Source: Terriglobus albidus
GTDB taxonomy: Bacteria > Acidobacteriota > Terriglobia > Terriglobales > Acidobacteriaceae
Assembly: GCF_025685425.1 (NCBI RefSeq)
Contig: NZ_JAGTAS010000026.1
Span: 62,001-126,000, forward strand
DNA length: 64,000 nucleotides
Direction: 5' to 3'
Below the pieces are notes generated by a model. The model saw only the letters and a list, made by a program, of their open reading frames with translations. It was not told the origin of the DNA and searched no databases. This document shows, in pieces, positions 1 through 64,000 of this stretch (within the stretch, counting starts at the first letter, position 1; each line of letters starts with the position of its first letter). A program made the translations under genes and the position numbers.

Positions 1-249
1 CAACTGGCGCAACGCGTACCTGACGTCTTGCACAAGCGATTCGAACCACATGGTTCCGCGGCTCTCCCGGCAATCTTCTTTGATCTGCTCCATGCCGCCG
101 AACTCAAGGCGGGTGAGCCGGCGGGCTTCCGCTTCCGCAATCCCGGTCCGCATTTTGTCGGCGACCTGCGATTCGAAGTGGAAGCGCAGCTCTTTCTCCA
201 GATCGCCCTCCATCTTCTTGCGAAAGATAAGCCTGCTTAGCCAGCTCAT
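1..249 (-). CDS. ADOP-family ABC transporter permease, N-terminal part (cut by window edge)
   Basis: Only the first 83 codons are in the window; the gene continues beyond base 1. The residues seen (start MSWLSRLIFRKK, then DLEKELRFHFESQ and RRLTRLEFGG, ending FESLVQDVRYALRQL) match the soluble N-terminal segment that precedes the first membrane helix in acidobacterial ADOP permeases (FtsX/MacB type). ADOP proteins are large inner-membrane permeases, usually encoded next to a PadR regulator; their substrates are mostly unknown. The start codon overlaps the PadR stop codon (ATGA at 246-249), so the two are translationally coupled. The family call is firm; the function is not known. Confidence 0.8.
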   Translation of the reverse strand, partial: MSWLSRLIFRKKMEGDLEKELRFHFESQVADKMRTGIAEAEARRLTRLEFGGMEQIKEDCRESRGTMWFESLVQDVRYALRQL

Positions 250-596
250 GAGGCGCCCTCCAGCGTTCCCTTGAGGATGAGACCCACCAACTCCGTGAGG
301 CGTTTCCAGTTCTCTGTCTCGGCCTCGAGCTGTGTCCGTCCCTTAGCGGTGAGCTCGTAAAACTTGGCTTCACGCCCGGTTTCCGAAGATTTCCAGGTGG
401 CGGCAAGCAGCTTTTTGTATTCGAGACGGTGGAGAGCGGGATAAAGCGAACCTTGCTGGACCTGCAAAGCGTCGCGCGACATCTGCTGGATTCTCTGTGC
501 GATGGCGTAGCCATGAATGGGGCCAAGCGCAACAACCCTCATGATGAGGAGATCGAGCGTGCCTTGCGGGAGATCGAATCGGTTTTCAGCCTTCAT
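246..596 (-). CDS. PadR family transcriptional regulator
   Basis: 116 residues, full length for a short PadR protein. The winged-helix domain fills residues 10-90, with the family signatures QGTLDLLIMRVV, GPIHGYAIAQRI, QQGSLYPALHRLE and YELTAKGRTQL. PadR proteins bind DNA as dimers and usually repress their own operon in response to small molecules. The gene is upstream of and overlaps the ADOP permease by four bases, so it probably autoregulates the pair. A promoter with an inverted repeat lies just upstream (609-643). Start ATG at 596 was chosen because it follows the -10 box by 18 bases and begins the conserved domain; the ligand is unknown. Confidence 0.88.
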   Translation of the reverse strand: MKAENRFDLPQGTLDLLIMRVVALGPIHGYAIAQRIQQMSRDALQVQQGSLYPALHRLEYKKLLAATWKSSETGREAKFYELTAKGRTQLEAETENWKRLTELVGLILKGTLEGAS

Positions 597-608
597 ACAT
601 ACCTTTGG

Positions 609-643
609 CTTCTACATATAGTCCTCAACGTGTAGAAGGTCAA
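609..643 (-). promoter_or_regulatory. PadR gene promoter with inverted-repeat operator
   Basis: On the minus strand a TTGACC -35 box (638-643) is followed after 17 bases by a TATATG -10 box (615-620). CTTCTACA at 609-616 and TGTAGAAG at 631-638 form a perfect 8-bp inverted repeat over the promoter, the position expected for an autoregulating PadR dimer. Binding is inferred. Confidence 0.5.
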
Positions 644-758
644 GGTGTATGTCGGCCTCGGTTCAGCGTGGAGTGTTGGCTGTCCGCGCCGATTTCCTTC
701 GAAGAAAAACGGCATTCTCAGATTTATCCAAAGCTACACATTCGGCCGCAGATCGGTG

Positions 759-799
759 TTGACATCCGACCCGAGTGCAGGAATACTTGGGTCGGATGC
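759..799 (+). promoter_or_regulatory. Relic copy of PadR promoter/operator palindrome
   Basis: TTGACA (759-764), 17 bases, then AATACT (782-787). An inverted repeat with 15-bp arms (762-776 and 785-799, spacer 8) has two mismatches that are G-T pairs in RNA. The geometry equals that of the intact copy at 2192-2232, including an ATG (796-798) inside the right arm. Confidence 0.55.
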
Positions 800-1043
800 C
801 TACCTAAGTAATGGCGGTGGCGCGTGTCTTGAGTCCTTGTATCTTGCGCTGCAGAGACTGGAAGAGGGCAGGCTAATTACGGCGAAGTGGAGTGTCTCTG
901 AAAGGACCGTAAGGCCCTGGTTTATACGCTGACAAGGAAGGGCGCGAACAACTCTCGATGAAACAGAGTAGTGGAAGCGGCTGACGCGGGCGATGGCGCT
1001 GGTCCTTGGCGCGGATTCAGGTATTTACGGTCGGGAGGTCTAA
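796..1043 (+). pseudogene. Decayed PadR regulator gene
   Basis: The ATG at 796 is in the same place relative to the palindrome as the start of the intact PadR at 2229, but the frame stops after three codons (ATG CCT ACC TAA). Further on, another frame still reads ESLYLALQRLEEGRLI and AKWSVSE, matching SLYLALQRLEDKKWI and AKWGVS of the neighbouring PadR. The end also keeps the motif GGGAGGTCTAAATG, like the AGGAGGTCTAGTCATG before the intact permease. The N-terminal helices are deleted and the frame is broken. This is a duplicated, dead copy of the PadR gene downstream. Confidence 0.65.
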
Positions 1044-1999
1044 ATGTTCGCGCGACGGATGTTTTGGCAACGGCGTAAGATGAATGATTTTGCGAAAGAG
1101 ATTTGCAGTGATCCGGAACTGGAATCGGCGGAGCTCGAGACCGAGGGCAAGATAAAAGAGCAGGCGAAGCGCATTGCGCGGATCCGGCTCGGGAATGTCG
1201 CCGCAGTGGCGCTAATGGCTGCTTCAACAATGGTGTTGGGCGAACAAAAAATGATCTCCGTCGGAGATCGCCGTATTTCCATCTACTGCGATGGCAAAGC
1301 CGGTACTCTTCCCACCGTTATTTTGGTGCCGGCCGGCGGAAGAACCGCCAAGGATTGGTCGAAAGTACAGCCGGCTGTAGCCAGCTTCACCCGTGTTTGC
1401 AGTTACGACCACGCCAATTTTGGTGCAAGTGACAAGGCTCCTGTTCCGCTGCAATCCGTCGAAGACGTTGTCGACGATTTACATGCGTGGCTGCAGGCAT
1501 CAGGCGAACAGGGGCCATTTGTACTGGTAAGCCATTCCAATTCAGGCATCTATGTTCGGCGATTCGAGACGCGCTACCGGCAGGATGTAGCAGGCCTCGT
1601 TTTTTTGGATTCCGCTCACGAGGAGCAGGCGCTACGTTTGCACGAACTCGACCCGCTGGACCCGTCCCAGATGAACTTATGGCCAGAGTCGGATGGTACG
1701 TGAAACCAGGACAACGCCTTGACTGGCACACGCAAGTTCCCTTGATTGTGATCGGTCGTGGTACACCCTATGAGCGCACCGCGCGTGATGGAAGTAACTC
1801 ACAGACGAACCGTATGACAGAAGCTCAGTTTGAGGCCTGGGACCGCATCTGGACAGAGTTTCAAAAGGATCTCGCGAAGCGTTCTCCGCGAGGCCAATAC
1901 CGCGTCGCACAAAAGAGTAGTCACTGGATTCAAATCGATCAGCCAGAGCTTGTCATTCAGGCAATCCGGGATGTTTGTCGTATGGTTCGTCCTTCCTGA
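1044..1999 (+). pseudogene. Chimera of ADOP permease N-terminus and frameshifted alpha/beta-hydrolase
   Basis: The first 50 codons (MFARRMFWQRRKMNDFAKEI, then ELETEGKIKEQAKRIARIRLGN) match the N-terminus of the ADOP permease at 2612. They run in frame into what looks like the signal peptide of a secreted hydrolase (VAAVALMAASTMVLG). The hydrolase has a nucleophile elbow LVSHSNSGIYVRRF and strand VFLDSAHEE. Near 1660-1700 the frame is lost (stop at 1703), and the rest of the hydrolase (WYVKPGQRLDWHTQVPLIVI, with the catalytic His in SSHWIQIDQPELVIQAI) continues in another frame to 1999. A deletion fusing a duplicated permease gene to an unrelated hydrolase, followed by a frameshift, explains this. 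A functional protein is unlikely. Confidence 0.6.
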
Positions 2000-2191
2000 A
2001 TAGACTGACTTCTGGGATCGCGATGCTTTGGCGGTCGCATTCGATACCATAGCCAGCCGCCGCCGAACCATGCATCGTGTACACCGAAAGCTGCAGTTCC
2101 TGTCGAGCCGATCGCCGCGATCGTGGACGCGTTCCAGTCGCATGCCATCGTTGCGCTAGTAACGTGTAGTTCCGGAAAAATTTGACTCCTG

Positions 2192-2232
2192 TTGACATCC
2201 GACCCAAGAGGGCGCATTCTTGGGTCGGATGT
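2192..2232 (+). promoter_or_regulatory. PadR promoter with perfect 15-8-15 palindrome covering the start codon
   Basis: TTGACA (2192-2197), 17 bases, then CATTCT (2215-2220). ACATCCGACCCAAGA (2195-2209) and TCTTGGGTCGGATGT (2218-2232) are perfect inverted arms around an 8-base spacer. The right arm contains the ATG (2229-2231) of the PadR gene. A transcript from this promoter would be nearly leaderless. The palindrome is a likely autoregulatory operator. Confidence 0.6.
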
Positions 2233-2609
2233 CTTCCCGAAGCAGATCCGACGACCGCATCGCCCTCTTACAGGGCACGCTCGACTTACTTATTCTGAAG
2301 ACTCTTGTGCTCGGTCCATGCCACGGACAGGGCATAGGGCGCTCCATACTACGCCGGTCGGAAGAGGTCCTTTTTGTCGATCACGGGTCGCTTTATCTTG
2401 CTCTCCAGCGATTGGAAGACAAGAAATGGATCAGTGCCAAATGGGGTGTCAGTGCAAACAACCGCAAGGCGCGGTTCTATTCGTTGACTCCTAAGGGACG
2501 CCAGCAGCTCACAGAAAAATTCAGCGAATGGCAGCGGCTCGTCCGGGCGATGGGGCTGATTCTGGAAGGCGGCATGTTGGATGGAGGAACGGACAACCAG
2601 GAGGTCTAG
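2229..2609 (+). CDS. PadR family transcriptional regulator
   Basis: 126 residues from ATG 2229; an in-frame TTG at 2220 would add GR to the start but lies inside the proposed -10 box. Winged-helix signatures: LLQGTLDLLILKTL, GPCHGQGIGRSI, HGSLYLALQRLEDKKWI and YSLTPKGRQQL. It probably represses itself and the permease that starts two bases after its stop codon. Residues around 35-45 (RRSEEVLFVD) depart from the usual SQDVLQVQQ, so ligand or DNA contacts may differ from the paralogue at 246-596. The gene sits behind a strong palindrome and has a decayed sister copy at 796-1043. Confidence 0.85.
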   Translation: MSSRSRSDDRIALLQGTLDLLILKTLVLGPCHGQGIGRSILRRSEEVLFVDHGSLYLALQRLEDKKWISAKWGVSANNRKARFYSLTPKGRQQLTEKFSEWQRLVRAMGLILEGGMLDGGTDNQEV

Positions 2610-2611
2610 TC

Positions 2612-5221
2612 ATGTTCAGACGCAGACGAAGCGAGGATGATTTCGCCGAGGAGATCAGATCGCATCTTGAACTCGAAGCCGATGAGCTACGACGTGAAGG
2701 CTTCAGCGAAGAGGAAGCGCATCGCAGAGCGAAGGTTGAGTTTGGGAACGCACAGACGGCCCGGGAGCGCTTCTATCTCAGAGGCAGAGTCATCTGGTTC
2801 GACAATCTAGTTCGCGATATTCAGTTCGCCATTCGTCAGCTCACACGAAATCCCGGCTTTGCCGTGGTTGCATTTCTCGTGCTTGCTCTTGGTGTCGGCG
2901 CCAGTGTCGCGATCTTCGCATTCGTCGATGCGGCCCTCTTGGAGCCATTGCCCTACGCGAGCCCGGACCGGCTCATGTCGGTCAGTGAAAGTGATACCTC
3001 GCTGCCGGGTTGGCCACTTTCGTATCCCGACTTTCTCGATTGGAAGGCGGAGAACAAGTCTTTCAGCTCGCTCGATATTTACACCGGCAGCGGTTATCTT
3101 CTGCGCACCCGTTCAGGTGCGGAGCCTGTGCACGGAGAACGGGTAAGCGGCGGTTTTTTCCAGACATTAGGAGTGCGTCCTCTCCTCGGACGAGACTTCA
3201 ATCCAGGAGAGAATCAGCCAGGCGGCCCCAATGTAACGCTCCTGAGCTACGGTGCATGGGTCCGCCGCTTTGGCGCGCGGCCCGAGATCGTTGGACAGAC
3301 TATTGACCTCGACAATGAGGCCTACACGATTATTGGTGTGCTGCCGCAATCGTTTTCGTTCGCACCAAGCGGCAACGCCGAGTTCTGGGTTCCCATCAAC
3401 AAACTAAGCCTCCATGAGCATTCACGGACCTTCTATAACTTTGCTGGTATTGGACGGTTGCGGGATGGAGTCACGGTAGCATCGGCGCAGTCCGAGGTAC
3501 GTGCGATCTCTAATCAGATTCAACAGCAATACGCCATTACAGGACATGACCTGAACGCCGGCGTCACTCCTCTCTCGGAGGTGATGGTCGGTGACGTGCG
3601 ACCCATTTTGCTCACCCTGCTCTGTGGAGCCGGACTGTTATTGCTGATTGCATGTGTCAACGTCAGCAGCCTCGTTCTCGTTCGCGCAGAAAACCGCAGG
3701 CGCGAAATCGCAGTACGTGGCGCGTTGGGTGCAACTCCGGCCCGATTAGTAAAGCAGTTCGTTACCGAAGCAGTCGTACTGGCAGCATGTGGCAGCAGTG
3801 CGGGAATCATCCTTGCCGCAACTCTCATTCCGGTTCTCGCTCGATTGGTTCCTGTCCGTATGGCCTCAGGAATGCCGTTCCTCGACCGTGTTGGCTTGAA
3901 TGTGCACACAGCGGGAGTTGCCACGGCGACCGCATTGCTGACCACCTTGCTGCTTGCTATCACACCAATATTGCGGCTTCCGTTTCGGCAAGTACACGCA
4001 GATCTCGCTGATGGAGGGCGCGGTGCAGCCAGCGAGTTTTGGAGCAGGCTTGGAGCCAATCTGGTTGTCTTTGAACTTGCAATTGCGGTCGTACTGCTTG
4101 CCGGGGCCGGATTGCTGGGGCGAAGCCTTTACCACCTGCTGCATGTGCACCTGGGGTTTGATTCCGGCCATCTTGCAACCGTAGAGATCGCGCTACCCAG
4201 CACCTTGCACCAGAACAGTGAGCAGATCAAGGTATTCAATAACGAAGTGCTTCAGCGCGCAACGAGCCTGCCAGGAGTCGAATCGGCCGGGCTGACCAGC
4301 AGACTCCCAGTCCAATGCAATTGCAGCACCGATGGAATCAGGATCGTAGGAAGGCCATATCATGGTGAGCATAATGAAGTGAATGAGCGCCATGTAAGTC
4401 CTGGTTATCTACCTGCGCTCAAAGCTGGCCTGATTCGGGGGCGTTTCTTCACCGAAGAAGACGATGCATCGAGGCCAGGAGTAGCTGTCATCAATCAGAC
4501 GCTTGCTCGGAGGTATTTCCCTGACCAGGATCCGATTGGTCAAAGCATCGCGAACGATGAAGGAGGACGGCCTTCCACTTGGCAGATCGTCGGTGTCATC
4601 GACGATGTTCGCGAGGGTCCGCTCGATGCTGAGATCGCACCTACGGAATATTTCCCCGTCAACCAGACGGGCGATCGCTCGTTCACTCTAGCCGTCCGAT
4701 CGTCGCGTGATGCCGGAGCTCTCCTGCCTGAAATGGTGAGCTCCTTGCATGAGGTCAATCCGAATTTAGGTGTATCCAATGAAGCGACCATGGTGGACAA
4801 GATCGACACTACCCAAGCCGCTCTACTGCACCGCTTTGCGGCATTGCTGGTAGGCGGTTTTGCGGTGATGGCATTAGTGCTCGGTGTCGTTGGGCTCTAT
4901 GGCGTAGTCTCATATTCCGTAGGCCAGAGAAAACGCGAGATCGGTGTGCGCATGGCACTTGGGGCACAGAGAAGCTCTGTCTACCGCCTCATTATCCGCC
5001 AGGCGGCATGGCTGGTCTTAGTAGGTCTGACGGTAGGGCTGCTCTGCTCCTTAGGAACATCTATACTCATGCGCCGCCTGTTGTTCGGCGTTCACGCATG
5101 GGATGCAGTTACTTTAGTTGGCGTGTCTGTACTTCTAGGTCTGTCATCACTGGCTGCAAGTTTTTTGCCTGCGCGTCGCGCGGCGTCGGTAGATCCGGTG
5201 GAAGCTCTTCGTGCTGAATAG
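2612..5221 (+). CDS. ADOP-family ABC transporter permease
   Basis: 869 residues from ATG 2612, which has a strong AGGAGGT ribosome site at 2599-2605. Domain order: soluble N-terminal segment (DDFAEEIRSHLELEADELRR), first membrane helix at about 75-105, MacB-like periplasmic domain, FtsX core at about 360-480, a second periplasmic domain, and a C-terminal FtsX core with RKREIGVRMALGAQ and PARRAASVDPVEALRAE. This is the duplicated MacB-type permease of the acidobacterial ADOP family. No ATPase gene lies next to it, as is usual for these genes. The PadR gene two bases upstream makes an operon. Intact and full length; substrate unknown. Confidence 0.9.
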   Translation: MFRRRRSEDDFAEEIRSHLELEADELRREGFSEEEAHRRAKVEFGNAQTARERFYLRGRVIWFDNLVRDIQFAIRQLTRNPGFAVVAFLVLALGVGASVAIFAFVDAALLEPLPYASPDRLMSVSESDTSLPGWPLSYPDFLDWKAENKSFSSLDIYTGSGYLLRTRSGAEPVHGERVSGGFFQTLGVRPLLGRDFNPGENQPGGPNVTLLSYGAWVRRFGARPEIVGQTIDLDNEAYTIIGVLPQSFSFAPSGNAEFWVPINKLSLHEHSRTFYNFAGIGRLRDGVTVASAQSEVRAISNQIQQQYAITGHDLNAGVTPLSEVMVGDVRPILLTLLCGAGLLLLIACVNVSSLVLVRAENRRREIAVRGALGATPARLVKQFVTEAVVLAACGSSAGIILAATLIPVLARLVPVRMASGMPFLDRVGLNVHTAGVATATALLTTLLLAITPILRLPFRQVHADLADGGRGAASEFWSRLGANLVVFELAIAVVLLAGAGLLGRSLYHLLHVHLGFDSGHLATVEIALPSTLHQNSEQIKVFNNEVLQRATSLPGVESAGLTSRLPVQCNCSTDGIRIVGRPYHGEHNEVNERHVSPGYLPALKAGLIRGRFFTEEDDASRPGVAVINQTLARRYFPDQDPIGQSIANDEGGRPSTWQIVGVIDDVREGPLDAEIAPTEYFPVNQTGDRSFTLAVRSSRDAGALLPEMVSSLHEVNPNLGVSNEATMVDKIDTTQAALLHRFAALLVGGFAVMALVLGVVGLYGVVSYSVGQRKREIGVRMALGAQRSSVYRLIIRQAAWLVLVGLTVGLLCSLGTSILMRRLLFGVHAWDAVTLVGVSVLLGLSSLAASFLPARRAASVDPVEALRAE

Positions 5222-5361
5222 TTGACACTCCGGCTCCGCTTCTACTTCTTCATCGCGCCGGAGCGATCCGGGGGAACCTGGGGACAGGAGCGTCATAGGA
5301 AAAACGCCGCTGCACTCCTCTTCCGGAACACCCAGCAACAGGGAAAATGCTCTAAGAGGTT

Positions 5362-5416
5362 ATTGAAAGGATGGTAGGCACGAGCGGATTCGAACCGCTG
5401 ACCTCTACCGTGTCAA
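5362..5416 (-). repeat. attL-type copy of prophage attachment repeat with tRNA-Val 3' fragment
   Basis: Fifty-five bases identical to 32016-32070. Positions 5372-5416 are the last 45 bases of tRNA-Val(GAC) on the minus strand, from the anticodon loop to CCA. Identity ends in the anticodon loop, a common crossover site for tyrosine integrases. The sequence beyond 5416 does not continue the tRNA, so this copy is only a fragment. Confidence 0.9.
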
Positions 5417-5479
5417 ATCTAAGGTTCACGCATTTTCAATGACTTACACGAAATAAATCAGCCACTTAAACCACGCAAA

Positions 5480-5530
5480 GGAACATCAAGGAACGCTTAT
5501 TGTTCCCAAATTGTTCCTTGATTGTTCCCA
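5480..5530 (+). promoter_or_regulatory. Candidate integrase arm-type sites
   Basis: GTTCCCA occurs at 5502-5508 and 5524-5530, with the variant GTTCCTT at 5513-5519, spaced 11 bases apart (one helical turn). GGAAC occurs twice in the opposite orientation just before. The same GTTCCCA heptamer occurs three times beside the other attachment site (31962-31998). Integrase arm sites look like this; binding is inferred. Confidence 0.5.
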
Positions 5531-5581
5531 GATTTAAGCGGGCGGATTGGCGCTCTATCCCTCAGCAATATGCTGATGCAC

Positions 5582-6520
5582 TCATCTTTTCAGCCTGCCT
5601 GATCGATTATGGCCGTCACAAAAATGGAGAAGACCGTCTCCGGGTCGGAAATACTGACATATTTCAGTGGAGTATTTATTGCCGTCGTCGTCGAGGTAGG
5701 TCTCAAGCCGCCCAACGTAGATGCGCTTACCTGATTGTTGGACGTCGATCATATCTTTGTCCGACAGTGGGCCGAGGTAGGTTGGCATAAACACACTGTT
5801 CTTTTCACCCGGTGGCTGGTCTGCGACGGGCTGATCTTTGTCCTTCGATCTGGCATAGAGATATTCAAACAGCTTGTCCTCTGTACGATCCTCGCGCCCT
5901 CCAATAGCCCAATAGGTAGCACCCCTACTTTGCCGCGCTACCGAAGAACCGTTGTTCACACCATCGACGTGCAGGTTGTAAACCCTTCCACCTGGTTCCA
6001 CGGAATCGAGCATGAATTCAGATAGATCAATACGCGGCTCCGCAGCCCGTTCTTTTTTGGCGCTTGGGTAGATGTTGGTGATCTGCTGCACTATCGGCGG
6101 AGGCTTGCCTTCGGAGATAGCGGCTCGATTCTCGGATGGAGTGGTGGTCCCGCCCCTTTTCTTGTTGACAGAGACTCCCATCTTGAAGAGCCCGCTGCAC
6201 GCTATCACCAGCGTGACCATATAAATGCCAAACTTCCTCGCCGGACTCAGGCCTTCTAACGATTTTGCTCTGAAGACGGCATATGGGACCACTGGCCCAA
6301 GGAGTACAAAATAACGACCATCGAGGAAAGTTCCGGCAATTCCCCCGAGCCACCCCAGCGTCGTCTGGAATGAGCTATTGTCGATCACGCGCCAGATCCG
6401 CTCACCAATGCTCATCTTCTCTTGAATCGGGTGTTGGGGGGCGGCGGTGGTCCCGGTGTTCTCTTTCATCGCATCCTTCAACAGCCTTTGGATAACTCTC
6501 CTCTGGTGGGAATTGGACAT
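5582..6520 (-). CDS. Hypothetical membrane protein of the prophage
   Basis: 312 residues, family not recognised. Residues 1-45 are polar. Hydrophobic segments at about 52-85 (TTLGWLGGIAGTFLDGRYFV and on) and 97-112 (FGIYMVTLVIACSGLFKMGV) suggest two or three membrane helices. They are followed by a basic, proline-rich linker and a soluble C-terminal domain of about 170 residues ending in a Cys/His-containing segment (CQYFRPGDGLLHFCDGH). It lies first inside the left attachment site, on the opposite strand to the capsid gene, where accessory or superinfection-related genes often sit. That role is a guess. Confidence 0.6.
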   Translation of the reverse strand: MSNSHQRRVIQRLLKDAMKENTGTTAAPQHPIQEKMSIGERIWRVIDNSSFQTTLGWLGGIAGTFLDGRYFVLLGPVVPYAVFRAKSLEGLSPARKFGIYMVTLVIACSGLFKMGVSVNKKRGGTTTPSENRAAISEGKPPPIVQQITNIYPSAKKERAAEPRIDLSEFMLDSVEPGGRVYNLHVDGVNNGSSVARQSRGATYWAIGGREDRTEDKLFEYLYARSKDKDQPVADQPPGEKNSVFMPTYLGPLSDKDMIDVQQSGKRIYVGRLETYLDDDGNKYSTEICQYFRPGDGLLHFCDGHNRSGRLKR

Positions 6521-6578
6521 AACAAACTTTCTCGTTCGGCCAGGGATTGCGTCAATATGTTTCTCCTAGATCGCCTCT

Positions 6579-6944
6579 CTACTTCGGCTTGACGCTAAGC
6601 CGCTTGATGACGCGCAGATAGACGTGCCAAGGGATACGGATGCTTCGATATCCCTGTTTGTGCATCCGCTCCGGACGCTTAAGAACGATGACATCAGGCT
6701 CGTTCTCGAATAGCTTTTGCGTCGTCTCGTAGCTGAAGCCGAGCAAGCGGGCCGCTTCCCGGACGGTGTAGACCTCTTTGTTGATTGGGGTGCTACGGCA
6801 TTTCCGCATACGCGGCCGGCCTAACGTCTTTGTGCAGACTGGACACACCCGCCAACGCCGGTTGTCCCTCCAGGTCGTTAAGCAAGGATCACAATCCATC
6901 GAAAATTCTATGGTGTAGTCGCGGGGCTGTACTTTTATTTGCAT
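6579..6944 (-). CDS. Zinc-ribbon and excisionase/MerR-like DNA-binding protein
   Basis: 121 residues from ATG 6944 (AGGA nine bases upstream); a TTG at 6980 would add 12 residues. An N-terminal zinc-ribbon-like part has CDPC near residue 20 and CPVC near residue 35. The second half is a winged-helix of excisionase type: KEVYTVREAARLLGFSYETT, then IRIPWHVYLRVIKRL. Such proteins direct excision or act as small phage regulators. It lies at the left prophage end, opposite the integrase fragment, which fits either role. The zinc-ribbon fusion is unusual for a plain excisionase. Confidence 0.55.
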   Translation of the reverse strand: MQIKVQPRDYTIEFSMDCDPCLTTWRDNRRWRVCPVCTKTLGRPRMRKCRSTPINKEVYTVREAARLLGFSYETTQKLFENEPDVIVLKRPERMHKQGYRSIRIPWHVYLRVIKRLSVKPK

Positions 6945-7083
6945 GTCCGCAATCCTGCCATTTACTGTAATTACTATCAAGTTAAATTATTGATTTTAAA
7001 GGATTAAAGTCCATCATTGGCATCCATTTTTGACGTTCTCCGGGAGTCGTGCAAAATTTATTGCGGGTTTTAGTGAAATGCGC

Positions 7084-7112
7084 TTGACATAACCCCACTG
7101 CGGGTTCACTGT
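7084..7112 (+). promoter_or_regulatory. Early phage promoter with operator-like repeats
   Basis: TTGACA (7084-7089), 17 bases, CACTGT (7107-7112), then eight bases to the ATG at 7121: a near-leaderless arrangement. TGCGGGTT occurs twice (in the block before 7084 and at 7099-7106). AGTGAA upstream and TTCACT over the -10 box are inverted. A phage repressor could bind here; that is inference. Confidence 0.4.
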
Positions 7113-7120
7113 AAACCTGC

Positions 7121-7612
7121 ATGGCACCACTAAACGAACACGCTCGGAAGCTCGGTCAAAAGGCAATGGAAAAGACGCTCACGTCTGCGGGGCGGGTCCA
7201 GCGCAAGGTTAAATCCGGTCGGCCTCCGAGCGGGACGATCCGATTATCCATTTACCACGCGCTAGCTCGGCTCACAGACGAAGCGGATAGAGTTCGCTCA
7301 CTGATGCAGGAAGAAGGGCTTAGCCCCGACGACGCGCAACTCATTCTCGTTTTCATTTTGGAGCGAGATGAAGTCGTCGCCGTAAAGCCCCTTCCTAGGC
7401 CGGGAGAGACCGCGAAGTTTTTCGCTTATTTCGACGGCTTGAAAGACGAAGCAGTACATTTTCTCGGCGTTTTGGGGTTATTGAAAGACCGAGAGGCGGA
7501 GAAGATTCTGTCTTTCATATTGCCTTTCACTTCGGAAGCAAGGGATAACAAAATTTTGGAGGCAGCAGTACGAGAAGCTGCGCTTAAGTCTGGAAAACCA
7601 CAGCTCAACTAA
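7121..7612 (+). CDS. Hypothetical prophage protein
   Basis: 163 residues, not recognised. The N-terminal 40 residues are basic (HARKLGQKAMEKTL, VQRKVKSGRPP); the rest is predicted mostly helical, with acidic stretches (LMQEEGLSPDDAQLIL). No membrane segment or signal peptide. It is the first rightward gene of the prophage and has its own promoter with operator-like repeats, as early phage regulatory genes do. The start is supported by its position eight bases after the -10 box; there is no Shine-Dalgarno sequence. Confidence 0.55.
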   Translation: MAPLNEHARKLGQKAMEKTLTSAGRVQRKVKSGRPPSGTIRLSIYHALARLTDEADRVRSLMQEEGLSPDDAQLILVFILERDEVVAVKPLPRPGETAKFFAYFDGLKDEAVHFLGVLGLLKDREAEKILSFILPFTSEARDNKILEAAVREAALKSGKPQLN

Positions 7613-7729
7613 GACGAAGGCCCCAAAGTGCGCTAACACTCTGAGGCCGGCTAGACCAAACAAATACGGGATAACGCATCGTTCGGGCTCTCTCCATTGT
7701 AGGTGAGGCGCGAACGCAATGGAGAACTT

Positions 7730-7948
7730 ATGCAATTACGAAAGATCACGCCTGCCTTGGTACGTCGGGACTTGCGCAATCTAGCGCATGGACGTCCGAC
7801 GAGCACAACGCCTTCCATGCTCGCGCATTATGCGTTGATGTTCTTACCTGCGGACCCGAAGCTCCCGCGGAATGACTTCAAGTCTTTCGCTACGAAGCTG
7901 TGGGCACTGCCTGATACACGGAGCGTACAGAAAGAGGGCCACGCATGA
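7730..7948 (+). CDS. Small hypothetical prophage protein
   Basis: 72 residues from ATG 7730, with GGAG seven bases upstream. Basic N-terminus (MQLRKITPALVRRDLRNLA). No known domain. The stop codon overlaps the next start (ATGA at 7945-7948), so the two are translationally coupled and probably act together. Nothing in the sequence shows the function. Confidence 0.5.
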   Translation: MQLRKITPALVRRDLRNLAHGRPTSTTPSMLAHYALMFLPADPKLPRNDFKSFATKLWALPDTRSVQKEGHA

Positions 7949-8328
7949 AACCTCTTCTGGATGAGTTTGAGCAAATCGCCTGCTGTGCGAAATACCCCGT
8001 TGCGATCTTAGCCAACACGCTAAAGCGTGACATCGAGCTAATCGACCTCGCGAACGCGCCATCCGTACCAGAACTGTACACGCTCGCTGAAGGCCGCGGA
8101 CTCTGCTTTCTTGCGGCAGTCGGTCTAGTCGATGGCGTCCCGATGTCGGCGTTAGCCGCACCACTGGACGACGATATGACAAAGCTCATGACGTCCGCTT
8201 ACCTGGAGTACGTCCACGAGAAGCAGCGACAGCGGGTCATGGACTTGATACCGCCAGATGCGGCACAGGATTATCTCTGCCGGCTTTGGTCTCTCTCGGA
8301 CCCGCGTCATAACCGCACCGACGCTTAG
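7945..8328 (+). CDS. Hypothetical prophage protein
   Basis: 127 residues, acidic, mostly helical by composition, with no signal peptide or membrane segment. It starts on the ATGA overlap with the preceding small gene. No family is recognised. A hairpin with G-T pairs (CCCGTGCGTCC and GGACACGCGGG, about 8422-8450) lies between this gene and the capsid gene and may process or end the early transcript. Confidence 0.5.
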   Translation: MKPLLDEFEQIACCAKYPVAILANTLKRDIELIDLANAPSVPELYTLAEGRGLCFLAAVGLVDGVPMSALAAPLDDDMTKLMTSAYLEYVHEKQRQRVMDLIPPDAAQDYLCRLWSLSDPRHNRTDA

Positions 8329-8474
8329 CCACATAGCCAAGTTTCAGGGCTGCTCGGCTAAATAGGGCCGAGTCGTAGGCGATAGCCCCCGCAATACGCG
8401 GATGGTAGGCGCTGCTGTGCCCCCGTGCGTCCAGGGGAGGGACACGCGGGTATCTCATTACGGAGTTTTTTGCA

Positions 8475-9597
8475 ATGCAGCTAATGGATATGAAACAGGA
8501 GCATAAAGCCGCTTTTGATCGTGCCGAAGTGATTATCACCAAGGCAGAGCACGAGAATCGCCCTCTCACCACGTCGGAGAAGGCAGAGTACGGCGAGAAC
8601 ATGGCCAAGTCGAATCCTTGAGTCGTCGAATCAAGGAAGTTGAGTCAAAAAACACAATCAGAAACAAGATGACCAACGGGACGCTCATCATGGATAACGG
8701 GCGTCGGTACAACGCGACGCCTCAGCAGAAGTTCCTTTCCAACCAATATGCCGAGGCGTTCTTCGATTACGTCGCATCGGGCGGCTCGCGCGTCGATGCG
8801 GCGTTATACGAGGGTGCAGACAACGCAGGCGGTTACACCGTACCTCTGACCGTGGAGTCCAACGTCATTCCGCTCGCTCCGCCAGATCAGGGTGTGCGGC
8901 AGGTTGCAACCGTCATTCCCACCGTGATGGACATCAAGCTGCCACGTAAAGGTGCGTTCGGTGTAGCAGGCGCGAAGCCGGAATCGGGGGCTAGCTCCAA
9001 CAGCTTCCCCGAAACTGACCCCGTGCTTGAGCAAGTCACGTTATCCGCATTTATGGCCGGCATTCGAGAAACCATCAGTTGGGAACTCGCGCAGGACGTG
9101 CCGACCTTCCAGGCGTTCGCAGTGGATGACATGCTGACGGCGCAACAGATTTACGAGGGCAACAAATACATCAACGGCGGCGGTACCGGAGAGCCTCAAG
9201 GCTTGCTCGGCAACGTGGGCGCGGGTGTAACCGGAGCGGTGGCAGATGCGCAGGGTAATCTCTTGAGCATTGATGCAACCTTCGATGTCCTCGGCAAGCT
9301 GAAGACGCCATACCACCAGAACGCCGGATGGCTCATGCAGCGATCAACGGCTGTTGCAATCCGCAAGGCGCAGAAGCAGGCAAACCTCTTCGAGCCCGTG
9401 TTCGTTCGCGTGGGTGACCGTGACTATCTGCACGGCTATCCCGTGACGTACGACAGCAACATGCCCTCTACCGCAGCCGGCGCTACCCCTGTTCTGTTCG
9501 GCGACTTCAAAGCCGGATATGTCATTGGTGACCGCGGCGGTTCCGGTATCAACGTGAAGGTGCTCGATCAGGTCCAGGCAATGTATTCAAATTTTCT
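8475..9597 (+). pseudogene. HK97-type major capsid protein, 5' part (frameshifted and split by insertion)
   Basis: The reading from ATG 8475 (MQLMDMKQEHKAAFDRAEVI) gives a coiled HK97 delta domain but stops at TGA 8619-8621. The capsid continues in the -1 frame from 8618 (SRRIKEVES, then GGYTVPLTVESNVI, SAFMAGIRETISWELAQDV, GGGTGEPQGLLG and VLFGDFKAGYVIGDRGG), the typical HK97 fold order. At 9593-9597 the gene is cut by foreign DNA; the last native residues are QAMYSNF. The missing C-terminus lies at 28748-28849. Two independent lesions (a one-base shift and a 19-kb insertion) make it a dead gene. Confidence 0.85.
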
Positions 9598-9632
9598 ATT
9601 TGTCGACAAATCGTTGACATTAAATCTATGAT
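9598..9632 (+). promoter_or_regulatory. Operator palindrome and promoter of the aldolase operon
   Basis: ATTTGTCGACAAAT (9598-9611) is a perfect 14-bp palindrome of the GntR-operator kind. It covers the candidate -35 box TCGACA (9603-9608); after 18 bases comes TATGAT (9627-9632), six bases before the ATG. No ribosome site precedes the ATG, so a leaderless mRNA is likely. The regulator is not in the window. Confidence 0.55.
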
Positions 9633-9638
9633 GCCCAC

Positions 9639-10541
9639 ATGGCAAAATTGGTAACGGGCGTTTATGCGGCAGTACTTACGCCGCGCGATGCCGTGGGAAA
9701 GATCGACGCAGAACGGCTTCGGGGATGGATCGAGTTCCTTCTGCGCAAAGGTGTCCAGGGTTTTGCCATCAATGGAGCAACCGGCGAGTTTCCTATGGTG
9801 ACCGAGGCAGAGTTCTCGGAGCTGATGGAGATCGTGGCCGGTACCGTCGCGGGGCGGGGGAGCTTCCTTGCTGGTGTGGGGGCTGCTGGAAGCTCTGCTG
9901 CCATTTGCCTGGGAAAGATTGCGTATGAGGCGGGCGCGCAGGCTTTGCTGTTACCGATGCCGTACTTCTTCCCATACAGCCAGGGAGATTTGACGGCTTT
10001 CTGCCGCGAGGTGGCCGAGAGTGTGGAGACACCGGTGCTGCTCTACAATCTGCCGCAGTTTACCTCCGGTCTGCAACCGGAGGCGTCGCTGGCGTTGATC
10101 GAACAGTGCAGCAACATCATCGGCATCAAGGACTCGAGCGGTTCGCTGGATACGGTATCGCTGCTGAGCAAGCGCGCGCCGGAGGCATGCCGCATCATTG
10201 GGAATGACAGTGCTCTGGCGCCGGCCTTGAAGAGCAAGGTGGCCGATGGTGTGGTCTCGGGCGTATCGTGCGTGTTGCCGGAGCTGATTACAGCGATCTT
10301 CTCCTCCGGTGTGGAGGAGACCCGCGGCGTGGATCTGGATGCGCTCAACGGCAGGCTGCACATGTTTATCCAGCAGCTTGACCGGATGCCGACGCCGTGG
10401 GGGCTGAAGGTCTTCGGCGAGGCGCGCGGTCTGGCGCATGCGACCTTCCCCTTTGCTCTCAGCGATGAGCGCAGGCAACAGATGCATGAGATGCTGGCGT
10501 GGTTTGCGGAGAACCGCGCAGCCATGATGGTTCAGGAGTAA
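9639..10541 (+). CDS. Dihydrodipicolinate synthase (DapA)-family lyase/aldolase
   Basis: 300 residues, normal for the DapA/N-acetylneuraminate-lyase family of class-I aldolases (TIM barrel). Seen: substrate loop INGATGEFPMVTEAEF, active-site tyrosine in VLLYNLPQF and Schiff-base lysine in IIGIKDSSGS. The context (uronate-type MFS transporter, pectinases) argues for a sugar-acid aldolase or dehydratase, such as a 2-keto-3-deoxy sugar-acid aldolase, rather than lysine biosynthesis. It is the first gene of a three-gene operon; its stop overlaps the next start by one base (TAATG). The exact substrate cannot be read from the sequence. Confidence 0.85.
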   Translation: MAKLVTGVYAAVLTPRDAVGKIDAERLRGWIEFLLRKGVQGFAINGATGEFPMVTEAEFSELMEIVAGTVAGRGSFLAGVGAAGSSAAICLGKIAYEAGAQALLLPMPYFFPYSQGDLTAFCREVAESVETPVLLYNLPQFTSGLQPEASLALIEQCSNIIGIKDSSGSLDTVSLLSKRAPEACRIIGNDSALAPALKSKVADGVVSGVSCVLPELITAIFSSGVEETRGVDLDALNGRLHMFIQQLDRMPTPWGLKVFGEARGLAHATFPFALSDERRQQMHEMLAWFAENRAAMMVQE

Positions 10542-12148
10542 TGGCGATGGTGAAGGAAGTTGTTCTGGTAACAAGCGGCGATCTGCGGCTTTCGGCAAAC
10601 CAGGCCTGCTGGCCGGCACAGAAGGAGCTGGAAGAAAAGCTAACCTCGGTGCTTGCGTCGATGGGTGTTACGTTGCGGCGTGCCTTTCCTGTCAATGAGA
10701 AGACAGGACACGGCTTTCTCTCCAGTCAGCGCATGGGAATGGATGTCTTCGCCACGATCTCCAAGGATATGCCGCTGATCTTTGCGACCGCAGCGTGGCA
10801 GTACACGCATCATGTGCTGCCGGGCATGCGCTTCCACAAGGGACCGATTCTGACGCTTGCGAACTGGTCGGGTCAGTGGCCGGGCCTGGTGGGTCTGTTG
10901 AACCTGAACGGATCGCTGGTCAAAGCGGGCGTAAAATTCTCCACCCTGTGGAGCCGCGGCTTTGACGATGCCTTCTTCCTGCATGGCCTGAAGCAGTGGC
11001 TGGAGACAGGGACGGTTACGCATGATCTTTCGCATGTGACGCCGCTGAAGATCGACAGGCTTCCGGAAGCGGCAAAGACCGCGGGCCGCGAGGTGGCCAT
11101 TGCGCTTCGCGATCACAAGGCGATCTTCGGTATCTTCGATGAAGGCTGTATGGGAATGTACAACGCCATCATCGATGACGAGCTGCTGAATCCCTGTGGG
11201 TTCTTCAAAGAACGGCTGAGCCAGAGCGCGCTCGCCGCGCGCATGAACACAATCAGCGACGAAGAGGCTGCGAAGGTACGCGCGTGGCTCGATGCACGCG
11301 GTCTGCGCTTCGTCACCGGCACAGATGAGGCAACAGAGTTGACCGATCGCCAGATCCTGCTGCAGGCGAAGATGTATATCGCCGCTGTACGCATCGCGGC
11401 GGAGTTCGGTTGCGATGCTATCGGCATTCAGTATCAGCAGGGACTGAAGGATACGACGCCGGCCTCGGATCTGGTGGAAGGCCTGTTGAATAATCCTGAG
11501 CGTCCGCCGGTCTTTGATGAGAATGGTGTAGAGCTCTTCGAGGGTAAGGCGCTGCCGCATTTCAATGAGGTGGACGAGGGCGCCGGTGTCGATGCGCTGG
11601 TGACCAATCGCTGCTGGACGAAACTCGGGCTTGATCCTTCGACGACGCTGCATGACGTGCGTTGGGGCGAAGAGCTCGAGGTCGATGGGGAGAAGCAGTT
11701 TGTGTGGGTGTTGCAGATTTCGGGAGCTGCTCCGGCCAGCCATTTCGTCGGCGGCTATGCAGGTTCGGTCAGTGAGCGGCAGCCGGCGATGTACTTCCCG
11801 CTTGGTGGCGGATCATTGAAGGGTGTCGGCAAACCCGGCGAGATTGTATGGAGCCGTGTCTTTGTCGAAGGCGGCGCGTTGCACGTTGATCTCGGCCGTG
11901 GAACGGTTGTTGCGCTGCCCGAGCAGGAGACGGAGCGTCGCTGGCGCGAGACCACCTATCAGTGGCCCATCGTCAATACGGTGCTGCACGGCGTTACGCG
12001 TGACAGCTTCATGGCGCGCCATCGCGCCAACCACATCAGCATTGCCTATGCGAATGATGCCGCTGGTGCCGATCACGCACTGGCGGTAAAGGCCGCGGCG
12101 TTTGCGGAGCTTGGTGTTAACGTTCATCTATGCGGAGTCAATGCATAG
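10541..12148 (+). CDS. L-fucose/L-arabinose isomerase-fold protein
   Basis: 535 residues from ATG 10541. The layout is that of the fucose-isomerase-like family: two N-terminal Rossmann-like domains (VVLVTSGDLRLSANQ, LANWSGQWPGLVGLLNLNG), a middle domain with FGIFDEGCMGMYNAIIDDEL, where acidic residues could bind metal, and a beta-rich C-terminal domain (PAMYFPLGGG). The family binds a divalent metal and interconverts aldoses and ketoses; here the substrate is likely a pectin-derived sugar or uronate (inference from neighbours). It overlaps both neighbours, by one base upstream and eight downstream. It is distant from true FucI, so no symbol is given. Confidence 0.7.
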   Translation: MAMVKEVVLVTSGDLRLSANQACWPAQKELEEKLTSVLASMGVTLRRAFPVNEKTGHGFLSSQRMGMDVFATISKDMPLIFATAAWQYTHHVLPGMRFHKGPILTLANWSGQWPGLVGLLNLNGSLVKAGVKFSTLWSRGFDDAFFLHGLKQWLETGTVTHDLSHVTPLKIDRLPEAAKTAGREVAIALRDHKAIFGIFDEGCMGMYNAIIDDELLNPCGFFKERLSQSALAARMNTISDEEAAKVRAWLDARGLRFVTGTDEATELTDRQILLQAKMYIAAVRIAAEFGCDAIGIQYQQGLKDTTPASDLVEGLLNNPERPPVFDENGVELFEGKALPHFNEVDEGAGVDALVTNRCWTKLGLDPSTTLHDVRWGEELEVDGEKQFVWVLQISGAAPASHFVGGYAGSVSERQPAMYFPLGGGSLKGVGKPGEIVWSRVFVEGGALHVDLGRGTVVALPEQETERRWRETTYQWPIVNTVLHGVTRDSFMARHRANHISIAYANDAAGADHALAVKAAAFAELGVNVHLCGVNA

Positions 12149-13394
12149 CGTGACGGCCACCGAGTCGCGTACCGGCACGCCCTATCCCTGGCTGCTGGTG
12201 GGCATGCTGTGGTTTGTCTGCCTGTTCAACTATGCGGATCGTCAGGCAATCTTTTCGGTCTTTCCGTTGCTGCGGAAGGAGCTTTCGCTTACGCCGATTC
12301 AGCTCGGCATCGTGGGATCGAGCTTCATGTGGATGTATGCGCTTGCCGGACCGCTGGCAGGGTGGGTGAGCGATCGTATCTCTCCACGCAAGGTGATTAT
12401 CGGCGCGTTGGCCTTCTGGTCGGTGGTAACGGCAGGAACGGCGCTCTGCCATAGCTACGGCATCCTCGTCTTCTTCCGCACGCTGGGTGGGTTGGGTGAG
12501 GCTTTTTACTTTCCCGCGGCCATGGCGCTGATCGGGGCGTATCACGGTGCGGCGACACGGTCCCGGGCAATGGCCCTGCATCAGTCGAGTGTCTACGCAG
12601 GCACCATCACGGGTGGAGCGATGTCCGCGTTCATCGCTGAGCGGCACGGCTGGCGGTCGAGCTTTACCATCTTCGGCGTGCTGGGTGTTGTGCTGGCGGT
12701 GGTGCTGCTCTTCTGCCTGCGGCAGCCTCCGCGTGTTGCCGGCGATGAGCGACAGGAGAACCCGCTGCTGCACTTTGTACGTGGAGTGCGTGAGGTGCTG
12801 CGTAACGGCCGCATTGTCCTGATGATTGCGGTCTTCATGGGAGCGAACTTCGTCGCCGTGGTCTTCCTGACATGGCTGCCGACCTTTCTGCTGGAGAAGT
12901 TCCACATGAGCCTGAGCAATGCCGGCTTCAGCTCGACGGCGTATCTGCAGGCTGCTTCGGTGTTGGGTGTGCTGCTGGGGGGCTGGCTTGCTGACCGGTT
13001 CGCAGCAAAGCGGGCAGGCGGACGTCAGCTGACGCAGGCGATCGGCCTGCTGTGCGGTGTGCCATTTTTGTTTCTTACCGGATGGTCGATCACCGTGTTG
13101 GGACTGATCGTCAGCATGACCGGCTTTGGTTTTTTCAAAGGCATCTACGACGCAAATATCTGGGCATCGTTGTATGACGTAGTGCCGGTGGAGAAGCGCG
13201 GTGTTGCCGCCGGTGTGATGAATAGTCTGGGATGGCTGGGTGGAGGCTTTGCTCCGGTGCTGATTGCTGCGGCAGCACAGAGGTTTGGGCTTTCAGCGTG
13301 TATCAGTGCGACGTCCGTGATCTATCTGTGTCTTTCGGTCGTGATGATGGGACTGGCGGCGAGGCTCGCGAAGCGAGCCTCGGTTAAAAGTTGA
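12141..13394 (+). CDS. MFS transporter, anion:cation symporter type (hexuronate-like)
   Basis: 417 residues from ATG 12141 (GGAG four bases upstream), overlapping the isomerase-like gene by eight bases. Twelve hydrophobic segments are visible, with the family loop GWVSDRISPRKVI between helices 2 and 3 and a repeat of it in the second half (GGWLADRFAAKRAGG). The N-terminal motif LFNYADRQAIFSVFPLL resembles the ACS family, which includes ExuT-type hexuronate and glucarate transporters. Inner membrane, proton-coupled uptake. Its place in the aldolase operon supports uptake of a uronate or pectin monomer. Confidence 0.85.
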   Translation: MHSVTATESRTGTPYPWLLVGMLWFVCLFNYADRQAIFSVFPLLRKELSLTPIQLGIVGSSFMWMYALAGPLAGWVSDRISPRKVIIGALAFWSVVTAGTALCHSYGILVFFRTLGGLGEAFYFPAAMALIGAYHGAATRSRAMALHQSSVYAGTITGGAMSAFIAERHGWRSSFTIFGVLGVVLAVVLLFCLRQPPRVAGDERQENPLLHFVRGVREVLRNGRIVLMIAVFMGANFVAVVFLTWLPTFLLEKFHMSLSNAGFSSTAYLQAASVLGVLLGGWLADRFAAKRAGGRQLTQAIGLLCGVPFLFLTGWSITVLGLIVSMTGFGFFKGIYDANIWASLYDVVPVEKRGVAAGVMNSLGWLGGGFAPVLIAAAAQRFGLSACISATSVIYLCLSVVMMGLAARLAKRASVKS

Positions 13395-13764
13395 AAGTTA
13401 AAAGTTGAAGCGTTAATGCATGGGTGAGATTGGGCGTATGGTCTGCCCATGCACCGTTGCCCCATTCTTTCGCGTGGCGAAAGGGTGGGGTATCGCGCTG
13501 TGCGCGACCGCTTTTCGTTCTCTGGGTAATGAAAGCCAGAGCGGTCTCGCTTCGCTCGATACCCCACGCTAATACCCCAGCGAACAAGTTCGCCGGGGAC
13601 CCCACCCTTCGCGATGAAGCCGCGAAGAATGGGGCAACGAGTGTATTGCTTGTCGAGAAATGTGTGGCTTCCGCTCACCCTAGCGTTGCGAGCGTTCACC
13701 CCCAAAACGAACAAGTCCATTGGGGACCCCGAGGGTGGGGTGCCCGGGCGGGATGTTTCTCTTG
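13395..13764. repeat. Intergenic region with dispersed palindromic repeats
   Basis: No gene seen. It holds GTTGAAAGTTAAAAGTTGAA just after the MFS gene. The 24-bp repeat palindrome (arms CCCCAGCGAAC and GTTCGCCGGGG) is at 13575-13598, with a degenerate copy at 13699-13724. A long imperfect inverted pair (CCCATTCTTTCGCG at 13459 and GCGAAGAATGGGGC at 13621) encloses the first palindrome. Both flanking genes point into the region, so it may also end their transcripts. Confidence 0.55.
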
Positions 13765-14559
13765 CTAGAGTGACGCCAGAAAAGCGCGGTCTTCGTCGGA
13801 GAGATCTGCTTTGGCTAACAGGTCGGGGCGGTTGCGGGCGGTCTTCAGGAGCTGTTGTTGCCGTCTCCATTTGCGTACCTGGGCGTGGTCGCCGTTGGCC
13901 AGCACTTCAGGGATGGTGTGACCGAGGAACTCTGCGGGGCGGGTGTAGTGCGGGTAGTCGAGCAGGCCTCCGCTGCCGTGGGTGGCTTGCGGACTTTCGA
14001 GGGTGTGTTCGATCTCCTCGTCGCTGTGGCCGAAGGATTCGAAGCGGGCGGAGTCGGCGTTGCCCAGCACGCCGGGCAGCAGTCGCGTAACCGCGTCGAG
14101 GATGATGGCCGCGCCCAGCTCGCCGCCTGAGAGAACGTAATCTCCGACGGAGAGTTCGCGGTCGCAGAGCAGGGTGTTGACGCGTTCGTCCACGCCTTCG
14201 TAGCGTCCGCAGATCATGGTGATGCGTTCCAGCCTGGAGAGTTCGTGAGCAATGCTCTGGGTAAACGGCTTGCCGCCCGCTGCCAGCAAGATGACGGATT
14301 CGTGTGTCAGATCGCGTTCGGCCAATGGAGTGATGCCGATCGATGCGGCGCACTCGAAGATGGGCTGGGCTTTCAGCACCATGCCTTCGCCTCCACCGAA
14401 GGGCCGGTCGTCGACAGTGCGATGGCGGTCGTGCGTAAAGGCACGGAGGTCGTGGGTGTTGGCAGAGACCACGCCTTTACGAATGGCGCGGGAGACCACG
14501 CCGTAGTCGAGGGGGCCGGCGAAGAAGCCGGGAAAGATGGTGATGATCTCGAACCGCAT
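13765..14559 (-). CDS. trmD: tRNA (guanine37-N1)-methyltransferase TrmD
   Basis: 264 residues, full length. SPOUT trefoil-knot motifs are intact: [12 protein letters not shown] and [14 protein letters not shown] for S-adenosylmethionine binding, and [11 protein letters not shown] in the C-terminal tRNA-binding domain. It methylates G37 of tRNAs reading CNN codons and prevents +1 frameshifts; it is normally essential. The usual partners rpsP, rimM and rplS are absent. The gene stands alone, on the opposite strand, inside a pectin locus that itself lies in a prophage. It is therefore either a second copy or a relocated housekeeping gene. Confidence 0.95.
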
Positions 14560-14739
14560 CCTGAGAGTTCAGTGTACGTCTCCTGCGAACAGGGAAGAGG
14601 GGGTGTACTTCGCCGGGGCTGGTTCGGTATAGTCCATACCGAGCCGTGTGGGACCCCGTTTTGCGTTCCTGGGAGGTTTTTCCGGGACAAATCCGGCCGG
14701 TTGAGATAACGTTTTCTTAAATCCGTTCGAGGAAGATAC

Positions 14740-16623
14740 ATGCAAATGAAGTGGATGGCAGTTGGCCTCAGCGCGCTGGCGCTGGGGGTTGCGGCGGCGC
14801 AGCAGCCGGCGAAGCTGAGCGTGGACACCACGCAGAAGACGGCTGATGTGAGCCCTACGCTCTATGGCCTGATGACAGAAGAGATCAACTTCAGCTACGA
14901 CGGTGGCCTGTATGCGGAGATGATCCGCAACCGCACCTTCACCAACCGCTGGCCGCGGTTTGAGTGGTGGCGTGTGGTGACCCAGGGCGACTCCTCCGCT
15001 GTCGTGGAGAACGGCGACAGCGGCCCCAGCGAGGCGTTGCCCAAGAGCATGAAGCTCGTGGTGCGCGAGGCATCGAAGGGCAACGAGGCGGGTGTTACTA
15101 ACGATGGCTACTGGGGCATGCCGGTGCGGCCTTCCTCGACTTACAGCGGATCGTTCTATGCCAAGCCTGCGGGTGTGGGGACGGCGCATATCCGCCTGAT
15201 TGCGAACCAGACCGCTGCGACGCTGGCGGAGACGACCGTACCGCTGACCGATGGCGACTGGAAGAAGTATGACTACACCCTGAAGACGGGCGCAGGCGTG
15301 GTTCCGGGCAAAGACAATCATTGGGAGATGACGTTTACCCAGAAGGGCAGCATCGAGCTGCAGATGGTCAGCCTGTTCCAGCCCACGTTCAACAACCGCG
15401 AGCATGGCAATCGTCCCGACCTGATGAAGATGCTGGCGGCCATGCATCCGAACTTCCTGCGCTTCCCCGGCGGTAACTACGTCGAGGGCAACACGCTGGC
15501 CGAGCATTTCGATTGGAAGAAGACCATCGGGCCGCTGGTCGATCGTCCGACGAAGCGGACCTCATGGGGCTATACCTCGAGCGACGGCATGGGCCTGCTC
15601 GAGTTCCTGGAGTGGTGTGAGGACCTCAAGATGGAGCCGGTGCTGGCCATCTTCGCCGGTTACACGCTGAACGGAGAACATGCCGAGGGCGACGCGCTGA
15701 ATCCCTATATTGCCGACGCCCTGGATGAGATCGAATACGTGATTGGTGACACGAGCACCAAGTGGGGCGCGGTCCGTGCTCGCGACGGACATCCGGAGCC
15801 GTTCAAGCTGCGCTTTATCGAAGTCGGCAACGAAGATAACCTCGACCGCTCGGGTAGCTACATCAAGCGCTATCCGCCATTTGAGAAGGCCCTCCGCGCG
15901 AAGTATCCGCAACTGAAGCTGATTGCGACTGCATGGCAGCATGGCGGCTCGCCCGACCTGGTGGACGATCACTACTATCAGACTCCGCATGAGTTCTTTG
16001 ACCTGGTGCACAAATACGACAACGGCGACCGCAACGGCCCGAAGATCTTCGTGGGTGAGTGGGCGACGCGTACCGGCTCGCCGACGCCCGACTTCGGCGC
16101 TGCGCTGGGTGATGCTGCCTGGATGACCTCGATGGAGCGCAACTCCGACCTGGTGGTCATGGCTGCGTATGCTCCGCTGTTTACGAACGTGAATCCGGGC
16201 GGCATGCAATGGTCGAGCGATCTGATCGGCTATGACGCGCTGCATTCGTATGGCTCTCCCAGCTACTGGGCGCAGGTGCTCTTCAACGAGCATCTGGGAA
16301 CGCAGGTGGCGAAGAGCCAGGCCGAAGGAGTGGGCAGCCGGTTCTTCTGGTCGGCGACGGTTTCGCCGGCGAAGAAGGTGCTCTACCTGAAGCTGGTGAA
16401 CGCGAGCGATCGTCCCGAGGCGCTGACGCTGGACGTCACGGGAGCCAAGGCGGGAGCCGCGGTTACCAACACCATGCATGCAGCGACCTGGTATGTGACC
16501 AACGCAATCGATCATCCGGAGACCATCAAGCCGGTGAAGGGAACCACCATCGTAACGGCGGGCAGCTGGAAGCACGTGGTGGGACCGAACACCATTGAGG
16601 TGATCGACATTCCTCTGAAATAA
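14740..16623 (+). CDS. GH51 alpha-L-arabinofuranosidase, secreted
   Basis: 627 residues. Signal peptide MQMKWMAVGLSALALGVAAA with cleavage near AAAQQ. The N-terminal beta domain (SPTLYGLMTEEINFSYDGGL, MIRNRTFTNRWP) is followed by a TIM barrel with LRFPGGNYVEG, the acid/base Glu in IEVGNEDN and the nucleophile Glu in KIFVGEWATRTG, then a C-terminal beta-sandwich. It removes arabinose side chains of arabinan or pectin, here in the periplasm or outside the cell. GAGGAAG is the ribosome site. It has its own promoter region, shared divergently with trmD, and a strong terminator follows. AACGTTTTC upstream is a weak LacI-like half-site. Confidence 0.92.
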   Translation: MQMKWMAVGLSALALGVAAAQQPAKLSVDTTQKTADVSPTLYGLMTEEINFSYDGGLYAEMIRNRTFTNRWPRFEWWRVVTQGDSSAVVENGDSGPSEALPKSMKLVVREASKGNEAGVTNDGYWGMPVRPSSTYSGSFYAKPAGVGTAHIRLIANQTAATLAETTVPLTDGDWKKYDYTLKTGAGVVPGKDNHWEMTFTQKGSIELQMVSLFQPTFNNREHGNRPDLMKMLAAMHPNFLRFPGGNYVEGNTLAEHFDWKKTIGPLVDRPTKRTSWGYTSSDGMGLLEFLEWCEDLKMEPVLAIFAGYTLNGEHAEGDALNPYIADALDEIEYVIGDTSTKWGAVRARDGHPEPFKLRFIEVGNEDNLDRSGSYIKRYPPFEKALRAKYPQLKLIATAWQHGGSPDLVDDHYYQTPHEFFDLVHKYDNGDRNGPKIFVGEWATRTGSPTPDFGAALGDAAWMTSMERNSDLVVMAAYAPLFTNVNPGGMQWSSDLIGYDALHSYGSPSYWAQVLFNEHLGTQVAKSQAEGVGSRFFWSATVSPAKKVLYLKLVNASDRPEALTLDVTGAKAGAAVTNTMHAATWYVTNAIDHPETIKPVKGTTIVTAGSWKHVVGPNTIEVIDIPLK

Positions 16624-16644
16624 AAGTCCCTCCCCGGAAAGCAC

Positions 16645-16686
16645 GCAGGCGGAGCGCGTAACAGGCGCTCCGCCTGCTTTTTTTTG
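16645..16686 (+). terminator. Rho-independent terminator of the GH51 gene
   Basis: Perfect 13-bp stem GCAGGCGGAGCGC / GCGCTCCGCCTGC with a seven-base loop, followed by a run of eight T. Confidence 0.93.
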
Positions 16687-16715
16687 CGCGCAAAGCACAC
16701 TTTCTTCTAAGGCTT

Positions 16716-16847
16716 AGAGCAGTTCTCCATCAGCTATAGAGCTGCAAAAGGGAGTCTGAAGCAAGCACTTGGTCATTGGGTGTGATGGAAGGAGCATTGG
16801 GTCCTTGCAATGAAACAAGCTCTATACCCCAAAGAGAACACTCTAAA
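16716..16847 (+). repeat. MITE-like repeat unit, copy 1
   Basis: About 132 bp, nearly the same as 17134-17268. The ends are inverted (AGAGCAGTTCTC and AGAGAACACTCT). Shared internal blocks include GAGCTGCAAAAGGGAGTCTG and CAAGCTCTATACCCCAA. No coding potential. It could be a non-autonomous mobile unit or a structured RNA; the sequence does not settle which. Confidence 0.6.
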
Positions 16848-16849
16848 GC

Positions 16850-17133
16850 ACTGAAGGCCTTTCCACCCCAACGAACGTGTTCGTTGGGGGCAGACGCGTT
16901 CTATACCAGCCTACTGCTACGCCCAGGTTTTCGCGCTATATCGAAGTTCGTTCCTGTTTTGCTTAAGGGCACGGCTTCAGCCGTGCCGTATAAAGTTGGC
17001 AAGAAACGCGGCTTTAGCCGCTGAGGTCATGGTTTGGTACCTCAGCGGCTAAAAGCCGCATATCTTCTGGGCTCAGTACGGGACGGCTGAAGCCGTCCCC
17101 TTAAGCAAGGCATTCGCGCCGCAGGCGCGAACC
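16850..17133. repeat. Intergenic repeats between the two MITE-like units
   Basis: No gene seen. It holds a copy of the 24-bp palindrome (arms CCCCAACGAAC and GTTCGTTGGGG, 16866-16889). It also holds the hairpin GCACGGCTTCAGCCGTGC near 16968-16985, the pair GCGGCTTTAGCCGC (near 17009) and CAGCGGCTAAAAGCCG (near 17042), and GGACGGCTGAAGCCGTCC near 17081-17098. The same three hairpin types recur at 22850-23120. Confidence 0.6.
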
Positions 17134-17268
17134 AGAGCTGTTCTCCATCAGCCATAGAGCTGCAAAAGGGAGTCTGAACCAAGCAGTTGGTCGTTTGGTG
17201 TGATGGGAGAGAGCATCCGGGTCCTCGCAAAGAATCAAGCTCTATACCCCAATAAAAGAACAGCTCTA
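17134..17268 (+). repeat. MITE-like repeat unit, copy 2
   Basis: About 135 bp, direct repeat of 16716-16847 with some substitutions. The terminal inverted repeats are better preserved here: AGAGCTGTTCT at the left and AGAACAGCTCT at the right. The right end lies about 175 bp upstream of the TonB receptor start. Confidence 0.6.
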
Positions 17269-17272
17269 GTAG

Positions 17273-17389
17273 AAACGTTTGCGACCCCGAATCATCAGCC
17301 TCCAGTGACATTTCAGGCGAAATTCCCCCGATTTTTCCGATTTAATTCCTCTGCTGAAACTTCTTCCCTATTGACAATGAAACGTTTCA
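17273..17389 (+). promoter_or_regulatory. LacI-type operator sites upstream of the TonB receptor
   Basis: TGAAACGTTTCA (17378-17389) is a perfect 12-bp palindrome of the LacI-family kind, next to TTGACA (17371-17376). A second core, AAACGTTT, lies at 17273-17280, 105 bases upstream, so looping between two sites is possible. The LacI-family regulator itself is not in the window. Confidence 0.55.
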
Positions 17390-17445
17390 CGAAATAGCGT
17401 TCCGATGGACATCCAACGACAAGATTTGGAGTCGCAGGAGGAAGT

Positions 17446-20400
17446 ATGGCAACAACCCTTTTGGAGCCGTGTGAGCGCATTGTGTCTTCCAGGTGGAGCC
17501 GTCTGCTGGGTATGCTGGCCCTTCTCGCCGTTGTCTTGATGCCGGGCGTGTTGCCGGCGCAGACCGGTGGTGAAGGCGGTCTGCAGGGCTCCGTGACAGA
17601 CAGCACCGGAGCCGCAGTTCCGGACGCAACCATCATCATCACCAACCAGGGAACCGGCACGCAGACCACTCGTCAGAGCACGGGCGCCGGCCTGTACTCC
17701 ATCACCCCGCTACCGCCGGGCATCTACACCGTTGACGTGAAGCACGAGGGCTTCCAGGAGTTCATCCAGAAGAACCTGACCGTCAACGCGATGACGGTTA
17801 CCGGCTTCGATGTGACGCTGACCGTCGGTGCAGCCTCGGATGTGGTGACCGTCAATGAAGCTCCGCCACAACTGGAGACGACGAACGCATCGCTTGGTCT
17901 GACGATCGAGAACGAGGCATATTCCAATCTTCCGCTGGTGACGAACAACGCCCAGCGCGATGCAACCGCATTTGGGGCGCTGGCGCCTGGCGCACAAGGC
18001 GGCGCACGGCTGCCGATCGTTGGCGGTACGGGAAATTATCTTGGGCAGCTCTATGTAGATGGTCTGCCCGCGCAGACGGTCAGCCAGCAGGGTGATAACC
18101 GCCTGGTCTCGCAGGCATTCTCGATCGAATCCATTGACCAGACGCAGGTTCTCACCAGCACGCCACCCGTGGAGTACTCCGGTGCGGGTGCGCAGAACTT
18201 CACCATCAAGTCAGGCACGTTGAGCTATCACGGCCAGGTCTCGGACTACATCCGCAACACAGCGCTGGATGCGTGGCCGCTGCTGACCAAAGCGCAGACT
18301 GTTTCCGATGGCAAGGGCGGGCAGGTTCCTGCGCCGAAGCCTGTCGATCACCAGAATGAGTTGTCCGCCAGCGTCGGAGGACACGTACCAGGCACGAAGC
18401 GTGTTTTCTTCTTCGCCGCATATGATCGCTACCACAACCGCACGGTGCGTGGTCCCGTGGCCTACACGATCCCAACGCTTCTCGAGCGCCAGGGGGACTT
18501 CACCGAACTGCTCGGTACCTCCAGCCCGGCGCTGTTCGATCCCACAACAACGAGCTGCTCCGGTGGAACCTGCACCCGTAAGCCATTTCAGGGAAGCAAG
18601 AACGGAGTTCCGACTTACAACGTAATTCCGAGCAGCTATCTTTCTCCGTTCGCGAAGGCGGCTCAGAATTATCTGCCCCAGCCTTCCAACTCCGGTACGA
18701 CGAACAACTATCTCGGCAGTGTTCCGTACGGATTTGATAACTACACTGTCGATTACCGCGTAGACTTCCAGATCACACCGAACCACCGCATCTCAACCGT
18801 AGGTGCGATCGGTAAGGTCGGTTATCTGAACAACTACAGCGCACCTTTCCTGCCGCAGCCCTACACCGGCGGAAATCTCGCGACCATCTATCCGAAGATC
18901 TTCGACGTTCAGGATGTCTACACCATCAACAACAATCTGGTGAACCAGTTGAAGTTTGGTTTTGTACGCTTCTTCCAGGACATCAAGAACGCCACCCAGA
19001 ATGTTCCGGGTTATCAGATCGGTGATCTCGGCGCGACCAACCTGCCTGCGGGGCAGGCGGGCCAGACCTTCCCGGGTATGACGTTTACAGCCGGAGGTGC
19101 CAGCTCGGTCGCGTTGCAGACGTGGACCGGCGCCAGCGATGCCGTCTCAACGCAGAAGACGACGCCGAACAACTACACCATCCTCGATAACGTGCTGTGG
19201 ACCAAGGGCAAGCATTCTGTCACCGCCGGTATCCAGGTGCAGTGGCAGCAGATCAACAACGCCAATCCCGATACCTACACTGGTCTGCTGCAGATGGTTT
19301 TCAACAACTTCTCAACCGCGAACTTCGGAGCAAACTCGCAAACGCTTTCCAGCTCTTCCGGCTACTCCTATGCCAGCTTCCTGCTGGGAGCGATCGGCGG
19401 CACTCCGAGCCTGCAGCTTCGTCCTGTCAGCGAGGTCGGTGGCCGCTATCGCCCGATTGCTCCCTATGTCTCTGATACATGGAGAATCACGGAGAAGCTG
19501 ACGCTGGATGCGGGACTTCGCTGGGACTATCTCCCGCCTTATCACGAGGTGAAGGATCGCTGGAGCTTCCTCAACCCAAACCTCACCAATCCATACACCG
19601 GAACACCAGGCGCGATTCAGTTCGCGGGTAACTATGGTGGAGCAGCGGCGAGCTGCCAGTGCCGTACGCCAGTACAAACCTATTGGAAGAACTGGGGACC
19701 GCGCGTCGGTCTCACCTATGCGCTGGATGATAAGACCGTGCTTCGTCTCGGTATTGGACGTGTCTTCTCGCAGGGCGGTGGTGTAGGCGGCCGAGGTGGA
19801 GCATTCAACGGAACCGGCCAGTTGGGCTTCAACACCAGTATTGCGTCACCGGCGGAAGTAACCACGGGCGCGGGTGCGGGTCCGTCGTATTACCTCAACA
19901 ACAGCAGCGCATTCCAGGCGTTGGGGATGGCCAATACGGCTCTCTTTGGTGGCCAGGCATATCCGACGGCTCCGACCCCTGGGCCTGCGACGCTTGGGCT
20001 GAACACCGGCTTCTACCTGAACAACGGAAGAATGGTGACTGGGCAGGGAGTGAGCTATGCTGACCCGTATTTCTCCAGCCGCGCTCCGAACTTCACGTTC
20101 TACAACGTGGGCATCCAGCGTTCGTTGACCAAGGACATGGTGCTTGCCATCAACTACGTCGGCAACCAGAGCCATCACCTTATCAACTCAACCTCGAACG
20201 CCGCGAATGCCCGTGGCTACTGGTCGAATCAGCTCAACCCGATCTATCTGGCGGGGCTCGGGAGTGTTGTCGCGACGGACGGCAAGACGCCAATCCTGAT
20301 CGCGCCGGCAACTGCGGCGAACGTTGCCAAAGCACAGGCAGCCATGCCGGGTGTCAATATTCCACAGTTCTTCCAGAACGCGGCGGCGGCCGGCAACGGA

Positions 20401-21345
20401 GGGGCGGCGACGATTGCTCAAGGTTTGACGGCGTTTCCGCAGTACTCCGGTGTTTCGGACACCTGGGGTAACGTGGGCAACTTTAGCTACAACTCTCTTC
20501 AGGTGACCGTTCAGCAGCGCATGTCGCGTGGACTTACCTTCAACTTCAATTACACGTGGTCGAAGAACGTCGGCGACGACGGAACCTTCCGTAGTGGCTT
20601 CGCGATTCCGCAGGCCGCGATCTCGGGTGGTACGCAGAGCTGGGCGCAGGATCGTATCGATCGTGGTGTCACTACGATCTCATCGCCCCATACGTTCCAT
20701 GCCTATGGTGTCTGGAAGATGCCGTTTGGCAAGAACGGATTCGGCGGTGGCCATCTGGCGACTCGTACGCTCTTCAGCGATTGGCAGCTTTCGAACATCT
20801 TCACTTACAGCACGGGAACACCGGTAGCTGTGGTCTGGAACACGGACGCAAGCTGCAATACGCTTTCGACGGCGACGGGTTCCAATCCTCTTCAGGGGCG
20901 CTGCATGCCCGACTTGAATCCGTCGTATGTCGGATCTGGCCGGACCGGCAGCAACTACGGTAAGGGTGGCACCAGCATCGCCTGTAACCTTGGTGGCGCG
21001 GGATGCTCCGCGACCAAGTACCTTGACTCGACTGCCTTCCAGGCGCCGAGGAGCATTTCCACTGGAAGCACGCCTCTGTACCTGTTGGGGAACGCGCCTC
21101 GCACTCAGCCACTTGGCCTGAAGAATCCTGCGGCTCTTACGCTGGATGCCGCGCTTCGTCGCACCATTCCAATCCGCGAATCCATCAACTTCCAGTTTGA
21201 AGTGACGGCTTCGAATGTACTGAACCATCCCATCCTGGGCAATCCGAATGCACAGTGGGGTACGACAGCGTTCGGAACCATCACCAGCATCAACAGTGCC
21301 AGCACGCCGCGCAGCTTCCAGCTCGCGGGCCACCTCAACTTCTAA
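17446..21345 (+). CDS. Oar-like TonB-dependent receptor, pectin locus
   Basis: 1299 residues, from ATG 17446 with GGAGGAAG upstream. Hydrophobic signal segment at residues 19-38. A carboxypeptidase-regulatory-like domain (GGLQGSVTDSTGAAVPDATI to about residue 125) is followed by a plug domain (about 130-250, with QLYVDGLPAQTVSQQGDN) and a long outer-membrane beta-barrel rich in aromatic and Asn residues, ending QLAGHLNF. This is the large SusC/Oar-like receptor type of acidobacteria, which takes up oligosaccharides with TonB energy. Its position before the oligogalacturonate lyase, and the LacI-type operator, suggest uptake of pectic oligosaccharides. Confidence 0.88.
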   Translation: MATTLLEPCERIVSSRWSRLLGMLALLAVVLMPGVLPAQTGGEGGLQGSVTDSTGAAVPDATIIITNQGTGTQTTRQSTGAGLYSITPLPPGIYTVDVKHEGFQEFIQKNLTVNAMTVTGFDVTLTVGAASDVVTVNEAPPQLETTNASLGLTIENEAYSNLPLVTNNAQRDATAFGALAPGAQGGARLPIVGGTGNYLGQLYVDGLPAQTVSQQGDNRLVSQAFSIESIDQTQVLTSTPPVEYSGAGAQNFTIKSGTLSYHGQVSDYIRNTALDAWPLLTKAQTVSDGKGGQVPAPKPVDHQNELSASVGGHVPGTKRVFFFAAYDRYHNRTVRGPVAYTIPTLLERQGDFTELLGTSSPALFDPTTTSCSGGTCTRKPFQGSKNGVPTYNVIPSSYLSPFAKAAQNYLPQPSNSGTTNNYLGSVPYGFDNYTVDYRVDFQITPNHRISTVGAIGKVGYLNNYSAPFLPQPYTGGNLATIYPKIFDVQDVYTINNNLVNQLKFGFVRFFQDIKNATQNVPGYQIGDLGATNLPAGQAGQTFPGMTFTAGGASSVALQTWTGASDAVSTQKTTPNNYTILDNVLWTKGKHSVTAGIQVQWQQINNANPDTYTGLLQMVFNNFSTANFGANSQTLSSSSGYSYASFLLGAIGGTPSLQLRPVSEVGGRYRPIAPYVSDTWRITEKLTLDAGLRWDYLPPYHEVKDRWSFLNPNLTNPYTGTPGAIQFAGNYGGAAASCQCRTPVQTYWKNWGPRVGLTYALDDKTVLRLGIGRVFSQGGGVGGRGGAFNGTGQLGFNTSIASPAEVTTGAGAGPSYYLNNSSAFQALGMANTALFGGQAYPTAPTPGPATLGLNTGFYLNNGRMVTGQGVSYADPYFSSRAPNFTFYNVGIQRSLTKDMVLAINYVGNQSHHLINSTSNAANARGYWSNQLNPIYLAGLGSVVATDGKTPILIAPATAANVAKAQAAMPGVNIPQFFQNAAAAGNGGAATIAQGLTAFPQYSGVSDTWGNVGNFSYNSLQVTVQQRMSRGLTFNFNYTWSKNVGDDGTFRSGFAIPQAAISGGTQSWAQDRIDRGVTTISSPHTFHAYGVWKMPFGKNGFGGGHLATRTLFSDWQLSNIFTYSTGTPVAVVWNTDASCNTLSTATGSNPLQGRCMPDLNPSYVGSGRTGSNYGKGGTSIACNLGGAGCSATKYLDSTAFQAPRSISTGSTPLYLLGNAPRTQPLGLKNPAALTLDAALRRTIPIRESINFQFEVTASNVLNHPILGNPNAQWGTTAFGTITSINSASTPRSFQLAGHLNF

Positions 21346-21439
21346 CGTAGGTAGCAGCCAGCTCGTGGGCCCTGCATGACCACGTCATGTGGGGCTCAAT
21401 TTCTTACCGACAACAATCTGCACCGCAGGAGTATGTTGT

Positions 21440-22777
21440 ATGCGCTTCAAGGTAGCTGCATTCTTCCCCCTTGCCGCCGGCGTATTGCTCTGTCCGGCCC
21501 TGTCTGCCGCTCAGGACTTCAACGTCCCCAACGATCGCCGTCCCGCTGACAAGCGGCCCACGCCGGAGGAGGTCGCGCATCCCCCCAAGAGCTGGATCGA
21601 TAAAGACACCGGCCACCGCGTCATTCGTCTGACGGATGAGCCGGGCTCGGCCAGCTTCTACTTCAACGTCAATGCCTACACTCCCGACGGCAAAGAGATG
21701 GTTTACACCACGCCGGAAGGCATCTCGGTGTTGGACCTGCACACGCTCAAGTCGCGCAGCGTGGTGAAGGGTAAGGTGCGCACGCTGGAGGTAGGCCACA
21801 AGACGCAGAGTATCTTCTATGTGAAGAACGACGAGCGTGCGGTCTACAAAACCAACGTCGATACCGGCGAGACCACCATGCTGGCCAAGCTGCCTCCGCG
21901 CGGCAACATTGTCTCGGTGAATGCAGACGAGACGCTGGCCGCGGGAACATACGACGAAGAAGATCGCCCGAACGAACAGTATGGCCGCAACGGACGCACC
22001 TCAACCGGACAGCCGGCCGGTGTTTCGCAGACCAGCCCTCTGGATCAGCCGGTCAATAAAGGCGAGATGATGGAGCGGCGTCTGGCGGCGAAGATTCCGC
22101 TGGTGCTCTACACGCTGGACCTGCGTAACGGCAAAGTCACCCCACTGCTGCATTCGACCGACTGGGTGAACCATCTGCTCTTCTCACCCAGCGATCCGAA
22201 GCTGCTGATGTATTGCCATGAGGGCCCGTGGCAGAAGGTCGACCGCATCTGGACCATCTGGACCGACGGCACGCACAATCAACTCATGCACAAGCGCACT
22301 ATGGCGATGGAGATCGCGGGGCACGAGTTCTGGGGACAGGATGGAAAGACCGTCTACTACGATCTGCAAACACCGAAGGGCGAGGACTTCTGGTTGGCGT
22401 CTCTGAATCTCGAGACAGGGAAGCGCAACTGGTATCACATGGATCGCAATGAGTGGTCGATTCACTTCAACGTGAATGAGAAGGCTGGCTTGTTCACAGG
22501 TGACGGCGGCGATCCGCATCAGGTAGCTCGCGCTCCTGATGGCGAGTGGATCTATCTCTTCCATGCGAAAAAAATCCAGAGTGAGGGCATGATGGATGGC
22601 CCTGAGTTTGTTCAGCCGTGGGTCTTCCAGTCGGAGAAGCTGGTGAATATGAGCAAGCACAACTATACGCTGGAGCCGAATGTAAGCTTTACGCCGGATA
22701 TGAAGATGGTGATCTTCCGGTCGAATATGTTCGGACCGACGTACGTGTTTGGCGTGGAGATTGAGAAGGCGAAGTAG
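21440..22777 (+). CDS. PL22 oligogalacturonate lyase
   Basis: 445 residues from ATG 21440 (CAGGAG upstream); an earlier in-frame start at 21389 lacks a ribosome site. Signal peptide MRFKVAAFFPLAAGVLLCPA. The remainder is a seven-bladed-propeller type protein with SWIDKDTGHRVIRLTDEPG at the N-terminus, as in oligogalacturonide lyases, and late blades carrying conserved His (MAMEIAGHEFWGQDGKTVYY, GDGGDPHQVARAPDGEWIYL). The family beta-eliminates unsaturated digalacturonate with a Mn ion. Most known PL22 enzymes are cytoplasmic; here an export signal is visible. It probably shares a transcript with the receptor, 94 bases upstream. Confidence 0.88.
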   Translation: MRFKVAAFFPLAAGVLLCPALSAAQDFNVPNDRRPADKRPTPEEVAHPPKSWIDKDTGHRVIRLTDEPGSASFYFNVNAYTPDGKEMVYTTPEGISVLDLHTLKSRSVVKGKVRTLEVGHKTQSIFYVKNDERAVYKTNVDTGETTMLAKLPPRGNIVSVNADETLAAGTYDEEDRPNEQYGRNGRTSTGQPAGVSQTSPLDQPVNKGEMMERRLAAKIPLVLYTLDLRNGKVTPLLHSTDWVNHLLFSPSDPKLLMYCHEGPWQKVDRIWTIWTDGTHNQLMHKRTMAMEIAGHEFWGQDGKTVYYDLQTPKGEDFWLASLNLETGKRNWYHMDRNEWSIHFNVNEKAGLFTGDGGDPHQVARAPDGEWIYLFHAKKIQSEGMMDGPEFVQPWVFQSEKLVNMSKHNYTLEPNVSFTPDMKMVIFRSNMFGPTYVFGVEIEKAK

Positions 22778-22786
22778 CTGTTGATG

Positions 22787-22822
22787 AAAAAGAGGCACCC
22801 CGAAGGGTGCCTCTTTTGTTTT
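22787..22822 (+). terminator. Rho-independent terminator after PL22
   Basis: AAAAGAGGCACCC and GGGTGCCTCTTTT form a perfect stem around CGAA, followed by GTTTTGG. It ends the receptor-lyase transcript. Confidence 0.9.
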
Positions 22823-22849
22823 GGTTTGAATTGAGTGGCGACTTTAGAA

Positions 22850-23277
22850 ATGACCTCAGCGGCTAAAGCCGCGCTTGGTGGAAGTCTTGTACGGGACGGC
22901 TGAAGCCGTCCCCTTAAGCACGGCATTCGCGCCTTCAGCGCGAAACCGTTGCGCGACGCGCAATGGTTTATAAGTCTTTCTATAAGTAATGTTGTTGCGA
23001 AAACGCCGTCTTTGTCGGGCTGCAATTTCTTATCAACGTCGCAGGATGGTCTTGCTTAAGGGCACGGCTTCAGCCGTGCCGAACTAATGCAGAACGAAGA
23101 TGCGGCTTTAGCCGCTGAGGGCAATGTGTTGGAGAAACAGATTTCTTCGCTGCGCTACGAAATGACAAACAAAAAGCTCGAGCTTCGCTCGAATGTCCCA
23201 CCCATCGCGATATCACCCCAGCGAACAAGTTCGTTGGGGACCTCGATGTGCGATGGATGGGGCAACCGGTGCATGGT
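22850..23277. repeat. Intergenic cluster of dispersed repeats
   Basis: No gene seen. Hairpin repeats of the CGGCTGAAGCCG and GCGGCTTTAGCCGC kinds (22855-22915 and 23060-23120) match those at 16960-17100. A TTTCTTCGCTGCGCTACGAA ATGACAAAC block lies at 23141-23170 and recurs at 54500-54530 and, inverted, at 60432-60475. The 24-bp palindrome (CCCCAGCGAAC / GTTCGTTGGGG) is at 23216-23239. The region separates two convergent transcription units. Confidence 0.6.
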
Positions 23278-24489
23278 CTACTTCTTCTTCGTCATCCGTT
23301 TCAGTTCGCTGCCGGCCATCAGGAAGCCGCCTACGCCGTAGGTGTAGCTGGCGCTGGGGCGGTAGTAGGCGGGCTCGGCGCCGGTCTGCTGGATGTTGCC
23401 CAGGCGGCCGTCGGCGTAGATGTTGGTGAGCAGCCCGGCCCATGCCTTCTTGATCACCGGCATGTACTTCGCCTTGTCGAGGATGCCTTCATTCACGCCA
23501 TAAGCCATGCCGTAGACGAAGAGAGACGCGCCTGAGGTCTCGGCCGCAGGGAAGTGTTCCGCATCGAGCAGGCTTGCGTGCCACTGTCCATCTTTGTCCT
23601 GCAGCTCGGCGATGCGTGCGGCCATGTCCTTGAGTTGTTGCACATAGAAGGGACGCCGTGGGTCGTCCTTGGGAAGGAACTGCAGTGTACGGGCGAGACC
23701 GGCCATCACCCAGCCTTCGCCACGCGACCAGAAGATCTTTTTGCCGTTCGGGCCGCGCTTGGGGATGTAGCTCGCGTCACGCGCATAAAGACGCTCATCC
23801 TTGTCCCACAGCAGATCATAGGTGCGTTGCCACTGCGCGTTCATGTAGTCGATGTACTTGTGATCGCCGGTTGCGGCGTACATGCGGACATACACAGGTG
23901 GGGCCATGAACAGGGCATCACACCACCACCAGGGAATGCGCGGGTCGCCGGGACGCAGCGTCTCCAGCGGCATGACGGTATCAAGGGTGTGGATGGTGGG
24001 AGCGATGATCTTCGCATCCTTCTTACCGCCGGCGAGATAGAGCTCGGCATAGGTCTGCGCGATGCTGATGTCATCGGCATTCGGCAGCTTGTCAGGATTG
24101 CGCGGCTGGTACTCGAACTTCTCGGCCATTTCGGCCATGGCATTGCGATACTTCGGATCGCCCAGTGAGTCAGAGGCAGCCATGAAGCCGCTGTAGAGCA
24201 CGCTCCAGGTCCAGATCCTGTCGAAATAAGGCTGCGACTCCTTGAGCTGCCGGTCGGCGACCTTGCGCATCACCTTGTCGATCGCGGCAGGCGACAGCGC
24301 GGGAGAGATGTCTTTCGCGAGCGGACCGGCATCTTCCGGCGAGGTGCCGAAGTGACGGCCGTTGTCCTTATCGATGATGGCCTGCATCTCCGGTGTGGGC
24401 TTCGGACTCTGCTGCGCGTGCGCAGAGATGGAGACCGCGGCGAGAGCAAGCGATGCAACTCCCGCGCGGAAGAGAGACGATGTCTTCAT
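23278..24489 (-). CDS. GH105 unsaturated rhamnogalacturonyl hydrolase, secreted
   Basis: 403 residues from ATG 24489. Signal peptide MKTSSLFRAGVASLALAAVS, cleavage near AHAQQ. The (alpha/alpha)6-barrel motifs of GH105/GH88 are present: RIWTWSVLYSGFMAASDS, PWWWCDALFMAPPVYVRMY with the likely catalytic Asp, IFWSRGEGWVMAGLART and ETSGASLFVYGMAYGVN. It removes the unsaturated uronic acid left at the non-reducing end by pectate or rhamnogalacturonan lyases. Third gene of a minus-strand operon; only seven bases separate it from the GH28 stop. Confidence 0.93.
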   Translation of the reverse strand: MKTSSLFRAGVASLALAAVSISAHAQQSPKPTPEMQAIIDKDNGRHFGTSPEDAGPLAKDISPALSPAAIDKVMRKVADRQLKESQPYFDRIWTWSVLYSGFMAASDSLGDPKYRNAMAEMAEKFEYQPRNPDKLPNADDISIAQTYAELYLAGGKKDAKIIAPTIHTLDTVMPLETLRPGDPRIPWWWCDALFMAPPVYVRMYAATGDHKYIDYMNAQWQRTYDLLWDKDERLYARDASYIPKRGPNGKKIFWSRGEGWVMAGLARTLQFLPKDDPRRPFYVQQLKDMAARIAELQDKDGQWHASLLDAEHFPAAETSGASLFVYGMAYGVNEGILDKAKYMPVIKKAWAGLLTNIYADGRLGNIQQTGAEPAYYRPSASYTYGVGGFLMAGSELKRMTKKK

Positions 24490-24496
24490 GCGTGCG

Positions 24497-25906
24497 TTAT
24501 TCCTCGTATTTATGCGGGGTTTGAGCGTTGGCATCGCTCTTCTTTGAAGTCTGCGTAAGGCCCTTGATGTTCTCTGTGTCATCCAGCGCGACGGAACTGC
24601 CGTCGGCGATCTGCAGCTTCAGGTCGTGCAGGTTCCAGTCGCGCGCGGCGCTGATGTGTCCGGCGGTGCCGGCCTGTACATCCAGGTGATCGATCTCAAA
24701 GTGCTCGACCGGCTTCTTCGGATTGCCGGCGACGTCGAAGACCATTTTGGCACCGGTCGCTTTGATGTTCCAGATGTGCACATCGTGGAAGTAGGCAATG
24801 CCCTTCTCTTCAGGGACAGGGGTTGTAAGGACCTTGTAGTAGTCCGGATAGTTGGTCAGGCCATCGGGGATTTTGGTGTAGCTGTAGTTCGGATTCCAGT
24901 TCATGGTCATGCGCAGCACAGTTGGTGTGTCTTCCATCACCAGGTCGTGAATGCGTATGTTCTCGCCGAAGCCGCCGCGCGTGCGGGCTGATTTGAAGAG
25001 GATGCCTGACGGAACTCCCTTGAGTGTGCGCAGGTTGTAGATCTCGATGTTGCGGAATCCGCCCGAGGTCTCGCTGCCGAAGGTTACGCCTGCCGCTCCG
25101 ACACGGATCAGCGAGTCGCGGATGATGATGTCTTGCGTGGGGCGATTGACGCGCAGCCCATCGGCATCGCGCCCGGCCTTCAGGCAGATGGCGTCATCGT
25201 TGTTCTCGATGTCGGCGTGGGCGACGGTAACTTTGCGGGAGGAGTCGATATCGACGCCGTCTGTCGAAGGGCCATGTCCGCCTTCATTGGCGCGGACGAT
25301 CACTCCGTCTACCAACACATCGTGCGAGTAGACCACCTGTACGGTCCAGAAGCCGGGGCGTTTCAACAGCAGGCCACCACCAAGCTTCACATCGTGTGAG
25401 TCATAGATAACGATCAGGCGCGGGCGTTTGGCGTCGTAGTCCGCGGCCCAGCGCAGGCCTTTGGGATCGTCCTCTTTGCGCAGTGCCCAGTAGCCGTCCC
25501 ACCAGACCTTGCCGTCGCCGTCGACGGTGCCTTCGCCGGTGATGGCGGCGTTGTGCTCCTGGTAGACGTTGATCAGAGCCGCGGGCCAGGTCATCTCAAT
25601 ACCGGCAACGCGCGTGGGACGCATGGGATAGTCTTCGAGCTTCTGCGATCCCTGAATGGTGACGCCTTTGTCGATCTGCAGCGTCACGCCCGACTTCACG
25701 AAGATGGCGCCGGTCAGATAGGTGCCCGCGGGGAAGGTGACGGTGCCGCCGTGTTTTGCAGCGGCATCGATGGCGCTCTGAATGGCTTTGGTGTTCAGTG
25801 TGACGCCATCGCCCTTGGCTCCGTATCTGGCGACAGAGAAGGTTGCGGCCGCAGCAGAGACGGTGGTGCAGGCAAGAGCAAGGAGGGAAAGAAGTGTCTT
25901 CTTCAT
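24497..25906 (-). CDS. GH28 polygalacturonase family glycosidase, secreted
   Basis: 469 residues. Signal peptide MKKTLLSLLALACTTVSAAA. A parallel beta-helix follows, with GAKGDGVTLNTKAIQSAIDA at its start and the GH28 catalytic aspartates in STDGVDIDSS and NNDDAICLK. The third motif is FGSETSGG instead of the GHG motif of endo-polygalacturonases. That form is common in exo-acting or rhamnogalacturonan-active GH28 enzymes, so galacturonate or rhamnogalacturonan hydrolysis from chain ends is the best guess. Middle gene of the operon, 12 bases after the GH106 gene and seven before GH105. Confidence 0.93.
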   Translation of the reverse strand: MKKTLLSLLALACTTVSAAAATFSVARYGAKGDGVTLNTKAIQSAIDAAAKHGGTVTFPAGTYLTGAIFVKSGVTLQIDKGVTIQGSQKLEDYPMRPTRVAGIEMTWPAALINVYQEHNAAITGEGTVDGDGKVWWDGYWALRKEDDPKGLRWAADYDAKRPRLIVIYDSHDVKLGGGLLLKRPGFWTVQVVYSHDVLVDGVIVRANEGGHGPSTDGVDIDSSRKVTVAHADIENNDDAICLKAGRDADGLRVNRPTQDIIIRDSLIRVGAAGVTFGSETSGGFRNIEIYNLRTLKGVPSGILFKSARTRGGFGENIRIHDLVMEDTPTVLRMTMNWNPNYSYTKIPDGLTNYPDYYKVLTTPVPEEKGIAYFHDVHIWNIKATGAKMVFDVAGNPKKPVEHFEIDHLDVQAGTAGHISAARDWNLHDLKLQIADGSSVALDDTENIKGLTQTSKKSDANAQTPHKYEE

Positions 25907-25918
25907 GCGCGTTTCCTG

Positions 25919-28678
25919 TTATTGCTGCGCTTCAAATACAAGTTCAATGTTGCCGAGAATGCCTGATGGGACGGGCTTGACCTTATCGAGGTCCTGCATC
26001 TGGAAGCGGTCGCCGTACTTTTCAATCAGTGGCTCGTAGTCATGCGGAGGCAGTGCTGACCAGGCGTTGAGCGCGGTGTTGTAGACATAGATCTCGATCT
26101 TGTTCTCACCAGACTTCAGCAGCCCGGCGATGTCCAGGCGATAGGGCGGATGCCACAGCGCTCCCGCCGGCTTGCCATTTACGACGAGCAGGGCGCCTTC
26201 GCGCACAGGCGGGTTGTACCAGGCGCGGGTGCCAGGCCCTGTGCGGGTGACCAGGGGATTGGGAATGCCCTCACGCTTCTCAGCGCTTGGCGGAGCATCG
26301 GGAGCTCCAGGCTCCGCGCTGCCGCCGCTGATGGTGAGATACACACCTGAGGTCGGAGCCCTCTCGATACGGAAGCCGCGCGAGTAGACCGCCTCACCGG
26401 AGTAATGCAGCGTGGCTTCGTTGGAGGTCCAGTCAGCAAGCGTGTGCTGTGTTTCTGTCTTGCCCGTGCCGGTGAAGCTGACACTCCAGTCGTGGCTCAG
26501 ATCGATGGGAGTGGTCGACGCTGTCGTTGTGGCTTTGCTTGCGGCAGCGGTCACTCCATTGCCGAAGAGATACGTTCTTGACTCATAGGGAGCCAGTGTC
26601 AGCACGATCTTCTTCGGTGCGAACGTGCCGGGTAGTGCGTGGCCAGTCTCCGGATCGAGCGCCACGCCTGATGCGTAGCTGGTGGCGAAGCTGACAGTCG
26701 CTTTGATCTCGCGATTGCTGGTGTTGGTCAGGAAGTAGATATCGCCGGTTGAAAGCTTGCGGCGGATGAAGCCGATTGCGTTGCGGTCGAAGTCTGCGGT
26801 ATCGAACGAAAGATCGGGAACTGCTGCTTGGTGTAAGGCCGTGGTCAGTTCAACGGTGGTGTTGGCTGCTGCAGGAAACAGATTCGAAGCGAGCTCCGTG
26901 AGCTCGGCGGAAGGCCGGCCCTCGGGAGTGAGTGTGGGCAAGTGGCCGTAGGCAACGACCTTGCCTCCGGCTGCCTTGAAGGCAGCGATCTTCTTCAGCG
27001 TGGAGACAGGGATGCGTGTTGTTGGCGGCAGCAGCAGAATGCTGTGCTGCACGCCCAGGCGATCGATCGCTTCCGCATCGGTGAAGTCGAAGTTGTAGCC
27101 GGCGGAGAGGATCGCGCCCAGCATCTCCTTAGGAAGGAGGTCCTGCATCGCTCCGGTGACGGTGACCTTGGTCGGCCTGAAGGCTGCCCATGCATCGTCG
27201 GTCGGCAACAGAACTGCGACCTGGTTTGCGGGCTTGCCTTGTCGCATCAGGTAGCTCAGACGGGCGATGTAGTTTGTCACCGCAGGCATGACCGGATGCC
27301 ACGGGTTGTGATCATTGAAGACGGCGGCGGCGTAGAGCGACCAACCGGGCTCTCCTACCTGTGGCGCCGAGTAGGGCCAGCCGTGGAAGATGAGCTGGTT
27401 CTCGCCCATGATGAAATCGATGTCGGCTTCGGCCTTCATATCGAGCGGTGTCGCACGGAAGACGGGCGAGTGCAGCCAGGTAAAGGTCTCGCCGGAGGTG
27501 ACGTTATTGCCAAAGAGGTGATTGCCGGAGCTGGCCCAGCGCAGTGTCGAAAAGGCCCGCCACTGCGGTCCTTCACCTTCGGGTAGAGCGACAAGCTTCT
27601 GGCTCGAGAGTGAGACGGCGGGCTCGCCATAGGTCTGCGAACGGAACTTCGTGCCGTGCTGTTTGGCCCAGTCATTGATCTGCACCAGGTAGGCTTCGTT
27701 GACCAGCTCGGTCAGCGTCTTGCCCCAGTCGTGGCGAATGTTCGCGGAGTTCGGAGCGTCGCCCGCCACCAGTTCGGGCAGGTGTGGAAGCAGATCGTAG
27801 CCGCGACGTTTGCGGAACTCTTCGGGAAGCGTTGGCGTCCAGTCGGCTCCATAGGCTTCGAGGGAGTCGGAGAAGATGGCGTAGGGAGGCGTATTGCCGA
27901 AGGCTTTGACGAGAGGCTCGCCCACGGTCTTCAGATGAGTGGCGACTGCTTCCTTGCTGAAAGGATCGAGCACCCAGCCTTCAGCACCGACTGCGGCGCG
28001 TTTCACCATCTGGCCGGTGTGGCTCTGAACGAAGAAAAGGATCGCGCGCGGCACGTCTGCTGCAGTGACTTTTGCGGACGCAGAGTCCAGTGTTGCTGGC
28101 GATGAGGTGGAGGCATCCCACTTCGACTGCGTTCCGTTCACGGCTGCGGCGTAGATGAGGCTCTCGCCCTCTTTCAATGCGGGCAGTGGAGTGCTGGCGG
28201 CTCCCGCAGGCAGTGCCGCGACGATGGTGCGCAGGCGCGTTGCTGCATTGTGCAGCGTGACGGTGGGGCCGCCGTAGGGCCAGCCGCTGCCGAGGGTGAC
28301 ATCGATGCGCAGACCGAGCTTGCGGCCCTCTGCCTGGGCGTACTGCACGGCATCAAGCATCTCGGGCGAGAGGAAGGAGAAGTTCTTCAGGCCGCTTGCG
28401 GGATCATCGAGGACCTGGGGATAGACGAAGGCGAGCTCTGCTCCGCCGATGCCATCGGCCTTCATCTGCTGCAGCTCGCGCAGAATCTCGGGCTTCTCCA
28501 CTGCGGGGCCGAACCACCACCAGCGCACCATGGGTTTGGCCTCGTTGGGCGGACTCAGAAATCCCTGTTGGATGGCTTGCAGAGACGGTGCGGCTTGCGC
28601 GTATGCAGAGACGTGGCAGCAGGCAAAGGCCAAGGCAGCCGCCGGCAGCAGCAGCTGTTTGCAGGGTAGAGATTTCAT
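25919..28678 (-). CDS. GH106 alpha-L-rhamnosidase, secreted
   Basis: 919 residues. Signal peptide at residues 1-28 (LLLPAAALAFACCHVSAYAQ). The N-terminal barrel shows the GH106 signature MVRWWWFGPAV and then EILRELQQMKADGIGGAELA; IDVTLGSGWPYGGPTVTLHN and ENQLIFHGWPYSAPQ follow. The C-terminus has jelly-roll domains, ending NIELVFEAQQ. It releases rhamnose from rhamnogalacturonan or similar glycans. First gene of the GH106-GH28-GH105 operon, whose order suits stepwise trimming of rhamnogalacturonan I. Its promoter lies against the insertion junction. Confidence 0.87.
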   Translation of the reverse strand: MKSLPCKQLLLPAAALAFACCHVSAYAQAAPSLQAIQQGFLSPPNEAKPMVRWWWFGPAVEKPEILRELQQMKADGIGGAELAFVYPQVLDDPASGLKNFSFLSPEMLDAVQYAQAEGRKLGLRIDVTLGSGWPYGGPTVTLHNAATRLRTIVAALPAGAASTPLPALKEGESLIYAAAVNGTQSKWDASTSSPATLDSASAKVTAADVPRAILFFVQSHTGQMVKRAAVGAEGWVLDPFSKEAVATHLKTVGEPLVKAFGNTPPYAIFSDSLEAYGADWTPTLPEEFRKRRGYDLLPHLPELVAGDAPNSANIRHDWGKTLTELVNEAYLVQINDWAKQHGTKFRSQTYGEPAVSLSSQKLVALPEGEGPQWRAFSTLRWASSGNHLFGNNVTSGETFTWLHSPVFRATPLDMKAEADIDFIMGENQLIFHGWPYSAPQVGEPGWSLYAAAVFNDHNPWHPVMPAVTNYIARLSYLMRQGKPANQVAVLLPTDDAWAAFRPTKVTVTGAMQDLLPKEMLGAILSAGYNFDFTDAEAIDRLGVQHSILLLPPTTRIPVSTLKKIAAFKAAGGKVVAYGHLPTLTPEGRPSAELTELASNLFPAAANTTVELTTALHQAAVPDLSFDTADFDRNAIGFIRRKLSTGDIYFLTNTSNREIKATVSFATSYASGVALDPETGHALPGTFAPKKIVLTLAPYESRTYLFGNGVTAAASKATTTASTTPIDLSHDWSVSFTGTGKTETQHTLADWTSNEATLHYSGEAVYSRGFRIERAPTSGVYLTISGGSAEPGAPDAPPSAEKREGIPNPLVTRTGPGTRAWYNPPVREGALLVVNGKPAGALWHPPYRLDIAGLLKSGENKIEIYVYNTALNAWSALPPHDYEPLIEKYGDRFQMQDLDKVKPVPSGILGNIELVFEAQQ

Positions 28679-28706
28679 GCAGGCGAGCTTACTCCCTCAG
28701 GTGCGA

Positions 28707-28736
28707 ACTCTAGTGAAGCTGATATGCCAGTGTCAA
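28707..28736 (-). promoter_or_regulatory. Promoter of the GH106-GH28-GH105 operon
   Basis: On the minus strand TTGACA (28731-28736), 18 bases, then TAGAGT (28707-28712), about 28 bases before the GH106 ATG. The upstream edge of this promoter is only 11 bases from the capsid sequence. Confidence 0.5.
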
Positions 28737-28747
28737 TAGGTAAACAG

Positions 28748-28849
28748 TTTCTGGAAATTCAGGGTCAGATCGTGTTGCTTGCATACCGTCGCAGTGACGG
28801 CCGCGTCCGCCGCTCCGAGGCAATCCAGGGTATTACCCTCCACAGCTAA
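28748..28849 (+). pseudogene. HK97-type capsid protein, 3' end separated from its gene
   Basis: Thirty-three codons and a stop, without a start. They read FLEIQGQIVLLAYRRSDG, then RVRRSEAIQGITLHS. This is the usual HK97 capsid ending (QGQ..LLAYRR.DGR....EAI). Joined to TTTCT at 9593-9597 it continues the 5' part in frame (QAMYSNF then LEIQGQ), with no residues apparently lost. It shows that 9598-28752 is an insertion. Confidence 0.85.
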
Positions 28850-28892
28850 CAGCTAATCGATATCCGCTAGGGTTGAGGAGCGGACGATAGAA

Positions 28893-28945
28893 GCGGACAA
28901 GCTCAACAGGGGCCTGCTTACCTCATCTCCCTTGTCCGCCTTTTC
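28893..28945 (+). terminator. Hairpin after the capsid gene
   Basis: GCGGACAAG (28893-28901) and CTTGTCCGC (28931-28939) form a 9-bp stem around a 29-base loop, followed by CTTTTCT. Weak terminator candidate for the capsid transcript. Confidence 0.4.
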
Positions 28946-28949
28946 TCCA

Positions 28950-28996
28950 CACCCGCTTTGTTTGTGATTGGACCCCCGAGCAAAGCGGGTGCTTTT
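28950..28996 (+). terminator. Hairpin before the tail-spike gene
   Basis: CACCCGCTTTG (28950-28960) and CAAAGCGGGTG (28981-28991) form an 11-bp perfect stem around a 20-base loop, followed by CTTTTC. It could end the capsid transcript or be part of the spike mRNA leader, as the spike ATG is at 29013. Confidence 0.5.
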
Positions 28997-29012
28997 CGAA
29001 AGGAATCCTGTC

Positions 29013-31534
29013 ATGCATAGCACGACGATTACGGGCCGGTTGCGGCCCGCAAAGAAGTACTCTTTAATGCTGCTGTTCGCTGTAATCGGTATCGGTATCG
29101 GTACGGCGCGTGCGCAGTACACGACTGTGACAGCATCATCACTACGGACCGGAAATGCTCCCATCAGCGTAGGCACCGTATCATTTCAACCCCGGGACGC
29201 CAAACAGTTTAAACAAGCGATATCGTTGGCTGGTGGTGGTCTATTGTCTCCCGATCCTATCGTTTGCCATGTCAGCAATGGCGTAATCGACGGAGCGGTC
29301 CAGCCCGACGGAACGGTCTCTGGGCCTGCCAAGTTGCCGATCAAGCGTTGAGCAGTCCCCCATTTGCCTATGACATTACCATCGCGAATACATCAACAGG
29401 CCTCTCTACAAGCGGCAAGAGCTTCAACCTATGGGGCGTTATGGGAATAACTGGGGCAACATGGGCGCTCGACCACTACTCCCCGGTACAGGCTGCGGGC
29501 TCTATCCTTGGTCCGCAGGTCATCACCTATAAAGGTGACTATTCGCCCACTACCGGCTATGGCGTGGGAGACTTGGTCACTTATGCGGGTGGAACATGGG
29601 TCTCCCTTGTCAGTTCGAACACCAATCACACTCCCGGCAGCTCGCCGTCGCAGTGGTCAGGGGCTACTCCAGCCGCGAGGTATCCAGACACAACAGGGCC
29701 GGTCTGCAATACCTCAACAACCTCAGCCACGACGTGCGCCAGTAGCGATCTCACCAGCGTAATCAGATCTGGGGTATACGATGCCTCCGGAGCGGCGGCG
29801 GCTCAATCCGCCAGTCTGCAAAAGAGCGCGAATCTATCTGACGTCGCGAATGCGGGAGCGGCTCGTACCAACTTGGGATTGGGGACCGCTGCAACGCAGC
29901 CGACAGGCACCTTCGCGCAAGTAGCGAACAATCTTTCTGATCTCGCCAGCGCGACCACAGCACGCACAAATCTCGGTCTCGGAACGATCGTCACCCAGAA
30001 CGCGAATTCCGTGAACGTCACGGGTGGGACAATCTCCGGTACCACTGTTGACGGAGTGTCTCCGACGGTCATGGGCTACCTGGACCCGACGAGCTCGGTA
30101 CAAACTCAGCTCAACGGGAAAGCAGCTTTCCCGAGTTCTGGCGCTCCCTGCGTCATTACAGCCACCAGCGGCACTGCTAGCCAGTGCACTACTGTCAACG
30201 GGGTCACAACTGGCAACGTGAACGGATGGAGCCTCAATCTTTCAGGGCAGACATACTATTTCAGCGGGTCCAGCTATGAGGCCGCCGCCCACTCTGGCGG
30301 CTCTCACGTAAGTTCGGTCGTCAATACTGCTACGGCAATTGGCGGAAATACCTCCGCTTTTCCCTACGTCTTTTTGGAATTTAGCGTGGGCGCAGGGCCA
30401 GGGACGGTATTACAACAACTCGGTGGACGGAAAGAACGCCGCCCAGCAGTTTACGGACTACACCACGGACGTTACATATCAGGGCGTTACAATCCCCAAT
30501 GCCCACAATCTTTCGCCAGCCGTCACCTGTGCAGCATTCGGGAGTAATCCGGCATCATGTCCACGACAGATATTCTTCGCATCGCTAAGCTGTGTGTTCA
30601 ACAGCTTAGCTGCCAGTGTTCCTTACAGCACCGCTATTGCAAGTTTTCAGTCAATGCTTACAGCGGCCAAGACTGACGGATATTTTGTCGTCGTACTAAC
30701 GATGCCAGATAGTAACAGTCAAAGTCCGACAATGGGCTTACTTGTTCAGCAAGCGAACCAAGCGGCAATAGAAGGTACTCTCACAGGCATCGACCTCGTT
30801 TTCGATATGTCAACGGTTCTTCCTGATCAGAATAACGCGAAATTTTACGATATTCCGACCGACCACCTGCACAACACCGTAGCTGGCGCAAATGCCATTG
30901 CGCAGGCACTAAATACTTTCATGATCTCGGATGGTGGTGCGCCTTACCCTAAGACTCCTGGGTTCTTCAATCGCATTCTCCAGCCCATCTACGGTATCAA
31001 CTTCGGTACCTTGGGATTCAATGCAGCAACCCAACAGACTCCGGCGCTCGATCTCTACAACGATGGTACGAGCCAGCGCACGGGATTTGTGATCGACACC
31101 GGGTTCCAGTGGCGTGCATATACGACCAGCTCGTCGGGGATTTTCACGTTTGGCCAGTACAATTACGCGCTCAGCTCTTTCACCGAGTGGGGAAGATTCG
31201 ATTCCACGGGGGCGAAGACGTCGCGATATAACACGACGGCCAACTGTAGTTCGGCTGCATCTCCAGCAGTATGCGCGGCAGCCTCCTCCGGTTCGGTAGT
31301 CATCGCTGCTGGCGCAACCTCGGTTCAGGTCAACACTACCGCCGTTACGGCTAACTCACAAATCCTTCTCAACAATGATTCCTCGCTTGGCACAAAGCTA
31401 GGTGTCACTTGTAATACCGGATTCCTCGCATCTCCTCCGCAGGTGACGGCCAGGACGGCGGCAACCAATTTCACGTTCTCCGTTTCGGCCGCTCCATCCA
31501 CTAACCCGCAGTGCTTCAGCTACACCATCATCGG
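29013..31534 (+). pseudogene. Phage tail fibre/spike protein with SGNH-hydrolase-like domain, frameshifted and truncated
   Basis: It starts at ATG 29013 (AAAGGA upstream) with a hydrophobic N-terminal stretch (LMLLFAVIGIGIGTARAQ). The first frame stops at 29351, but SSPPFAYDITIANTSTGLST continues in a second frame. The tail-fibre repeats KSANLSDVANAGAARTNLGL and NNLSDLASATTARTNLGLGT follow. Near 30375-30410 it shifts back to the first frame. The late part (YFVVVLTMPDS, IDLVFDMSTVLPD, PTDHLHNTVAGANAIAQAL) has the Asp-x-x-His end of an SGNH esterase. At about 31534 it breaks off into integrase sequence. Two shifts and a deletion make it non-functional. Confidence 0.7.
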
Positions 31535-31960
31535 CGGTCGATTGTTGACCAAGTCGCGGGCAACACCAAGACGGTTGGGTCTAGACGGCCTCTTCCCATG
31601 ACTGAAACCGTCTGGTCGGTGCTGTCAAAATGGCATTCAGTGACGGAATACAGCCGTCCCGAGGATTGGGTCTTCGCCAGTCCACGGGCGGAAGGGAAGT
31701 TGCCTTACTGGCCGCATACGCTACTAGGGCGGCAGATCAGGCCCGCCGCAGATCGAGCGGGCATTGAGAAGCAAATCGGGTGGCATACGTTCCGCAGGAC
31801 GTTCGCAACGCTGCTCGAATCGGCCGGAGTTGGCCTCAAGGTGACGCAGGAACTCATGCGGCATTCAACGCCAACGATGACCTTGTCGAAATACGCCCAG
31901 GCCGTAACACCGGCGAAGCGTGAGGCTCAAACGCTACTCGCCGCGCAGTTGGGCGTCTAA
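31535..31960 (+). pseudogene. Tyrosine integrase, C-terminal catalytic half only
   Basis: No N-terminal arm-binding or core-binding domain, and no start of its own. The frame enters from tail-spike DNA with RSIVDQVAGNTKTVGSRRPL. It keeps the catalytic HTFRRTFATLL (His-x-x-Arg), the second His in LMRHSTPTMTLSKYAQ and the nucleophile Tyr in SKYAQ; the first catalytic Arg is lost with the deleted part. It lies beside the tRNA end of the element, the usual place for the integrase. The deletion that removed its 5' half also removed the 3' end of the spike gene. Confidence 0.85.
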
Positions 31961-31961
31961 C

Positions 31962-31998
31962 GTTCCCATCTGTTCCCACACTTTTTGCTGTGTTCCCA
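31962..31998 (+). promoter_or_regulatory. Candidate integrase arm-type sites (right end)
   Basis: GTTCCCA at 31962-31968, 31972-31978 and 31992-31998, directly between the integrase stop and the attachment repeat. The last copy continues as GTTCCCAGATTT, the same 12 bases as at 5524-5535 on the other side. Confidence 0.5.
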
Positions 31999-32015
31999 GA
32001 TTTGAACCGGAAGTG

Positions 32016-32070
32016 ATTGAAAGGATGGTAGGCACGAGCGGATTCGAACCGCTGACCTCTACCGTGTCAA
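32016..32070 (-). repeat. attR-type copy of prophage attachment repeat
   Basis: Identical to 5362-5416. It overlaps the 3' 45 bases of the intact tRNA-Val and extends ten bases past its CCA end. Confidence 0.9.
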
Positions 32071-32102
32071 GGTAGCGCTCTAACCAACTGAGCTACGCGC
32101 CT
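32026..32102 (-). tRNA. tRNA-Val (anticodon GAC)
   Basis: 77 bases with encoded CCA. The acceptor stem AGGCGCG pairs with CGTGCCT. D-arm TAGCTCAGTTGGTTAGAG, anticodon stem CTACC/GGTAG with loop TTGACAC (anticodon GAC), T-arm with GGTTCGAATCC. It is the integration target of the prophage; the 5' part comes from the chromosome and the 3' part from the element, and the gene is complete. Confidence 0.95.
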
Positions 32103-32201
32103 GCAAGGTCGGATAGGCATCTTGGGGGACGCCCACCCCACAATTGTACCAAAGTATGTCCCGATTGAGTCCCGAAGCAGGCGGCGGGTGTAGGATGTGC
32201 C

Positions 32202-32831
32202 ATGCTTTCCGAGGTGCATGAGGTCGCTTCAGCTAAGATTCAGCTAAGTACTTTGAACGTCCTGGCACAGTTTCGTACGGCTCCCAATCTGCTCACGCTG
32301 TTGCGGCTCTTTCTGGTGCCGTTTCTGGTGATCGAAATCTTCGACGGCAACTGGTCGGGCGCCTTTGTTCTTTTTGTGGCCGCCGGCATCTCCGACGGGC
32401 TCGATGGCATGCTGGCGCGGAAGCTGGGGCAGCGCACCACCCTGGGGCAGTACCTCGATCCCATCGCGGATAAGCTGCTGCTCTCCACGTTGTTTCTAGT
32501 GGTGACGCATGAAGGACTGGTGCCGCGTTATGTGACGGTGCTGGTCTTCAGCCGCGATCTCGGTATCCTGCTGGTCTGCACTCTGCTGTATGTCACCAAC
32601 ACTCTTCGCGACTTTCCCCCGAGCATGCTGGGCAAGGTAAATACGGCAGTCCAGATCGTCACGGTCATCCTGATCCTGGTGCATCAGGTTTGGGGGTGGC
32701 TTCCGTTTCAGACTCCGATCGATCTGCTGCTGCGTGCGATTTCAATGATTGCGCCCTGTTCCGCCGTGCAGTACGCCTGGGTGGTCGCACGGCGCGTCCA
32801 GGAAAGAGCATCGGCTAACGGCGCTGCCTGA
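32202..32831 (+). CDS. CDP-alcohol phosphatidyltransferase (PgsA-like)
   Basis: 209 residues with five or six hydrophobic segments. The CDP-alcohol phosphotransferase motif is complete: DGLDGMLARKLGQRTTLGQY then LDPIADK. NLLTLLRLFLVPFLV at residues 29-43 is the usual first helix of phosphatidylglycerophosphate synthases. It makes phosphatidylglycerophosphate (or a related lipid) from CDP-diacylglycerol in the inner membrane. It begins 99 bases from the tRNA on the opposite strand and converges with the histidine kinase. Length and motif favour PgsA, but other CDP-alcohol acceptors cannot be excluded. Confidence 0.85.
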   Translation: MLSEVHEVASAKIQLSTLNVLAQFRTAPNLLTLLRLFLVPFLVIEIFDGNWSGAFVLFVAAGISDGLDGMLARKLGQRTTLGQYLDPIADKLLLSTLFLVVTHEGLVPRYVTVLVFSRDLGILLVCTLLYVTNTLRDFPPSMLGKVNTAVQIVTVILILVHQVWGWLPFQTPIDLLLRAISMIAPCSAVQYAWVVARRVQERASANGAA

Positions 32832-32886
32832 AGCAAGCGTTTCAAAGAGTGAATGGAGTGGAGGATGAAGACGTTGGCCGTCAGCC

Positions 32887-34929
32887 CTATTTTGTCGTGC
32901 AGCTCGTGACAAGCTGAATGGCGCGTATCAGGTCTTCGCGACGGAATGGTTTCTGCAGCAGGAAGACCTTCTCGTCTTTCAGTGCGCTTTGATTTAATTC
33001 ATTGCGTGTATAGCCGGACATGTAGATCACTGGGAGCCCCGGTTGTTTTTCCGTGATCTGTGCGCCGATCTCGACGCCGCTCATTCCGTTCGGAAGGACG
33101 ACATCGGAGATGAGCATATCGATCTCTCCAAGCCGCTCATAGAGCGCCATGGCGCTCGGGCCATCCTCTGCGGCGAAGGCCTCATACCCGAGATGGTTCA
33201 GCAGGCGTTCGAGCATCTTGCGAATCGACGCGTCGTCTTCCACCAGGAGAACCGTTTTTCTGGGGCCAGAGTGAATCGGTTCTGAAGCAGGCGGCTCTAC
33301 GATAGCCGTCTCGATCTGTTCGTGGACTCGCGGCAGATAGAGGCTGACGACGGTTCCGCTGCCCAACTCGCTGGTGATGCCTAATTGGCCGCCTGACTGC
33401 TTCGCGAATCCGTAGACCATGCTGAGGCCCAGGCCCGTGCCCTTGTTCACCGGTTTGGTGGTGAAGAACGGTTCCAGAACATGCTCCAGATCTTCGCGTG
33501 AGATACCTGTACCTGTGTCCTTCACGTCCAGCACGATGTAATCGCCGGCGGGCAGCTCATGCATAAGTGCCTCCGTTGCATCCATCGTGTGATTTCTACC
33601 GGAGATGATGATCGTTCCACCATGTGGCATGGCGTCTCGCGCGTTGACCACCAGATTCAGAATGGCGCTTTCCAATTGGCTCGGATCGACGCGCGTCTTC
33701 CAGAGATCCTCCGGCAATCGCTGTTCCACCTGGATCTCCTCTCCCAGGCTGCGAGCCAACAGATCTGCCATCTCGCTTACCTGCGAGCGGAGGTCCACGA
33801 TCTTCGCTTCAAGAGACTGCTGCCGGGCATAAGCAAGCATGCGCCGCGTCAAACCGGCTCCCCGGGCGACAGAGGAGAGAGCATCGTCCACCATCTCCCG
33901 AATGCGTTGGTTGTCCGCGGCTTCGTCCGCGATGCCTTCCAGATTTCCCAGGATGATCATCAACAGGTTGTTGAAGTCATGGGCGATGCCGCCGGTCAGT
34001 TGGCCAATGGCGTCCATCTTCTGCGAGCGCCGCAACTGCGCCTCGGTCGTGTTGCGTTCTGTTACATCCAGCGCCACGACCATGCGCGCCGGTGTCCCTT
34101 CATAGATGACCGCATGGCTGAAGATATCAACCTCGATCAGCTTGCCATCCTTCGCCCGGTGCCGCCAGTTCCTGCTTCGCTGGTAACCGTCACGATCAGT
34201 GGATCCAAGGTTCTTCCGTAGACGTTCCAGCTCTCCGTCGGGGCGGATGTCCTGAATCGTCATCGACAGAAACTCGTCGCGGGTGTAACCGTAGCGACTC
34301 AGCGCTGCAGCGTTCACTTCGAGAAAGCGTAGCGTCTCCTGCGAGTAGAGCCACATCGGCAACGGATTGCGTTCGAAGAGATAACGGAATTTCTCTCGAT
34401 TGTTCCGTAGATGTTCCTCGGCCTGGCTCAGCTTTACGGACTTTTCAGCCAGCATGTCCCGCAGCCGCTCCATTTCAAGCCGGCTGTGTTTCAACGAGGT
34501 CTCCAATTCTTTACGTTCGGAGAGATCCGTAATGGAGGCCAGCATCGGATCGCCGGAAGCGCCGTCCATCACCCCAAGCCGCACCTCAACTGGAATTACC
34601 GTACCGTTTCTGGAGATGGCGGAGAACTCCGCATGGTTGGCCGAGTGACTATCGGCAGCTTCAGTGCGCCCGCGTCTGCTGAATCCGGGAAGAAGTGTTT
34701 CGATCTGTCTCCCGATCAGTTCCTCCGGAGAATAGTCAAAAAAAGCCTCTCCTCCACCGCTGGCTGCGAGGATCAGACCATTTCGATCGAACAGCAGGAG
34801 CACACCGGGTAGCGCCCTGACCATGGCTCGGAGCGAAAAATCCGCCCTCCATGATAATTCGCTGACAGGAGGCATCGGCACCATGGCACCATTGTCAGGA
34901 ACAACAGAGGGTCCCGGGAGGGGACGCAC
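32887..34929 (-). CDS. PAS-domain hybrid histidine kinase with C-terminal receiver
   Basis: 680 residues, no membrane segment. PAS domain 1 at about 32-140 ([20 protein letters not shown]), a coiled segment (145-185), PAS domain 2 at about 181-300, HisKA with the phosphorylated His about residue 317 ([14 protein letters not shown]), HATPase at about 420-540 ([38 protein letters not shown]) and a receiver at about 565-680 with phospho-Asp near 609 (LISDVVLP). A cytoplasmic sensor that passes phosphate to its own receiver. No separate response regulator lies next to it, so its output partner is unknown. An alternative start at Met16 is possible. Confidence 0.9.
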
Positions 34930-35044
34930 TGTGTTGATTGTGATGCATTCCCGTTTTGGACCAGTACTCGGCTGCGAGTCACCTCGAAGCCGGCAATTTC
35001 TGATTCCTTAAGTAACGTGTTTGCACGAAACGAAAGGACTTACT

Positions 35045-35485
35045 TCAATCCTTTTTATCGCTTGCCAGAGCTAGTGGTTTGCCTTCGCTGACGTAGTTAC
35101 GATTCCAGCTCGGAATCTCCACGGTGTAACTTCCAGGCTTCGTAATGATGGCCTGGCAGCCCAGGCGGGAGTTCAGCTGAGGCCCAGCAGCCTGATCGAT
35201 GCGGTCCAGTTCATCATCTTCTGGTTCGGAGAGGCCCTCAGCTCCTTCCTTCACATAGACATGGCATGTGGTGCAGGCGCAGGAGCCGCCACAGGCGTGG
35301 TCGAGAAAGATGTGATAGTTCTCGGCCACATCCAGAAAGCTCATCGGCTTGCCGTGATGATCGTAGGGCATCGTGCCGAACTTGAACTCCACTGTCTTGC
35401 CTTCAGGCAAAAAGGTCACGCGCACCATGTCAGCAGCGGGAGGCTTGCTGAGGTCAACCTCGGGAAGATTTGTGGTATCTGACAT
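35045..35485 (-). CDS. fdx: [2Fe-2S] ferredoxin of the Isc system
   Basis: 146 residues. Cluster ligands are in HACGGSCACTTCHVYV and RLGCQAI, the C-x5-C-x2-C and distal C pattern of adrenodoxin/Fdx type with an additional Cys between. The N-terminal 20 residues and an insertion DHHGKP are longer than in E. coli Fdx. It supplies electrons for cluster assembly on IscU. It starts five bases after the hscA stop, so the two are in one operon, as in the classical isc order hscA-fdx. Confidence 0.9.
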   Translation of the reverse strand: MSDTTNLPEVDLSKPPAADMVRVTFLPEGKTVEFKFGTMPYDHHGKPMSFLDVAENYHIFLDHACGGSCACTTCHVYVKEGAEGLSEPEDDELDRIDQAAGPQLNSRLGCQAIITKPGSYTVEIPSWNRNYVSEGKPLALASDKKD

Positions 35486-35490
35486 ATCTC

Positions 35491-37461
35491 TTAATCCTTC
35501 TTTTCTTCAGGTTTCGCTTCGCTGATCTGTGCGGGTGCGAAAGGGTGCGGCGCCGTAGGGCCCTCTCCCATCTTCTCACCCGCGGCAGCCATAGTTTGTC
35601 CGGTCAGTGCTCCGGCAACAGCGGAGTCCATCATCAGTTCCGCGAAACGCCGTGTAGCTTTATCCAGGCTGTCGATTGCCGTGCGGATGATCCTGTAATC
35701 GCCACCCTTCACTGAGGCTTCGAGTTCGACCTCGGCGATCTTGATGGCGGCGAGCTCATCGGCAGTTAACTGCTGCCAGGCGGGATGCTTCTTACCTTTT
35801 TCGACCGCATCCGTGATCGTAGCGGCTTCGTTCTTTGCTTCGATCAACTGGCGTTCGGCCAGGTCGGCTTCGGCATTGTCGAAGCTCGAGAGAATCATCT
35901 CTTCCACCTGTTCGTCGGTGAGACCGTAGGTCGGCTTAACCTCGATCTCTGCCTCTTTACCACTGCGCTGTTCGCGGGCACTGACGTGCAAAATGCCGTT
36001 GGCGTCGATGAGGAACTTTACTTCGATACGCGGCATGCCGGCGGTCATAGGAGGAATTCCCTTGAGGTCGAAGCGAGCCAGCGAGCGGCAGTCTTTCGCC
36101 AGCTCGCGCTCGCCCTGCACGACATGGATGGCGACGTTCGTCTGTCCATCGACGCCGGTGGTGAAGTGCTCGGTGGCACTTGCCGGGATGGTGGAGTTGC
36201 GCTGAATGATTTTGGCGACGACACCACCGAGCGCTTCAATGCCGAGCGAGAGCGGAGTGACGTCAAGCAGCAGCAGGTCTTCGGTAGCGGACGATCCACC
36301 GGCGAGGATGTCAGCCTGCACAGCTGCCCCGAGAGCCACGACCTCGTCAGGATTGAGCTCGGTGTGAGCCTTCCTGCCGCGGGCACTCAGACCGAAGAGT
36401 GTATCGACAAGAGCGCGTACTGCAGGAATGCGAGTGGAACCACCAACGAGCACGACCTCGTCGATCTGCTCAGGCTGCAGGCCGGCATCTTTCAGCGCCT
36501 GCTTTACCGGACCAGCAGTGCGGGCGATGACATCGACGATCAGGCTTTCGAACTGTTCGCGTGTGATCGTGCGCTGGTATTTGCGGCCTCCTGGGAGGGC
36601 AGCATCAATCCGAGTCTCCTGTTCGGAGGAGAGAGCGATCTTGGCGTCGATGACGGCTTTGCGCACCGCCTGCACGGTATGCGGATTGGCGGCGAGTGTG
36701 GGGTCGATCTCGTTAGCGATCTCATCGAGCGCGATCGCCAGCAGCAGGTGATCGATGTCGTCCCCGCCGAGATGCGTGTCGCCGTTGGTAGAGATGACTT
36801 CGAAGATGCCCTCGTGCAGCTTCAGGATCGAGACGTCGAAGGTTCCGCCGCCGAGATCGTAGACGGCGACGATGCCTTCTTTTGCGCGGTCGAGGCCATA
36901 GGCCAGGGCTGCTGCTGTGGGTTCGTTGACAAGGCGCAGCACTTCAAGGCCGGCGATGCGACCGGCATCTTTGGTCGCCTGCCGCTGTGCGTCATTGAAG
37001 TACGCGGGAACGGTGATGACGGCCTTGGTGACGGGCTGGCCGAAGAATCGTTCGGCATTCCTCTTCAACTGGCCGAGAACCAGAGCGGAGATCTCCGGTG
37101 GCGTCATCTCACGGTCAGCGACTTTCAGGCGCAATACCTCGCCGGCTTTGGACGCGATATGGAAGGGAAAGAGCTTGATCTCCTCCTGCACGTCTTCCAA
37201 ACCGCGGCCCATCAGGCGTTTGGCGGAGTAGACCGCGCTGCCGGGATGGCTCAGCAGGGTAGTGCGCGCCGGATTGCCTACGACTGCACCGTCGCCGGTC
37301 AATGCGACCACCGAGGGGACGAGGTTCAATCCATCTTCGCCCGGAATGACCACCGGCTTCTCGCCTTCCATGAAGGCAACGAGCGAGTTCGTTGTGCCGA
37401 GGTCAATGCCGACCACGCGGCCCGCGGGCTGAATGCTTTCAATCTGTAAAAGATCTGCCAT
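35491..37461 (-). CDS. hscA: Fe-S assembly chaperone HscA (Hsp70 family)
   Basis: 656 residues from ATG 37461 (two residues shorter than the longest reading). The Hsp70 ATPase domain has [37 protein letters not shown] and [14 protein letters not shown]; the substrate domain starts near [17 protein letters not shown]. The C-terminus is short, without the EEVD-type end, ending in KPEEKKD. The fdx gene downstream and the hscB gene 1.5 kb upstream identify it as HscA rather than DnaK. It helps transfer clusters from IscU with HscB. Separated from the rest of isc by two genes on the other strand. Confidence 0.88.
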
Positions 37462-37550
37462 AAACAAGAGTCCACTGGCGGCTGACAGCCGCAGAGGCGC
37501 AACATACTATTGTCGCATTCTTCTGATGACGGCACAGCAAAGGGCGATGC

Positions 37551-38357
37551 GTGGTCTATCTCGAATACAAGCCGAAGGCGCCGCTAGAGGCATGGGTGAA
37601 GATGTTCTGGTACGCCTGCACACCTGGCATTGCGAGCACCTTACAGCGCGTTCTGCCGAATGGCGACACTCAGATCGTCATTAACCTGGCTCATGCCAAC
37701 TGTCACGGCGTTCTTCGCTCGGGAGAGCGATTCCTGCAGGCTCCCTCGCTCCTGGTTGGGCTGCAGCATGGATACCAGACCATCGACCTTGCAGACACCG
37801 AAGAGATGGTCGGTGTGGTTTTTGCTCCCGGCGGTCAGCGGCGTTTCTTGGCAGAGCCGGCAACAGAACTCTGCGGCGTAGAGACAGATCTGGAATTGCT
37901 GCTTGGGAGAGAGGCGGAAACGCTTCGTGAGCGCCTGATGGAGGTCTCCGGACCGGAGTCAAAGTTTGCTTTGCTCGAATTGTTCCTCCGTGGCAGGCTG
38001 GGAGCCGCTCCTCTGCATCCGGCGGTATGCGCCATGTTGCTGGAGATCCGGCGGCGCGCGACGGTATGTTCGCTGGCAGAGGCGAGCAAGGCGACTGGCC
38101 TGAGTGACCGCAGGGTGCGCGATCTGTTCCGTGAGGAGATTGGCGTGTCCCCGAAGTCGTTTCTGAGGATCCTGCGGTTCCAGCGGGCTGTGCAGCAATT
38201 ACATCAAGGGACGGAGTTGCCATGGGCCGAGTTGGCGCTGGAGTGCGGGTACTATGATCAATCGCACTTTGCGAACGAGTTTCATGAGTTCTCCGGGATC
38301 AGTCCGACGGCCTATTCGCGTCTCGAACGGCCTTGGGCAAACCATCTTGTGCTGTAA
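37551..38357 (+). CDS. AraC family transcriptional regulator
   Basis: 268 residues starting with GTG 37551 (AAAGGG upstream). The N-terminal half resembles the DUF6597-type sensor domain (MVYLEYKPKAPLEAWVKMFW, LPNGDTQIVINL, VGVVFAPGGQRRF). The C-terminal 100 residues hold the two helix-turn-helix motifs (SLAEASKATGLSDRRVRDLF, WAELALECGYYDQSHFANEF, FHEFSGISPTAYSR). It lies divergently from hscA and 54 bases before the VOC protein, which it may control. Its insertion between hscB and hscA breaks the isc operon. Confidence 0.88.
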   Translation: MVYLEYKPKAPLEAWVKMFWYACTPGIASTLQRVLPNGDTQIVINLAHANCHGVLRSGERFLQAPSLLVGLQHGYQTIDLADTEEMVGVVFAPGGQRRFLAEPATELCGVETDLELLLGREAETLRERLMEVSGPESKFALLELFLRGRLGAAPLHPAVCAMLLEIRRRATVCSLAEASKATGLSDRRVRDLFREEIGVSPKSFLRILRFQRAVQQLHQGTELPWAELALECGYYDQSHFANEFHEFSGISPTAYSRLERPWANHLVL

Positions 38358-38411
38358 GATGATTTCCGTTTTTTCCAAGAAGTCTGTTGGTAGAGAGGTG
38401 AGGATAGGCGA

Positions 38412-38849
38412 ATGAAGACTCCGGCAGCGAATGTTCCCTCAACGGTGATTCCCGGCATGCGATATCGCGACTGCGTGGCGGCAATCGAATGGCTTTGTAA
38501 CGCACTCGGCTTCGAGAAGCAGGCGGTGTATATGAACGCGGATGGTGTGCGTGTCGACCACGCACAGCTTACCTTCGGCAACGGCATGATCATGCTGGGA
38601 TCTGCACAAAACGAAACTCCATATACGCCGTATGCCGCCACTCCGCAGGAGATCGGCGGCCGCGAGACGAGGAGTGTTGCGCTGGTCGTCAGCGATTGCG
38701 ATGCCGTGTATGCGCTGGCAAAGGCTGCCGGGGCAGAGATGGTCTTCGATCTTGAAGAGAAGTTTTACGGTGGGAAGGGATTTACCTGCCGTGATCCCGA
38801 GGGATATCTATGGCATGTGGGGACGTATAACCCGTGGATTCAGTCGTAA
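38412..38849 (+). CDS. VOC (glyoxalase/bleomycin-resistance) superfamily protein
   Basis: 145 residues. The paired beta-alpha-beta-beta-beta layout is visible: MRYRDCVAAIEWLCNALGFE, then SVALVVSDCDAVYALAKAAG and GKGFTCRDPEGYLWHVGTY. Likely metal ligands are His in RVDHAQLTF and late residues around the DPEG loop. The PhnB/DUF1428-like arrangement suggests a metal-binding or antibiotic-binding role, but no substrate can be named. Probably co-transcribed with the AraC gene upstream. Confidence 0.82.
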   Translation: MKTPAANVPSTVIPGMRYRDCVAAIEWLCNALGFEKQAVYMNADGVRVDHAQLTFGNGMIMLGSAQNETPYTPYAATPQEIGGRETRSVALVVSDCDAVYALAKAAGAEMVFDLEEKFYGGKGFTCRDPEGYLWHVGTYNPWIQS

Positions 38850-38869
38850 CGTAATTGGTTATGCATAGT

Positions 38870-39000
38870 GAAGCGTGGGAGCCGTGGGCTTCAGCCCTGG
38901 ACTTTCTTTGATAGACAGAAATGCCCAGGGCTAAAGCCCATTGATCGGTCGCTCTGAATCAGCGGGCTAAAAGCCCGCTGCTCCCACCCAAGAACCTCCC
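38870..39000. repeat. Dispersed repeats of the GGGCTAAAGCCC type
   Basis: GGGAGCCGTGGGCTTCAGCC, CCCAGGGCTAAAGCCC and GCGGGCTAAAAGCCCGCTG follow each other as hairpins between the convergent VOC and hscB genes. Related units lie at 40330-40420 and 46200-46400. Confidence 0.6.
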
Positions 39001-39006
39001 GGGCGT

Positions 39007-39618
39007 TTATTCCAGTGCCGCGTTGACGTCGCGTACGAGATTGCGGATGTAGCTGCGGCGGTTGAGCAGAGCTACCATACCGTCGCGGGCTTTGGTCTTT
39101 GCGGTGTCGTCACTCGCATCGACGGCCGCATCCCATCTGGACCACAACGATTCGAGCTCGATCTGCGCGGTGGCGAGCATCCCTTCGAAGTTCGCCTTTG
39201 CAACTTCGAGGTCTTTGCGCAATTGGGGATCGTCGTCGCCCATCTGCTTGTTCATCTTCATCTCTTCAAGCTGCATGTTGAGCTCGAAGGCCTCCTCGAG
39301 AAGCTCCGGCGGAGCTACCTGTTTCTTCTCGGTACCGGCGGCTCTGGCGGCGTCGGTTGCGGCCCGTGACTGCTCTTCGAGCTGCACGCCTTCCAACGTC
39401 AGCAGATATTCGGTACGGGCAATGGGTTCCTTCAGTGTGCGATAGGCATCGTTCAGCAGCGAGGATTGGCGCAGCGCTTCTTCCTGCTCGGCGAGAGGCT
39501 TTGCAGCGAAGCGATCCGGATGCAATTTGCGGCTCAGCGTGTAGAACTGCTTCTCCAGTGCTGCGGTGTCGAGTTGCAGGTGACGGGGAAGGCCGAAGAA
39601 TGCGAAGTAGTCGGTCAT
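39007..39618 (-). CDS. hscB: Fe-S co-chaperone HscB (J-protein)
   Basis: 203 residues. N-terminal J-domain with TDYFAFFGLPRHLQLD and the HPD motif in SRKLHPDRFAAKP, followed by the HscB C-terminal helical domain (SSLLNDAYRTLKEPIARTEY, EAFELNMQLEEMK), which binds IscU. It stimulates the HscA ATPase. Residues about 90-115 hold an extra linker rich in Ala, Thr and Lys compared with short HscB proteins. Downstream of iscA on the same strand with a repeat palindrome in the 142-base gap. Confidence 0.93.
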   Translation of the reverse strand: MTDYFAFFGLPRHLQLDTAALEKQFYTLSRKLHPDRFAAKPLAEQEEALRQSSLLNDAYRTLKEPIARTEYLLTLEGVQLEEQSRAATDAARAAGTEKKQVAPPELLEEAFELNMQLEEMKMNKQMGDDDPQLRKDLEVAKANFEGMLATAQIELESLWSRWDAAVDASDDTAKTKARDGMVALLNRRSYIRNLVRDVNAALE

Positions 39619-39707
39619 CAGAGATCAGTGTATCGAGGATAGTGACGACGAAAAACGGATCGAGCTGGCGCTCGATGATCCCACATCTCGGCAGAGCCGA
39701 GACACCA

Positions 39708-39731
39708 CCCCAACAAACAAGTTTGTTGGGG
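39708..39731. repeat. 24-bp palindromic repeat between hscB and iscA
   Basis: Arms CCCCAACAAAC and GTTTGTTGGGG around AA. Same family as 13575, 16866, 23216 and 60527. Both arms carry matching changes (C to A, G to T) relative to the usual arm, so base pairing is kept. Confidence 0.7.
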
Positions 39732-39760
39732 ACCCCATATATGAGACACCCATGGTGGGG

Positions 39761-40228
39761 TCATGCAGTGAACGATGAGCCGCAGCCGCAGGATTTCTGC
39801 GAGTTGGGATTGATGAAGTTGAAGCCCTGGCGCATGAGAGTCTCTTCGAAGTCGAGGATCATGCCGTTCAGATAGATGAAGCTCTTCGGGTCGACGAAGA
39901 TGCGGACCCGTTCGCCATCCTGCTCAAACTCCCACACGCGGTCGCGTTCACGCGGCTTGGTATCGAAGCGGATGGAGTAGCTCAGGCCGGAGCAGCCGCC
40001 GCCGGTCACTCCCAGCCGCAGACCTCCGTCGGTGCCCGAGATGCCTTCCTTGTGCATGGCGGCGCGGATGCGGCGGATCGCCTTTTCCGTCACGGAGACG
40101 CCGGTAGCCTTTGCATTCGACTCGGGCGCAGCCACCGCCGTCGCCAGCGGCGAGGAGAGCTTCTGTTCCTCGGGCGCCGGGGCGCTCATGGCGTGGCTGG
40201 TGGTCGGGCTGATGGACACAGTAGACAT
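39761..40228 (-). CDS. iscA: A-type iron-sulfur carrier (IscA/ErpA family)
   Basis: 155 residues. A 45-residue Ala/Ser-rich N-terminal extension precedes the A-type domain (VSVTEKAIRRIRAAM to the end). The three cluster-binding Cys are in GGGCSGLSYSIRF and KSCGCGSSF. It carries nascent clusters to target proteins. Its position between iscU and hscB is the classical isc place. An internal start near residue 45 would give a normal-length IscA, but no clear ribosome site supports it. Confidence 0.88.
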   Translation of the reverse strand: MSTVSISPTTSHAMSAPAPEEQKLSSPLATAVAAPESNAKATGVSVTEKAIRRIRAAMHKEGISGTDGGLRLGVTGGGCSGLSYSIRFDTKPRERDRVWEFEQDGERVRIFVDPKSFIYLNGMILDFEETLMRQGFNFINPNSQKSCGCGSSFTA

Positions 40229-40519
40229 AGATGTTTAGATGCGACAAGGCACTCATTCGCATCATTTCCAGTATATCGCTCCAGCACAGCGGAGCTGCCC
40301 TCGGCTATGCCGAAGGAAGAGCCAAAACTGCTAATTCTGGCCCAAGGCTAAAGCCATTCGTATTAGGCCGGTAAACCGAGGGCTAGAAGCCCTCGGCTCC
40401 CACCTGGTTCGAGCTACGCTCGAATAGTTCACCGCCGCGAACCGAGTGCATCGGTGGATCTTAAAACATAAAGGCGCAGACCGAAGTCTGCGCCTTTTCG
40501 TTATGAATGCCGAAGGAGA
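40229..40519. repeat. iscU-iscA intergenic region with repeat hairpins and terminator
   Basis: GGCTAAAGCC-type hairpins at 40340-40410 (CCGAGGGCTAGAAGCCCTCGG among them) are followed by a terminator-like hairpin at 40471-40496: AAGGCGCAGAC, loop CGAA, GTCTGCGCCTT. On the minus strand the hairpin lies just after iscU and ends in TTATGTTTT. It may reduce read-through from iscRSU into iscA-hscB. Confidence 0.65.
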
Positions 40520-40942
40520 TTAGTGGGCAGCGGCGGCCGGAGCTGCCGCTTCGGTCTCAACGCCGTTCTTCTTCTTCCAGTCGCCGATTGCGGCGCGGAT
40601 GACGTCTTCCGCCAGAACCGAGCAGTGGATCTTGACCGGAGGAAGCGCGAGCTCCTTCACGATGTCGGTGTTCGAGATGGCGAGAGCCTCGTCGATGGTC
40701 TTGCCCTTCACCCACTCGGTGGCGAGCGAGGAAGAAGCGATGGCCGAGCCACAGCCGAAGGTCTTGAACTTGGCGTCTTCGATGACCTGCGTCTCGGGGT
40801 TCACCTTGATCTGCAGGCGCATCACGTCGCCGCACTCAGGTGCGCCGACCAGGCCCGTGCCAACATCCTCGGAGCTCTTGTCCAGGGTGCCGACGTTACG
40901 GGGGTTGTTGTAGTGGTCTACGACCTTATCGCTATATGCCAT
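40520..40942 (-). CDS. iscU: Iron-sulfur cluster scaffold IscU
   Basis: 140 residues. MAYSDKVVDHYNNPRNVGTL at the start and the three conserved Cys (GAPECGDVMRLQI, FGCGSAIASSS, KIHCSVLAEDVIRAAI) are those of IscU. The HscA recognition motif is LALPPVKIHC, close to LPPVK of E. coli. The C-terminus has an Ala-rich tail. It is the scaffold on which IscS builds [2Fe-2S] and [4Fe-4S] clusters. A terminator-like hairpin follows 24 bases after the stop. Confidence 0.95.
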   Translation of the reverse strand: MAYSDKVVDHYNNPRNVGTLDKSSEDVGTGLVGAPECGDVMRLQIKVNPETQVIEDAKFKTFGCGSAIASSSLATEWVKGKTIDEALAISNTDIVKELALPPVKIHCSVLAEDVIRAAIGDWKKKNGVETEAAAPAAAAH

Positions 40943-41019
40943 ATTTCGTTTCCTCCCTCACGGGTTCCTTGAGTCTTAGATTAGCTTTCACGGACGAAGG
41001 TTCGTCCAAATTCCGTTGC

Positions 41020-42273
41020 TTAGTGAGCCGCCCACTCGATCTTGCTGAGGTCGATGCCTTCTTTCACCATCTCGTAGAGCGGGCTGAGTTCGCGCAGCTT
41101 TTGCACCACGTCGATCAGCTTGTCGGCGACGTAGTCTACTTCTTCGATCGTGTTGAAGCGGCCGAGGCCGAAGCGAATGGAGCTGTGCGCGACGTCATCG
41201 CCCAGGCCCAGAGCTTTGAGGACATAGCTCGGCTCCAGGGTGGCCGAGGTGCAGGCCGAACCGGAGGAGACGGCGATCTCGTTGATGCCCATCAGCAGGC
41301 TCTCGCCTTCCACGTACACGAAGCTCATGTTCAGGTTGCCGGGCAGGTGGTGCTCCATGTTGCCGTTGACGTGAACATAGTCCAACGCCGACTCAAGCTT
41401 CTGCTTGAGGTGATCGCGCAGCGAGGTGAGCCGCTTCGACTCTTCTTCCATCTCCTGGCCGGCGATCTCACAGGCCTTACCGAGACCGACGATGCCGGGA
41501 ACATTCAGCGTGCCCGAACGCATGCCGCGCTCGTGACCGCCGCCATTGATCTGTTCGGAGATCTGCACGCGAGGGTTGCGGCGGCGAACGTACAGTGCCC
41601 CTACGCCCTTGGGTCCGTAGATCTTGTGGCCGGAGAGTGAGAGGACGTCGATGTTGTCCTTGATGACGTTGACCGGGATCTTGCCCACAGCCTGCACACC
41701 GTCGCTATGGAAGAGCACGCCCTTCTCATGGCAGAGCTTGCCAATCTCTTCAATGGGCTGAATGACGCCGATCTCGTTGTTGGCGTACATGATTGAGACA
41801 AGGATGGTCTTGTCATCGATGGCGCGCTTCAGGTCTTCGATGTCGATGAGGCCATCGGCCTTTACGGGCAGGTAGGTGACGCGGTAGCCCTGCTTCTCGA
41901 GCTTCTTACAGGTGTCGAGGGTGGCCTTATGCTCGGTAACCTGAGTGATGATGTGGTTGCCGCGCTCGCGATACATCTCGGCGATGCCCTTGATGGCGAG
42001 GTTATTGGATTCAGTCGCGCCTGAGGTGAAGATGATCTCCTTGGCAGAGGCGCCGATCAGCTTCGCGACCTGCTCACGGGCGTTCTCGACAGCCTGTTCA
42101 GCCTCCCAGCCGAAGCTGTGATTGCGGCTGGCGGCGTTTCCGAAGACGGTGGTGAAGTATGGCATCATCGCCTCCAACACGCGCGGATCCAGCGGCGTGG
42201 TGGCGTGGTTGTCCATATAGATGGGAAGCTTCACACCCTTCGGCGCGGCAACGGTAGCGGCAACAGTGCTCAT
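41020..42273 (-). CDS. iscS: Cysteine desulfurase IscS
   Basis: 417 residues from ATG 42273; a 27-residue basic N-terminal extension to 42354 is rejected because it runs into the iscR intergenic repeats. Pyridoxal-phosphate enzyme: [20 protein letters not shown], the PLP lysine in [20 protein letters not shown] and the persulfide Cys in [20 protein letters not shown]. It provides sulfur for IscU and tRNA thiolation. The loop SACTSA and C-terminal length are of IscS (group I) type. 98 bases after iscR. Confidence 0.95.
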
Positions 42274-42371
42274 AATCCTTGATCTTCTCCTTACAATCTT
42301 TCCCGTCCGTAATCGGACTTTTATTTGCCTATAGCGCAATCGCTTACAGCGCATCCGCTTTAGCGCATCGC

Positions 42372-42824
42372 TTACAGCGCAATCGTTACCAGGCCACTGC
42401 CCAGCGCAGTTCCGGTTTCTGCCGGTTCAGCCAGGTCTGCGACTGTGATGCCGCTCAGCAGTTCCTTGATGCTGTCATTGACCTTGCGCAGTGGTTCTTT
42501 GATGGTGCAGGTACTCGTCAGGTCGCAGGCGCCGTGAATGGTAATGCAACTGGTAATAAACAGCGGTCCATCAATCGTGCGGATAACCTCGAAGGCGCTG
42601 ATCTGGTTTGCAGGCCGCGCCAGCGCATAGCCACCGTGTGTACCTGCGGTGGAGACCAGCAGGCCGCCCTTGGCGAGCGTCTGCAGAATCTTGGCAAGCA
42701 ACTGTGCGGGGATATGGTATGCCTCAGCAATGTCCTTGGCGCTCTGGGCGCCGTTGTCCACGTGCTCGGCCAGATACTTGAGGGCCATCAGCCCGTAGTC
42801 CGCTTTTTTGGTCAGCCTGAGCAT
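42372..42824 (-). CDS. iscR: Rrf2-family regulator IscR
   Basis: 150 residues. Winged helix at the N-terminus ([40 protein letters not shown]) and three Cys in [14 protein letters not shown] that can hold a [2Fe-2S] cluster. The spacing is C-x6-C-x5-C, one residue more in the first gap than in E. coli IscR. It senses cluster supply and represses the isc operon it heads. A palindrome with a near IscR type-1 core lies directly upstream. Confidence 0.9.
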
Positions 42825-42850
42825 GCCGTTTCGCCTGGAGATCGTACAGA

Positions 42851-42894
42851 CCTGGAGGTCTCACGATATAGGACAAGTCTAGTCCACCTCCAGG
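42851..42894 (-). promoter_or_regulatory. Candidate IscR operator upstream of iscR
   Basis: CCTGGAGGT (42851-42859) and ACCTCCAGG (42886-42894) are perfect inverted arms 26 bases apart. Between them, on the minus strand, lies GACTAGACTTGTC (42872-42884). It fits the IscR type-1 core GACTR-www-YAGTC apart from one base in the right half-site and a G and a C in the www spacer. Binding is inferred. Confidence 0.45.
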
Positions 42895-43027
42895 GTGAAA
42901 GCAACACCTATCAGACGATAATTATTATCAAAGTTGGCGAATGGCGTTGACATAAAGGTCATTGCGGGTAAAAATCCGAGTCATCCGGGGACCGGCGGAA
43001 TGCACGTCTTCCGGATCAACTCGTCAC

Positions 43028-43183
43028 ATGAATCTTGACTGCAAGCACCCTCAGGTCCGCGTTGTTTCCCGCGATGAAGATGCGGAGTTCGTTGAATGTC
43101 TCCAGTGCGGAGAGGTTTTTGACTCCGAAGAGTTCCATGACATGCAGATCGAAGAAGAAGTCCTGAACGACGAAGAAGAGTAG
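43028..43183 (+). CDS. Small acidic protein with zinc-ribbon-like cysteines
   Basis: 51 residues from ATG 43028. Two Cys in VECLQCGEVF and an upstream LDCKHPQV can form a single metal site. The C-terminal 20 residues are nearly all acidic (EEFHDMQIEEEVLNDEEE). No known function. It lies 50 bases before the DUF885 peptidase gene on the same strand, and 203 bases from iscR on the other. An upstream in-frame start at 42962 would add 22 residues that look random. Confidence 0.6.
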   Translation: MNLDCKHPQVRVVSRDEDAEFVECLQCGEVFDSEEFHDMQIEEEVLNDEEE

Positions 43184-43232
43184 GCGGACAGCCGCGTCCT
43201 AATTCACTGGCGATCTCTGGTATTGTCGCTGC

Positions 43233-44987
43233 ATGCGTCTTCTCCATGCGGTAGTTCTCTCCAGCGGCATTGCTGTGTCTGCGGCCGCCCTCGCCCAGGT
43301 TGCGCCGGTCTCGGAGCGGATCGCCGCTCAGAACAAGCTCTTTGAAGAAGAGTTCCAGGAGAGCCTGCGACAGTCGCCACAGCGTGCGACGGCTTATGGC
43401 GACTATCGCTATAACGACCAGCTCGACGATGTCTCGCTGGCAACGATCGCCCGTCAGAACGAGCACCGCAAGGCGTATCTGGCGAAGCTGGATGCAATTT
43501 CGACCGCGGGATTTCCGGAGCAGGATCTGCTTTCACATCAACTCGCAGTCCGCAGTCTGAAACAGGCACTCGATAACTACGAGCTGAAGGACTATGAGAT
43601 GCCTGTCGACCAGATGGGTGGGCCGCACACCAGCCTGGCAGATCTTCCGAACGCTGTTCCTCTGGATTCGGTGAAGCATTATGAGGACTACATCGCGCGG
43701 CTGCACCAGATTCCGCGCGTCTTCCAGCAGACGATGGAAGCGATGAAGGCCGGCGAGAATGATCACCTGATGCCGGTGCGGTTTCTTCTGGAGAAGGTTC
43801 CAGGTCAGTGCGAGGGTGTGATCCGCGCCAATCCATTTCTGCGGCCAACCCAGAAGTTCCCTGCGAGCTTCTCTGAGGCGGACAAAAAACGGCTGACCGA
43901 TCAGATCACCGAGACAGTGGAAAAAGAAGTATTCCCGGCCTATCGGCAGTTTGCGGCGTATGTCCGGGACGAGTATGCTCCGCACGGCCGGACGCAGCTT
44001 TCGATTACCTCGTTGCCCAATGGCAAGCGCCGTTACCAGGCAGCGATCTACAGCCGCACCACTACGAATCTGCCTCCGGCAAAGATCCACCAGATTGGTC
44101 TGGATGAGATTAAGCGGATCGAGGCTGAGATGACTGCGGTGGCCAAACGCGCCGGGTATCCGGATCTGGCCAGCTTCCGGGCATCCATTGTGGGGAATCC
44201 GAAATACATTCCTACTTCGGAAGAGCAGATCCTCGACAACTTCCGCAAGGCGATTGCGCAGATGGAGCCCAAGCTGCCGCAGCTCTTCACCCTGTTGCCT
44301 AAGTCGCCGGTCACCGTCGAGGCGATCCCTGCCTTCCAGGCGGCCATGGCGACCCATTACCAGACTGGAACCCCCGACGGAAAGCGGCCGGGCCGCGTAT
44401 CGGTTGCGGTTTCGGACTTCCAGCACCGGGACACGATCAAGGATGAGGCAGTTGCGTACCACGAGGGGATTCCCGGGCATCACATGCAGCTTTCGATCCA
44501 GCAGCAACTCACCGGCCTGCCCAGCTTCCGGCTGCATGGGGGGAACTCTGCTTATGTTGAGGGATGGGCGCTTTACGCCGAGCAACTGGGTAAAGAGGTC
44601 GGTTTCTACCAGGATCCGGTCTCCGATTATGGGCGGCTCTCCTCAGAACTCTTCCGGGCGGTTCGCCTGGTGGTCGATACGGGAATTCATGATCTTGGCT
44701 GGTCACGCGATCAGGTCGTCGAGTTTATGAGAAATTCACATGCCGTCGACGAGCCTACCATTCAGTCGGAGACGGACCGCTATATCGCATGGCCGGCGCA
44801 GGCGCTCTCCTACAAGCTGGGCCAGTTGAAGTTTGTGGAACTGCGGGAGCGGGCAAAGAAGGAACTGGGGCCGAAGTTCGACATCCGGACTTTCCATGAC
44901 GAGATGCTGGACGGAGGGGCGCTCCCGCTGGATGTGCTGGATGCCCGTACTGATCGCTGGATCGCCGCGCAGAAGATGGCGCATTAA
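43233..44987 (+). CDS. DUF885 family metallopeptidase-like protein, secreted
   Basis: 584 residues. Signal peptide MRLLHAVVLSSGIAVSAAAL, cleavage near ALAQV. The DUF885 core has the zinc motif HEGIPGHHMQLSIQ followed 30 residues later by the likely third ligand in NSAYVEGWALYAEQLGKEVG. The family is a group of gluzincin-like carboxypeptidase homologues abundant in acidobacteria; substrates are mostly untested. The C-terminus (YKLGQLKFVELRERA) is typical. Intact; probably periplasmic. Confidence 0.9.
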   Translation: MRLLHAVVLSSGIAVSAAALAQVAPVSERIAAQNKLFEEEFQESLRQSPQRATAYGDYRYNDQLDDVSLATIARQNEHRKAYLAKLDAISTAGFPEQDLLSHQLAVRSLKQALDNYELKDYEMPVDQMGGPHTSLADLPNAVPLDSVKHYEDYIARLHQIPRVFQQTMEAMKAGENDHLMPVRFLLEKVPGQCEGVIRANPFLRPTQKFPASFSEADKKRLTDQITETVEKEVFPAYRQFAAYVRDEYAPHGRTQLSITSLPNGKRRYQAAIYSRTTTNLPPAKIHQIGLDEIKRIEAEMTAVAKRAGYPDLASFRASIVGNPKYIPTSEEQILDNFRKAIAQMEPKLPQLFTLLPKSPVTVEAIPAFQAAMATHYQTGTPDGKRPGRVSVAVSDFQHRDTIKDEAVAYHEGIPGHHMQLSIQQQLTGLPSFRLHGGNSAYVEGWALYAEQLGKEVGFYQDPVSDYGRLSSELFRAVRLVVDTGIHDLGWSRDQVVEFMRNSHAVDEPTIQSETDRYIAWPAQALSYKLGQLKFVELRERAKKELGPKFDIRTFHDEMLDGGALPLDVLDARTDRWIAAQKMAH

Positions 44988-45137
44988 GGCGTGTCATCCG
45001 TTTGTGAGGAAATCTGGTACGATAAATCAACATCGTAGAATCCGATCTTGTAATCCCTGCATGTTCCCCCAAAGATGAACACGCAGAATTCCAAACATCA
45101 GAATTCAGCGGTACATCACAGGTAAAGAGGAACAACA

Positions 45138-45338
45138 ATGGAACAGGGAACAGTGAAGTGGTTTAACGACGCTAAGGGATTCGGCTTTCTGAGCCGCGAT
45201 AACGGTGAGGATGTTTTCGTGCACCACACCGCCATCAATGCCAACGGCTTCCGCTCGCTCGCCGAGGGACAGCGCGTTCAGTTCAACGTCGTGAAGGGCC
45301 CGAAGGGCTTCCAGGCTGAGAACGTTACGGCCGTCTAA
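45138..45338 (+). CDS. Cold-shock domain protein (Csp family)
   Basis: 66 residues, one OB fold. RNP1 in [11 protein letters not shown] and RNP2 in [10 protein letters not shown] are intact. It binds single-stranded RNA and DNA and melts mRNA structure. GAGGAAC is the ribosome site. The 150 bases upstream to the peptidase gene are AT-rich and could hold a long leader as in other csp genes. A strong terminator follows directly. Confidence 0.95.
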
Positions 45339-45359
45339 GTTCACTCACGGATAGAGTGC

Positions 45360-45397
45360 CGAAGGGGACAGCGTTCGCGCTGTCCCCTTCGTGTTTT
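45360..45397 (+). terminator. Terminator of the cold-shock gene
   Basis: CGAAGGGGACAGCG and CGCTGTCCCCTTCG form a perfect 14-bp stem with loop TTCG, followed by TGTTTT. Confidence 0.93.
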
Positions 45398-45588
45398 GGC
45401 GGGACGCAACTGCCGGGCGGGCATTCTGCATCTATCTTTCCATCCGGTTTATGGGCGGTCGAGAGCCGATAGCCCCTCCTTCCGGAAGGGTCTCTTATCC
45501 TTCCAGGGCATTGCGCTCCGCACGTCTTTCGCCCCAACCAAAGCACGACAACGTCTGTAGCCACATCGGCTTTGGAGAGATGACATCC

Positions 45589-46080
45589 ATGCGTCATGTT
45601 GTTCATGACAAGTATTTTCTGAAGGATCTGCTCCGTGAGATTGACTTGTATGACCGCAAAATCGAGCATCTTCGGCATCACGCGCAGTTCGAGTCTGAAC
45701 CCGAGCGCGAACGCGCTCTTCGTACCGCTACAACCCGTCGCGACAATCTGACGGTGACCGCTCGTAAGCTTATGGCTGAGGGAATTGCACACGATCCCAT
45801 GGGGTTACCTGCTTCCATGATGACCCCGGAACAGTTTGCTGAGCGCCGCCAACATATCCAGCAGGAGCACGACCCGGCAGCGGCGATTCCGCATGAGGTT
45901 CACGTGATGGCGGCGCCGTCGTCAGAGCCCTCAAATGAGGACAGCACAGAACCGCAGACACCATTTGGAGAGGCGATCGAACGCCTGCAGCAACAGGCGA
46001 AACATGCAGGCATGCCTCAGGTGAACTGGAAAGAGGAACTATTGGACTATAAGCGTAAACGGAACAAGATTCCGGCTTAG
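45589..46080 (+). CDS. Hypothetical coiled-coil protein
   Basis: 163 residues from ATG 45589 (GGAGA ten bases upstream); the frame is open back to 45391, but the earlier part has no ribosome site. Residues 8-60 are charged and helical (FLKDLLREIDLYDRKIEHLR, then RERALRTATTRRDNLTVTA), probably a coiled coil. The C-terminal half is Pro/Glu-rich with a basic end (LLDYKRKRNKIPA). No family is recognised and no neighbour explains it. Confidence 0.55.
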   Translation: MRHVVHDKYFLKDLLREIDLYDRKIEHLRHHAQFESEPERERALRTATTRRDNLTVTARKLMAEGIAHDPMGLPASMMTPEQFAERRQHIQQEHDPAAAIPHEVHVMAAPSSEPSNEDSTEPQTPFGEAIERLQQQAKHAGMPQVNWKEELLDYKRKRNKIPA

Positions 46081-46140
46081 GGCATTGCGAGCGCAAATTC
46101 GTGAACCCGTACTCTGGATGCCCCATCGATTGCAAATTCG

Positions 46141-46420
46141 GCGAGCCCCAGCGAACTTGTTCGTTGGTTCCGGGAACTAGGTTCGCTGGATGAACTATTC
46201 GAGCGGAGCTCGAGTAGGCGGGAGCCGTGGGCTTTTAGCCCATGGTTTACCAGGTTCTATAAAAAATGGGCTTTAAGCCGTGGGCCTTCTTTATCTGCTA
46301 GGAAAAGGCCCGAGGCTTAAAGCCCATTTACTTTTACACTTTTAGCAGCGGGCTGAAGCCCGCTGAACACCCCATCCAGCAAGGCTGGATGGGGACCCCG
46401 CTGCTCCCACCTGTTCCAGC
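46141..46420. repeat. Intergenic block of dispersed repeats
   Basis: No gene seen between 46081 and 46464. It has a degenerate 24-bp palindrome (46146-46169) and GAGCGGAGCTCG near 46200. GGGCTTTTAGCCCATGG, CCGAGGCTTAAAGCCC and GCGGGCTGAAGCCCGC hairpins follow at 46225-46360, then CCCCATCCAGCAAGGCTGGATGGGG near 46370-46394 (two 10-bp arms). Confidence 0.6.
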
Positions 46421-46464
46421 CATCCTCCTGGCTATCTCAGATCAGCAGAGTTTGTCGATACACA

Positions 46465-47163
46465 CTAGTGCAGAAACGCCTGGGGATCGGGGGTCGGAGC
46501 GCCCATCTCAAGGCAGACCGCAAGCAGCCCGTTTTCCTGGCCTTCGGGACGGACGCCGCGCATCTCCACTAAGCGGGTGACGCCTTCCGGCAGGATCATG
46601 TGGAACTGCAGGTCGATCTGGCCACTGGACAGAGCCGTGTGTATGGCAGCTTCGACACGCGCGCGGTCCTGTCGCGCGATCTGTCGCAGCCAGTCGGCAT
46701 AGGTGCGCGTGATGGTTACGTGGGGAAAAGCGGGCGAACTGAGTTCTACGCTTTCGCCGCCGGTGTCATATCGCCACCAGTATCCCCCGGTGACGGCAAC
46801 AGGAGAGACCCTGCGCCAGGCACGGATAAGGTAGTGAGAGCGGAACAGGAACGAGATCAGCAGCGCATTCATGAAGAAGGCGCCCAGGCCGACCCACTCG
46901 CTTGTGCCTTCCACTCTCCAACTCCCCTGCGGATAGCGAAGCAGCATCTGCCCGGCAAAGCAGAGTGCGGTCGCCAGTAGACCGGGTCCCAGGCCGCCGA
47001 ACCAGGCGGCGAGGGTGACGGCAGCAAGCATCCATGCGGACTCCAGCCGGATATCCATCCGAAGCAGCACAGTGCTGAGAAGAATGGACAAGGTCGCAAC
47101 ACCGATGGCGGCGCCATAACGTACCGGCGAAGGGTAAGGATTGGGGAGCTGCATCTTTTGCAT
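46465..47163 (-). CDS. DUF4118-type membrane domain with PAS-like domain, no kinase
   Basis: 232 residues. Four hydrophobic segments at about 17-125 (YGAAIGVATLSILLSTVLL, WMLAAVTLAAWFGGLGPGLL, VGLGAFFMNALLISFLF) resemble the KdpD-like DUF4118 region of sensor kinases. The C-terminal 110 residues look like a PAS fold (GGYWWRYDTGGESVELSSPA, MILPEGVTRLVEMRGVRPEG). No HisKA, HATPase or GGDEF domain follows; the stop is well defined. It starts two bases after the glycosyltransferase stop, so the two are in one operon. Possibly a membrane sensor without its own output. Confidence 0.65.
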   Translation of the reverse strand: MQKMQLPNPYPSPVRYGAAIGVATLSILLSTVLLRMDIRLESAWMLAAVTLAAWFGGLGPGLLATALCFAGQMLLRYPQGSWRVEGTSEWVGLGAFFMNALLISFLFRSHYLIRAWRRVSPVAVTGGYWWRYDTGGESVELSSPAFPHVTITRTYADWLRQIARQDRARVEAAIHTALSSGQIDLQFHMILPEGVTRLVEMRGVRPEGQENGLLAVCLEMGAPTPDPQAFLH

Positions 47164-47165
47164 AC

Positions 47166-48371
47166 TTAGAGTCCGCTATGCCTCGCTGCACTTTGGGAGC
47201 CGCCGAATGGGAGATCTGGAGCCGGGCGGCATAATTTGCGCAATTCGGTCTCGATCTGATGCATGAGATTCTCAGTGGAAGCCACGGCCGTGTACCTCTG
47301 CCGATAGGTTGCCCGGGCGTTTTGGCCCATGGTTGCCCTGGCGTGATTGTCCAGCGCGTCCCAGCGCTCCAGCAGGCATACCGTCCCTTCCAGCGTGTCC
47401 GGCTCCGCCATGCCCGCGTCCTCGCGAATTACATCGCGATAGATCTGCACTTTGTCGCTCAGTAGCACCGGTGTGCCGCAGCACATGGCTTCGGCGGCAG
47501 CGATGGCGAAGTTCTCCTGGTGTGAGGGAAGAACAAAGGCATCGGCCTCCTGCAGCATGGCCCATTTCTCTTCTCCCTGCACCATACCCGTCCAGAGAAT
47601 GCGGTCCTCGATGCCCAGTTCCTTTGCCAGCTCCCGCAGATACCGTCCATACGAGCGGTCCGCGGGACCGGCGAAAACCAGTATCCGCTCGCTGTCGGCC
47701 TCGACACGGGCGAATGCCCTTAGTAGCAGATCGCAGCCCTTTTTAGGATGGAGTCTGCCAAAGAACAGGAGGTACTCTCTCTGTTCCAGTTGGGGCCATC
47801 TCTGGTACAGGCCGGACGGATCGATAGGATGTTGAGGCCCCTCAACTCCTAGAGCCGCAACCATCGCCCGCCACCTGTATGGGAAGAATGCTGATGTGGA
47901 GCGGCGAAGCTCCTCGTCTGTCGTGAAGATGACAGAAGCAGCCCCATCAAGGGCGCGACGCCCGATCGTGTGCCAGTAGAGAAGCTTCTTCACGTGCTTG
48001 AACCGAAAACTCTGGTTGAACCAGGGATCCAGCATGCCGTGGACGAAGACAAAGTAGGGAACATGACCGCGCAGCAAGGTGTAGGCGGCCTGATGCGGAT
48101 ACTGCCACAAGCCATGCACGATCACGGCATCGAATCGTGACCGGTTTTTCTTCAGCCATTCGGATAAACGCTTGGAATAGCCGTACCCGACGCCAGGACC
48201 GAGCCGATGTACGGGAAATTCAAACGCGGATACGTCCGTAGATTCGTCATCCGCACTCGCTGCCTCGACGTTATAACCCATAGCGGCTTGCGTCTTGCCC
48301 AGAAGACGAACCACCTCCGCCGGGCCTCCTCCACGGAGATCCAGGGATGTAATCAAATGAAGGATACGCAC
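47166..48371 (-). CDS. GT4 family glycosyltransferase
   Basis: 401 residues from GTG 48371 (AAGGA eight bases upstream), which begins with VRILHLITSLDLRGGGPAEV, the usual start of GT4 proteins; a 32-residue upstream reading is rejected. N-terminal Rossmann domain with VIVHGLWQYPHQAAY; C-terminal GT-B domain with EYLLFFGRLHPKKGCDLLLR and the nucleotide-sugar motif E-x7-E in SHQENFAIAAAEAM. It transfers a sugar from an NDP-sugar to a cell-surface glycan. No other polysaccharide gene is adjacent; it is coupled to a membrane PAS protein downstream. Confidence 0.88.
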   Translation of the reverse strand: MRILHLITSLDLRGGGPAEVVRLLGKTQAAMGYNVEAASADDESTDVSAFEFPVHRLGPGVGYGYSKRLSEWLKKNRSRFDAVIVHGLWQYPHQAAYTLLRGHVPYFVFVHGMLDPWFNQSFRFKHVKKLLYWHTIGRRALDGAASVIFTTDEELRRSTSAFFPYRWRAMVAALGVEGPQHPIDPSGLYQRWPQLEQREYLLFFGRLHPKKGCDLLLRAFARVEADSERILVFAGPADRSYGRYLRELAKELGIEDRILWTGMVQGEEKWAMLQEADAFVLPSHQENFAIAAAEAMCCGTPVLLSDKVQIYRDVIREDAGMAEPDTLEGTVCLLERWDALDNHARATMGQNARATYRQRYTAVASTENLMHQIETELRKLCRPAPDLPFGGSQSAARHSGL

Positions 48372-48680
48372 AGACAAAGTCCTTGGGAGCCGGGTGAAGT
48401 GCAGCTCAGCAGCCGGGCGAGAAAAATTATTACCTTCATCCTTATGATGCTTTTTATCGTGCAACATGTGGCATCGGGAGACTCGAATCGTTGAGGTCCC
48501 AGGCGCCTATCTTTTGTTTGATAGCCAATTCGGGATCGAGCTCGTGGGATATCTGCTAACAGGGTTGCACGAACCCTGCAATTTAGATAGGGAAAAGCGC
48601 AACTTTTCATGAAGAGTAATGTCTTAAGCCCGACACTCGGGCAAGGGATCGACGCTACGGTGCTGGTTTCACTTAGCCAG
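48372..48680. other. Intergenic region between dnaG and the glycosyltransferase gene
   Basis: 309 bases without a supported gene. AT-rich stretches near 48420-48450 (GAAAAATTATTACCTTCATC) are the most likely promoter area for the glycosyltransferase. No repeat of the families seen elsewhere is present. Confidence 0.5.
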
Positions 48681-50453
48681 TTATAACTCTCGTAACTGAC
48701 GTGTGATTACCATCTGCTGTTCCGTTAGCTTGCCGACCATAGCGGTGTCGCCGCGCCGATTCGCTTCTGCCATCAGAACGCGAATCTCGCGTTGCTGTCT
48801 CTCCAGGCTGCTGCGCTGGAGCGTGTGAAGAGCTCCCTGAAGATCTTTCTCCAGGCTTTCATCGGAGCTATGGATTTCAGAGAGGACTTTGGCCAGGATC
48901 TCGGCGAACTGGGGTTCGGAAGCCGCTTCGAGTGGGTTTGCCGGCACCGGGGCGTTCGCGAACTGTTCCAGCAATGGTGCGGTAGCCAGACCGGCATACC
49001 ACTGGGGGTTGAGCATCAGGTATTCACTCGCGGTACGCCGTGGAGCGGTGCCCTCAGCCTGAAGCAGGGCACGCAGCAGGATGCGTTCTGTCTCGGAGAC
49101 GGGAGTTGCGACGCTCCTGCGGACAGAGTCGAGCCGGTTGGCGGCGGCCTGTCTGATCTCCTGGCGAAGAAGAGAGCCGTCGATGCCTAGTTTCTGGGCC
49201 GCATCAGAAATGAATTCGTCGCGTCGAATCGCGGATGGCACCCGACGGATGTGCGGTAACAGATAGTTCACCGCCTTCACCTTAGCCTCGGGGGAGCGGA
49301 GAGGGAAAAGCATCTGGGCGCGCTCGATGAGGTAGTCGGAGTGTCGCTTTGCCTTTCTTAGAGCTGCTCCGTATGCCTGGATGCCCTGTTCGCGGACGAA
49401 GCGATCGGGGTCAAGACCGCCTTCAAGAGTCACGACCTTGACCTCGAAATCCTCTTCCGTAAGCAGCGCGATGGACTTCTCCGCGGCGGTGGCTCCAGCG
49501 GTATCAGGATCGAAGTTGACGACAACGCGTTTGGTGAAGCGGGAGAGCAGGCGTACCTGTGCCTCAGTGAAGGCGGTGCCGCTGGTGGCCAGGACAGGCT
49601 GAATGCCGGCCATGAAGACGGAGATACAGTCCATCTGGCCTTCCACCAGAAGGGCGTAATCCTGTGCGCGGACAGCAGCCTTCGCTTTGTCCAGATTGAA
49701 GAGGACCTGCCCTTTGGTATAGAGAGCAGTCTCCGGCGAATTGAGATATTTGGGTGTTTTTTCGTCGGGAAGCAGAGCACGTGCCGTAAACGCGATGACC
49801 TTGCCCTGCTCGTTGCAGATGGGAAACGTGACCCGGTTGCGGAAGCGGGCATAAAGATTGCCGGTTGGCAGTCCCTGCTGATCCTGCTCTTTGCTGGTGA
49901 AAAGACCGCTGGCGCGCAGCACCTCTTCGCTGAAGTGTTTTCGCAGCTCGTCCCGCATGTGATTGAAGTCATCCGGAGCAAAGCCGATGCGGAAGCGCTG
50001 CACGGTCTCGGGTGTAATGCCGCGGCCGCTCATATACTCGCGGGCACGGGCTGCCATGGGAGAGTTCAAGGCCGCCTGGAAGTACTGTGTGGCGGCCTCG
50101 TGGACATCGATAAGCTGCCGCCGCAAGCCTGCTTCGCGGGCATCTTCGGGAGACGAGAAGTCGCGCTTGGGCAGCGGGATACCGGCCTTCTGGGCGACGA
50201 TGCGCAGCGCCTCGGGGAAGCCGACATTCTCCAGCTTCATCACAAAGGTAAAGACATCGCCCTTCTCATGGCAGCCGAAGCAGTAGAAGTAGCCATGGAC
50301 GGCGTTGACCGAGAAGGAGGGAGATTTCTCTTTGTGGAAGGGGCAAAGGCCGGAGTAGTTCTGGGCCCCGCTCTTGCGGAGGCGGACATATTCCTCGACG
50401 ATCTTGACGATGTCGGCCTGCCGCTTGACGAGCTGTGCGAAGTCATCCGCCAC
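48681..50453 (-). CDS. dnaG: DNA primase DnaG
   Basis: 590 residues. The N-terminal CHC2 zinc finger has YSGLCPFHKEKSPSFSV and HGYFYCFGCHEKGD; the RNA polymerase core has FRNRVTFPI; the Toprim domain has ALLVEGQMDCISVF and VVNFDPDTAG. The C-terminal helicase-binding region is at about 440-590. It makes RNA primers at the fork with DnaB. The Toprim motif reads EGQMD, where EGYMD is common. rpoD and rpsU, the usual macromolecular-synthesis partners, are absent. The start ATG 50453 begins the conserved MADDFAQLVKRQADIVKIVE. Confidence 0.95.
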   Translation of the reverse strand: MADDFAQLVKRQADIVKIVEEYVRLRKSGAQNYSGLCPFHKEKSPSFSVNAVHGYFYCFGCHEKGDVFTFVMKLENVGFPEALRIVAQKAGIPLPKRDFSSPEDAREAGLRRQLIDVHEAATQYFQAALNSPMAARAREYMSGRGITPETVQRFRIGFAPDDFNHMRDELRKHFSEEVLRASGLFTSKEQDQQGLPTGNLYARFRNRVTFPICNEQGKVIAFTARALLPDEKTPKYLNSPETALYTKGQVLFNLDKAKAAVRAQDYALLVEGQMDCISVFMAGIQPVLATSGTAFTEAQVRLLSRFTKRVVVNFDPDTAGATAAEKSIALLTEEDFEVKVVTLEGGLDPDRFVREQGIQAYGAALRKAKRHSDYLIERAQMLFPLRSPEAKVKAVNYLLPHIRRVPSAIRRDEFISDAAQKLGIDGSLLRQEIRQAAANRLDSVRRSVATPVSETERILLRALLQAEGTAPRRTASEYLMLNPQWYAGLATAPLLEQFANAPVPANPLEAASEPQFAEILAKVLSEIHSSDESLEKDLQGALHTLQRSSLERQQREIRVLMAEANRRGDTAMVGKLTEQQMVITRQLREL

Positions 50454-50483
50454 TGCTTCTAGTGTAGGTGAGCCGATGTATGC

Positions 50484-51191
50484 CTAGAGCAGAAAGCTCG
50501 GCAGCACCTCGGTGGCGGCGCCCAGGAAGATGGTGTCGAACGCCTCTGCATTCAGCGGTTCTTCCGGGCCGACATAGATCGTTTTCAGTCCACCCTGATT
50601 GGCGATCTGGACAAAACCCGCAGCCGGATAGACCGAGCCGGAGGTTCCCACGACCAGAAGATGTGTTGATGCAGCAAGACGGCTGTAGATCTCATCCATC
50701 TTCAGCGGAATCTCGCCAAACCAGACGATATGCGGCCGCACTGCGGCACCGCAGGTAGTGCATACCGGCAACGCAGCAGCATTCTCATAGAAGGCACGGT
50801 CCGCGAAGGGTTTTTCGCAACGCACGCAGCGCGACTGGAAAAGGGAACCATGCATGTGGTGCACGCGTTGGGAGCCGCCACGCTCGTGGAGGTCATCGAC
50901 GTTCTGCGTACAGAGATACAGGCGATCGCCAAGCTTCTGTTCCAGGGTGGCCAGGGCTCGGTGAGCGAGGTTCGGTTCGGCGGCCATGGCATCGCGTCTC
51001 CGCATGGAGTAGAAGCGCCACACCAGCTCCGGATCAGTCTCCCAGGCCTCGGGGGTAGCAACCTCCTGGACGCGATAGCCGTTCCACAGACCGCCGCTTC
51101 CACGGAAGGTGGCCAGGCCACTCTCGGCGGAGATGCCGGCGCCGGTCAGGATGAAGAGACGCTCGTTCTCGCCCAACCCAAGTTCGCTCAT
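50484..51191 (-). CDS. cobB: Sir2-family NAD-dependent protein deacylase (class III type)
   Basis: 235 residues from ATG 51191. NAD site FILTGAGISAESGLATFRG and LCTQNVDDLHERGG; catalytic His in VHHMHGSLF; a four-Cys zinc site (CVRCEKPF, CTTCGAAV). WRFYSMRRRDA carries the Tyr-x-x-Arg pair of class III sirtuins (CobB, SIRT5), which lets the pocket take acidic acyl groups, so desuccinylation as well as deacetylation is expected. The start codon shares bases with that of the divergent methyltransferase gene (CATG at 51189-51192). Confidence 0.9.
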   Translation of the reverse strand: MSELGLGENERLFILTGAGISAESGLATFRGSGGLWNGYRVQEVATPEAWETDPELVWRFYSMRRRDAMAAEPNLAHRALATLEQKLGDRLYLCTQNVDDLHERGGSQRVHHMHGSLFQSRCVRCEKPFADRAFYENAAALPVCTTCGAAVRPHIVWFGEIPLKMDEIYSRLAASTHLLVVGTSGSVYPAAGFVQIANQGGLKTIYVGPEEPLNAEAFDTIFLGAATEVLPSFLL

Positions 51192-51942
51192 GCTGCCTAG
51201 AATAGTCCCTGTGCTGACACCTGAGCAGAAAGAGAATCTGGTGGTTGTGCTGACCGGCGCGCGCAACCCGTTGAACATCGGCGCGGCGGCTCGTGCAATG
51301 AGTAATTTCGGCTTTCGCACTCTCCGGATCGTGACCGAGTTCCCGCTGCCGGTGACAGAGGCGAAGAGTGCCGTGGATGCCGCCGAGGTGATGCAACAGG
51401 CGGCGGTTCATACCAGCTTCGCCGAGGCTGTCGCTGACTGCAGCCTGATCTATGGCACGACGGCGGTCGGGAACCGGAGACTGGAGCATCCGGTTGAGCC
51501 ATTACCGCAGGCGGCCGCGCATGTGAGAAATGCGCTGGCAGGGCAGCAGCGCGTGGCGATCGTCTTCGGCAGTGAAAAAACGGGTATGACTAACGAGCAG
51601 ATGAGTTACTGTTCCGGCCTGCTGACCATTCCGATGGAGGTGCATGGGACCTCCATGAACCTGGGACAGTCAGTCGCGGTTTGTTTGTGGGAGCTCGCAC
51701 GCGACGGAGCAAGTCCCTGTGAGGTGGCCGGGGATCAGGGCCTTGCCGACAGCGCGGCGGTAGACCGTTTTGAAGCGGTGCTTCGTGAAGGCCTGACAGC
51801 GACCGGCTATGAGGCGAAGTTTCCGGCTAACTGCGGTGAAGAGATGACACGCCGCCTGGTGCGACGGCTCCGGTTGAACCGGAAGGACGCTGAGATCTGG
51901 ACAGGCATCTGGCGGCAGGTGCTTTGGAAGCTGCGGCAGTAG
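51190..51942 (+). CDS. TrmH/SpoU-family RNA 2'-O-methyltransferase (TrmJ-like)
   Basis: 250 residues from ATG 51190; GTG 51211 is an alternative that would free the start from the sirtuin start. SPOUT motifs: LTGARNPLNIGAAARAMSNF, VAIVFGSEKTGMTNEQMSYC and IPMEVHGTSMNLGQSVAVCL. This order and length (about 250) match TrmJ, which methylates the ribose of residue 32 in tRNA anticodon loops. Other SpoU enzymes of unknown target are possible. The C-terminal helical extension (EEMTRRLVRRLRLNRKDAEI) is typical of TrmJ. Confidence 0.85.
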   Translation: MLPRIVPVLTPEQKENLVVVLTGARNPLNIGAAARAMSNFGFRTLRIVTEFPLPVTEAKSAVDAAEVMQQAAVHTSFAEAVADCSLIYGTTAVGNRRLEHPVEPLPQAAAHVRNALAGQQRVAIVFGSEKTGMTNEQMSYCSGLLTIPMEVHGTSMNLGQSVAVCLWELARDGASPCEVAGDQGLADSAAVDRFEAVLREGLTATGYEAKFPANCGEEMTRRLVRRLRLNRKDAEIWTGIWRQVLWKLRQ

Positions 51943-51983
51943 CACGATGTATGCTCAATGCATCCATTTGGAGGCAGTCTCTG

Positions 51984-54305
51984 ATGCGTCTTTCCGTGCA
52001 CTCTGGTGCGTTTCTGTGCGTTTTGACCACAGTCGCTCTGGCCCAGCCGGGCCGGGTCTATACCGATGCAGATTATGCCGCCGCTGAGCAGCGGCTTAGC
52101 TACAACGTCAATCCGCTGGTCTATCACCAGGTCAACCGCGTGGAGTGGATGAAGGATGGCCGCTTCTGGTACCGCGATGTTGGCCCAGAGGGAGCGCAGT
52201 TCTTCGTTGTCGATGCGAAGGGAGCCAAGTCTCCCGCGTTCGATGCAAAGAAGGTTGCGGCTTCTCTCAGTGGATTACTGAAGCGCCCTGTGGATGCCGC
52301 GCGGTTGCAGGTCAGCTCGCTGGAAGAGGGGAGCGACGGCAAGTCCCTTGAGATTGGTCTGCAGGGCGGGAGGTTCCTCTGCCAGAAGGCGGACTGGAGC
52401 TGCACCACGATTACGGCGCCGTCCAGTGGAACAGCAGGCCGCCGTTCTCCGGAGGCGCTGAGTCCCGATGGTTCGCAGGCCGCCTTTATCCGTGACTGGA
52501 ACCTGTGGGTACGCGATGTGAAGTCCGGCGGAGAGAAACAGCTCACGACCGATGGCGTGAAGGATTATGGCTACGCCACTGACAACGCCGGCTGGACACA
52601 CTCCGACAGCCCGATCCTGGTCTGGTCGCCCGACGGTAAGAAGATTGCCACCTTCCAGCAGGATCAGCGCAAGACCGGTGACATGTACCTGGTCAATACA
52701 CAGATGGGACATCCGAAGCTGGAACAGTGGAAGTATCCACTGCCCGGCGATAAGGATGTGACGATGATTGAGCGCGTCATCATCGACGTGCCTGCAGCAA
52801 AGGTCCTGCGCCTGAAGATGGAGCCTGACCAGCACCGGTCAACCAACTGCGACGACGTAAGCTGCCGCGGTGGCTCCGGATGGGACGATGTGCAGTGGGC
52901 CGAGGACTGCAAGACTCTGGGCTTTGTCTCCACCTCGCGCGATCACAAGTCCGCGATCTTCCGCATTGCCGACGTCGAAACCGGTGAGATCCGCACCGTG
53001 ATGAATGAGACGGTGAAGACTTACTTTGAAAGTGGCCATGCTGCGGTGGACTGGAAGTATCTGCCGAAGTCGAATGAGCTGCTCTGGTTTTCGCAGCGCA
53101 GTGACTGGGGACATCTGTATCTCTACGATCTGAAGACCGGTTCTTTGAAGAGCCAGATCACCAGCGGGGAGTGGAATGTCTATACCGTGCCGAAGGTGGA
53201 TGAAGAGAAGCGGGAGATCTACTTCACGGGCATGGGCCGCGAAAAGGGCGACCCCTACTTCCATTACTTCTACAAGATCGGTTTTGACGGCAAAGGCCTG
53301 AAGCTGCTGACGCCGGAGACGGCCGATCACAACATTGTGCTCTCGAAGGACGGCAAGCTCTTCGTCGATGCATTCTCCACCGCCGATACGCCGACTATGA
53401 CTGTATTGCGTGACAGTGACGGCAAACAGGTGGCGGAGATTGCGAAGACGGATGTTTCGAAGCTGACCGGATGGATTGCACCTACACCGATTACGGTGAA
53501 GGCGCGTGACGGCAAGACGGATCTCTACGGCTATCTCTACAAACCAGTGAACCTCGATCCGTCGAAGAAGTATCCGGTGATTGACTACATCTATCCGGGG
53601 CCGCAGACGGGTTCCTGTGGCAGCCGCAGCTTCGCGGCGGCGCGCGGCGACAACCAGGCCCTGGCGCAGCTTGGGTTCGTGGTGGTGTGTATCGACGGCA
53701 TGGGAACACCATGGCGCTCGAAGACCTTCCAGGACACCTGGTACGGGAAGATGGGCGACAACACATTGCCAGATCAGGTGGCCGGGATCAAGGAGCTGGC
53801 GGCGAAGAATCCGTGGATGGACCTGAATCGCGTCGGCATGTGGGGACACTCGGGCGGAGGCAATGCAACGGCGGATGCGATGTTTGCTTATCCGGATTTC
53901 TTCAAGGTGGGTATCTCAGAGAGCGGTAACCATGACAACCGTTTGTATGAAGATGACTGGGGCGAACGCTACCAGGGCTTGCTGGAAGTGGGCCCGGATG
54001 GCAAGACCAGCAACTATGACAACCAGTCCAATATCACGCTGGCAAAGAACCTGAAGGGCAAGCTGCTGCTGGCGCATGGAACGATGGACGATAATGTTCC
54101 GCCGTACGAGACGTTGATGGTGGTGGATGCGCTGATCAAGGCGAATAAGAACTTCGATCTGCTGCTGATTCCGAACGCGCATCACGGCTATGGCGATGCT
54201 TCGCGTTACATGATGCGGCGGCGGTGGGATTACTTCGTGACCAACCTGATGGGGGCGACGCCTCCGGCGGAGTACAAGATGAGCACGAAGCCGGATGTGT
54301 TCTAG
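51984..54305 (+). CDS. S9 family dipeptidyl peptidase IV-like enzyme, secreted
   Basis: 773 residues from ATG 51984 (GGAGG ten bases upstream). Signal peptide MRLSVHSGAFLCVLTTVALA. N-terminal beta-propeller (LSPDGSQAAFIRDWNLWVRD, GWTHSDSPILVWSPDGKKIA) followed by the alpha/beta-hydrolase domain: Ser in GMWGHSGGGNATADAMF, Asp in LLAHGTMDDNVPP, His in IPNAHHGYGDASRYM. It cleaves dipeptides, often after proline, from peptide N-termini in the periplasm. A perfect terminator follows. Confidence 0.92.
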   Translation: MRLSVHSGAFLCVLTTVALAQPGRVYTDADYAAAEQRLSYNVNPLVYHQVNRVEWMKDGRFWYRDVGPEGAQFFVVDAKGAKSPAFDAKKVAASLSGLLKRPVDAARLQVSSLEEGSDGKSLEIGLQGGRFLCQKADWSCTTITAPSSGTAGRRSPEALSPDGSQAAFIRDWNLWVRDVKSGGEKQLTTDGVKDYGYATDNAGWTHSDSPILVWSPDGKKIATFQQDQRKTGDMYLVNTQMGHPKLEQWKYPLPGDKDVTMIERVIIDVPAAKVLRLKMEPDQHRSTNCDDVSCRGGSGWDDVQWAEDCKTLGFVSTSRDHKSAIFRIADVETGEIRTVMNETVKTYFESGHAAVDWKYLPKSNELLWFSQRSDWGHLYLYDLKTGSLKSQITSGEWNVYTVPKVDEEKREIYFTGMGREKGDPYFHYFYKIGFDGKGLKLLTPETADHNIVLSKDGKLFVDAFSTADTPTMTVLRDSDGKQVAEIAKTDVSKLTGWIAPTPITVKARDGKTDLYGYLYKPVNLDPSKKYPVIDYIYPGPQTGSCGSRSFAAARGDNQALAQLGFVVVCIDGMGTPWRSKTFQDTWYGKMGDNTLPDQVAGIKELAAKNPWMDLNRVGMWGHSGGGNATADAMFAYPDFFKVGISESGNHDNRLYEDDWGERYQGLLEVGPDGKTSNYDNQSNITLAKNLKGKLLLAHGTMDDNVPPYETLMVVDALIKANKNFDLLLIPNAHHGYGDASRYMMRRRWDYFVTNLMGATPPAEYKMSTKPDVF

Positions 54306-54321
54306 CAGTTGATGTGAATGA

Positions 54322-54363
54322 CGGAAGAGGCATGGCCATAGGCCATGCCTCTTCCGTTTTTGG
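54322..54363 (+). terminator. Terminator after the S9 peptidase gene
   Basis: CGGAAGAGGCATGGCC and GGCCATGCCTCTTCCG form a perfect 16-bp stem with loop ATA, followed by TTTTT. Confidence 0.95.
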
Positions 54364-54540
54364 CTGCCCATACACCGGGTGCCCCGGGTCCCTAAAGGGA
54401 CCTGGGCATTCGAGCGAAGCTCGAATGTTTTGTTTGTCATCCCGAAGGGATCTGCTTCTCTACCACGGTGCGAATCCTTGGTAGAGAAGCAGATTTGTCC
54501 GCTCCCTTTGGTCGCTGCGAAATGACAAACAAAAAGAAGA
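54364..54540. repeat. Inverted dispersed repeat between the S9 and gluQ genes
   Basis: GCCCCGGGTCCC and similar hairpins are followed by a large inverted repeat: TTTTGTTTGTCAT (54429-54441) pairs with ATGACAAACAAAA (54523-54535). Inside it GATCTGCTTCTCTACCA (54451-54467) pairs with TGGTAGAGAAGCAGAT (54479-54494). The right half (AGCAGATTTGTCCGCTCCC and CGCTGCGAAATGACAAAC) recurs at 23141-23170 and 60432-60475. Confidence 0.65.
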
Positions 54541-54556
54541 CATTCGCGTTGAATCG

Positions 54557-55387
54557 CTACTTTGCGAAGCTCTCGATGAGTTGTTGGGGCGAAATGCCCT
54601 GTGCTTGAAGGGTTCTCAACGCAAGTGCATCGTGGCGTTTGGCGAGCCGTTCGCCGTGATCATCCAGCATAAGCTCGGTATGGAAGTAAGCCGGCGTGGG
54701 AAGTCCGAGTGCCTGTTGCAGCAGGATCTGCCGCGCGGTGGACTTCAGCAGATCGCGGCCGCGTACAACCTCGGTGATCCGCATGGCCGCATCATCCACA
54801 ACACAGGCGAGCTGATAACTCGGCAGGCCGTCTTTGCGCCAGATGAGGAAGTCGCCGAAGTCTTTGCCGGCAACGAACTGTTGTGAACCCAGATTAGCGT
54901 CGGTGAATGGAATGACCTCTCTGTCCGGTACACGAAAGCGATAGTTGACGCCGGCAGCGAACGGCTGCGATGTGATCCCGTCGGGACGGCAATGATTGTC
55001 ATAGACCGGTTCGTTATCGTCTTCGGCATGGGGAGCGGCGATCCGCGCCAGGTCTTTGCGGGAGCAGGTGCAGGCGTAGGCCCGCCCCATTGCGAGCAGG
55101 CGCCGCAACGCATCTTCATAGAGAGGCAGCCGATCTGATTGGGTATAGGGAGCAAAGGGGCCGCCGACATCGGGACCTTCCTGCCAGTCGAGCCCAAGCC
55201 ACCGCAGGTCTTCCAACATGGCGGCGGTGAATTCCGGTCTGCATCGCTGGCGGTCCAGATCTTCATTACGCAGCACCAGTACTCCGCTGGCAGCACGCTG
55301 CTGCGCGATCCAGAAAGTACGCGCATGCCCCAGGTGCATATAGCCGGTCGGAGTAGGAGCAATGCGGCCCCGGTAGAGGATGGACAT
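54557..55387 (-). CDS. gluQ: Glutamyl-Q tRNA(Asp) synthetase
   Basis: 276 residues. GluRS-like catalytic domain without the anticodon-binding domain: RIAPTPTGYMHLGHARTFW carries the class-I HIGH signature (HLGH), and GERLAKRHDAL corresponds to KMSKS. Zinc-site Cys and Tyr are in YACTCSRKDL and VYDNHCRP. It attaches glutamate to queuosine at position 34 of tRNA-Asp. No other queuosine gene is adjacent. The start ATG 55387 lies next to the tandem repeat at 55398. Confidence 0.93.
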   Translation of the reverse strand: MSILYRGRIAPTPTGYMHLGHARTFWIAQQRAASGVLVLRNEDLDRQRCRPEFTAAMLEDLRWLGLDWQEGPDVGGPFAPYTQSDRLPLYEDALRRLLAMGRAYACTCSRKDLARIAAPHAEDDNEPVYDNHCRPDGITSQPFAAGVNYRFRVPDREVIPFTDANLGSQQFVAGKDFGDFLIWRKDGLPSYQLACVVDDAAMRITEVVRGRDLLKSTARQILLQQALGLPTPAYFHTELMLDDHGERLAKRHDALALRTLQAQGISPQQLIESFAK

Positions 55388-55397
55388 ATGTCCATCC

Positions 55398-55570
55398 TAG
55401 TTGCTGGTTGCTGGTTGCTGGTTGCTAGTTCCTGGTTGCTAGTTCCTGGTTGCTAGTTGGAGCTCGTTTGCATCTGCTGTCCAGCCCCTCCGGAAGCCGA
55501 TTCGGAAGCGATACCTCGTATACAAGCAAGGATTCAACTAGCAACCAGGAACCAGCAACTAGCAACCAGA
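55398..55570. repeat. Tandem repeat with an inverted second block
   Basis: Units of GTTGCTG and GTTCCTGGTTGCTA are repeated from 55398 to 55459. The reverse complement (ACTAGCAACCAGGAACCAGC and on) is at 55537-55570. The 75 bases between can loop out on a stem of about 30 bp. It fills the space between the divergent gluQ and M2 peptidase genes, directly upstream of both starts. Confidence 0.8.
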
Positions 55571-55583
55571 TATACTTTCGGCC

Positions 55584-57452
55584 ATGCGGAAACTCCTCCT
55601 GAGCTCTCTTTTTGTTGTCACGTGTGTACCGGTATGGTCGCAGAAGGCGCCTACAGCTGCGGATGCGAAAGCCTTTGTCGATAAGGCCAATGCGGAGCTG
55701 CTAAAGCTTTCCACCGATGCCTCGCACGCGGAGTGGATTGCGGAAACGTACATCACCGATGACACGGAATCGAATACGGCGCTGCAGAATGAGCGCGTCG
55801 CTGCTCGTTCGCTGGAGTTGACGGCAGAGAGCCATAAGTTCGACAAGGTTAAGCTGCCGGACGATCTCCGCCGTCAGATCCTGCTGCTGCAGCTTGGTGC
55901 GCCCGCCGCGCCCAAGGATCCGAAGTTGCTGGCGGAGGAGACGCAGCTTGCAGCGCAGTTGACCGGCATGTACGGCAAGGGCAAGTTCTGTGTGGAACCA
56001 CAGAAGTGCGAGGGAATCGATCCCTTGTCACAGATCATGGCCAAGTCCCGTGATCCTGAGGAGCTCAAGAAGATCTGGGTGGGATGGCACGACGTCGGTG
56101 CCCCCATGCGCCAAAAGTACAGGCGCTTCATCGAGCTGCAGAATATCGGTGCGAAGGAGCTGGGGTACAAGGACACAGGAGAGTTGTGGCGCGCGGGATA
56201 TGACATGACTCCGGCGGAATTTTCTGCGGAGCTGGAGCGTGCCTGGACCCAGTTGCAGCCGCTTTACGATGAGCTATTTACCTATGTCCGCACACGGCTG
56301 ATCACGAAGTATGGCAAAGCGGCAGAGCGCGCTGATGGAAAGATTCCCGCGCACTTACTCGGCAACATGTGGGCACAGGAGTGGGGCAATATCTATGACA
56401 TCGTCGCCCCCACAGATCCGCAACTGGCACAGTACAAGCCGGTCAACCTGGAAGAGGCATTGAAGAAGCAGATCGCGGCGAAAGATCCGGCAGCGGCGCC
56501 CGCATTTGCGTCTGGGACGGACCTAACAAGCGATGCCGGTCAGGCAGCGAAGCTGGCAGCAGGCAAAGCGATGGTGCGCTATGGTGAAAGCTTCTTTACC
56601 TCTCTCGGCTTTCCAGCTCTGCCCGCCACCTTCTGGGAACGTTCGCAGTTCGTGCATCCGCGGGACCGTGACGTTGTGTGCCACGCTTCCGCCTGGGATC
56701 TGGATTCGGTTGATGACCTCCGGGTAAAGATGTGTATCGAGGTGAACGACGACTACTTCACCACCGTGCACCATGAGCTTGGGCACAACTTTTACCAGCG
56801 CGCCTATAACAAGCAGCCATTCCTCTTCCGTGGCGGAGCGAATGACGGATTCCATGAGGCGATCGGAGATGCCGTCGCGCTGTCGATTACACCTTCCTAT
56901 TTGAAGGCGCTGGGACTGAGCGGATCGGAGCCTCCTGCTGAAGCCGATATTCCGCTGCAGCTCCGCACGGCGCTGGATAAGATCGCGTTCCTTCCCTTTG
57001 CTCTGGCGCTCGATAAGTGGCGGTGGGGTGTGTTCTCCGGAGAGATCAAGCCTGCGGATTACAACAAAGCCTGGTGGGAGCTGCGGGGCAAGTATCAGAA
57101 GGTCGCGCCTCCGGTGGATCGCTCCGAGGCCGACTTCGATGCGGGAGCAAAGATGCATGTGCCCAGCAACGTGCCCTATGCCCGCTACTACCTGGCGCGC
57201 ATCTACCAGTTCCAGTTCTATAAGGCCATGTGCGATGCCAGCGGGTATCGAGGACCATTGAATCGTTGCAGCTTCTTCGGGTCGAAAGCCGCGGGAAATA
57301 AGTTGGCAAAGATGCTGGAGGCAGGGCAATCACAACCCTGGCAACAGACTCTCAAAGAGATGACCGGCAGCGATCATCTCGATGCACAGGCGATGGCGGA
57401 GTACTTCGCTCCCTTATACGCCTGGCTTAAAGTGCAGAACGCAAAAAAATAA
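55584..57452 (+). CDS. M2 family peptidyl-dipeptidase (ACE-like), secreted
   Basis: 622 residues. Signal peptide MRKLLLSSLFVVTCVPVWSQ. The ACE fold is all helical, with the zinc motif in VHHELGHNFYQRAY, the third ligand Glu in DGFHEAIGDAVALSITPSYL and the conserved CHASAWDL before it. It removes C-terminal dipeptides from peptides in the periplasm, fitting the nearby S9 peptidase in a peptide-use role. Its promoter must lie within or beside the inverted tandem repeat upstream. Confidence 0.93.
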   Translation: MRKLLLSSLFVVTCVPVWSQKAPTAADAKAFVDKANAELLKLSTDASHAEWIAETYITDDTESNTALQNERVAARSLELTAESHKFDKVKLPDDLRRQILLLQLGAPAAPKDPKLLAEETQLAAQLTGMYGKGKFCVEPQKCEGIDPLSQIMAKSRDPEELKKIWVGWHDVGAPMRQKYRRFIELQNIGAKELGYKDTGELWRAGYDMTPAEFSAELERAWTQLQPLYDELFTYVRTRLITKYGKAAERADGKIPAHLLGNMWAQEWGNIYDIVAPTDPQLAQYKPVNLEEALKKQIAAKDPAAAPAFASGTDLTSDAGQAAKLAAGKAMVRYGESFFTSLGFPALPATFWERSQFVHPRDRDVVCHASAWDLDSVDDLRVKMCIEVNDDYFTTVHHELGHNFYQRAYNKQPFLFRGGANDGFHEAIGDAVALSITPSYLKALGLSGSEPPAEADIPLQLRTALDKIAFLPFALALDKWRWGVFSGEIKPADYNKAWWELRGKYQKVAPPVDRSEADFDAGAKMHVPSNVPYARYYLARIYQFQFYKAMCDASGYRGPLNRCSFFGSKAAGNKLAKMLEAGQSQPWQQTLKEMTGSDHLDAQAMAEYFAPLYAWLKVQNAKK

Positions 57453-57518
57453 AGCTAACCGGCAGCACTTCCTCCGGTCTAAGTCACAAGCCGGGCCAAT
57501 TGCTTTAAACGGGAATGA

Positions 57519-57562
57519 TTGACATACAAATCATTTCGTTGCAGTATTACGAAGTAATTCGT
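57519..57562 (+). promoter_or_regulatory. Promoter and inverted repeat upstream of the second TonB-type receptor
   Basis: TTGACA (57519-57524), 17 bases, then CAGTAT (57542-57547). ACGAA and TTCGT around GTAA (57549-57562) form an inverted repeat just after the -10 box, a fit place for a repressor. Confidence 0.4.
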
Positions 57563-57611
57563 ACATCGATTCTATTTTCCCGGATGCTGAGTAGGGGAGG
57601 GGTTCCGCTCG

Positions 57612-60410
57612 ATGAGAACCGTGCTGCGTTTTTTTGCCTTGTCTGTTTGCCTTTGGGCCGCTGCGCTGATTGCGCAGGCTGTGCCGCATGTATCGCAGGT
57701 TTCGTTGACGGTGCTCGATACCTCCGGTGCCGCAATTCCGGGGGCGACGGTGCACGTCTCTCCGCAGCTTGGAGAGGATCGACAGACCGATGGTCAGGGA
57801 AATGTGGCGATACCCTTGCCGGCCGGAAGCTATGACATCACCGTCAAGGCAGAGAACTTTCGTGAACGCACGATGAAAAAAGTGCTCGTCCTCGACAGCA
57901 GAACTACGCCGTTGTCAGTGGTGCTGGTTGTCGCGGGTGAAGACGAGGTCGTCGAGGTCTCTGGCGAGGAGCAGGTCTCGAACGACAGCAGCTCGAATAA
58001 AAGCGCCCTGGTCTTCAAAGGTGACAAGCTCGATACGCTCTCGGACGATCCGGAGATGATGCAGCAGCAGCTTACGTCGCTGGCCGGTGGCGATCCCACC
58101 AATCCTCCGCAGCTTTATGTGGATGGCTTTGCTCACGGAGAGCTTCCTCCGAAGGAGAGCATCCGCGAGATACGCGTCAATCAGAATCCGTTCTCGCCTT
58201 ACTACGATCAGTTCGGCGGCGGCCGCATTGAGGTCTTTACCAAACCGGGAGCCAATAAGCTGCACGGCAACGTTGCCACCAACTTCGGAGCGCAGGCGCT
58301 CAACGCCAACAATCCGTATGCGGCTTCGGTGCTGCCGTATACGAACTACTATCTCGATGGCGGCGTGAATGGTCCTCTGGGCAAGAACAGCTCCTTCTAT
58401 TTCACCTGGCAGCAGCGAGGCGTCTCGGCCAATCAGATCATCAATGCAACCGTGCTGGACTCGAGCCTGAATCCCGTCAATGTGCAGCAGACCATCGCCA
58501 ACAAGCGGTCTGTCCAGAATGACTCCGTCCGGCTCGATCATCAGTTCGGCAAGAAGAACACATTGATCGGGCGCTACAGCTACAGTAGCGTTCTGGTGCC
58601 GGCCTCAGGGGCGGGACAACTCGTGCTTGCATCGCAGGCCTATCGGAACAGCGTCCGGACAGATACTTTCCAACTCACCGATACTCACATCTTCAGTCCA
58701 AAGGTGGTGCTGGACTCCGCGGTGCAGTATCTGCGCAGCAAGACGAGCAGCGATGCCACATCGAATACACCCTCGCTGATCGTGCAGGGTTCCTTCAGCA
58801 GCGGAGCCAACACCATCCAGCAGGAGCACGATCACCAGGACCGTATCGAGCTGCGCGAAGAGGCATCGATCTCTTCGGGAAATCACTATCTTAGGACCGG
58901 CTTCCGCTATCGCTGGTATCACGATTCGAATCTCTCGCGAGCCGGCTACAACGGCCAGTTCATCTTTCCTTCGCTGGCCGCCTATCGCATCACGCTCGAT
59001 GGCATTCAGCGCGGCCTTACTCCCGCGGCAATCCGCGCGGCCGGTGGAGGAGCGACGCAGTTCTCGTTGACGGCAGGTACTCCCACGGCGGCTGTGAGCG
59101 TCGGAGATCTGGGCGTGTACTTCGATGACGAATGGAAGCTGAACCGGAACTTCACATTGAACCTGGGTATCCGCTTCGAATCGCAGACGGGAATTCCTGA
59201 TCACTTCGATCCCGCACCGCGTGTGGGCTTTGCCTGGTCTGTCCTGCATCATGGGAAAGCCAAGGAGCCTTTCTTTGTGATTCGCGGCGGCTTTGGCATC
59301 TTTTATCAGCGGTTCGATGCCGGCAATATCCTTCGCACCTATCGCCAGAATGGCGTGACGCAACAGGCATTCATCGTTCAGAATCCCGACTTCTATCCCA
59401 ATATTCCGCCACCCTCTTCGTTGCCGCAGTATCTGAATACCATCTACCGGCTTGATCCCAATCTGCGGTCGCCGATGCAAATGCAAGGAATGGTCTCGGT
59501 CGATCACAGCCTGGGCAAGTACGGCTCTATCTCGGTGCAGTACTACCAGCGCAAATCCACGCACCAGTGGACGTCGCTGAATATTAATGCGCCGCTACCA
59601 GGTACGTATGATCCCAGCAATCCCAGCAGCGGAGTGCGGCCGCTGGGAGGAAACAGCAATCTGTATCAGTTCTCCTCCAACGGTCTGTCAGAGGGCCGCA
59701 CCCTGGGTATCAATGGCAATTTCAACGTGACGAAGTCTCTCAACCTGTGGTCATTCGTTGGCTTTGCGCATCAGGAAGGCAACGTCAACTTCAGTACCAG
59801 CAGCTCTTCGGGTTTCTTCCCGTCGAACTCGTACAACCTCAATGCCGACTACGGCCGTCTCGCGGGGTTCTCTCCGATACGCTACTTCGGCGGAGCGAAC
59901 TTCAAACCAGGCTGGGGCACGGCCTTCAACGTTTTCATGTCCGCATGGTCGCAGTCGAACTTCAACATCACGACCGGTACCGATTTGAATGGAGACGCGC
60001 AGTACAACGACCGGCCGGCATTTGCGACCGATCTGACGCGTTCCTCGGTGGTGCGGACGGCTTGGGGTAATTTCGATACCAAGCCAATGGCCGGGCAGAC
60101 GATCATTCCGATCAACTACGGCACTGCGCCGGGGCTTTTCTACATGGAGCTGTATTTCAACAAGAACTTCTACTTCGGCAAGCGGCCGGAGTCGGCCAAA
60201 GATACGGCGAAAGAGAAGCTGCCGCAGAAACCATATCGCTTTCAGATCGGTGTCGGCGCAGACAACCTGCTGAATACGAATAATCCTGGAGCGCCTGTTG
60301 GGGTGTTGAGCTCTCCGTACTTTGGCAAATCCATTTCGCTGAACACGCCGTTTACGAATAACAGCGCGGCGAATCGTGCGTTGTTGATGCGGGGGGCGTT
60401 TTTCTTCTAA
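57612..60410 (+). CDS. TonB-dependent receptor-like protein with carboxypeptidase-regulatory domain
   Basis: 932 residues. Signal peptide at 1-24 (LRFFALSVCLWAAALIAQA). The carboxypeptidase-regulatory-like domain at about 28-110 (VSLTVLDTSGAAIPGATVHV) is followed by a plug-like region with PPQLYVDGFAHGELPPKESI and FGGGRIEVFTKPGANKLHGN, then an outer-membrane barrel ending MRGAFFF, with a terminal Phe typical of outer-membrane proteins. It probably imports a substrate through the outer membrane with TonB. GGAGG lies 12 bases upstream of the ATG. It follows the M2 peptidase, so a peptide ligand is possible but not shown. Confidence 0.85.
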   Translation: MRTVLRFFALSVCLWAAALIAQAVPHVSQVSLTVLDTSGAAIPGATVHVSPQLGEDRQTDGQGNVAIPLPAGSYDITVKAENFRERTMKKVLVLDSRTTPLSVVLVVAGEDEVVEVSGEEQVSNDSSSNKSALVFKGDKLDTLSDDPEMMQQQLTSLAGGDPTNPPQLYVDGFAHGELPPKESIREIRVNQNPFSPYYDQFGGGRIEVFTKPGANKLHGNVATNFGAQALNANNPYAASVLPYTNYYLDGGVNGPLGKNSSFYFTWQQRGVSANQIINATVLDSSLNPVNVQQTIANKRSVQNDSVRLDHQFGKKNTLIGRYSYSSVLVPASGAGQLVLASQAYRNSVRTDTFQLTDTHIFSPKVVLDSAVQYLRSKTSSDATSNTPSLIVQGSFSSGANTIQQEHDHQDRIELREEASISSGNHYLRTGFRYRWYHDSNLSRAGYNGQFIFPSLAAYRITLDGIQRGLTPAAIRAAGGGATQFSLTAGTPTAAVSVGDLGVYFDDEWKLNRNFTLNLGIRFESQTGIPDHFDPAPRVGFAWSVLHHGKAKEPFFVIRGGFGIFYQRFDAGNILRTYRQNGVTQQAFIVQNPDFYPNIPPPSSLPQYLNTIYRLDPNLRSPMQMQGMVSVDHSLGKYGSISVQYYQRKSTHQWTSLNINAPLPGTYDPSNPSSGVRPLGGNSNLYQFSSNGLSEGRTLGINGNFNVTKSLNLWSFVGFAHQEGNVNFSTSSSSGFFPSNSYNLNADYGRLAGFSPIRYFGGANFKPGWGTAFNVFMSAWSQSNFNITTGTDLNGDAQYNDRPAFATDLTRSSVVRTAWGNFDTKPMAGQTIIPINYGTAPGLFYMELYFNKNFYFGKRPESAKDTAKEKLPQKPYRFQIGVGADNLLNTNNPGAPVGVLSSPYFGKSISLNTPFTNNSAANRALLMRGAFFF

Positions 60411-60866
60411 GGGTGAGCATGATCGTATTTTCGTTTGTCATTTCGTAGCGACCGAAGGGAGCGGAGAAATCTGGTTCTCTACCTATAGCGATTGGGGTGT
60501 TCCTAAAGCGGGTCCTTCGCTAATCACCCCAGCGAACAAGTTCGCTGGGGACCCCGAACGCTCAGGATGACAGCCAAATAGCCGTTGTATGAGCGCTGAA
60601 GGCGCGTTCTATACCAGCCTGGGGCAACGCCCCAGGTACGGTGCCACAAAGTTATTAAAGGGCTGAAGGCCCGCTCTATATAACGATCTTCAATCCCAGA
60701 CCTATCATTTATCGAAATGCAATTCCATGCATCGCGAGAAAGACGCGGAAACAGCGGATGAGAGAGATTGTGCAATTGCGGGACTATAGATCGGGCCTTC
60801 AGCCCTCAGGCCTCTTTACTATCCGCAAACCTGGGGCGTTGCCCCAGGCTGGTATAGGTCGCGCCT
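60411..60866. repeat. Intergenic region of dispersed repeats
   Basis: No gene seen. In order: the TTTGTCATTTCGTAGCGACC block (60435-60475); the 24-bp palindrome (CCCCAGCGAAC / GTTCGCTGGGG, 60527-60550); GCGCTGAAGGCGCG and CTGGGGCAACGCCCCAGG near 60593-60637; GGGCTGAAGGCCCGC near 60660. Copies of the last three recur in inverted orientation at 60790-60880 (CCTGGGGCGTTGCCCCAGG). The whole region can fold into a long hairpin. Confidence 0.65.
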
Positions 60867-61742
60867 TCAGCGCTCTTCTCGCGTCTCTGGTAACTTCATC
60901 GCGAGCAGCGCTGCAGGATTCAAATTCTCACCACCCCAGCGAAGCGACACGTGCAGGTGTGGTCCTGTGACGCGTCCTGTCGCTCCGGAGAGGCCGAGTA
61001 GCTGGCCTTTCTTCACCATCTCGCCTGCCTTCACCTGTAAGCGCGAGAAGTGCATGTAGATGCTGAAGAGCTGATTGCCATGATCGATGATGACGCAGTT
61101 GCCTTCAAGAAACATGCGCCGCGCCAGCACGACCCGGCCCGAGTTCAGCGCATGGACAGCAGTTCCGGGACGTGCGGGAAAGTCTGATCCGCGATGGATG
61201 CTGACCTTCTTCCCGTTGAAGATCCGGTTGTCGCCGAAGTTGTCGAAGACCCTGGAGGCAACCGGCGCCGCAAAACTGCCGGACCATAATGGCTGCGAGA
61301 CAGAGCTTGCAAAGGCGCGCTTCTTCGCGGCTGCATCGCGCTCCATCTGCCGCTGCGCCGCAGGGCTGGGGGCGATGAAGGCCTTCGCCACAGAGAGCGT
61401 GCTGGAGTGAAAGTTCGCCGCGGTTATCTGTATCTCCTGCGTTGTGTTCAACGGTGCACCACCTGCATAGATTCCGCCGATCGATATGGGATAGGACGTT
61501 GGCTCCTGTTCGACATCGGCTCCGGCGAGGGCGTACCAGATGCGTCTGTCGTTTGCGGGAAAGAAGCCAACCTCTTTACCAAGCCATGTCGCCGTGATAT
61601 GCGTTGCGGGGCGATCGAGTGTGAGCGTGAATAGTACCGGCGATCCCTGTTCGATATGCTGCGGCTGCCAGGTAAGTGTCTGCGCATGGAGAGCCGAGGC
61701 AGCAAACAGAAGCAGAACGACGAGCAGCGGAAATCTAAGCAT
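60867..61742 (-). CDS. M23 family peptidase (LytM domain), secreted
   Basis: 291 residues from ATG 61742; Met five residues upstream is also possible. Signal peptide MLRFPLLVVLLLFAASALHA. An N-terminal beta domain (LTWQPQHIEQGSPVLFTLTL) precedes the LytM domain with the zinc motifs HRGSDFPARPG and GPHLHVSLRWGG. The family cuts peptidoglycan cross-links or activates amidases. The His-x-x-x-Asp and His-x-His ligands are intact, so it should be active. The last residues overlap a repeat unit. Confidence 0.9.
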   Translation of the reverse strand: MLRFPLLVVLLLFAASALHAQTLTWQPQHIEQGSPVLFTLTLDRPATHITATWLGKEVGFFPANDRRIWYALAGADVEQEPTSYPISIGGIYAGGAPLNTTQEIQITAANFHSSTLSVAKAFIAPSPAAQRQMERDAAAKKRAFASSVSQPLWSGSFAAPVASRVFDNFGDNRIFNGKKVSIHRGSDFPARPGTAVHALNSGRVVLARRMFLEGNCVIIDHGNQLFSIYMHFSRLQVKAGEMVKKGQLLGLSGATGRVTGPHLHVSLRWGGENLNPAALLAMKLPETREER

Positions 61743-61769
61743 GCCTCTACTGTGCAACGAGAGGATAAC

Positions 61770-63110
61770 CTACATCCACTCGCTTCCGTATTGCACCGGA
61801 ATCTGCGTAAAGGCGATGCGCGTCGGCGCGGAGTCGCGGGCCGACATCATGCCGGCAAGATGCACGGTGGTATGGCCATGTTTGAGGTTGATCTGATCGA
61901 TAGCCGAGGAGAGCTGCGAGCGGCGGTCCTGATCGGCAAAAAGTCCCGGGTTATGGTGAGACTCCGGCAGCAGGCGTCCGAGCGTGACGCCAACGAAGAA
62001 TGGTTTTTCAAAGTCAGGCCCCTGCGGCCGCTTCTGCCAGAGCTTTTGCAGGACTTCCAGCAGCGTGAGCGTATCCTGCGCATCCGGGAAGCGGGCTTCC
62101 ATTCCCCAGCCGGTATGCTTCAGGCCGGAGAAGTGTTGTTTTGACCGCAGTCGCTCTGCCTGTTCGCGATTCAACGCGAAGCGGATGTGCAGCGCCATGG
62201 AGCCGGCATAGAACTTCTCCATCCGCAGCCGCATGGCGGCTTTATGCAGAAGCTTGTGGGCCACCGCCCAGGAGCCGGGGATGGTGCGATGCTCGGGAGC
62301 AAGAACGTGAGAGTGGCCGAGAGACTTCTGGATCTCACTTGGCACGGGAGCGCCGTCGTCGCCGGTGACATGACCGCGCAGCCAGTGATAAAGGCGGTCT
62401 CCCCACACAGAGTCCCAGAGCTTATGCATCCCTGGGCGATCCAGCGCCAGGAGTTGCGGCATGGTTTGGATTCCCTGGGCCTTCAGGCGAGCCTCAGTGC
62501 GGGCACCCACGCCGGGAAGGTCACGCAGCTCCAGGTGTGCGATGGCGCGCGGCAACTGCGAGGGAAGCAGGCCTATCAGGCCATCGGGCTTTTGCATGTC
62601 GCTGGCGATCTTCGCCAGGTAGCGGTTCGGCGCCATGCCGATGGAGCAGCGCAGCATCTCGCCGACGTCTTGATAGATCGCCTGCTTGATGTTGTGGGCG
62701 ATGCGGCGCGCATTTTCCGGCAACTGTTCGCGTCCCATCAACTGGCAGACCATCTCATCAATGGAAGGCGTATGTGAGACAGGACATACGCGTTCGACCG
62801 CTTCTGCGATGGCATGGGAGAACCTCGCGTACTCGGTATGACTGCCTTCGACGAGGATGATGCCAGGGCACTTCTGCTTGGCCTCGCCAACGATGGTGCC
62901 TGTCTTGACGCCAAACTCTTTGGCTTCATAGCTGGCGGCGATGCAGGCAGTGGTATCGGAGTTGGTGGGAACAACGGCCAGCGGGCGGTTGCGGTACTCC
63001 GGATGAAGCTGCTGCTCGACCGAGGCGAAGAAGGAGTTGAGGTCGATGTGCAGAAAGACGAACCGGTCCTCCGGTATGCGGAACTCGCTGGATGGGGGCG
63101 CGGCCGTCAT
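61770..63110 (-). CDS. dinB: DNA polymerase IV (Y-family)
   Basis: 446 residues from ATG 63110; the frame is open to 63188, but the extension has no conserved residues. Y-family motifs: FVFLHIDLNSFFASVEQ with the first catalytic Asp, YEAKEFGVKTGTI, and SIDEMVCQL, where the second acidic pair is D-E. A helix-hairpin-helix (LRDLPGVGARTEARLKAQGI) and the little-finger domain follow. It copies damaged DNA with low fidelity. The tail (EWM end) lacks an obvious QxxLxLF clamp-binding motif. Confidence 0.9.
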   Translation of the reverse strand: MTAAPPSSEFRIPEDRFVFLHIDLNSFFASVEQQLHPEYRNRPLAVVPTNSDTTACIAASYEAKEFGVKTGTIVGEAKQKCPGIILVEGSHTEYARFSHAIAEAVERVCPVSHTPSIDEMVCQLMGREQLPENARRIAHNIKQAIYQDVGEMLRCSIGMAPNRYLAKIASDMQKPDGLIGLLPSQLPRAIAHLELRDLPGVGARTEARLKAQGIQTMPQLLALDRPGMHKLWDSVWGDRLYHWLRGHVTGDDGAPVPSEIQKSLGHSHVLAPEHRTIPGSWAVAHKLLHKAAMRLRMEKFYAGSMALHIRFALNREQAERLRSKQHFSGLKHTGWGMEARFPDAQDTLTLLEVLQKLWQKRPQGPDFEKPFFVGVTLGRLLPESHHNPGLFADQDRRSQLSSAIDQINLKHGHTTVHLAGMMSARDSAPTRIAFTQIPVQYGSEWM

Positions 63111-63172
63111 GGCAAACTGATTATATTCTCCTTTTCTTCGCTGGAATTGTGGATGCTTAAACATCAGACTCA

Positions 63173-63437
63173 AGGGTCTGTCATCCAATTCCCGCCGTCA
63201 GCGCCGGCAGCAGATTTTTTTGAGATCGAGGAGCGAGGAGAGAACTGTAGCTGATCTACTGGAACGACGAGGGACAACGAGATCGAGAAAATCTGCGCCG
63301 GCCCTTCGGGTTGCGGCGCAAATTCCCGTACTTCGTTGTCGGCCTCGGCAGTGGGAACGCCACAGCCTTCGGCCTCCGTCTCGTATGAACAAATTTGCGC
63401 TCGCAACGCTGACGACAGGAATTGGATGACAGACCCT
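63173..63437. repeat. Element with 31-bp inverted ends upstream of the cupin gene
   Basis: AGGGTCTGTCATCCAATTCC and the next 11 bases (63173-63203) match the inverse of 63407-63437 with two differences. The middle 203 bases are non-coding and hold a further inverted pair (GGCAGCAGATTTT near 63208 and AAAATCTGCGCCGGC near 63288). The right arm overlaps the first candidate start of the cupin gene. Confidence 0.65.
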
Positions 63438-63812
63438 AAGTCTATGAACGATTTTGGAACCGACCCGGCAAAGGTCATCAGCCGCCAAAGCGCGGAGCAC
63501 TATCTCTGGGGCAAGCAGTGCGACGGCTGGCATCTTGTAAAGCAGGATGGCCTGAGTGTGATTGAAGAGCGCATGCCTCCGGCCACGAGCGAGGTGCGGC
63601 ATCATCATGTGCGCTCGCGCCAGTTTGCTTACGTGCTGGAGGGTGAGTTGACGATGGAGGTCGAGCACCACGACTTCACGGTCCGCGCCGGAGAGGGGAT
63701 TGAGATCCATCCCGGGCAGAGCCATCAGGCGATGAATCGCAGCGGAGGGGATGTGCGCTTTCTGATGATCAGCCAGCCGCCCAGTCACGGTGATCGGATC
63801 GATGAGGTTTAG
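63426..63812 (+). CDS. Cupin domain protein
   Basis: 128 residues from ATG 63426; ATG 63444 would exclude the first six residues, which come from the inverted repeat. Single cupin barrel with the metal motif TSEVRHHHVRSRQFAYVLEG and the second motif EGIEIHPGQSHQAMN. Small cupins of this kind bind a metal and act as sugar or quercetin-type dioxygenases, isomerases or regulators; none can be chosen here. Divergent from dinB. Confidence 0.82.
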   Translation: MTDPKSMNDFGTDPAKVISRQSAEHYLWGKQCDGWHLVKQDGLSVIEERMPPATSEVRHHHVRSRQFAYVLEGELTMEVEHHDFTVRAGEGIEIHPGQSHQAMNRSGGDVRFLMISQPPSHGDRIDEV

Positions 63813-63922
63813 TTTTGCCGGCTCTTTTATCGCACTTTAGGTAAACAAGCGGACACAGGTGGGAAGTCCAACTCAAGGTGCGTCATCTTCTGGTGGAGGG
63901 TCGTGCGAAGATCGAGGGTACT

Positions 63923-63978
63923 GAACTGTCTCCAGACATCCCTTACAACCCCGTCATAAGGATGTCTGGAGACAGTTC
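63923..63978. repeat. 19-bp inverted repeat near the window end
   Basis: GAACTGTCTCCAGACATCC (63923-63941) and GGATGTCTGGAGACAGTTC (63960-63978) are perfect inverted arms; one bulge and three more pairs extend the stem. No T-run follows. From the cupin stop to 63922 nothing else is seen. It could be the end of an insertion sequence or a remnant of two ends. Confidence 0.6.
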
Positions 63979-64000
63979 GGTGTCCCAATAGGTTTTTGTC

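What the first reader, a model, noticed from the sequence alone, without database searches (positions are those of the whole stretch)
9593..28752. A 19.15-kb pectin-utilisation block is inserted exactly inside a prophage capsid gene, with a 5-bp TTTCT duplication
The capsid gene stops matching HK97 proteins after QAMYSNF at 9595. Its proper ending (LEIQGQIVLLAYRR, SEAIQGITLHS) appears 19 kb away at 28748-28849. Joining the two at TTTCT restores the frame (distance 19155, divisible by 3) without loss of residues at the family's usual spacing. TTTCT is present at both junctions. The block has ten genes for pectin breakdown, uptake and catabolism plus trmD. It has no transposase, integrase or clear terminal repeats. 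Movement of a whole catabolic locus as one precise unit with a 5-bp duplication would need an unknown or trans-acting mechanism.
Basis: partly seen in the sequence, partly recalled or inferred. Interest (0 to 1): 0.92.

Follow-up and report, generated by a model that had tools for sequence, protein, structure and literature searches.

The report
Pectin gene block moved into prophage
In one soil bacterium a 19-kilobase stretch of its own chromosome, carrying pectin-breakdown genes and the only copy of a tRNA-modifying gene thought to be essential, has left its old place and now sits inside a decayed virus remnant elsewhere in the genome, probably through a one-off DNA repair accident rather than a jumping element.

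Summary
The block interrupts an HK97-type capsid gene, and both halves match phage homologs. TTTCT is not a target duplication: in relatives the block's right end runs through and past it (G015 GTTTCTGGAAAT, G012 GTTTCTGAAAATT). The joined capsid has a linker seven residues longer than its homologs, so the restored frame is a coincidence. No terminal repeats were found. The insert is about 19.16-19.18 kb (roughly 9581-28759).

The new finding is the donor site. In four related genomes the block lies in the chromosome, with a GntR regulator on its left and an IclR-type regulator on its right (directly in three; after one extra gene in G017). In this genome those two regulators are neighbours on another contig (C19, scar about 182,063-182,204) and the block is missing there; it was found once, inside a tRNA-Val-integrated prophage remnant. 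Block and flank trees agree, so a distant source is unlikely. It carries the only trmD found.

Best explanation: a non-homologous relocation within the lineage. The joining mechanism (Ku is encoded) is inferred. Open: copy-then-loss, or arrival from a very close strain. A trans-acting transposition system is unsupported.

The parts
5356..5416 (.). Left attachment-site copy: 61-nt direct repeat of part of tRNA-Val(gac)
   Evidence: the repeat finder D2, 97% to 32010-32070; the same repeat at the tRNA-Val of relatives
8475..9580 (+). 5' part of a prophage HK97-type major capsid gene, frame broken near 8618; phage sequence ends about 9580
   Evidence: phrog_10 3.6e-33 for 8618-9595; alignment to 8 homologs; early stop in frame 8475
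9581..28759 (.). Relocated chromosomal block, about 19.16-19.18 kb (left edge uncertain 9581-9597, right edge 28757-28759)
   Evidence: One continuous chromosomal stretch in G002 and G017 (G017 without the GH28 gene), contig pieces in G012 and G015
9598..9611 (.). ATTTGTCGACAAAT palindrome, probable operator of the GntR/FCD regulator left behind on C19 (role inferred)
   Evidence: Present in G000, G002, G012, G015 and G017; its core TTTGTCGACAAA occurs once in the window, at 9599
9639..10541 (+). DHDPS/aldolase family gene
   Evidence: PF00701 3.9e-41
10499..12148 (+). L-fucose isomerase-like gene
   Evidence: PF02952 9.1e-07, just below cut-off
12102..13394 (+). MFS transporter
   Evidence: PF07690 3.8e-59; best NCBIfam TIGR00893 D-galactonate transporter, below cut-off
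13765..14559 (-). trmD, only copy found in the genome
   Evidence: NF000648 279.5 bits, cut-off 220; one PF01746 match in G000
14740..16623 (+). alpha-L-arabinofuranosidase family gene
   Evidence: PF22848, PF06964
17446..21345 (+). outer-membrane beta-barrel protein with carboxypeptidase-regulatory domain
   Evidence: PF25183 1.2e-149
21389..22777 (+). oligogalacturonate lyase family gene
   Evidence: PF14583 1.7e-17
23278..24582 (-). GH88 family gene
   Evidence: PF07470 1.7e-75
24497..25906 (-). GH28 polygalacturonase/rhamnogalacturonidase family gene
   Evidence: PF00295 2.3e-19; NF049899 below cut-off
25919..28678 (-). GH106 alpha-L-rhamnosidase family gene
   Evidence: PF17132 1.1e-64
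28760..28849 (+). 3' part of the capsid gene
   Evidence: Aligns with 8 of 8 homologs; tblastn match to 10 of 11 capsid loci
29264..30547 (+). tail-fibre-like prophage gene
   Evidence: phrog_2282 1.1e-15
31511..31960 (+). C-terminal fragment of a tyrosine integrase; N-terminal part not found
   Evidence: phrog_1 1.8e-23; the 378-residue L002 integrase frame aligns with 28701-32200 only over residues 228-357 (E 1.8e-21), the two other hits having E 0.20 and 2.8
32010..32102 (-). right attachment site in intact tRNA-Val(gac), gene 32026-32102
   Evidence: ARAGORN, repeat D2

Best explanation
A piece of this bacterium's own chromosome (about 19.2 kb, nine pectin/rhamnogalacturonan genes plus trmD) was relocated in this lineage from between the GntR-type and IclR-type regulator genes of its rhamnogalacturonan locus into the capsid gene of a prophage (now a decayed remnant) integrated in tRNA-Val(gac). 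SHOWN: the block is in the prophage; its ancestral neighbours are adjacent on another contig of the same genome; one copy was found; block and flank genes give the same tree; TTTCT is not a target duplication; no terminal repeats were found. INFERRED: a non-homologous joining of a broken-out or copied fragment at a break in the prophage (Ku-dependent or alternative end joining), tolerated because the prophage was dispensable and kept because trmD must be retained. Whether the donor was cut out in the same event or lost after duplication is open. The donor scar coincides with the block edges to within about 57 bp on each side, which favours a single event or a selected clean loss. The GntR protein would now act in trans through the operator-like palindrome kept at the block's left edge.
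For: Donor site: G002's left flank matches G000:C19:178824-182046 and its right flank C19:182205 onward, block absent; left homology extends to 182062 against G012 (16 bp, 0 of 300 shuffles) and to 182061 against G002 (11 of 300), but not significantly against G015 (145 of 300) or G017 (212 of 300). Both flanking regulators are intact ORFs on C19. GntR next to the block's first gene: G002, G012, G015, G017. GH106 next to the IclR-type regulator: G002, G012, G015 directly; G017 after a DUF4450 gene. Same topology for block, left-flank and right-flank trees; G000-G002 identity 88.6% block, 90.4% flanks. Single copy: the first 3.8 kb, trmD and the right-end 1.5 kb match G000 only at C21. No TTTCT duplication, no terminal repeats. 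Ku: two matches in G000.
Against: No reads were available; the junctions rest on a 58-contig assembly. Against a misjoin: three separate new adjacencies, and the sequences around each match the genome once. Nothing in the sequence names the enzyme. Beyond its first 16 bp the 158-bp scar (182047-182204) is not significantly similar to any relative's intergenic sequence. Ku was not found in G012 (94% complete) and LigD was not searched. The close match of donor scar and insert edges is better than random breaks would give unless selection filtered it. The block is more divergent than the right flank in all ten genome pairs, though this holds in pairs without G000 too. Whether the prophage was already decayed at insertion is unknown.
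Confidence: 0.72

Rival explanations
1. Copy first, loss later (a sub-case of the best explanation, so its odds lie within it): the block was duplicated into the prophage, for example by template switching during repair, and the original was deleted later.
For: trmD is present once in 18 of 19 genus genomes; if essential, as elsewhere (recalled), a second copy must exist before the first is lost, unless the move was conservative.
Against: The donor scar matches the block edges to within 56 and 57 bp; an independent deletion would be expected to leave remnants or remove more.
Confidence: 0.3
2. The block arrived on the prophage from a closely related strain (specialised-transduction-like capture), and the resident chromosomal copy was lost.
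For: The block lies between two tRNA-Val att copies; the site has an integrase beside it in G015 and a second att copy in G002.
Against: Divergence and topology of the block match the resident flanks, so the source would have to be very close. The integrase is a fragment and the capsid is broken. Neither junction was found by exact pattern in IMG/VR, and no close copy of the capsid gene was found in 300 relatives (best 56% identity).
Confidence: 0.15
3. Dedicated transposition of the block by a trans-acting system.
For: Clean insertion; donor scar close to the block edges.
Against: No 5-bp duplication, no terminal repeats, no transposase or recombinase among the ten block genes scanned, and the same location in four relatives.
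Confidence: 0.05
4. Assembly artefact: chromosomal and phage sequences misjoined.
For: Draft assembly of 58 contigs.
Against: Sequences around both junctions and the scar match the genome once; both capsid halves flank the block; the donor site is separately closed on C19.
Confidence: 0.04

Closest known systems
Non-homologous chromosomal rearrangement (NHEJ or alternative end joining) in bacteria
   Same: Insertion without the claimed target duplication or terminal repeats; Ku is encoded. PMC7719229 (passages) reports enrichment of conventional NHEJ in Acidobacteria and a Ku transfer between an Alphaproteobacterium and the common ancestor of Acidobacterium, Granulicella and Terriglobus. PMC12140377 (abstract and outline) reports translocations in E. 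[quoted passage not shown]
   Different: A 19-kb multi-gene block including trmD was moved and its donor site closed close to the block's edges; nothing ties this event to either pathway.
Prophage cargo (moron / lysogenic-conversion genes; recalled)
   Same: Host-useful genes between prophage genes in a tRNA-integrated element.
   Different: The cargo comes from this lineage's chromosome, the phage is broken, and the insert splits the capsid gene.
Tn7-like and other 5-bp-duplicating transposons (features recalled)
   Same: Clean insertion of a multi-gene segment.
   Different: No 5-bp duplication, no terminal repeats and no transposase found in the block.

Membership tests
Tn7-like / 5-bp-TSD transposon | 5-bp target-site duplication at the insert edges | tested here: not met
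   TTTCT and bases after it belong to the block in G015, G012 and G002
Tn7-like / 5-bp-TSD transposon | terminal inverted repeats | tested here: not met
   60-bp ends: best inverted match TTGACA only, 343 of 500 shuffles as good
Tn7-like / 5-bp-TSD transposon | transposase genes in the element | tested here: not met
   Pfam on nine block genes and trmD gave none; small ORFs of the block were not scanned, apart from one without a match
tRNA-integrated prophage | att repeats, one in an intact tRNA gene | tested here: met
   61-nt repeat, tRNA-Val at 32026-32102
tRNA-integrated prophage | complete integrase and virion genes | tested here: not met
   integrase C-terminal fragment; capsid frame broken and split; no other head or packaging match among the ten ORFs scanned
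Intragenomic relocation | donor site closed in the same genome, block single copy | tested here: met
Intragenomic relocation | block and donor flanks share one history | tested here: met
   same unrooted tree for 10 block genes and 6 flank genes in five genomes, several gene sets incomplete
NHEJ-mediated insertion | Ku and LigD in the genome | tested here: inconclusive
   Ku twice in G000; LigD not searched

The most novel reading that the evidence does not exclude
A trans-acting cut-and-paste process without classical end sequences moves whole functional gene blocks between loci in these soil Acidobacteria, and decayed prophages act as landing sites for core genes.
Probability: 0.06. Interest if true: 0.85.

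Novelty: new member of a known kind. Interest (0 to 1): 0.5.

Why it matters
The old and the new site of a 19-kb relocation are both visible in one genome, with four relatives giving the ancestral order. That makes it a clean case for how multi-gene blocks can move in bacteria without a transposon. It also places the only trmD found inside a prophage remnant, which prophage-removal or genome-reduction work would wrongly treat as dispensable. And it warns that a short direct repeat plus a restored reading frame is weak evidence for a target-site duplication.

Tried and rejected
Rejected: 5-bp TSD, terminal repeats, exact capsid restoration, distant origin of the block. Exact-pattern scans of IMG/VR for either junction found nothing. 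A capsid search of 300 genomes matched 22, own included; the best other match is 56% identical, so no near copy of this prophage without the block was found.

Inconclusive: anchored alignments of the block's left edge (score zero, reached by all 500 shuffles) and of the donor edge (57, 292 and 298 of 500) to relatives' upstream sequence. The scar's alignments to relatives' right intergenic sequence were weak: 18, 49, 53 and 69 of 300 shuffles as good, the best one not collinear. Left-edge homology starts at 9594 against G017 and 9597 against G002, G012 and G015, so 9581-9596 may be old intergenic sequence or filler.

Literature: eight searches. Apart from the passages named elsewhere I saw listings only, 20 of 1,039 papers, 15 of 22 and 8 of 311; two searches returned none. 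No listed title or abstract start described such a move. Only open-licence PMC papers are held; PMC6379672 was not held. PMC1378119 passages gave background only.

Full report
What is there. The window is G000:C21:62001-126000 of a 6.1-Mb, 58-contig genome. The three capsid relatives in named genomes come from Acidobacteriaceae, one labelled Terriglobus. A prophage remnant is integrated in tRNA-Val(gac): a 61-nt repeat at 5356-5416 and 32010-32070, the second inside the intact tRNA. Recognisable are an HK97-type capsid gene, a tail-fibre-like gene and the C-terminal part of an integrase. The capsid frame is broken near 8618 and the gene is split by the block.

The junctions. Both capsid halves align with 8 of 8 homologs (six distinct). 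The joined protein is not at the family's spacing: 10 of 11 homologous loci showed the linker motif, all with 5 residues (7 distinct strings), against 12 in the window joined at TTTCT. At the right end, G015 (GTTTCTGGAAAT), G012 (GTTTCTGAAAATT) and G002 (GTTTCTAGAAAA) show that GTTTCT and the next bases are block, not phage; G017 differs there (ATTCCAGAATT). TTTCT is therefore not a target duplication, and divisibility by three has a one-in-three chance. The edges are about 9581 and 28759, giving 19.16-19.18 kb; the phage may have lost zero to three bases (inferred from the spacing). The ends share no significant inverted or direct repeat.

The donor site. A DNA search of 200 genomes with the block matched 193 somewhere, mostly single genes at lower identity; in the capped list, long matches over most of the block appear in G002, G012, G015 and G017 of the same genus. 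In G002 and G017 the block is one continuous chromosomal stretch (G017 lacks a GH28 match and G002 has extra sequence between the MFS and trmD genes). G012 and G015 show it in contig pieces. In all four, a GntR/FCD regulator lies just left of the block's first gene. On the right, GH106 is followed by an IclR-type regulator with a periplasmic-binding domain in G002, G012 and G015, and in G017 after a large DUF4450 gene; an isomerase-like and a RhaT gene come next in G002, G015 and G017. In G000 the left flank lies at C19:178824-182046 and the right flank from C19:182205; the peptidase-S15-type gene, GntR, the IclR-type regulator, the isomerase-like gene and RhaT are all on that contig. Both regulators are intact (C19:181276-182028 and 182465-183562). 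The left homology continues to 182062, 56 bp short of the block edge in G012 (0 of 300 shuffles; G002 11, G015 145, G017 212 of 300). The right homology resumes 57 bp past the block edge in G002. The scar thus matches the insert to within about 57 bp on either side. It occurs once in the genome.

History. Ten block genes and six flank genes give the same unrooted tree: G012 with G015, then G002, with G000 branching next to the most divergent genome G017 (several gene sets are incomplete for G012, G015 or G017). Identities G000-G002 are 88.6% (block) and 90.4% (flanks), G000-G017 79.0% and 82.5%. The block is lower than the right flank in all ten pairs, with or without G000, and near the left flank in G000-G002 (88.5%). 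This fits relocation within the lineage or from a very close strain. In G002 the tRNA-Val gene and the block lie about 278 kb apart across the contig ends, if that single contig is circular.

trmD. One match in G000, in the block, over the NCBIfam equivalog cut-off. Of 19 genus genomes, G000 included, 18 have one match and G011 (10% contamination) two. In G002, G012, G015 and G017 trmD is part of the block; in G008 it is on another contig than the fucI-like homolog. Essentiality is recalled, not tested.

Mechanism. Without duplication, repeats or a recombinase gene, the simplest account is non-homologous joining of a chromosomal fragment at a break in the prophage. Ku is found twice in G000 and G015, once in G002 and G017, not in G012; LigD was not searched. 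Conventional NHEJ is reported as enriched in Acidobacteria (PMC7719229, passages), and prophages and transposable elements as shaping acidobacterial genomes (PMC5900883, passages). Whether the donor was excised in the same event or lost later cannot be decided: the edge match favours one event, the need for trmD favours a two-copy intermediate unless the move was conservative.

Regulation. ATTTGTCGACAAAT at 9598-9611, just upstream of the first gene, is present in all five genomes at this place; its core occurs once in the window, and its 10-base centre also once in G002's right flank. It is probably the operator of the GntR protein, now encoded on another contig; this is inference.

Verdict. 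It is interesting because both scars are visible and the only trmD found now sits in a decayed prophage; it is not evidence for a new mobile element.

Noticed in passing
window 16700-17250 and 22850-23240; C19:182205-182370 (L073): Palindromic intergenic repeats of the GGCACGGCTTCAGCCGTGCC type in the block and beside the donor scar; REP-like, possibly linked to RAYT transposases (recalled, not tested).
   Followed up: no
G000, tens of places; queries L053 and L052: Repeats of about 100-115 bp from G002's intergenic regions match tens of places across G000 contigs.
   Followed up: no
C19:182032-182065 region and many places in G000, G002, G012, G015: A roughly 30-bp AAGTTGAAAGTTGAAG-type intergenic repeat recurs across these genomes.
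   Followed up: no
L123 (G002:C1 about 20.7-23.0 kb) and L125 (G015:C296): G002 has a second copy of the tRNA-Val att repeat about 2.2 kb away and G015 an integrase frame (48% identical) beside the same tRNA: an integration hotspot.
   Followed up: partly
window 13765-14559 and its homologs in G002, G012, G015, G017: trmD is part of the rhamnogalacturonan locus in these five genomes, but not in G008.
   Followed up: partly
window 5582-6520 (-), 6579-6980 (-), 7121-8328 (+), 30339-31601 (+): Prophage-side ORFs without PHROGs matches, and without Pfam matches for the four scanned there; 6582-6986 resembles a stretch near the capsid gene of L002 (49% over 69 residues).
   Followed up: partly
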